Shown piece by piece: positions 1-20,593 of a stretch of DNA of 20,593 bases. How positions within the stretch are numbered: position 1 is the first letter of the stretch; every line of letters begins with the position of its first letter. This stretch comes from a virus, in the IMG/VR virus record IMGVR_UViG_3300042691_046818, positions 1 through 20,593 of that record. One strand, 5' to 3'. Made by a program: the position numbers and the translations under genes. The notes below the pieces were generated by a model. It saw nothing but the letters and a program-made list of their open reading frames with translations, made no database searches and was not told the DNA's origin.

Positions 1-1
1 A

Positions 2-547
2 ACTATTAACGTAATAGGAGATTTTACTTTTGAGTTCTATCTTCAATATCAAAATACAGCTTTTTATGAACCAGCTTCAGAGATTACGCACAATTATTTC
101 ATCTCAGATAACTTCAGTATCACTTACACTGGTCAGCTAACCGCCAGCACTCAAAACCTTACACTCACATTAGTTATTGGCTCTAACACCTATACATTTG
201 ACAACGCCAACCGACTTTTCAGATATCAAAATAGCCGCTACATATTCTTTTCTGTCACGCGAGTAGGGACGAGCATCAAAGTACATTGTGATGGGCAACT
301 GCTGACAGAAAAAGAAGGCTTGGTTACAGATTCCCCAGCAACTAATTTGGCTATTACATCAGCAGAAGTAAGTATGATAGGACGTATTGACTCAATGCGC
401 TTAACAGTAGGCAAAGGAAGATACACTGATGCTATTTATCAACCTCCAGCGATGAGATTTGGTCGGTTAGGTGGGCTTGAAGATGTGGTTCACTCTCAGT
501 CTTTTAATTACTTTCATCGCAGTATTGGTAATCAGATATTCTCTTAA
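2..547 (+). CDS. Partial tail-fibre/adhesin protein, C-terminal LamG-like domain
   Basis: The frame is open from the first bases of the window, so this is the last 181 residues of a longer protein that starts upstream. The visible part is beta-rich and ends with a signature close to RLTVGKGRYT followed by a QPP turn. That matches the C-terminal strand of laminin-G/concanavalin A-like modules, where the pattern is a D-x-(V/M)-R-(I/L)-T-x-G-x-x-R-Y-T stretch and then a proline pair. Such modules are common in phage tail fibres and other virion adhesins and bind glycans or proteins at the host surface. The stop codon lies one base before the start of the next gene, and the last gene of this tail block carries a related module. 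The N-terminal part and any trimerisation or baseplate-anchor region are outside the window. Confidence 0.7.
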   Translation, partial: TINVIGDFTFEFYLQYQNTAFYEPASEITHNYFISDNFSITYTGQLTASTQNLTLTLVIGSNTYTFDNANRLFRYQNSRYIFFSVTRVGTSIKVHCDGQLLTEKEGLVTDSPATNLAITSAEVSMIGRIDSMRLTVGKGRYTDAIYQPPAMRFGRLGGLEDVVHSQSFNYFHRSIGNQIFS

Positions 548-548
548 T

Positions 549-1529
549 ATGAATACAACCATATTTCCTCACACAGTTAACGAGAACAAAGCTGACTACA
601 ACTTAATACCTGTGGGAACTTTGCTATTAGGGTTTGTCTCAAAGAACATCACTACTAAAACATATAAGAACAGTACAGTTATTGTTGGTAATAGCAAGCG
701 TAACCTCAAAGAATTTATTGAATACTCTTCTTACAGTGACGGCTCGATACTTCGTTTCTACAAAGGCAAATTAACAACCATTGTGCCTAATATATATTTA
801 AGAGATATTGAAGGAACAGTAATAGCAGGAATGGGTGATTATCTTGCAGTTACCAGTCTTGGTACTGTCACTAACGTAGGCAGAAAAGAATACTCTGTCA
901 GTCAATTAAGTGATGTGGTCGATTCTATTTCACCTGATAAGTATGCTCTAACCTACAATGGTGCTGTTTGGGCATATGCCCCTGAATCTTCGGCATTAGG
1001 CAGATTTGAAGATGTGACTTTTGCTACAGTACCTTACGGGGTTTTTGTATCCTATTTTGCTCCAGTTAATCAAGGGGGGTTTGGAAATAGCTATAGAATC
1101 CTGCCTTTGAGTATTACTTGGGATAGGTCGCCCATTCTCGGAGGCACATTAAATTGTAATGGCAAGTCTTTACGCAACTTAACTTATTATTCTCAAGATA
1201 TACAAGCTTCGTCTCCTGTATCAACTTTATCTGTAGATACAATTACTTATAATGAAATCAATATAATTTGCGAGGATAATGTCAAAGTACTCTCTTTAGA
1301 TATTATCGTTAACCAAGCTCATCTCAAGTATTTTACGCTTAACCTAATAAATTTTGAAGGGATATTGAGCTTATCTTCATCTCAAGCTGATATTATTTTT
1401 GAAAACGGTTACTTAGCAAAAACAAAAGGAAAAGATAATACCTACACCCTGTTGGTATATAGAGATGATGTTAAACTAAGAGTTATCATGCTACACAAAA
1501 ATCGAAATCTCAATGTATTTACAAACTAA
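549..1529 (+). CDS. Unrecognised beta-rich protein of the tail-fibre block (326 aa)
   Basis: I do not recognise this protein. It is rich in Ser, Thr, Asn, Val, Ile and Tyr in short alternating stretches, as expected for a beta-structured virion protein. I see no catalytic motif, signal peptide or coiled coil. I chose the ATG at 549, one base after the upstream stop (TAA 545-547). The frame is open back to an ATG at 471, which would add 26 residues and a hydrophobic stretch, but that extension lies inside the upstream LamG gene and its coding is explained by that gene. The 3' end overlaps the next gene by 17 bases, which suggests translational coupling in one tail operon. A role as a tail fibre, fibre-tip or baseplate accessory protein is inferred from position only. 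Confidence 0.6.
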   Translation: MNTTIFPHTVNENKADYNLIPVGTLLLGFVSKNITTKTYKNSTVIVGNSKRNLKEFIEYSSYSDGSILRFYKGKLTTIVPNIYLRDIEGTVIAGMGDYLAVTSLGTVTNVGRKEYSVSQLSDVVDSISPDKYALTYNGAVWAYAPESSALGRFEDVTFATVPYGVFVSYFAPVNQGGFGNSYRILPLSITWDRSPILGGTLNCNGKSLRNLTYYSQDIQASSPVSTLSVDTITYNEINIICEDNVKVLSLDIIVNQAHLKYFTLNLINFEGILSLSSSQADIIFENGYLAKTKGKDNTYTLLVYRDDVKLRVIMLHKNRNLNVFTN

Positions 1530-2304
1530 CAGCAAAGAAAGTAATAATACCCCAGTTGAAGTTGAGGTAGTCCAAAGTCCTAGCTTTGACATATTTGGTA
1601 CAACTGTACATCTACCTCCAAACTCTAGTCTTAATACCGCCCTTCTTTTGGCGTTATTAATTCAAAATCTCACTAACCTATTTAAAACAAAACCCGTAGA
1701 ATTTGCTATTGATTTGCTTAGGGGTGGCGACCTAGAGCTACTTGAAAAGCTTGACGATATTGCAGTAGAGTTGAGAGAACTTACTAAGGCTGACAGAGTA
1801 CTTATTGCAGGATTCCATAACGGCAAAAAGAATACAGTGTATCACTGGAAAAGATTATCGGTTCTGGCAGAAGCTACGCGACTAGGTATAGAACCTGTTG
1901 CATCAAAGCTGAAAGATGTGGATACCTATTCTGTTATGACAAAAGCAGATTATGATTTACTATCTACCTTGAAAGCCCACCAACAATACGTTCACACACA
2001 TCAAGATTTACCGACCATTAGCGCTAAACAAAAAAGATTCCTAAGTACCTGTTACATGTTTGGACAATATGTTTGCTTATTAGTCGATGACATCGCAGAC
2101 GCACCTCATGGAATTATCTTTGTTCAATACGATAGCCGTGAAAAATGTGAAGTACAAACAGAGAATGAGGTAGGCTGGAGTGATACTACTAGGGACATCG
2201 CTTACCAGAAAGCAATGGTAGTTAATAACCTTATTTATGACAGAGGCACTTCAAGAATGAATAAAATTTTTGATTTTGTTAAAAAGAAGTTGAGGATTTT
2301 CTAA
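1513..2304 (+). CDS. GAF-like protein with N-terminal hydrophobic segment
   Basis: 263 residues. About residues 40-57 form a hydrophobic stretch (LNTALLLALLIQNLTNLF) that could be a membrane or packing helix. It is followed by an acidic helical linker (about 62-90). The C-terminal part from about residue 92 contains ADRVLIAGFHNG, then a helix (KRLSVLAEATRLGIEP) and later beta strands such as GIIFVQYD. An alcohol-free D-R-x-x-I-x-x-F-H-N-G pattern followed by an S/T-x-x-x-E helix and a strand G-x-x-F-x-x-x-Y resembles GAF-type sensor folds found in uncharacterised phage and bacterial proteins. This assignment rests on pattern memory. The protein overlaps the preceding gene by 17 bases and lies 3 bases before the next, so it is co-expressed with tail genes. 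A lysis, signalling or virion role cannot be decided from the sequence. Confidence 0.5.
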   Translation: MYLQTNSKESNNTPVEVEVVQSPSFDIFGTTVHLPPNSSLNTALLLALLIQNLTNLFKTKPVEFAIDLLRGGDLELLEKLDDIAVELRELTKADRVLIAGFHNGKKNTVYHWKRLSVLAEATRLGIEPVASKLKDVDTYSVMTKADYDLLSTLKAHQQYVHTHQDLPTISAKQKRFLSTCYMFGQYVCLLVDDIADAPHGIIFVQYDSREKCEVQTENEVGWSDTTRDIAYQKAMVVNNLIYDRGTSRMNKIFDFVKKKLRIF

Positions 2305-2307
2305 ACT

Positions 2308-2844
2308 ATGCTTTACAGGAAAGATGGAGGAATTTATAGTCGCGCCTCAGCTATTGTCAACATTCTAACTCAGCTTGATACTGTAGTTCAGCCAGCTTAT
2401 ATTGATGATGAAACTCTAGCTCTTTACGGATTTATTTCTGACCCAAACCTAACTAGTCCTGTCAGTCAAGCTCCGACTCAAGAGCAAAGAAAAACAGCAT
2501 TGTCCAGTGTAGATTGGGTTATTGGTGCTGCACACTTGTCAGAACAAACCAAGGCATCTATTGAAGCATGGAGATGGATAGTTAGAAATTTGCCTCAAAT
2601 AAATTTAAGCGCAGACATTCCGCCATTACCTAAAGTAAAGGGTATAACAGGCTACTTCTCAACCACACTGCTAACTCAGGCAGAGGTTGACCAGATTAAA
2701 AACTATGTAACGCAAGATGAGGATTGGCTCACTTTTCTGCAAATTTGGAAAGAGCTTGGATTTACTTATTCTAAGCAGACTGTAGCTAATTTGTTGACTG
2801 CTTATACTACTGTGACTTTAAATGAAATTATCGGCAGCTTATAA
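2308..2844 (+). CDS. Unrecognised 178-aa protein upstream of the large adhesin
   Basis: No family recognised. The protein is mixed alpha/beta: an N-terminal segment with charged and aromatic residues, a helical centre (about 58-100, containing WVIGAAHL and WRWIVRNLPQ) and a helical C terminus containing DWLTFLQIWKELGF. A GAGG-containing purine stretch (about 2292-2296) lies 12 bases before the ATG. The gene overlaps the start of the 1049-residue adhesin by 23 bases. A small gene translationally coupled to a long fibre gene could be a fibre chaperone or an adaptor linking the fibre to the baseplate. That is position-based inference with no motif support. Confidence 0.55.
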   Translation: MLYRKDGGIYSRASAIVNILTQLDTVVQPAYIDDETLALYGFISDPNLTSPVSQAPTQEQRKTALSSVDWVIGAAHLSEQTKASIEAWRWIVRNLPQINLSADIPPLPKVKGITGYFSTTLLTQAEVDQIKNYVTQDEDWLTFLQIWKELGFTYSKQTVANLLTAYTTVTLNEIIGSL

Positions 2845-5800
2845 TCATTCATTTTCTGCTGGATACTCATACACTAGTCAAGTGTACGATGTTGCAAAGT
2901 TAATTCCAAATTTGAATGGATTATATCTGTGCAATCCAGATTATTTAACCTTCTCTAAAATTGGTGCTAATGGTGCAAACCAAATCCAAACTATTTATAA
3001 TTTGTTGTTTGATGGAAATTTTCTTCAAGCTTCGAGTAATCCACCAACACTTATCTCTAATGATAGTCAGTTCAATGGGCAACCTAGTATAGACTTTGCA
3101 AATAGTGGTAATCAATCTTTAGTATTCAGAAATTCAGTAAAGGTCGGCACATTAATTATTGTTTACCTTACAAGAGTTGCAGGTAGTCTTCCTGTGTACT
3201 CTTTTGGCTCCATAGCTGGTGACCCACCAACATTTTTTGATATCTTTCGTTCTGGGGCTACTTCATTATGGGCAGAGCAGCCTCTTGCAAATAACTCTAT
3301 CTATAATGCAACGTCACGAATCAATAGCCGTTCAGTCTCACCAGATGTCTTTGTTCCCCTCAATAACACCAGAATCCTTAGTGTCACCAGTATAGATAAT
3401 GCTAATCAATATGAGATTGTCTCTGGTTTTGGTGGGAGCGCTACTGGAGGAGGGTTAAGTGTTCGAGGTAAGATAGCTGCAATCATCACAGCAGAGTCCC
3501 CTTGTCCTTTAGACATACTTGCCTCTGTTGAAGCTAAGTTGGCGGAAATATATGTTAACTACAATGGAGTGTCAATATCTTCTCAGCCAACATTCAGAAT
3601 ATTGGTAGATGCTTTTTTTAGTTTTGATTTTGCTACTATTGCTATCGATGAGTTTTTTGATATTGTTAGCTATACCTATGTATCTCCTAGTGGATTAGGA
3701 CTCAGTTTTACAGGCTCAATTTTATCGGGCTATGTACCAGAAGTATTTGATGGTGAGTTTATTATCAGCATTACTAATAGCAATAGTATGGTATCTACAT
3801 TCAGTTTTAGCTTAGAAACTGTTCGTCCTGACCCATTTGTACTAGACTTCCCACAACAATCTAATATAACCGTAGCTCTTTCTCCACTAAAAGATAGTGA
3901 TGACATTCCTTACGGGATTTATGCCGATACATTCGATAATATAGTTAAATGGGAAGACTGCCGACGATTACCTAATAGACCTTTATACATAGCAAGTGAT
4001 ATAGGAACTAATCAAATCACTTACGATGGAGCAACTGCGTCTTTTATAACTAATAGTTCTCTTAATCCCAGAACACTATTAGGAACAACCGTTAACTGCA
4101 AAACATTAATCTGGGTATACAAACAAAAGCAGATTGGGGAACGCTTTATGGCTAATGGCTTCCCAGATATATTTGCTAACGGTGTTCTTTGGACTACTGC
4201 TACCAGTGAGGAAATATTTGGTACAACAGCTATAACTCAACTTAATACAAAGGTTAATAAGGTTGCGGTAAATGCCTTCAATTATCGATTCCCAAATGAA
4301 TATGGGGCAATTATTACTGCAACTAATTCTGGAACATCGATACCTTTTAGCGGTCTTACTTCTCAATTAAAAGGAGAACTACTGTATTTTATCGGTTGGT
4401 CGGTTGCATTAGGCGATGATGAACTTGCAACGGCTACTCACCTCTTAGCTAATAAGTTTTTTGATTCAACACTATTACTCTTCAGTACTGAGACAGAGTT
4501 CAGATACACTGAAAACGTTATTGTTAACCTTAACAAAAAGGTTACTGAAATAGCTGGTAACACCATAGAATACGAGATACTAGTTAACCACTACTCAGCA
4601 ACGATAACTGGGAACGACCTCACATTTACTTGTCCAACCGATGACTTCATCAGCTTTACTATTCGTGCATACACTTCAACCGAATCACTCACATTCAGCT
4701 TTAACGTCAGCATCACCTTACTTACTAATCAACTTTATATCGACCTGAAAGGGTTGCTTAACACCTTTAGCTCATTTTTCATCGTGACCCCTGATGTCGT
4801 CACTTTATCTAGTGGCAATATACTTCAACTTGATGAGTATCGAACTAATGGACAAGAGCTTCTTGGAGTAAATGCAGTCAACTACATCACACCTACACAA
4901 TTAGATGGACTACCCGCAGCTAGATTTAATATAGATGGCTCTTCACGGCTAGATTTCGGCACACCTAGCAGTAGTAGTGGATACTGCTTTATCATTGCTT
5001 ACATACGCAAAGCAGGGCAAACTGGCATAGCTTTCTTGTTTGGGCAGAATAGTAACAACATCTTTAACTCTGGCAATGATGGGGAACTTCTAGCAACAGA
5101 TTTCTATGGAGATGTCTGGGCGAACGGGGCAGAAAGAGAGAGAGATTATGTGCTGCCTGAAGAATCTCTTAGTGTGGTGATATTCAATTCAACTGACCTA
5201 GTAACCATCAACTCTATTGCCAAAGACAGGGTGTTCGAGGACAGAAGTGTAAAAGGTAGTGTAGCCATGTTTTGCACTGTTGACTATAAAATTGAGGCAG
5301 ACTTGTTTGCAGTAATAGAAAGTAGCATTCGAGACTACTATCAGCCAGCCAAAATAGTTACATTATTGAACTTTGACAGCAGCATCGTAGATGGAAGTTA
5401 TCGCGCCAAGACTTTGACCAGCAATATCTCGGTACTCGACACAGTTAACAAGAAGTTTGGAGCCACCAGCTTCCCAATTGCTAAAAACAGCGTACCAGCT
5501 TATGTGCAAGTACCCAATGACTCAGACTATTCTTTTTTGTCGGAGGATTTTACCATTGCAGGTTGGCTATTGGCTGACCGTGCTACTACTGGAGCCGAAG
5601 TTATTAACATTTATACACAACAAGGATTATCACTATTCTTTTCTGCCGACCGATTGTACTTAGGTCGCTCATTAGTACTAGGACTTGCTTTGTTTTCTGT
5701 CGCCTTACCTATATCCTCTACTGTATTCAATCATATCGCTTTGACGAAACAGAATGGAACACTGAGACTGCATGTTGGTGGAGTTCGAGTGTACGAAGCT

Positions 5801-5971
5801 GCTGATGATTACGAGTACCGTGACTGGAATACTGATGCACAAATAGGACAAGCCACTGCAATAACTACAAGTGGCTTGAACATCAATTTAGATTCGTTTG
5901 TGGTGTACAGGAGGATTTCGCTTTACAACGGCGCAAGTTTTGCCCCACCTAGTAGTGCTTACACAGTTTAG
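2822..5971 (+). CDS. Large modular tail-fibre/adhesin with lectin-like and Ig-like modules
   Basis: 1049 residues with a clear alternating design. Module 1 (about 28-245), module 2 (about 336-550) and module 3 (about 637-841) each look like concanavalin A/LamG-type jelly rolls. They share an N-terminal loop with an I/L-D-G or F-N-G-x-P-(A/S) turn before a D/N-F strand (FNGQPSIDF in module 1, LDGLPAARFNIDG in module 3). Between them lie two roughly 80-residue Ig/cadherin-like spacers (about 252-335 and 557-636), ending in similar strands (TFSFSLETV and LTFSFNVSIT). The C terminus (about 842-1049) is a canonical LamG module containing FTIAGWLL, FNHIALTKQNGTLRLHVGG and LNINLDSFVVYR. No peptidase or lyase motif is seen. 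It overlaps the upstream gene by 23 bases and its stop codon interlocks with the stop of the - strand gene. It is probably a receptor-binding fibre or virion-surface adhesin. Confidence 0.75.
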   Translation: MKLSAAYNHSFSAGYSYTSQVYDVAKLIPNLNGLYLCNPDYLTFSKIGANGANQIQTIYNLLFDGNFLQASSNPPTLISNDSQFNGQPSIDFANSGNQSLVFRNSVKVGTLIIVYLTRVAGSLPVYSFGSIAGDPPTFFDIFRSGATSLWAEQPLANNSIYNATSRINSRSVSPDVFVPLNNTRILSVTSIDNANQYEIVSGFGGSATGGGLSVRGKIAAIITAESPCPLDILASVEAKLAEIYVNYNGVSISSQPTFRILVDAFFSFDFATIAIDEFFDIVSYTYVSPSGLGLSFTGSILSGYVPEVFDGEFIISITNSNSMVSTFSFSLETVRPDPFVLDFPQQSNITVALSPLKDSDDIPYGIYADTFDNIVKWEDCRRLPNRPLYIASDIGTNQITYDGATASFITNSSLNPRTLLGTTVNCKTLIWVYKQKQIGERFMANGFPDIFANGVLWTTATSEEIFGTTAITQLNTKVNKVAVNAFNYRFPNEYGAIITATNSGTSIPFSGLTSQLKGELLYFIGWSVALGDDELATATHLLANKFFDSTLLLFSTETEFRYTENVIVNLNKKVTEIAGNTIEYEILVNHYSATITGNDLTFTCPTDDFISFTIRAYTSTESLTFSFNVSITLLTNQLYIDLKGLLNTFSSFFIVTPDVVTLSSGNILQLDEYRTNGQELLGVNAVNYITPTQLDGLPAARFNIDGSSRLDFGTPSSSSGYCFIIAYIRKAGQTGIAFLFGQNSNNIFNSGNDGELLATDFYGDVWANGAERERDYVLPEESLSVVIFNSTDLVTINSIAKDRVFEDRSVKGSVAMFCTVDYKIEADLFAVIESSIRDYYQPAKIVTLLNFDSSIVDGSYRAKTLTSNISVLDTVNKKFGATSFPIAKNSVPAYVQVPNDSDYSFLSEDFTIAGWLLADRATTGAEVINIYTQQGLSLFFSADRLYLGRSLVLGLALFSVALPISSTVFNHIALTKQNGTLRLHVGGVRVYEAADDYEYRDWNTDAQIGQATAITTSGLNINLDSFVVYRRISLYNGASFAPPSSAYTV

Positions 5972-6525
5972 TTGAGGTCAAGAACACTTGAAAATTGGCT
6001 CAGATAATTACTTGGGTCAAGTTCGTTGAGTTCGCCTTTACGTTTCATTTCCCGTTCGCGCAAAAATCTCTCGCGCTTGGCTTGTAGCTCCTTCATGTAG
6101 TTGTTCGACTTCTCTAGCGTCTTGAGTTCGGCTGCGGTCGCTGTGCCGTGATGCCGTCTCAGTTTATATAGAAATACCTGAGAGTGCCTAAACTTGAGGT
6201 ACAGTTGCTCTCTTGTTTTATCTTCGCTTCTATAAGCTTTCTTGCGAAGTAGTACAAATTTTCCCAAACCAAAAACATCAATAGGGGCAGTCTCGTCAGC
6301 ACATAACTGAGCTTCAATAGCTTTAGTAATCTCACGGAGGGTTTGGTAGATGAATGCTGGGGTCAGGAAACTTCCCGTATCTGGAAAGCGTTCAAGTAGA
6401 TTGGCATGAGCTTGGAAAACGTAAGCTGGAATGTGTTTGCGCGTCTTCTTGGTCACATTGATAAGGTTTTTCTCTTTCTGCTTCCTTACGATATCGACGT
6501 AAGGTTCGGGTGTAAGTTGTGTCAT
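5968..6525 (-). CDS. HU/IHF-like DNA-binding protein with basic coiled tail
   Basis: 185 residues on the - strand. Residues about 50-123 read like an HU/IHF fold: a helical pair (FIYQTLREITKAIEAQL), then a strand with the family's G-x-G-x-F turn (DVFGLGKFVLLRKK, 83-96), a basic arm, and a closing strand LYLKFRHSQVFLYKLRR (108-124). Bacterial HU is about 90 residues. This protein adds a basic N-terminal helix and a highly charged C-terminal helix (about 130-165). Expected role: bending or compacting phage DNA, or acting at packaging or transcription sites. Its stop (5968-5970) interlocks with the adhesin stop (5969-5971). It is transcribed divergently from the minor head gene across 38 bases. 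The family assignment is by motif reading and moderately sure. Confidence 0.55.
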   Translation of the reverse strand: MTQLTPEPYVDIVRKQKEKNLINVTKKTRKHIPAYVFQAHANLLERFPDTGSFLTPAFIYQTLREITKAIEAQLCADETAPIDVFGLGKFVLLRKKAYRSEDKTREQLYLKFRHSQVFLYKLRRHHGTATAAELKTLEKSNNYMKELQAKRERFLREREMKRKGELNELDPSNYLSQFSSVLDLN

Positions 6526-6563
6526 AATGAAGTGGTATACATATTCATAATAATCTTAGCATT
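6526..6563. promoter_or_regulatory. Short divergent intergenic region between HU-like and minor head genes
   Basis: This 38-bp AT-rich spacer separates two divergent starts. It contains TATACATATT and CATAATAATC, which could supply -10-like elements on either strand. No clean -35 partner is visible, so any promoter must extend into the coding regions or be phage-specific. The region is inferred to be regulatory from the divergent layout only. Confidence 0.3.
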
Positions 6564-8159
6564 ATGCGAAAGCAGTCCAATAGTTTCAAAGAATTTAAGA
6601 CACAGGAGTACTTCAAAGCATTGGCGGAATCGGTCTTGCTGGTTCGTAGAGCAATCAATAGTAGCTTTGCTGAGTCTACGTTTGTCGATGAGCTAGCTAA
6701 GTGGATTGCTAAGTCCAATGCCAGTATATATGAAGTGCCAGACATGCTCTTTAATAAGTTTGCAGAAAAGAATGTCAAAGATATTACCGACAAATACTTC
6801 CTAAAAATTCAGGTCGAGTTTGGTAAGGTGCTAACTACTAACTTTGAGTCGATGATTAAGCTGGCTATTCGACATCAGATGTACGATTACTTGTACGAAT
6901 ACGGGGATGATGACATTCGTAAGTACTTCGATACCCAAGTTATAAATGAAGACACCAAGGAACTGTCGGCTGAGTTCGCGGCTGGCGATGACACAATTAG
7001 AGAGCTTGGCAATAATAGAAGATATGGATTAACTAAAAGGGCAGTTGAGAATTTACTTAACCAACGAGCAGCACAGACCAATATAAATGATGTAGCCAAG
7101 GTACAAGAGCGTGTCAAAGTAGCCGATGAAGTGTCGCGCAATGTCTACATGCTTAATAAGATAAGTGATAGTACCAACAGTGCCAAGGCTGCCATGATGA
7201 ACTTCCTGTATGGCAGCAATGATGAGAAGCAAAACTTCCTATCGAGTAACTATTTAGGTAAGCGGCGCAGAGTCTTGCAATCGTCATACTCAACTGAAAG
7301 TAACAAACAAATCCGTAAAGCTGTTGCATTATTCCTTGCCTCCAATCGAGAGTACATTACTAACCTCAAGTCTCAACGTAATAAGTATGAGTATGACCTT
7401 GAACTACTAAAGGTAAGAGTCCGTAACATTATCAACAAAGACCAACAAGGCTTGCAAGGGGCATTCAAACAGCAATCACCAGATGTAATTGTAAAGACCG
7501 AGTTGGCAATTGCATACAACTTCGGTAAGGTAGCGGCATTTGGAGGCAAAGCTGATAGGTACAAAAGGTTCCGATGGAATGTCGATAGGGAGTACGCACT
7601 CATTAGTAGATATAAGCGACTAGCAAGGGGCAGCGATAGAACCGACCCTGTACCATGCGAAGACTGCGAAATTCAAGATGGTCTTGAGTATTACTTGTTT
7701 GAGATAATAGAAAATCAAAGAGATGGTGGTGATGTTATCAACTATAAAGCTGGAAATCCTACCACATGGCGAAATCCAGCTAAACCTTCTATTCCATACC
7801 ACCCCATGTGCGCCTGTTATTACAGCCTTGTGGAAGATGTTGACGAAGAAGATTTTGACCCCAAGAAACAGCCTCCAAACAGACCTCCACAAGGAGGCTT
7901 AGGTACACCGATTAAGATTGCTCTCGCTGCTACTGCATTTGTTGCTGGGCTTGCCTTGTTAGCTTCTAATAAGTCATTAGGTAATGCAACTGCCAAGGCT
8001 ATCTACTCTACATTCTCTGCACCTCGACTACCTCCGCCAGATGTAGCTAATTTACCGCGCATAGTAGAGTCAGGATTGGATGCTCTTAACTTTGTTGGGG
8101 CAGAAAAAAATATTGTAAATAAGGTGGCTAAAAGTGTTCAAATCATCAATCGCACTTAG
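6564..8159 (+). CDS. Minor head / head morphogenesis protein (Mu F, SPP1 gp7-like)
   Basis: 531 residues. The N-terminal half is helical and charged. The C-terminal third carries the family signature: a TELAIAYNFGK helix (about 312-322), a W-containing strand (RFRWNVD, about 337), the pair C365-x-x-C368 followed by a D-G turn (DGLEYY), and then HP-x-C-x-C (H413, C416, C418). This Cys/His set is typical of Mu gpF/SPP1 gp7 minor head proteins. They associate with the portal inside the procapsid and help DNA packaging or ejection. After a proline-rich linker there is an unusual hydrophobic helix (about 448-469, IKIALAATAFVAGLALLA), not part of the usual domain. A mini-gene starts inside its 3' end. 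Portal and terminase are not seen nearby. Confidence 0.8.
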   Translation: MRKQSNSFKEFKTQEYFKALAESVLLVRRAINSSFAESTFVDELAKWIAKSNASIYEVPDMLFNKFAEKNVKDITDKYFLKIQVEFGKVLTTNFESMIKLAIRHQMYDYLYEYGDDDIRKYFDTQVINEDTKELSAEFAAGDDTIRELGNNRRYGLTKRAVENLLNQRAAQTNINDVAKVQERVKVADEVSRNVYMLNKISDSTNSAKAAMMNFLYGSNDEKQNFLSSNYLGKRRRVLQSSYSTESNKQIRKAVALFLASNREYITNLKSQRNKYEYDLELLKVRVRNIINKDQQGLQGAFKQQSPDVIVKTELAIAYNFGKVAAFGGKADRYKRFRWNVDREYALISRYKRLARGSDRTDPVPCEDCEIQDGLEYYLFEIIENQRDGGDVINYKAGNPTTWRNPAKPSIPYHPMCACYYSLVEDVDEEDFDPKKQPPNRPPQGGLGTPIKIALAATAFVAGLALLASNKSLGNATAKAIYSTFSAPRLPPPDVANLPRIVESGLDALNFVGAEKNIVNKVAKSVQIINRT

Positions 8160-8271
8160 CCTTGGTATTGCATTGTTACTTCTATTAGTCTTTCCCCCTG
8201 ACCCTGATAGAATAAATTTAGCGCGATTATTTTACGCTTTAATATATCTCCTTCAACACCTTCACCCATGA
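8134..8271 (+). CDS. 45-aa membrane mini-protein, GTG start
   Basis: This is a small frame overlapping the 3' end of the minor head gene by 26 bases and ending in an ATGA overlap with the next gene. GTG at 8134 is preceded by AAGGTGG (8121-8127) with a 6-base gap, one of the best Shine-Dalgarno matches in the window, and an in-frame TAA lies just upstream (8116-8118). The product has a strongly hydrophobic stretch (about residues 6-20, ALSLGIALLLLLVF), a PPDPDR turn, and a second moderately hydrophobic segment (about 29-41). The tight coupling on both sides and the strong ribosome site support a real gene. It could be a holin-like, spanin-like or virion-associated membrane peptide. The function is unknown. 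Confidence 0.6.
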   Translation: MFKSSIALSLGIALLLLLVFPPDPDRINLARLFYALIYLLQHLHP

Positions 8272-8867
8272 CATCCAAACCGCAACAACGAGCTGAATTT
8301 ATATTTGAGGGACTTCAAGCTCTTCAACATGTAGACATTCCTTCAGTTTTTGATGCAGCTCGAAATGCAGTATATGGTTATCACCCTAGTTTCGGGGACA
8401 TGAGTGCGCTTCCTATAGCCATGAACGCCCCTAATTTCCCTAAGTGGGCAAAAACAGCTAAAGAAACTTATAAAGCTAATGCTGCGGATAAACTTCCGAC
8501 TAGAGTTGCTAAAGCTGCACTTGAAACAGGTGGACATGTTCTACGTGATAGTGAAGGTTGGGGGAATCCAATTGCAGATGGTATGTCAGCAACTTATAGG
8601 AATGTTCGAGGAGTTTATGACAAGCAAAAAGAGCTTGGACGCAAGCTAACTCCTAGAGAAGTATTACAAGAATCAGGTAAAGCTGCATTACAAACAGCTA
8701 AGAAGCAAATAATCACAAGACCTAAAATGTATTTTCATGATGCACCTAAGATAGGTCTTTCTGCAATACAAAGTGCTGCACCTAAAATCGGCGAGGCTAT
8801 CTCTAAATTACGCAAACCTAAACTCGCCCCAATGTCCATTTCATTTAAGCATTTTAAGGATTTTTAG
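8268..8867 (+). CDS. Unrecognised 199-aa basic helical protein of the head block
   Basis: No family recognised. The protein is Ala- and Lys-rich and mostly helical, with repeated AKxAxxT-type helices (about 60-85 and 140-165) and a basic C terminus containing KLRKPKLAPMSISFKHF. It has no transmembrane segment or cysteine motif. It starts within an ATGA overlap with the 45-aa mini-gene and its 3' end overlaps the convergent XRE gene by 14 bases. A single PNFPK stretch (about 55-59) resembles the Ala-Asn-Phe motif of the downstream genes but is not a clean match. The basic charge and the position beside minor head and protease genes would suit an internal head protein, an inference from context. 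Confidence 0.55.
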   Translation: MTSKPQQRAEFIFEGLQALQHVDIPSVFDAARNAVYGYHPSFGDMSALPIAMNAPNFPKWAKTAKETYKANAADKLPTRVAKAALETGGHVLRDSEGWGNPIADGMSATYRNVRGVYDKQKELGRKLTPREVLQESGKAALQTAKKQIITRPKMYFHDAPKIGLSAIQSAAPKIGEAISKLRKPKLAPMSISFKHFKDF

Positions 8868-9096
8868 AGGGTAATGCTGAGTTCATGAAAAAGTACGTTA
8901 TAGGTTTTTCATAATATTTACTAAAAGCCATTAATTCATAAACCTCAAGAGGTCGTTTACCTCGTTCAATTTCACTAACCACATCTTGAGAGAAAGAAAA
9001 ATCTGCCCCCACACTAGCCTGAGATTTATTCTTGGCTTTGCGTAAACTACGAAGCTTTTCCCCTACTTGCTGGTTAAATAATGATTTGTCGTTCAT
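8854..9096 (-). CDS. XRE/Cro-type helix-turn-helix regulator
   Basis: 80 residues on the - strand. Residues about 9-65 match the HTH_3 (Cro/C1) pattern: VGEKLRSLRKAKNKSQASVG for helices 1-2, then the recognition helix region FSFSQDVVSEIERGKRP with the hallmark S-x-I-E-R-G-K-R-P, followed by LEVYELMAFSKYY. The length is typical of a minimal Cro-like protein with no sensor or peptidase domain. It would bind an operator as a dimer. It is antisense in the middle of the head block, convergent with and overlapping the 199-aa gene by 14 bases, and divergent from the protease gene across 42 bases. That makes the protease promoter or its own promoter the likely target. Confidence 0.85.
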   Translation of the reverse strand: MNDKSLFNQQVGEKLRSLRKAKNKSQASVGADFSFSQDVVSEIERGKRPLEVYELMAFSKYYEKPITYFFMNSALPSKNP

Positions 9097-9138
9097 GTTA
9101 CGATAATACTTATATAGTTATGATAGCGCATTAGCTAA
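9097..9138. promoter_or_regulatory. Divergent XRE/protease intergenic region, possible operator
   Basis: This 42-bp AT-rich spacer lies between the XRE start and the prohead protease start. It contains an imperfect AT-rich dyad around ATAATACTTATATAGTTAT, with outer ATAA/TTAT arms pairing, and -10-like hexamers on both strands (TATGAT on +, TATAAG on -). XRE regulators commonly bind the spacer next to their own gene, so this is the most probable operator. No Shine-Dalgarno precedes the protease ATG here. Confidence 0.35.
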
Positions 9139-10173
9139 ATGAAGAAAACCTCGCCTAATATTGCATATTTTAAAGCCCCAACATCAAGAGCCAACTTTGA
9201 GTTGGGGCAGGTGTTGGTAACTGGCGTTCCTATCAAGGACGAATACACTGCTTTGGTTGCCACTGAAGGCAAATTTACAGATAGCACTGATGTTGAGCAT
9301 GAATTTACTCCTGAACGTTTGCAAACAATTGTTGAACATACTAACAAAGCTATTGATAGCGGCACTGTAGTTCCAGTTTGTGCCGACCACAAGAAAGATA
9401 TTCCCAATACTATTGGAAGTATTTCTGGAAGAGCTTTCACTAAAGTAATTACACCAGAAGACTTACCTAACCAGAACTCTCAACACCTTATCGGTAAGCT
9501 GGGGATGTTCTTATCTGGCGTAAAAGTTGCAGCAGCCAAAGGAATCGAAGCGTTGAAGTCTGGAGTCAAAAGCGTTAGCATGGGACTTAACCTTGACCCC
9601 AATGAGCATCGCATTATGGAACTAAGCCTTGTTCCCATTCCCGCAATTCCTAACATGGGCTTGTTTCATAAGAAGGTCTTGAAGGCAATGAACAGTACTG
9701 CCAATTTTTCAGGTATTCCTGATAGTGGCAATGCCGTTACATGGGATGAACTTGAAGCTAACGACCAAGCAATTGATGATTTACAGGACGAGTACAATGA
9801 AATTTGCCAGAAACTGTGGCTTTTGTTAAAAAACGCTTATGATAACGATGCGATTAACATTGACTCCCCTGAAGTTTTATTGCAATTAATTTATTCTCAG
9901 TTAAATGGTTTTAGTGTAAAAATCATCGAGTTACTTGGATTAACTTCATTGATGCAGCAAATAAACCAGACCGCGCAAGCTGGTGCAATGGCTCCTCAAG
10001 ACCAAGCTGCTCAAACTCAAGCACAGTTGCAAGGGGGTGCTGAGAGTGGCATGACAATCCCACAACTACAACAACAAACCACATATAGACGTGGTACTAA
10101 TAAACTGGCTCAGTTTAATTTATCAAAAAGCACTGCCAAGAAGTATGTAAGAGGAAATGCAGTCAAATGCTAA
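9139..10173 (+). CDS. Prohead maturation protease
   Basis: 344 residues. The N-terminal half resembles the herpesvirus assemblin-like prohead protease fold: a beta region with VVPVCADHKKD (77-87, candidate catalytic H84), a strand G119-KLGMFLSG, then GVKSVSMGLNL (candidate nucleophile S147, or S145), and the family's terminal pattern MELSLVPIPAIPNMG (160-174), equivalent to E-x-S-L-V-x-x-P-A in S78-type proteases. It would cleave scaffold and other head proteins during capsid maturation. The C-terminal half (about 200-344) is helical and Gln/Ala-rich, scaffold-like. The protein contains Ala-Asn-Phe at 18-20 and 188-190 and Ala-Gln-Phe at 324-326. The second lies at the domain boundary, which would suit self-cleavage. 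It overlaps the next gene by 7 bases. Confidence 0.7.
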   Translation: MKKTSPNIAYFKAPTSRANFELGQVLVTGVPIKDEYTALVATEGKFTDSTDVEHEFTPERLQTIVEHTNKAIDSGTVVPVCADHKKDIPNTIGSISGRAFTKVITPEDLPNQNSQHLIGKLGMFLSGVKVAAAKGIEALKSGVKSVSMGLNLDPNEHRIMELSLVPIPAIPNMGLFHKKVLKAMNSTANFSGIPDSGNAVTWDELEANDQAIDDLQDEYNEICQKLWLLLKNAYDNDAINIDSPEVLLQLIYSQLNGFSVKIIELLGLTSLMQQINQTAQAGAMAPQDQAAQTQAQLQGGAESGMTIPQLQQQTTYRRGTNKLAQFNLSKSTAKKYVRGNAVKC

Positions 10174-11501
10174 GTGAATTTGCTATCAGACAAAACCCTA
10201 GAGGAGGAAAGTCTGCCCTCATTTACAATGCTGGAATGCGGCAGAAAAGAAGATTACAAGCTACTGCCAATCCAGTAACCCCTGCAATGACTGATGCGGA
10301 AAAATTTCTTGAACAGAAGAAATTACAAGCTGAAGGTAAAGCTGTCTATAATAGGCGATTACGTGAGCTAGACCCTCCTACTCCTGTTCCTCAACCTACA
10401 CCTGAAGAGATTGTCGCTAATAAAGTCCAACAAAAAGTAGGTATCAAGCAAGGTGTAGCAGACGCAGAAACCCAAAGACTTCGTAATAAGTTTTCAGGTG
10501 GTGGTGGAATTCCTTTAGTTACCCCCGCAGTCAACCATGTCGCTAATAAATTGATTGACAGGGGATTTGGTGAGAGTGCTATTTACGGTACTCTTGGTGG
10601 ATTAACTTTAGCCCCTATTGCCGCAGGTGCAGCTATATATCAAAACAACAAAAATAAGGAGGCTGAGCAAGAAAAACAAGCTCAAGTTCAAGCCCATCGC
10701 GATAAAGTAGCAGAAATCATAGCGAAAAGAAATTTACTTATGGAACAAAGACAAGCAGCACAACAACAATCTGCCCAACCTAAAATACCTTATAACTTCT
10801 TTAGTGCTGCCCCTCTTGTAGCCCCAGCAAATTTTGCGTTCCCTAAAATTGGAGTACGTAGTCCGTTTTTCATCAAGAAAGAAAAAGCACTTCCACTGGC
10901 TGCTGTTGGCGGAACTTTAGTTGCTGGCTATAGTCTGCTGTCCAAACTTAACAAACAAAGAGCGCTCGATGCTTATAAAGTAAATAGCCTTAAAGATAAG
11001 AATGCCCAAGATTTCGCGGCTAATTATTTTGATAGCCCTCAGTACCACGCTGATAACTTGATTCGTGAAGCTGCTAATATTACTGGGAATCCTTTACTTC
11101 AAGGCATCACAGATAATCCTCTTGATAGACTGACTCCAGCACAGCAACAACAACAAGTCAAGAATAAAGGTACTGCTCGATATTCTAGAGGTGCAAATAA
11201 GACTGCAAATTTCTTTGACCCATTCATTGCACCTAGTTTAGCTATTGGTAGTGCAGCTTATGGTATTTATAACAAGAAGAAAGCCGCAGATGAACAGAGT
11301 GAAGTTTTTCAAGCTCAGAAGTTAGCTGCTCTTGACGGAATTAAAGATAAACAACTTCGTCGAGGATTGCTTAACAAAGCACAAAATAGATTTATTGATG
11401 ATGACTCTAAGAACCGTATTATTGACTCTGCTTTCAGAGGAGATATACAAGGTGCTTTGCGGACAGGATTAAAACGTGCTAATTGGGAGGCAATACAATA
11501 A
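10167..11501 (+). CDS. Glycine-zipper modular internal head protein A (polyprotein-like)
   Basis: 444 residues, family not recognised. Three modules can be drawn, split by Ala-Asn-Phe at 221-223 and 347-349. Each contains a glycine/alanine-rich hydrophobic segment flanked by basic residues and a Gln/Lys/Glu-rich helix: about 137-160 (IYGTLGGLTLAPIAAGAAIY), about 249-268 (LPLAAVGGTLVAGYSLL) and about 354-370 (IAPSLAIGSAAYGIYN). The N-terminal third is basic and Pro/Gln-rich. GAGGAA (10151-10156) precedes the ATG by 10 bases, and the gene overlaps the protease by 7 bases. Placement between protease and scaffold suggests an internal head or ejection protein processed during maturation. Processing is inferred from the motif and is not shown. 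Confidence 0.65.
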   Translation: MLSEFAIRQNPRGGKSALIYNAGMRQKRRLQATANPVTPAMTDAEKFLEQKKLQAEGKAVYNRRLRELDPPTPVPQPTPEEIVANKVQQKVGIKQGVADAETQRLRNKFSGGGGIPLVTPAVNHVANKLIDRGFGESAIYGTLGGLTLAPIAAGAAIYQNNKNKEAEQEKQAQVQAHRDKVAEIIAKRNLLMEQRQAAQQQSAQPKIPYNFFSAAPLVAPANFAFPKIGVRSPFFIKKEKALPLAAVGGTLVAGYSLLSKLNKQRALDAYKVNSLKDKNAQDFAANYFDSPQYHADNLIREAANITGNPLLQGITDNPLDRLTPAQQQQQVKNKGTARYSRGANKTANFFDPFIAPSLAIGSAAYGIYNKKKAADEQSEVFQAQKLAALDGIKDKQLRRGLLNKAQNRFIDDDSKNRIIDSAFRGDIQGALRTGLKRANWEAIQ

Positions 11502-11506
11502 AACAT

Positions 11507-11956
11507 ATGGCTAAATTTTCTCGTAATCGCAATTCTACTTATGTGCAATTCAAACGTGCATATAATAAGGCAGTTGCAAATTTCTTCGACCCTTCAGCAT
11601 TAGTTAGTGAAGGTGTAGGTGATTACCTTGGTACAACTCTTGGTGGTCTTGCTGGTAGTGAAGTAGGTCGGGCAGCAGCAGCGCAAACTAAGGCTAGAGC
11701 ATTGAGACGTAGTGCCGACCCAAATGAACGGCACAACCAAACATTAGCTCAACAACTAGAGGCTGCTAGGCAAATTGAAGACCCTAGACAACAAGCTGCG
11801 GCAATCGAAAAAGCCCAATCTCGCGCTGACTATGAATCTGCCAAATTACAACGGTTTGCTGGACTTAAGGGGCTGAGTCAGCAAGCAGGTTATACTGGGT
11901 TAGGAGCTACAACAGGTCTACTCAGTAATACCTTAGCCCATCACTGGAGTAACTAA
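11507..11956 (+). CDS. Glycine-zipper internal head protein B, single module
   Basis: 149 residues from ATG 11507. The frame is open from a TTG at 11483, but that would overlap the preceding gene and lacks support. GGGAGG (11485-11490) lies 16 bases before the ATG, a long gap. The first 23 residues are basic (MAKFSRNRNSTYVQFKRAYN), followed by Ala-Asn-Phe at 24-26 and FDP. A glycine-rich hydrophobic segment (about 37-60, YLGTTLGGLAGSEVGRAAAA) comes next, then a Gln/Glu/Arg helix (about 65-115) and a second small glycine-rich segment near the C terminus. It looks like one unit of the modular neighbours, with the basic leader resembling a removable capsid-targeting peptide. The family is unknown. 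It joins the next gene by a TAATG overlap. Confidence 0.6.
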   Translation: MAKFSRNRNSTYVQFKRAYNKAVANFFDPSALVSEGVGDYLGTTLGGLAGSEVGRAAAAQTKARALRRSADPNERHNQTLAQQLEAARQIEDPRQQAAAIEKAQSRADYESAKLQRFAGLKGLSQQAGYTGLGATTGLLSNTLAHHWSN

Positions 11957-13632
11957 TGACTAAAAAATCGCTATTGCAAAAAAAAGCTAATTTTGCCCAA
12001 CCATCTCTTCTTTCTGCTCTCCCTAACGCAGTGAAGGTTGGGGCTGGGGTTGGTGCAGGACTTGGACTGTTACAAGGTTCTGGTATTCTTGAATCAGATT
12101 CCGAAAAAAAAGCTACTAATGTCGGTAATAGACTTGGTAAAGTACTTACTAGTACTACTGTAGGTGCAGGACTAGGTGCTGGAGTTGGTTATGGCGCTAA
12201 CCGTTATAATAAAACTATAATAGAACCTCAAAAAGAGTTACAAAGACGACAGGCTGTTGTAGCTGAACATGAGTCTGCCAATCCTAGAGGTATTCGTAAA
12301 GCTGTTAAGGTAGTTAAAGATACTGGTAAAGCTGTTGGTGATGGAATTCAATCTGTTAAACAAGAAGTTCAAAGAATTACTAATCCTAATCTCGAACAAC
12401 GTGAAGCAAGGATGGCTGAAGACCTTCAACGACAAACTGGTAATGGGCAACCCTCACTTCTAGACAGAGCTGCTGGTAAGGCACAACAAGATATTGAAAC
12501 AACTAAGCAATTTTTCGGCAATGTGTTTCGACGCAAGCCAACAGGAGAAACTAATCAAGGATTTAATGGACAAACAATTAATATGAGCAAATCAATTCGC
12601 AAAGCAGCTAATTTCCAAGACCCAGCTACAATTCAACGCTTAATCCAAAAAGGCAGTACATATATTCCTCAAGATAATACTGGAGTTGTCAGTCTTGAAT
12701 CTGCAATTAAATTAAAAGGGCAGAAAAAGAAAAAACTAAATGAACCTAAAATCCCTGCTAGTATGAATGTTAAAGAAATTAATTCAATGATTGAATCGGG
12801 CAAGCCAACTGGCAAATATTTTTCTAAAGGTATTCGCAAGTCTGCAAGCTTCCTAAAAAGCCAACAACAAGCTGAGTTTGGTATTGGTGACCAAATCAAC
12901 AGCGCATTAACTTCCGCAGGTAAACTTATTACCCAACCTGCGGCTAAGGCAGTTCGTAAGGCTGCTGTTCAAGTTGGTGGGGGTGATGGTGCTTCCATTT
13001 TAGGTAATAGAATTGCTGCTAAAATCCCTTTTGTAAATCAAATGAATCATGGAGCTGCTAAAGTTGCGGCTGGTGGGTATAAGGCTTTGACTGGAGCTGC
13101 TAATGTACTTGATACTGATAAGGCTGCTAGAATTGCGGCTCTTGGCGTTGGTGGTACTGCACTTGCTGGTGGAGGTCTTCTTGCAGCTAAGTTAGCACAA
13201 AAGAAACAAGAAGATGAAGCTCGTTATAGTAAAAATATTCGCAAATCTGCATCGTTTGGAGTAATTCCTAGTGGGTTAATTCAAGGCGCACAAAAAGCTG
13301 CTGTTGGCACTGGAAAACGCTTTATGAATCTGTCTCCTCAAATCAATCCCGCTAATGTTGGAACTGCTGTTGGTGCTGGACTAGGCGCTCTTGAAGGTTC
13401 AGGTATCAATGAGACAGAAGAAGAACGCAGAGCTACTGGATTAGTTGGTCGCGCCACTAAAGTACTCGGATTAGGCGCTGCTGGAGGTACTGTAGGTCGT
13501 GGTGTCGGTTCTGTGGCTGGTGCTGGTGTAAATCGTTACCAAGCTAATCAACGTCTACAAAATCGTAGACAAACAAATCCTGACGCATTCAAAAATCCTA
13601 GCAAGATTCCTCAGCAAATCGACATAGAATAA
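11956..13632 (+). CDS. Glycine-zipper modular internal head protein C (polyprotein-like)
   Basis: 558 residues, family not recognised. Candidate joints are Ala-Asn-Phe at 11-13 and 218-220 and Ala-Ser-Phe at 297-299 and 432-434, giving five pieces of about 10, 207, 79, 135 and 127 residues. Glycine-zipper stretches lie at about 26-44, 66-82, 394-415, 466-482 and 502-525. The block around 26-86 and that around 466-532 are recognisable repeats of each other. The piece 218-296 has no such stretch and is Lys/Ser-rich instead. Residues before each joint are basic (SIRK, GIRK, NIRK). An internal in-frame Met at 210 begins a segment that looks like the N termini of neighbouring genes, suggesting fusion of formerly separate genes. 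The C terminus is followed by a terminator hairpin. Confidence 0.65.
   Translation: MTKKSLLQKKANFAQPSLLSALPNAVKVGAGVGAGLGLLQGSGILESDSEKKATNVGNRLGKVLTSTTVGAGLGAGVGYGANRYNKTIIEPQKELQRRQAVVAEHESANPRGIRKAVKVVKDTGKAVGDGIQSVKQEVQRITNPNLEQREARMAEDLQRQTGNGQPSLLDRAAGKAQQDIETTKQFFGNVFRRKPTGETNQGFNGQTINMSKSIRKAANFQDPATIQRLIQKGSTYIPQDNTGVVSLESAIKLKGQKKKKLNEPKIPASMNVKEINSMIESGKPTGKYFSKGIRKSASFLKSQQQAEFGIGDQINSALTSAGKLITQPAAKAVRKAAVQVGGGDGASILGNRIAAKIPFVNQMNHGAAKVAAGGYKALTGAANVLDTDKAARIAALGVGGTALAGGGLLAAKLAQKKQEDEARYSKNIRKSASFGVIPSGLIQGAQKAAVGTGKRFMNLSPQINPANVGTAVGAGLGALEGSGINETEEERRATGLVGRATKVLGLGAAGGTVGRGVGSVAGAGVNRYQANQRLQNRRQTNPDAFKNPSKIPQQIDIE
12031..13551 (+). repeat. Duplicated glycine-zipper module inside protein C
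   Basis: Copy 1 (12031-12213) and copy 2 (13351-13551) encode the same order of elements. First is a zipper of the type VGAGLG-(L/A)-L-(Q/E)-GSGI. Next comes an acidic then basic helix with S-(D)-x-E-x-(K/R)-(K/R)-A-T-x-x-(G)-x-(L)-x-(K)-V-L, then a second zipper (TVGAGLGAGVG against TVGRGVGSVAGAG), and finally a closing N-R-Y. The nucleotide sequences have diverged, so this is an old internal duplication maintained at protein level. Confidence 0.65.
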
Positions 13633-13654
13633 CTCTTTACGCCAAAAACCCATA

Positions 13655-13695
13655 AATAATGCCATGCTGAGAAATTAGTGTGGCATTATTGTTTT
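13655..13695 (+). terminator. Rho-independent-type terminator before the scaffold gene
   Basis: The arms AATAATGCCA (13655-13664) and TGGCATTATT (13681-13690) are perfectly complementary. The stem extends inward by two G-U and two Watson-Crick pairs to about 14 bp with an 8-base loop, and is followed by GTTTT. It lies between the end of protein C and the scaffold ATG, so it would end the protease to protein C transcript or attenuate read-through into the scaffold-capsid cassette. Confidence 0.7.
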
Positions 13696-13721
13696 AATCC
13701 TAAAAAACGAAAATAATAAAA

Positions 13722-14606
13722 ATGGATGAAGAACAACAAGATTTAGGCGCTCAGGACGCTGGTATGGAAGGAGAAGGTCAAGATGTGGCTGAACTCAATC
13801 CAACCAATGCTTTTGGCGAATTACTTCTAGACTTAATTAAAATCCAGTTCCAAGAGGACTATTCTGCTGGTATTCAAGCTCTAGTTCAGGCAACTGGATT
13901 AAGCGAAGAAGACGTTGTTGGATACATTAGCGGTGAAAATATCGTTGATGATGTTGAAACTCTTGAAGCAATGATTTCTGCATTCCCTGATGCTACCGAA
14001 GAAGACTTAGATACTCTTATTGATGTTGCTGATGGAGTATTGGAGCAAGACCGTCAAGCTCTAGAAGCACAATACGAAAATGAAGGCGCTGAAGGAGGCG
14101 CAGAAGAACCTATGACTGAAGACGCTGCTAATTACGCTGCGGCATACAACCCAGCAATTCAAGCTAATTTCAATAAGACAGTAGTTAGCGAAATCCAAAA
14201 ACTTCGTGCAGAAAAAGAAGCTCTTGAAGCCCAATTCTCTCAAGCTAACTTTGAAGCACAATTATCTCAAGCGTTGACTGATTTGAACGCTCGCATTAGT
14301 CAAGACGTTGTTGACGGTGTTATCACCCCTGCAATGAAGGAAGCTCTTATCGGTAACTTCTCTGACCCTCGCCAACGAGTTGCTCAGTTTACTGGTATCG
14401 CTCAAACTAACGGTGCGCGTGACTTACAAGAACAACTCAATATGTCAGAGTTTGCCTACAGCTTACTTCGTAATGTTGCAAATGTTACCCAGTTCACTGA
14501 TTTTAGCGTTAGTGCTGAAGAAGTTGCGACTGCTAATTTCTCATCTAGCCTTGAAGAAGCTGCTAAGGGCGACCTTATAGCTATGGGTCTGGATTTCGGA
14601 CTATAA
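13722..14606 (+). CDS. Capsid scaffold protein
   Basis: 294 residues. It is strongly acidic, with an N-terminal DEEQQDLGAQDAG stretch, helical segments rich in Glu, Ala, Gln and Leu, and a central coiled coil (about 151-190, VVSEIQKLRAEKEALEAQFS). This composition, together with its place directly upstream of the decoration and major capsid genes and downstream of the protease, is typical of a phage scaffold. Ala-Asn-Phe occurs three times (148-150, 175-177, 271-273), and GNFSDP, VAQF and EAQF occur as relatives. In this model these would be cut by the protease so that fragments can leave the maturing head. No clear ribosome site precedes the ATG. The stop codon is embedded in the ribosome site of the next gene. 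Confidence 0.7.
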   Translation: MDEEQQDLGAQDAGMEGEGQDVAELNPTNAFGELLLDLIKIQFQEDYSAGIQALVQATGLSEEDVVGYISGENIVDDVETLEAMISAFPDATEEDLDTLIDVADGVLEQDRQALEAQYENEGAEGGAEEPMTEDAANYAAAYNPAIQANFNKTVVSEIQKLRAEKEALEAQFSQANFEAQLSQALTDLNARISQDVVDGVITPAMKEALIGNFSDPRQRVAQFTGIAQTNGARDLQEQLNMSEFAYSLLRNVANVTQFTDFSVSAEEVATANFSSSLEEAAKGDLIAMGLDFGL

Positions 14607-14621
14607 GGAGCAAAAAACACA

Positions 14622-15530
14622 ATGTATTTAACAACTCAAACAATTACCCGCAACGGTAGAGCTATTATCTTCAACGCCGCAGCTAAGAAAGTTGCAATTG
14701 ATGGTGTTGAAATTAAGAGCGCTGATATTCTTCTTAATGCAGAAGGTAAGGCAGTAGCTCCTGAAGGCTCATTTATCGCTACTACTGGCACTTCTGGCGA
14801 AAGAGTTGCCCGTTTCCTTCCTCGCACTCGCTTAAACGCTGCTACAGCTACTAACTCTCCCACCATCTCGTTGAAAACTCCTTGTTCCCAATTTAAAGTT
14901 GGTGATGTACTGTACGCTAAGCATTGTTTTGCTCGAATCAAGTTTGTTGGCACTTTTGCAACTAATGATGTTATTACTGCCAAGATTGGTGGTGTAACTT
15001 ACTCGGCAACTGTAGGCGCTACTCAGACTGGTGCTGGTGCTGCTGCTGATTTTGCAACTGCTAATGCTGCTGCACTATTGACTGCTGGTATTACTTTTGC
15101 TCAAGTCGGTTCTACTGCTGTAGCAACTATTTACGCAAATGATAGCTATGACGTGTACTTCACTACTTCTGGTGCTGCTGGTCAAGTTGTTGTCGAAACT
15201 ACTGAAGCTGGTTACTTAGGCGATAACCTCACTCCTCTAGGTACGATTCTTGCAATCGGCGCTGAAAATGCTACCACTGGTGTTCGCTCGGTAACTTTGG
15301 CTGCTAACGCTGCTCAAGCTCTACCTATCAACTCTATTGTCGGTATTAACGTTGAAGAAGTTCTCGGTTTGTATCCTGACCCTGTAGACCTAACTGGTGA
15401 GCCTGTCCGTCACTTTGCCGTCATCTCTGAAATTGCAGGTATTTACCAAAATAACTTGCCTTACATTGACCGTCAACTGAAGCGTTTGTTTGGTCTGCAC
15501 TTGCACATTAAACCATACTTCAACAAATAA
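14622..15530 (+). CDS. Putative head decoration/capsid-stabilising protein
   Basis: 302 residues, placed between scaffold and major capsid gene as decoration proteins often are. The N terminus (MYLTTQTITRNGRAIIF) is followed by an Ala-rich beta region. Residues about 117-200 look like a separate inserted beta domain (VITAKIGGVTYSATV, an Ala-rich helix, then strands YDVYFTTS and QVVVETT) of the kind found embedded in many phage structural proteins. The C-terminal part contains LGTILAIGAENATTGVRSVTL, reminiscent of decoration-protein strands, and an aromatic and basic end. AAGGAG (14605-14610) lies 11 bases before the ATG. The function is inferred from position and beta content. A second capsid subunit or head fibre is possible. 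Confidence 0.5.
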   Translation: MYLTTQTITRNGRAIIFNAAAKKVAIDGVEIKSADILLNAEGKAVAPEGSFIATTGTSGERVARFLPRTRLNAATATNSPTISLKTPCSQFKVGDVLYAKHCFARIKFVGTFATNDVITAKIGGVTYSATVGATQTGAGAAADFATANAAALLTAGITFAQVGSTAVATIYANDSYDVYFTTSGAAGQVVVETTEAGYLGDNLTPLGTILAIGAENATTGVRSVTLAANAAQALPINSIVGINVEEVLGLYPDPVDLTGEPVRHFAVISEIAGIYQNNLPYIDRQLKRLFGLHLHIKPYFNK

Positions 15531-15549
15531 CGGAGAACATACAAAAAAA

Positions 15550-16785
15550 ATGGCATATATTGAAAATTTCTTAAAAGAAGGACGCGCTGCTAAGGCTGCC
15601 GACCTCGTTGTAAACAACACTCTCCGTCAGTTGAAGGAACGCTCCAAGGTTCTCAATACTTACGTTCCCTTGGTTGAGAAGACTGGTCGTGATTGGCTTG
15701 CGTATATTTCGACAACCGTTGACCCCATTGCCAGTTTGGTTGCCACAGGACAAGACTATCCTGAAGCTAAAAAGGGCGACTTCTCCAAGATTCAAGCTCG
15801 TAACTACAAAGCTGCGATTGCTTATCACTGGGACGAAGACACTCAATGGCGTATGGCTGAGGTTTCGGAACTTGCTAAGATTCGCAACATCACCATTCAG
15901 AACATTCAAGTTTCGGAAGGTAAAGTTCAACTCGGTCAAGATAACGAACTTGCCAAGAATATCTTTGGTACTCTTGCTTCGCTTGTTCGCGGTCACATCA
16001 ACTTGATTGACTACTTGGCTTGGCAGACATTGCAGACTGGTAAGATGCAGTACACTGACCAACGTACAGGCTTGAAGGCAGACCTCGACTGGACAAAGGC
16101 AATCGGCATCCGCGCCAACCACTTCCCCTTTCCTATCTATCAAACTGACTTCAATGGCACTGAGACTGTTGACTCTCTCAAGCGCGACTGGACTCAACAC
16201 GAAACTGCTGACCCTCTGCAAGACCTTGCAGATATGCACACTCAGTACAAGTACACCAATGGTTTCTCTGCTGACGAAATCGCAATTTCTGAGCGCTTAC
16301 TCTTAAACATTGCTCGTTGTAAGTCTGTTAAGGAAGCTGTGGTTGCTGCTAACGTTCTTGGTAATGTTATCACTGGTACTCCTTCGATTGACCAAATCAA
16401 CGAAGTAATGAGTCGTCGTTTCTTGCCCAAGTTTGTTCTAGAAGATGGACAAGTAGAGCTTTCAGACGCAAATGGTCAGTCGGCTCCTACTCGCTTGTTG
16501 GATGAAGGTACTGTTGTATTCTTGTCTCGTCAAGGTCAGTACAATCGTATCTTGGGTGGAACTATTGAGAACAATCAACGGGCAGGAATTTTCCAAAGAA
16601 CTTGGCAGAAGACCCCAATTTTAGATATCAGCGAGTCAGTTTCGATGCAACTCATAGCTGCCCCAACCATTGCCAAATGCGGAATGGCACGCAAATGTGC
16701 AAAAAATGTGAATATTGCGTCGTCTATTTCTCTTGCAGACTTCTTGACTTTCGATAGTTCTCGCGGTCAAACTGTTATTTCCTAA
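15550..16785 (+). CDS. Major capsid protein (lambda gpE / HK97-fold type)
   Basis: 411 residues from ATG 15550, preceded by GGAG (15532-15535) with a long 14-base gap. The frame is open to 15490, but that would overlap the upstream gene. The N-terminal helix (about 1-35) is followed by a DWLAYISTTVDPIAS stretch. The centre has WQTLQTGKMQY followed by LKADLDW, the spine-helix and following strand pattern of gpE-type capsid proteins (L-x-T-G-K then D/E-x-D-(W/F)). The late part reads LLDEGTVVFLSRQG, an N-loop, FQRTWQKTPILDISESVSMQLIAAPTI, matching the end of the same family. It assembles the icosahedral shell. Codon use is richer in C-ending codons than the neighbouring genes, as expected for a highly expressed protein. 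A terminator follows. Confidence 0.85.
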   Translation: MAYIENFLKEGRAAKAADLVVNNTLRQLKERSKVLNTYVPLVEKTGRDWLAYISTTVDPIASLVATGQDYPEAKKGDFSKIQARNYKAAIAYHWDEDTQWRMAEVSELAKIRNITIQNIQVSEGKVQLGQDNELAKNIFGTLASLVRGHINLIDYLAWQTLQTGKMQYTDQRTGLKADLDWTKAIGIRANHFPFPIYQTDFNGTETVDSLKRDWTQHETADPLQDLADMHTQYKYTNGFSADEIAISERLLLNIARCKSVKEAVVAANVLGNVITGTPSIDQINEVMSRRFLPKFVLEDGQVELSDANGQSAPTRLLDEGTVVFLSRQGQYNRILGGTIENNQRAGIFQRTWQKTPILDISESVSMQLIAAPTIAKCGMARKCAKNVNIASSISLADFLTFDSSRGQTVIS

Positions 16786-16809
16786 TCTTAGTTGAAGTAA
16801 CTAAAAATT

Positions 16810-16848
16810 AAATCCCTCTTCCGACAGATTGTTGGTTGGGGGATTTTT
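16810..16848 (+). terminator. Rho-independent terminator after the major capsid gene
   Basis: The left arm AAATCCCTCTTCC (16810-16822) pairs with the right arm GGTTGGGGGATTT (16834-16846): seven perfect pairs, one G-U, one further pair, a 2x2 bulge and two closing pairs. It runs into TTTTT (16844-16848). It lies 25 bases after the capsid stop and would end the scaffold-capsid transcript before the homing endonuclease. Confidence 0.8.
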
Positions 16849-16860
16849 GTTATTATAAGT

Positions 16861-16941
16861 ATGTGGATACCGATAGCTACGGGAAAAGACTTCTGGAGTC
16901 CTGCCACTTTTCTAGTTTCCAGATTAACCAGTAAAAATTAA
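16861..16941 (+). CDS. Possible 26-aa leader ORF before the homing endonuclease
   Basis: ATG 16861 opens a 26-codon frame (MWIPIATGKDFWSPATFLVS then RLTSKN) whose TAA overlaps the endonuclease ATG in a TAATG arrangement. There is no Shine-Dalgarno. The stretch also contains an inverted repeat, TCTGGA (16892-16897) and TCCAGA (16918-16923). It could be a leader peptide coupling translation, a remnant of an interrupted gene, or chance. Confidence 0.2.
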   Translation: MWIPIATGKDFWSPATFLVSRLTSKN

Positions 16942-17741
16942 TGACAAAAATTCAAGGTATTTATAAAATTACCAATATAGTAAATGGTAAATTTTATATA
17001 GGCAGCAGCGTAAATTTAAAAAATAGGTTGGCAAATCATTTTTCTAAGCTTAGAAACAATAAGCATTCCAATATTTATTTGCAAAGAGCTTTTATAGTTC
17101 ATGGAGAAGCTAACTTTAAAGCTGAAATTGTAGAAGTGACTGATAATCTACACCAATCTGAATTACTAGATATAGAACAGAAATATCTTGATGATATAGA
17201 GGATTGGAATACCTCCTATAATCTAACAAAAAATACCAAAGCTTTTGGGACTATATATGCAGATGAAACTGAAAAAAGAGCTAAAAAATCTGCCAGAGTG
17301 ATAGGGGATAACAACCCTTTTTACGGTAAGACTCATTCACAAGAAAACAAAATGCTTATGACCGAATCGAAAAGAAAACGAGGAGGTAGTGCCTATAGAA
17401 AATCAGATAGTGCAAGATGGGAAACAAGTATTAAGGTAGATAAAAAATCAATTTATCTAGGGTCTTACGAAACTGAGAAGGAAGCTTGTTATGTAAGAGT
17501 CTTAGCTGAAAAATTTTACTGGGACAAAGATGGTTCTGTAAAAGAAGAATTAGATAAGGCTCAACTGAGCAGCCCCAAAAAATCCCGAAAACTGCCGTCT
17601 GGTGTGTATAAAAAAGGTAAATACGACAAGTATGAAGCTCGATTAGTTATAAACAAACAAAAAATCTATATCGGTACGTTTGATACACCAGAACTTGCTT
17701 ATACAGCTAGGCAAGAAGCTCTCCAATCTCTGCTATCATAA
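16941..17741 (+). CDS. GIY-YIG homing endonuclease with NUMOD3 and two AP2-like domains
   Basis: 266 residues. Residues 6-21 hold GIYKITN and YIGSS, the GIY and YIG strands. R29 (NLKNRL) is the candidate catalytic arginine and E79 in DIEQKYL the metal-binding glutamate, with N94 after. Residues about 120-140 (GDNNPFYGKTHS) are a NUMOD3 DNA-binding motif. Two AP2-like three-strand-plus-helix units follow (about 151-195 and 219-262), each with a (W/Y)-E-(A/T)-x-(L/I)-x-V/I and I-Y-(L/I)-G-(S/T)-(Y/F)-(E/D)-T core. The enzyme makes a break or nick at its target so the gene spreads by repair. It sits free-standing right after the capsid gene, between terminator and connector genes. The base composition is more AT-rich than the neighbours, fitting recent insertion. 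All key residues seem intact. Confidence 0.9.
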   Translation: MTKIQGIYKITNIVNGKFYIGSSVNLKNRLANHFSKLRNNKHSNIYLQRAFIVHGEANFKAEIVEVTDNLHQSELLDIEQKYLDDIEDWNTSYNLTKNTKAFGTIYADETEKRAKKSARVIGDNNPFYGKTHSQENKMLMTESKRKRGGSAYRKSDSARWETSIKVDKKSIYLGSYETEKEACYVRVLAEKFYWDKDGSVKEELDKAQLSSPKKSRKLPSGVYKKGKYDKYEARLVINKQKIYIGTFDTPELAYTARQEALQSLLS

Positions 17742-17763
17742 ATACATCTACACGTATATAAAT

Positions 17764-18291
17764 ATGACTCAGAAGACCCCTCCTAGAATTTACCGCATAT
17801 TCCCTGCTTACATCAATAACGACGGTCACACTGTTTTAGCAGGTGAGTACAAAGAATATGAAATCGATATTAACGAAGCTAGGCAAAAATCTACAGCAAT
17901 ACTAGTTAATGCCTCCGACTTCCAAGATATCCAACCCACAACCGCAGCACCTGACATCAACTTCATCGCAAGCAATGATGTCTCTTTTCAAAACGTACCT
18001 GTTATAGTCAGTGTCAAAAAGTTGAAAATCAACTCTTGCGAACCTTCAGAAATTGAAGCTTTGAAGTTTGTCGGTAAAGTGGCTACCCAAAAAATTTCAG
18101 AGTATCGTAAAGATGCTAAAATAGAATCATATACACAACTAGACAAGATTGCTCCGCTAAAGAGTAAGAAATGGGAAGACATTGCCGTTATCGACTTTGA
18201 ATTACCCGACCCCACTTATGGACTAGTCTACGAAGGACTAAAGACATTCGGATATACGGCAGAAAACATCAGTGATAAACCAGCTAACTAA
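17764..18291 (+). CDS. Connector-region protein with helix-hairpin-helix domain
   Basis: 175 residues from ATG 17764. An upstream in-frame ATG (17680) would overlap the endonuclease gene and is not supported. Residues 1-50 are a beta-rich N-terminal part (RIYRIFPAYINNDGHTVLAGEY). Residues about 86-145 match a ComEA-type double helix-hairpin-helix: LKINSCEPSEIEALKFVG, ATQKISEYRKDAKI, YTQLDKIAPLKSKKWEDI. This is the pattern L-N-x-A-x-x-x-E-L-x-x-L-x-G-(I/V)-G-x-x-x-A-x-x-I. HhH domains bind DNA backbone without sequence preference, so the protein could contact the genome end at the head-tail connector. It is the first gene after the inserted endonuclease and so the likely original neighbour of the capsid gene. 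Confidence 0.6.
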   Translation: MTQKTPPRIYRIFPAYINNDGHTVLAGEYKEYEIDINEARQKSTAILVNASDFQDIQPTTAAPDINFIASNDVSFQNVPVIVSVKKLKINSCEPSEIEALKFVGKVATQKISEYRKDAKIESYTQLDKIAPLKSKKWEDIAVIDFELPDPTYGLVYEGLKTFGYTAENISDKPAN

Positions 18292-18310
18292 TCCTCTAGC
18301 AGGACAGAAA

Positions 18311-18802
18311 ATGAAACAGGGGGCAATGAAGCCAATGTTCGGCGACCGATTGCCCCAAGCTCGTCCCAACGCCACCAACAAGAAAAGTGGTGGTTTTACA
18401 GCACCAGTAGTAAAGAGGCGTAAAGGAGTAATTTCAGCAGGTATGGGTAAAAACATGACATTTGCATTTATGAACACAGACATTGCTTCTTTCAGTTCAG
18501 ACAAACCCTCACTTCTTTTTTCTGCCTCAGAGCATAGCGGAGTTGCCGAGTTCCTAAATTTAACTGGTCGCCAACGATATTACAGTATCGATGATATCCC
18601 CGACGACGAGTTAGCAGAAATGACTGACCAACAAATTAACGAAGCAATTCATCGTCAACAAGAAGTTGAAGCAAAAAACAAAATTAGAGAAAGTGCGAAC
18701 CAACGGGCTAACTACCGCGCCAAGTTAGATACTTTCCGAGAAGGTAAATCTGCTATTCGTCAAGGTTACCTTCCTTATGTTGGTAAATTAATGTACGGCT
18801 AA
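18311..18802 (+). CDS. Unrecognised 163-aa connector-region protein
   Basis: I chose ATG 18311 because AGGA (18301-18304) lies 6 bases upstream and this start avoids overlap. A GTG at 18272 would add 13 residues and overlap the preceding gene by 20 bases. The N-terminal 40 residues are basic and flexible (Pro, Asn, Gly, Lys). A hydrophobic aromatic stretch (MTFAFMNTDIASF) follows, and a long charged helix fills the C-terminal half (DELAEMTDQQINEAIHRQQE and onward, Arg/Glu/Gln-rich) before GYLPYVGKLMYG. No family recognised. Its position between the HhH protein and the next genes suggests a head-completion or neck role. Confidence 0.6.
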   Translation: MKQGAMKPMFGDRLPQARPNATNKKSGGFTAPVVKRRKGVISAGMGKNMTFAFMNTDIASFSSDKPSLLFSASEHSGVAEFLNLTGRQRYYSIDDIPDDELAEMTDQQINEAIHRQQEVEAKNKIRESANQRANYRAKLDTFREGKSAIRQGYLPYVGKLMYG

Positions 18803-18805
18803 ATT

Positions 18806-19510
18806 ATGAAGTACGCAAATCTTATATCGTTGACACGTAAACTAAAAGGTCGTCTTGAAGTTGTAGAACAGGAAACATCTGGCATTACAGGCATAGCAAC
18901 GCAAGAAATTGATGAAGCTACTGTTGAGATGCTTGTAGATGAAGTGGAATTGGGGGATATGGATACCTATCTTCAAATGATTTATGAGTTTCCTTTAAAG
19001 CTTACTGAGCCTTCTACGATTAATTATCTGAAGATGATTGCAGAAGACATCTCTATTGCCAAAATCATTGACTTCAAATTCCCTCGTCAAACCGATGGTG
19101 AAGCTAATAATGATGGATTCAGTCAAATAAGTTTACAACGAGGCTTAGACCGTTTACAATCCCTATTTGCGGGTACAGGAATATTTGTAGCTGGTGCAAA
19201 TGCAGGTCTTCAAGCAATTCAAAACGACCCAAATGCTTCTCAACAACAAAATAGAAACATTGTCTTAGCAGGGGAAGTACTTAAAGAGTATATCGGCTAC
19301 GATTTTAATGGTGATGGTACGAGTGACACTGATATTTTTAAAAAGAACTTAAATGTTGAACCTAGTTTTTATTGTGCTGACGATTTCAATGAAATTGTAG
19401 GTACTAACGATGGTAATTTTATCGAAAATGGTGTACAAACAAGACGCAATCGTTATGTTACCCCATACTCCAACAACTATCGCAATCCTGATACTGTGAG
19501 CTTTTGGTAA
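18806..19510 (+). CDS. Putative head-tail connector protein with calcium-type loop
   Basis: 234 residues, starting 3 bases after the previous stop. The N-terminal 95 residues are helical (ATVEMLVDEVELGDMDTYLQMIYEF). A Gln/Ala-rich helix lies at about 108-155. DFNGDGTSD (166-174) fits an EF-hand or dockerin-type D-x-N-x-D-G-x-x-D calcium loop, followed by TDIFKKN. The C terminus is Asn/Tyr/Arg-rich. I do not recognise a family. The gene order capsid, connector, tail terminator, tail protein suggests an adaptor or stopper of the head-tail interface. The stop is followed directly by the next ATG with no gap. Confidence 0.55.
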   Translation: MKYANLISLTRKLKGRLEVVEQETSGITGIATQEIDEATVEMLVDEVELGDMDTYLQMIYEFPLKLTEPSTINYLKMIAEDISIAKIIDFKFPRQTDGEANNDGFSQISLQRGLDRLQSLFAGTGIFVAGANAGLQAIQNDPNASQQQNRNIVLAGEVLKEYIGYDFNGDGTSDTDIFKKNLNVEPSFYCADDFNEIVGTNDGNFIENGVQTRRNRYVTPYSNNYRNPDTVSFW

Positions 19511-19993
19511 ATGTTTATTGAACGCCCCAGCTATCCTGCAAATCATAAGTTTCCCGATATAGACCTCCAAACTATAGCTGCATATATCCGCAATGAAGTT
19601 AACATCACGTTTAATACAGCTTTAGGGGGTAAGAAAGCTATTTCGAGTTATACAGTAGACAACACTAACAAGTTGCCTCTAGGAACTAATATCTACCCAC
19701 TCCTGAAGATATTCCGTAATGAGGAGTCTTCACTTTTTCAAATTGGTGATGGAGATATAGTTAGCCTCGTTATTGTTTATGTATTATCCTACAGCGCAAA
19801 AGATACTGCTTCAGGGCTAACTTTCCATGTCGCTAAAGAAATCAAGCGCATTCTTCAAAATAGTGAAGTTGACGATGTTATCCCTTTTACTATTAACAAA
19901 GAACAAGGTATCACAATAAAATATGAATCCGCCACAACTACGGATATTATTTACGATTATGCCAAAATAAATTGCTCAGTATTCGCCTACTAG
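19511..19993 (+). CDS. Putative tail terminator/neck protein
   Basis: 160 residues, mixed alpha/beta. An N-terminal helix (DLQTIAAYIRNEVNITFNTAL) leads into strands (NIYPLLKIFRNEES), a hydrophobic strand (IVSLVIVYVLSYS), a helix (HVAKEIKRILQNS) and final strands. A helix, strand, long beta hairpin, helix order and a size of 130-200 residues are usual for tail terminators (lambda gpU, T4 gp15-like), and the place just before the tail-type gene fits. No sequence motif decides it. The gene starts immediately after the preceding stop, so it is probably translated by coupling. Confidence 0.5.
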   Translation: MFIERPSYPANHKFPDIDLQTIAAYIRNEVNITFNTALGGKKAISSYTVDNTNKLPLGTNIYPLLKIFRNEESSLFQIGDGDIVSLVIVYVLSYSAKDTASGLTFHVAKEIKRILQNSEVDDVIPFTINKEQGITIKYESATTTDIIYDYAKINCSVFAY

Positions 19994-20002
19994 CATCTCT
20001 GT

Positions 20003-20031
20003 TATAATTGAATAAAATCTTATGCATAAGA
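20003..20031 (+). promoter_or_regulatory. TATAAT element plus 14-bp palindrome before the last gene
   Basis: The 49-base gap before the last gene contains a perfect TATAAT (20003-20008) and, ten bases on, a perfect palindrome TCTTATGCATAAGA (20018-20031). No -35 box is seen at 16-18 bases upstream. The palindrome would lie just after a transcription start set by this element, so it could be an operator or a 5' hairpin in the message. The evidence is positional only. Confidence 0.35.
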
Positions 20032-20042
20032 ACAAAAACTAA

Positions 20043-20593
20043 ATGTCAAATATCCAAGTCGCTTTAGGCGTAGCTAACCCTAAAGTTCTTACAAATCTAG
20101 ACCTCGGCACTAACCCAGTCAAAACTATCGGCGACTCCGAGTATATTCCTGTCACCATTGCCTTAGCTCAGGCTGATATCACTGCATCTGTCATCCCTAT
20201 TGCTACCCAATCCAAGTTGAAAGCTGAGGTTGCTGGAGCTTTTGATGGTGTACGTGTAGGTGACTTTATTACGGCTGTTGCTACAGGTTCATTGACTGCA
20301 AAGAGTAATGTAACCGTTGCAGATGCATACCTTGCTTCGGGATTGAAAGAGATTACTTTCGACGAAACATATGACAATACCAATTTAGGTGTTAAGTCTG
20401 GTGATGCAATTACTGTCGCCTCTGCTGGGACTGGCATCCCTAGCAACACTATTGTTACTAAAGTCGATTATGTCAATCGTAAAATCTATGTAGATAAAGC
20501 TCTTACTGAGAGCAAAGTTGCTGACCTTACTGTCACACCTAAAATTCGCGTTACAGCCGTTCGCAAGTCTACTGCAACCTCTAATCCTAACGA
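20043..20593 (+). CDS. Partial beta-rich virion protein, probably tail tube or tail-associated
   Basis: The first 183 residues are visible and the frame runs off the window. It opens MSNIQVALGVANPKVLTNLD and soon becomes beta-rich. Residues about 55-160 contain a G-D-(A/F)-I-T pattern twice (GDFITAVATGS and GDAITVASAGTGIPSNT) followed by strands such as RKIYVDKAL. The G-x-G-I-P-x-x-T-x-V turn is frequent in phage virion beta domains. The gene order after a tail-terminator-like gene suggests a tail sheath, tube or related protein. A head-fibre protein is possible. No good Shine-Dalgarno is seen, and the palindrome lies 12 bases before the ATG. Confidence 0.55.
   Translation, partial: MSNIQVALGVANPKVLTNLDLGTNPVKTIGDSEYIPVTIALAQADITASVIPIATQSKLKAEVAGAFDGVRVGDFITAVATGSLTAKSNVTVADAYLASGLKEITFDETYDNTNLGVKSGDAITVASAGTGIPSNTIVTKVDYVNRKIYVDKALTESKVADLTVTPKIRVTAVRKSTATSNPN

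Follow-up and report, generated by a model that had tools for sequence, protein, structure and literature searches.

By comparison of sequences, the stretch of viral DNA analysed here (the window, 20,593 nucleotides) is a piece of a phage genome of the PA-SR01/Pam2 type, from a group infecting filamentous cyanobacteria. We estimate at roughly 80% the probability that this lineage carries almost no restriction targets because many hosts exert palindromic Type II restriction, under which the sites were eliminated. The affiliation was obtained from the major capsid protein (15547..16785, + strand; PHROG 29, E = 3e-19 for the longer ORF from 15490), which shares 77.6% and 77.3% identity (tblastn) with those of the Pseudanabaena phages PA-SR01 (MT234670) and Pam2 (ON014754), respectively. 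The gene order of the window, judged on position and length, also matches both phages. On the same basis, a 1049-residue protein (2822..5971, + strand) was taken as the unaligned counterpart of Pam2_07 "adaptor", and a 531-residue protein (6564..8159, + strand) as that of an equal-length PA-SR01 gene. A probable head maturation protease (9139..10173, + strand) showed a weak match to PHROG 976 (E = 8e-4), and the PA-SR01 gene at this place is noted as "Mu-like prophage I protein" in the annotation of MT234670. PA-SR01 is described as a long-tailed, lytic phage of ~140 kb (PMC10286775).

The first-pass annotation had read by eye that the window contains no GATC, and the count was indeed 0 in 20,593 bases. 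Its expectation of about 70 at ~39% GC agreed with the 74.2 computed from base composition (GC 40.2%), and the Markov check gave 59.6 (maximal-order) and 59.9 (symmetrised second-order). When the codons of 18 called genes (18,423 nt) were shuffled synonymously 100 times, GATC appeared 46.3 ± 4.7 times, with a minimum of 36. The words GGCC, CCGG, CCWGG, and GGWCC, hereafter called core words together with GATC, were also at zero against 26.3, 15.5, 24.5, and 16.6 expected, as were GGNCC and CCNGG. AGCT (159 observed/143 expected), GCGC (41/36), GTAC (76/77), and TCGA (55/65) occurred near expectation. The 35 non-nested specificities depleted in the group, described below, have 16 sites over the whole window (1..20593) against ~308 expected, as scaled from the pooled expectation; these are RCATGY (6), GGTNACC (3), CATATG (3), GAATTC (2), TACGTA (1), and GACN6GTC (1), the other 29 specificities giving 0. 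GATC is also the core of the cyanobacterial repeat HIP1 (GCGATCGC), and on this ground its absence had been taken to mark the DNA as phage. HIP1 was at 0, but its backwards control was at 0 as well, so its absence alone says little in 20 kb and was rejected as proof of phage origin.

The zeros extend across the group. Five genomes of ~140 kb (719 kb in total) contained 0 GATC against 2159 expected, which bears out the absence at the scale of full phage genomes. GGCC (0/947), CCGG (0/564), CCWGG (0/753), and GGWCC (0/553) behaved alike, giving 0 of ~4,976 expected for the five core words; AGCT, GCGC, TGCA, and TCGA were near expectation. The core words were zero in 28/28 IMG/VR loci of the group. 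A capsid profile search with eight sequences returned 27 loci, all of the same group, of which two were new and also zero, and did not find a distant outgroup.

The avoided words are restriction-enzyme sites, not palindromes in general. When the catalogue of Biopython's Bio.Restriction was used, 160 palindromic enzyme sites were testable in the group, and their distribution was bimodal, with 73 below 0.15 of expectation, 77 above 0.5, and 10 between. The depleted ones reduce to the 35 non-nested specificities below 15%, among which 31 lie at or below 10%; the group thus has cognate sites at <10% of expectation, the mark of site-eliminating phages. We also tested 551 gapped palindromes. All of the 11 with the strongest depletion were known enzyme sites, and 12 of the 25 with a known enzyme fell below 25% versus 3 of the 526 without one (odds ratio 161, p = 1.5e-15). 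In nine control phages pooled, 0/25 and 1/543 fell below this level, respectively; 4 of their 8 most depleted gapped palindromes were also enzyme sites, at 0.33–0.41. Non-palindromic sites were little depleted in the group genomes (0/40 listed 5-base sites below 0.7 and 7/118 6-base sites below 0.25), a pattern indicative of palindromic enzymes. This bias fits the text of the survey by Rusinov et al. (2018), where the commonly avoided sites were those of orthodox Type II enzymes only (PMC6286503). Three depleted words had no catalogued enzyme: CAGN5CTG (38/175), ACCN4GGT (30/110), and GCGAGC (9/225). Phage identity and strong counter-selection by restriction, both proposed in the first-pass annotation, are supported, but "host restriction of GATC" was too narrow a description for the avoidance of ~35 non-nested Type II specificities.

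Three main families of DNA methyltransferases (PF02086, PF00145, and PF01555) were searched and found in 0/6 group genomes, so that the group is not expected to methylate its own DNA by enzymes of these families; the same searches gave matches in Nostoc phage N-1 and Pam4, each to a different family. Sites might instead be dropped so that progeny lack host methyl marks, which would expose them to methyl-dependent nucleases in the next host. GATC methyltransferases are reported to be widespread in cyanobacteria, and GGCC ones to occur in Anabaena PCC 7120 and Synechocystis (PMC4390886, PMC6560206). It can also be reasoned that mixed communities punish both methylated and unmethylated sites, leaving removal as the only state safe everywhere. 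However, many of the 6-base and gapped sites that are avoided correspond to cutting specificities listed in the catalogue, and we regard this explanation as unlikely.

A further alternative is that phage-encoded sequence-specific nucleases shred the host DNA, and that the phage genome lost their sites to spare itself. The group has several annotated nucleases, including homing and other endonucleases and a Pam2 gene labelled restriction endonuclease, and the GATC-containing HIP1 is described as frequent in many cyanobacterial genomes (PMC4390886). The window has a GIY-YIG/HNH homing endonuclease gene (16941..17741, + strand; PHROG 314, E = 2.8e-24) directly after the capsid gene, where none is annotated in PA-SR01 and Pam2, and this gene also contains 0 core words. 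Such self-avoidance is very unlikely: ~35 palindromic specificities, gapped ones included, would demand about as many enzymes, and the avoided sets vary between members. For example, RCATGY was observed at 6/14 of expectation in the window, 0/80 in PA-SR01, and 1/90 in Pam2, and 11 times in another member (G001). Such differences fit a site-by-site pressure.

PA-SR01 and Pam2 show 11,544 differences, whose random placement would create ~460 core words, but Pam2 has 0. This comparison shows that the zeros are kept between diverged members and suggests that selection against core words continues. On the PA-SR01 background, 231 hypothetical single-step gains toward Pam2 would each alone create a word; because Pam2 has no core words, a further difference must accompany each of them. 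These observations weigh against a mutation bias or mismatch-repair effect that takes out words without restriction, examples of which are deamination at methylated cytosines and repair cutting at GATC. In favour of such a bias, an orphan cyanobacterial methyltransferase is reported to act at GATC (PMC4390886) and a methyltransferase of Synechocystis at GGCC (PMC6560206). Against it, new words would arise continually, and counts can stay at zero only if these are purged. Moreover, A/T-rich and gapped enzyme-matching palindromes are avoided, which no single mutational process predicts, making such a bias highly improbable. Selection by mismatch repair on GATC only was also rejected. The TnpB gene of PA-SR01 contains 0 core words against a mean of ~3.7 in 21 of 80 host loci compared, a weak test of purging as 1/21 host copies also has 0. 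Errors in assembly or library preparation, or a misreading of the sequence, found no support and are of negligible probability given the zeros in two isolates (Singapore and China) and the 28 IMG/VR loci, the long open reading frames, and the absence mirrored in the proteins.

Site elimination under Type II restriction does not appear to be imposed by one strain. Pam1, Pam2, Pam3, Pam4, and Pam5 were isolated on P. mucicola Chao 1806 (PMC9382816). In the parts counted, GATC occurs 58 times in Pam1, 470 in Pam3, 75 in Pam4, and 178 in Pam5, and these four phages keep GATC, GGCC, and CCGG at 0.5–1.2 of expectation. GATC restriction by the actual host, as first proposed, was therefore not upheld; Pam2's host strain alone cannot impose the purge unless the other phages are protected otherwise. 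Such protection is conceivable, as the labels of the Pam3 record name base-modification genes and Pam4 has the methyltransferase match. Pam1 itself is low in some of the same words (GGWCC 6/46, CYCGRG 1/15, and GGYRCC 4/45). The pressure would come from a broad or changing host pool, unless the four phages are otherwise protected, and these hosts presumably restrict at the avoided sites. RE_TdeIII, a GGNCC enzyme family, matched in 6/18 genomes reached through TnpB and in 5/96 cyanobacterial genomes, none known as Pseudanabaena, and also in 1/14 control genomes. The BsoBI/AvaI family matched in 2/96 cyanobacterial genomes, while the LlaMI (0/18) and HindIII (0/96) families gave no match in controls either and are hence uninformative. 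PA-SR01 lysed only 1 strain in a host-range test (PMC10286775), a result hard to square with a present-day host pool that is broad. Neither the PA-SR01 nor the Pam2 paper uses the word "restriction" in its main text (PMC10286775, PMC9382816).

Partial avoidance is common, as the control phages also have depleted sites. Palindromic sites below 0.15 of expectation numbered 26/119 in Pam4, 20/123 in Pam3, 19/102 in PaV-LD, 15/87 in Pam1, 16/99 in N-1, 6/89 in Pam5, and 0/110 in Ma-LMM01. Each group genome had 56/144 to 64/150, compared with 13/111 in Staphylococcus phage K; the contrast is milder when matched for size: if PA-SR01 is limited to its first 50 kb, it has 30/103 versus 26/119 in Pam4. 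Anti-restriction by site elimination is described for the staphylococcal phages of Rosenblumvirus (PMC6346686), and Rusinov et al. reported elimination (ratio <0.1) in 7.5% of cases, called a likely underestimate (PMC6286503). The full genome of phage K resembles the group in GATC (0/376), GGNCC (1/81), Gly-Pro (0/66), and Trp-Pro (0/10), but retains Pro-Gly (49/66), CCGG (71/73), and CCNGG (82/102). Similarly, Nostoc phage N-1 lacks GGNCC (0/54), Gly-Pro (0/42), CYCGRG, CMGCKG, RCATGY, and TTCGAA, whereas it keeps GATC (264/324), CCGG (163/123), and Pro-Gly (52/42) and carries a cytosine methyltransferase. Avoidance in cyanophages may have been described long ago, since Bancroft and Smith (1988) reportedly dealt with restriction sites in Anabaena/Nostoc cyanophages.

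The effect reaches the proteome. In 190,355 residues of group proteins, Gly-Pro, Pro-Gly, and Trp-Pro occurred 0 times against 437, 437, and 80 expected, because no codon choice for them avoids a banned word. The underlying ORFs were selected on length and end at the borders of the sequence pieces, which leaves out or truncates a small number of proteins. Six tripeptides, Met/Trp-Asp-Pro/His/Gln, likewise have no synonymous escape and are absent. In the window, the 1049-residue protein has 0 Gly-Pro and 0 Pro-Gly, and the 531-residue protein and a 558-residue protein (11956..13632, + strand), in which a short peptide pattern recurs, belong to the same proteome free of both pairs. Comparison with homologues gave 12 aligned positions of replaced Gly-Pro or Pro-Gly; these had to differ in any case, are small in number, and do not represent independent events. 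In an alignment of RNR alpha, VPGL of the solved class I chains, which we take to be those of E. coli, is LKAK in Pam2, an anecdotal case; that of ThyX gave nothing useful. No report of dipeptide loss forced by restriction was found in searches of an open-access library, and "amino acid", "codon", and "cyano" have 0 occurrences in the main text of Rusinov et al. (PMC6286503).

In the proposed mechanism, community hosts would carry orthodox palindromic Type II enzymes of differing specificity, and even one site would be a risk in some host. For a phage with no methyltransferase of the three families, selection would clear each new site, mostly via synonymous codons. Where the codons offer no such choice, as for the three pairs and six tripeptides, the amino acids would change.

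Site avoidance is already known, usually as partial or directed at few enzymes, judging from the survey and the examples compared here. In these ~140 kb genomes, the five core words are essentially gone and ~35 specificities are strongly avoided. It remains a puzzle that only one of five phages on one Pseudanabaena strain is fully purged. Target-poor natural DNA is also practically relevant to cyanobacterial genetics, since DNA transfer there is impeded by restriction. It is likely that restriction edited the proteome of the group, costing it Gly-Pro, Pro-Gly, Trp-Pro, and the six tripeptides, and that the genome records, by what it lacks, the Type II enzymes that the lineage has encountered, in which case CAGN5CTG, ACCN4GGT, and GCGAGC may point to undescribed cyanobacterial specificities. 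The loss of common amino-acid pairs gives a lower bound on the strength of restriction as a selection, and suggests that the restriction repertoire of a community could be read from its surviving phages and unknown enzymes predicted.

The window was found to contain no GATC, as the first-pass annotation had read it; the exact count was 0 against 59.6–74.2 expected in 20,593 bases. Synonymous-codon shuffling of the 18 called window genes gave 46.3 ± 4.7 copies (minimum 36 in 100 shuffles). GGCC, CCGG, CCWGG and GGWCC were each absent as well, and AGCT, GCGC, GTAC, TCGA and TGCA occurred at normal frequency. The capsid protein encoded at 15547–16785 shares 77% identity with those of the Pseudanabaena phages Pam2 (ON014754; 142,856 bp) and PA-SR01 (MT234670; 137,012 bp), which were its only matches among 50,697 phage records (E 1e-5; this search may omit entries that are very close to the window). 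Gene order, judged by position and length, is concordant with both phages, and the window record, which is complete as deposited with 20,593 bases, is likely a genome fragment. A capsid scan of IMG/VR gave 26 relatives of 77–99% identity, three of which (G001, G003 and G005) sit in records of about 145 kb and were analyzed whole; a capsid profile search gained two extra loci but reached nothing more divergent.

The capsid gene is immediately followed by a GIY-YIG/HNH homing endonuclease gene (16941–17741), whereas none is annotated at this position in PA-SR01 and Pam2. A peptide pattern around [A/S]-[N/S/Q]-F recurs between 9139 and 14606 in several neighboring proteins adjoining a probable maturation protease (e.g., RGANKTANFFDP, AYNKAVANFFDP, KSIRKAANFQDP, KGIRKSASF and KNIRKSASF), and could be the cleavage site of this protease. 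The Pam2 record labels two genes, Pam2_03 and Pam2_54, as botulinum neurotoxin; these look like over-called remote hits, because Pam2_03 sits among head genes, two genes past the terminase.

The same zeros were obtained when PA-SR01, Pam2 and the three large IMG/VR records were counted together (719 kb): GATC 0 of 2159 expected, GGCC 0 of 947, CCGG 0 of 564, CCWGG 0 of 753 and GGWCC 0 of 553. All five words were also missing from 28 of 28 IMG/VR loci (269,278 bases, some of them within the five genomes). Many six-base palindromes were likewise at or close to zero, for example CYCGRG (0/255), GRCGYC (0/194), GGYRCC (2/311), TTCGAA (2/305), TGCGCA (1/151) and CMGCKG (5/378), and GATATC, ATCGAT, AGCGCT and TCTAGA were at or above expectation.

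The words avoided by this group are restriction sites. Enzyme labels were taken from the Biopython 1.87 catalogue (1,088 enzymes, 618 sites), which covers 25 of the 551 testable gapped palindromes. The 11 most depleted of these were all enzyme sites (Tth111I, Bsu36I, PshAI, PflMI, BglI, DraIII, DrdI, BstEII, BstXI, OliI and AhdI), and 12 of 25 with an enzyme fell below 25% of expectation versus 3 of 526 without (p = 1.5e-15). The identical test on nine pooled control phages gave 0 of 25 and 1 of 543, with enzyme sites making up four of the eight most depleted, at 0.33–0.41. Among 160 palindromic catalogue sites with an expectation of at least 25, 73 were below 0.15 of expectation, 10 intermediate and 77 above 0.5. 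The 73 collapse to 35 non-nested specificities, for which the window holds 16 sites versus about 308 expected. The annotation's counter-selection by restriction is supported as site avoidance, though not for GATC alone. Catalogued non-palindromic sites were less affected: 0 of 40 five-base sites were below 0.7 and 7 of 118 six-base sites below 0.25.

Partial avoidance is common, since most control phages also have sites below 0.15: Ma-LMM01 0/110, Pam5 6/89, phage K 13/111, Nostoc phage N-1 16/99, Pam1 15/87, PaV-LD 19/102, Pam3 20/123 and Pam4 26/119. Group genomes taken singly ranged from 56/144 to 64/150 (30/103 for the first 50 kb of PA-SR01), and completeness and breadth distinguish them from the controls. 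N-1 lacks AGATCT (0/30) and GGATCC (0/8), yet GATC is common in it (264/324).

Selection against the core words (GATC, GGCC, CCGG, CCWGG and GGWCC) is ongoing. Of the 91,495 bases aligned between PA-SR01 and Pam2, 11,544 differ; at random positions, this many changes would create about 460 new core words, and Pam2 carries none. On the PA-SR01 background, 231 of the actual differences would singly create a core word, and each must be accompanied by a further difference because Pam2 has zero. Seven control words pooled showed no deficit (1,171 versus 1,033), ACGT being singly low (121 versus 145). A standard fixation argument applied to 0 of about 4,976 would put the scaled selection coefficient at more than about 7 per site, a rough figure because the genomes share ancestry.

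Searches with PF02086, PF00145 and PF01555 gave no match in six group genomes, and the group has therefore removed its targets rather than methylated them by those families; among comparison phages, N-1 carries a cytosine methyltransferase and Pam4 gave an N6/N4 match. RCATGY (PA-SR01 0, Pam2 1, G001 11, G003 1, G005 1) and ATGCAT (2, 4, 18, 8 and 12) are scattered along the genomes, and their differences between members are as expected if the enzymes encountered differ. Restriction systems are described as very numerous in bloom-formers (PMC8262939), and a 97-genome study lists predicted GATC-cutting enzymes in 10 genomes (PMC4390886). Relevant enzymes do occur in cyanobacteria: our surveys, in which no covered genome is known as Pseudanabaena, detected RE_TdeIII (GGNCC family) in 6 of 18 TnpB-reached genomes and in 5 of 96 class members (one genome common to both sets) versus 1 of 14 controls, and the BsoBI/AvaI family in 2 of 96 versus 0 of 14.

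The main difficulty is that other phages of Pam2's host strain keep GATC. Pam1, Pam3, Pam4 and Pam5 are reported from its isolation strain (PMC9382816) and have, in the parts counted, 58/107, 470/450, 75/143 and 178/174 GATC, respectively. ACGCGT and GTCGAC are low in all four, and Pam1 is low in GGWCC (6/46), CYCGRG (1/15) and GGYRCC (4/45). Private gaps also occur, AGCT in Pam4 (0/49) and GTAC in Pam1 (0/31; 30 kb counted). These four phages might be protected by other means, such as the base-modification genes named in the Pam3 record (labels only) or the Pam4 methyltransferase match. Alternatively, Pam2's strain may not restrict GATC, GGCC and CCGG, the pressure coming from other hosts. 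The reported host range of PA-SR01 is a single lysed strain (PMC10286775). We favor a host pool changing over evolutionary time as the source of pressure.

Site avoidance itself is established, including in staphylococcal phages (PMC6346686), with elimination given as 7.5% of cases (PMC6286503). Two features appear to be novel: the breadth of avoidance (35 specificities, with five core words entirely absent) and the consequent loss of amino-acid pairs. Searches of an open-access library found neither described for this group. Enumeration of the genetic code indicates that the five core words forbid exactly three dipeptides, Gly-Pro, Pro-Gly and Trp-Pro, and six further tripeptides (Met/Trp + Asp + Pro/His/Gln). 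Across 190,355 residues of called ORFs in the five genomes, Gly-Pro (0/437), Pro-Gly (0/437) and Trp-Pro (0/80) were the only dipeptides at zero with an expectation above 15, and each tripeptide was absent against 1.5–5.2 expected. Window proteins likewise lacked Gly-Pro and Pro-Gly (0/16 each). A collagen-like-labeled Pam2 protein and its PA-SR01 counterpart (Pam2 sequence L005:13465-13893; PA-SR01 sequence L002:21300-21728) match about 30 residues of a Ma-LMM01 protein at 73–75%; the Ma-LMM01 stretch contains a Gly-Pro, which both of the other proteins lack. Phage K (GGNCC 1) and N-1 (GGNCC 0) lack Gly-Pro and Trp-Pro as the group does, but retain Pro-Gly. The dipeptide absence is a logical consequence of the DNA zeros and thus no independent proof; its weight is that counter-selection of sites overrode the freedom to use Gly-Pro, Pro-Gly and Trp-Pro.

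Follow-up and report, generated by a model that had tools for sequence, protein, structure and literature searches.

In phage T4, unrelated internal proteins share a short N-terminal peptide, the capsid targeting sequence, which reads MKTYQEF in internal proteins II and III and MKTFKEF in internal protein I. Targeting rests chiefly on residues 4 and 7 of this peptide, and the head protease gp21 then removes it (PMC9026906). The head proteins of phiKZ and SPN3US are cut at three-residue sites (S/A-x-E and A-x-E, respectively), with several sites per protein, self-cleavage and many inner proteins. In phage P1, the head protease removes the N-terminus of the head-packaged protein DarA (PMC12810830).

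The window analysed here is a 20.6 kb viral contig (IMG/VR record IMGVR_UViG_3300042691_046818, positions 1-20,593), with the Pseudanabaena phages Pam2 and PA-SR01 among its relatives. Capsid proteins are at least 77% identical across the relatives, which form one narrow clade, and counts across them are therefore not statistically independent. Searches of IMG/VR with the protease and capsid proteins, and of GTDB genomes with the capsid protein, found no more distant relatives. The inner proteins encoded between protease and scaffold were compared in 13 related haplotypes, and N-terminal tags were surveyed in six phage genomes of about 140 kb (Pam2, PA-SR01 and four IMG/VR records of 142-148 kb).

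A three-residue motif, Ala-x-Phe, is real, selected and specific to this clade. We lean towards reading it as a signal core that both targets proteins to the head interior and is cut by the head protease, after Phe. Ala-[polar]-Phe would send proteins into the growing phage head. Stand-alone cargo would carry the signal at its N-terminus, as M-x-H-F-A-N-F or M-R-K-S-A-N-F, and fused cargo at module joints or sometimes at the exact C-terminus; it would be repeated in the scaffold and the head protease, both of which are needed inside the head. The protease would most likely cut after Phe, freeing modules, trimming tags and cutting up the scaffold, with tags removed much as the T4 head protease removes the targeting peptide. 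What we observed is where the motif sits, how specific and how conserved it is, that it is restricted to the clade, and its bias to the late strand; the location in the head, the binding partner, the cleavage and the bond cut are inferred.

Such a system would resemble that of T4 in having a short N-terminal peptide common to unrelated proteins, with Phe at positions 4 and 7 of the clade tag MQHFANF where the T4 internal proteins have Tyr or Phe at 4 and Phe at 7. It differs in that the motif also occurs at C-termini and module joints, in that the tag is without the L/I-x-E cut site of the T4 peptide, and in a capsid protein resembling the lambda E type (PF03864/phrog_29). The phiKZ and SPN3US sites likewise have three residues with a small one two before the cut, and several predicted sites per protein, predicted self-cleavage and many inner proteins are further likenesses; however, Phe stands here where those sites have Glu, and this is a different, smaller phage lineage. 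By analogy, then, the motif would work like the T4 targeting sequence combined with a head protease, and we claim membership in neither the T4 nor the phiKZ/SPN3US family. Two ejection proteins of the unrelated giant phage SPN3US, gp53 and gp54, start MANF (PMC5694885), which may be a coincidence or may reflect a wider aromatic targeting rule.

An earlier note on this DNA had counted ten ANF and two ASF in the five genes from protease to scaffold, and these figures stand; of AQF, there are three, only the basic-flanked one having been listed. Further copies overlooked earlier are AEF at residue 306 of the inner protein p558, AEF and a C-terminal FKHFKDF in p199, and ASF and AEF in p176. No tripeptide of the block is commoner than ANF (10 copies; the runner-up has 6), and 5000 within-protein shuffles of the five genes gave a mean of 0.48 and a maximum of 4, in line with the earlier expectation of well under one. 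As had also been noted, the window holds a single ANF outside the block, in a homing endonuclease gene, where its context differs and it looks like a chance occurrence. That gene (16941-17741), by eye of GIY-YIG type, is inserted behind the capsid gene, a position at which neither Pam2 nor PA-SR01 was seen to have it.

The motif is broader than ANF, its core being Ala-[N,S,E,D,Q]-Phe. Among 94 unique contexts, the middle place is taken by N in 48, by E in 23, by S in 11, by D in 5, by T in 3, and by Q and V in 2 each; Lys/Arg and Ser often directly precede the motif, no residue is fixed after Phe, and Phe itself is constant throughout these counts because it is part of how the motif was defined. 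A cut between Ala and Ser, like that of herpesvirus assemblin, was considered as another reading of the motif. We tentatively prefer a predicted cut after Phe: this residue is invariant, whereas the middle one varies and no position behind Phe is fixed. The codon variation between copies described before extends across relatives, with 36 distinct 9-mers in 102 unique contexts, and the motif is conserved as amino acids and not as DNA. The earlier proposal had been made to depend on conservation in homologues, and Pam2, PA-SR01 and the IMG/VR relatives do share the motif, its positions and its restriction to the head-interior block. Pam2 and PA-SR01 bear it in most of the corresponding genes, the PA-SR01 counterpart of p444 having ATF, ADF and AEF in place of ANF, while the capsid and decoration candidates of both phages are without ANF and the Pam2 portal is without A[NSEDQ]F.

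Outside the block, several ANF in Pam2 are located at protein ends, and in the six genomes many late ORFs start M-x-H-F-[AV]-[NSED]-F, with bodies in many unrelated clusters. The pattern HF[AVK][NSED]F occurs 44 times in these genomes: 34 at residue 3 after the start codon, seven exactly C-terminal and three at internal joints. In 17 of 33 N-terminal tags the next residue is Gly, against a background of 8%. Of 39 tagged ORFs, 36 share the strand of the capsid gene (others, 388 of 1114), a bias expected of late genes. Across all IMG/VR, MQHFANF starts were found in 22 stretches, 17 of them in the clade and the other five open for just 11-52 codons, so within IMG/VR real genes starting MQHFANF are limited to this clade. 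Chance or composition bias could draw on a block rich in Ala, Asn and Gln, but can practically be dismissed given the shuffles, the 26 occurrences of HFANF in the six genomes against four for all its permutations together, and the DNA pattern for MxHFANF, with 21 matches in seven of nine records and none for the reversed-pattern control.

These heptapeptides bear on what the earlier note had proposed, a cut site recognised by the prohead protease in anything present in the head, with no targeting. That proposal accounts for the copies at joints and in protease and scaffold, for the conservation upstream of, and including, Phe, and has comparable sites in SPN3US and phiKZ; against it stand the many copies genome-wide that are N-terminal heptapeptides, as unrelated proteins that begin with a near-fixed M-x-H-F-A-N-F have more than a cut needs. 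Taken alone, a cut site is improbable. Heptapeptide starts on unrelated proteins fit targeting, which the placement of the motif supports well and which we consider likely, with or without cutting. The note had offered a tag as the alternative to a cut site; each of the two finds part support, the motif being probably both.

The tagged proteins include a SNF2/DEAD-type helicase. This DEAD/DEAH helicase (L003:24502-25917 and L007:4314-5729, both minus strand) lies on the opposite strand between the inner proteins and the scaffold; its annotation in PA-SR01 is probably 127 residues too long, with MEHFANF, at which the homologue starts, as the probable true start. One tagged protein matches DUF5754 (E 8.9e-12) and phrog_220, 'minor head protein and DNA pilot'. 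A regular expression for a JAMM-like HxHP...S..D pattern found four ORFs in the six genomes (L002:37932-38654, L071:9709-10620, L078:18976-19926 and L084:3217-3948), all four tagged, with weak Pfam matches to Prok-JAB (E 0.12) and DUF4329 (E 0.02); these are candidate injected metalloproteases. The tagged proteins would be packaged and injected, and the helicase among them recalls head-packaged proteins such as P1 DarA; an anti-defence function is speculation.

A structural or membrane-related short motif of one inner-protein family, spread by gene duplication and concerned with neither targeting nor cutting, would fit the glycine-zipper-like stretches in many bearers, which are commoner in tagged ORFs (8 of 39) than in the others (24 of 1114). 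Its bearers, however, include helicase, protease and scaffold, which have no common domain, and their codons have diverged while the residues were kept; we give this explanation little credence. A repeated glycine-zipper-like hairpin (GAGVGAGLGLLQGSG..E..RLGKVL..G.GAG.G) is seen in p558 (11956-13632) and its relatives; some copies are modules within fused proteins, others stand alone as tagged proteins, and the hairpin may insert into membranes upon injection.

The candidate head protease (9139-10173, plus strand) is weakly identified by sequence. The phrog_976 head maturation protease profile matches 14 of 14 homologues, the best at a weak E of 2.5e-5, and the PA-SR01 homologue has a published HHpred match to Mu-like prophage I protein, PF10123 (PMC7431792), a likeness to Mu protease I and the HK97-type prohead proteases. 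In contrast, hhalign with a shallow profile matched neither Mu I nor the Bantam protease, and a search of solved structures with the protease profile gave a single chance-level match (E 0.12). H84 and S147 do not vary among close homologues and are candidate catalytic residues. The AlphaFold2 model has a mean pLDDT of 33.5, the alignment being too shallow for a usable model. The protease has ANF close to its N-terminus (9190-9198, residue 18), ANF at 9700-9708 (residue 188), directly past the profile match (residues 41-191), and AQF close to its C-terminus (10108-10116, residue 324). Each of the three copies keeps its Ala and Phe in all 14 homologues, although indels adjoin the first two.

The scaffold candidate (13722-14606, plus strand), assigned by gene order as in Gordonia phage Bantam, has ANF at 14163-14171, 14244-14252 and 14532-14540 (residues 148, 175 and 271) and AQF at 14229-14237 and 14382-14390 (residues 170 and 221). 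Ala and Phe of all five copies are invariant in 14 homologues, with N and Q swapped in the middle at two. Behind it, also on the plus strand, are p302 (14622-15530), a possible decoration protein by the same gene order, and the major capsid protein (15535-16785; phrog_29, E 3e-19), both without ANF, ASF and AQF. The capsid protein does have one LADF close to its C-terminus, and A[DE]F there counts against a head-interior signal.

Elsewhere in the window, a 185-aa protein (5968-6525, minus strand) looks by eye like an HU/IHF-type DNA-binding protein, and a 531-aa protein with CEDC...HPMCAC (6564-8159) like a Mu gpF/SPP1 gp7 minor head protein, with no family match above threshold. The Pam2 homologue (L002:2064-3905) of window 2-547 is annotated as botulinum neurotoxin, probably a misleading name for a lectin-like domain of a structural protein.

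The remaining bearers, all on the plus strand, begin upstream of the interval first considered with p199 (8268-8867), a candidate tagged protein with AEF at 8292-8300 and HFKDF at its C-terminus (8850-8864). Its homologues in PA-SR01 and two IMG/VR relatives (G001 and G004) terminate FKHFKNF, and this family end, FKHFK[ND]F, is without Ala and counts against an Ala-x-Phe core. The inner-protein candidate p444 (10167-11501) has ANF at 10827-10835 and 11205-11213 (residues 221 and 347). It is followed by p157 (11507-11956; mechanical ORF from 11483, MAKF start), with ANF at 11576-11584 (residue 32), whose counterpart in Pam2 is fused behind another module. The modular p558 has ANF at 11986-11994 and 12607-12615 (residues 11 and 218), ASF at 12844-12852 and 13249-13257 (residues 297 and 432) and AEF at 12871-12879; its AlphaFold2 model has a mean pLDDT of 38.1, again from too shallow an alignment. 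A weaker candidate, p176 (18272-18802), has ASF at 18485-18493, with ANF in its place in some relatives, and AEF at 18545-18553.

Across the 13 haplotypes, the inner proteins from protease to scaffold are highly mosaic and rapidly shuffled, and the motif marks their module joints and N-termini. Pam2_17 and a 678-aa protein of L032 each have a whole extra module between two motif copies, and the QDPATIQR module stands behind KAVADF in PA-SR01 457 and behind RKSANF or RKAANF in Pam2 and the window. The motif lies within 14 residues upstream of 41 of 111 module starts (13.0 expected, maximum 25 under random rotation) and within eight residues downstream of 19 of 122 module ends (8.9 expected, maximum 19), the homology breakpoints not being statistically independent since the phages are related.

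In the relative G003, a Pam2_46-like protein and a tag-initiated protein form one ORF, joined at QHFANF followed by GIGG. The first partner terminates exactly at HFANF in Pam2, PA-SR01 and G002, and at HFVNF in G001; a relative of the second starts MQHFANFG in G004, and the alignment of Pam2_118 to stand-alone MQHFANFALSPEQQ proteins starts exactly at HF. The predicted cut after Phe would thus yield the C-terminus of the split form from the fused form of G003.

If Ala-x-Phe were a tag only, docking cargo, scaffold and protease to a pocket of the capsid or core and never cut, the strong N-terminal bias and the exact C-terminal copies would be expected, N-terminal tags would require no cut, and joints could be what is left where tagged genes fused, a few still reading M[SN]K.IRKSANF. 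By itself, however, a tag leaves unexplained the copies flanking the protease core, the five scaffold copies and the fused protein splitting exactly after Phe, and we think it rather unlikely to be the whole account. The joints, the three protease copies, the scaffold copies and the protein that ends at Phe when unfused are what stands of the earlier prohead-protease proposal, and cutting, with or without targeting, seems probable. Exact C-terminal copies were considered as a refutation of cleavage and set aside, as one such family, that of the G003 fusion, matches the product of a cut after Phe.

The combined reading, targeting followed by a cut after Phe, would have several consequences. These phages are a freshwater cyanophage lineage in which nearly all genes are unannotated, and their protease gains a concrete predicted specificity. 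Packed and injected phage proteins are normally found only via proteomics, and a readable tag would predict the list. The tag is also a candidate for use in loading these phage heads with foreign proteins, and, with its aromatics at positions 4 and 7, it would be a T4-like way of handling cargo alongside a different type of capsid protein. We suggest tentatively, at somewhat less than even confidence, that in this cyanophage clade the single three-residue Ala-x-Phe is both head-interior address and protease site, with inner modules and injected proteins swapped as cassettes. If this is true, cassettes such as the helicase, JAMM-like and glycine-zipper proteins would be tagged or fused, and the cargo list could be read from sequence.
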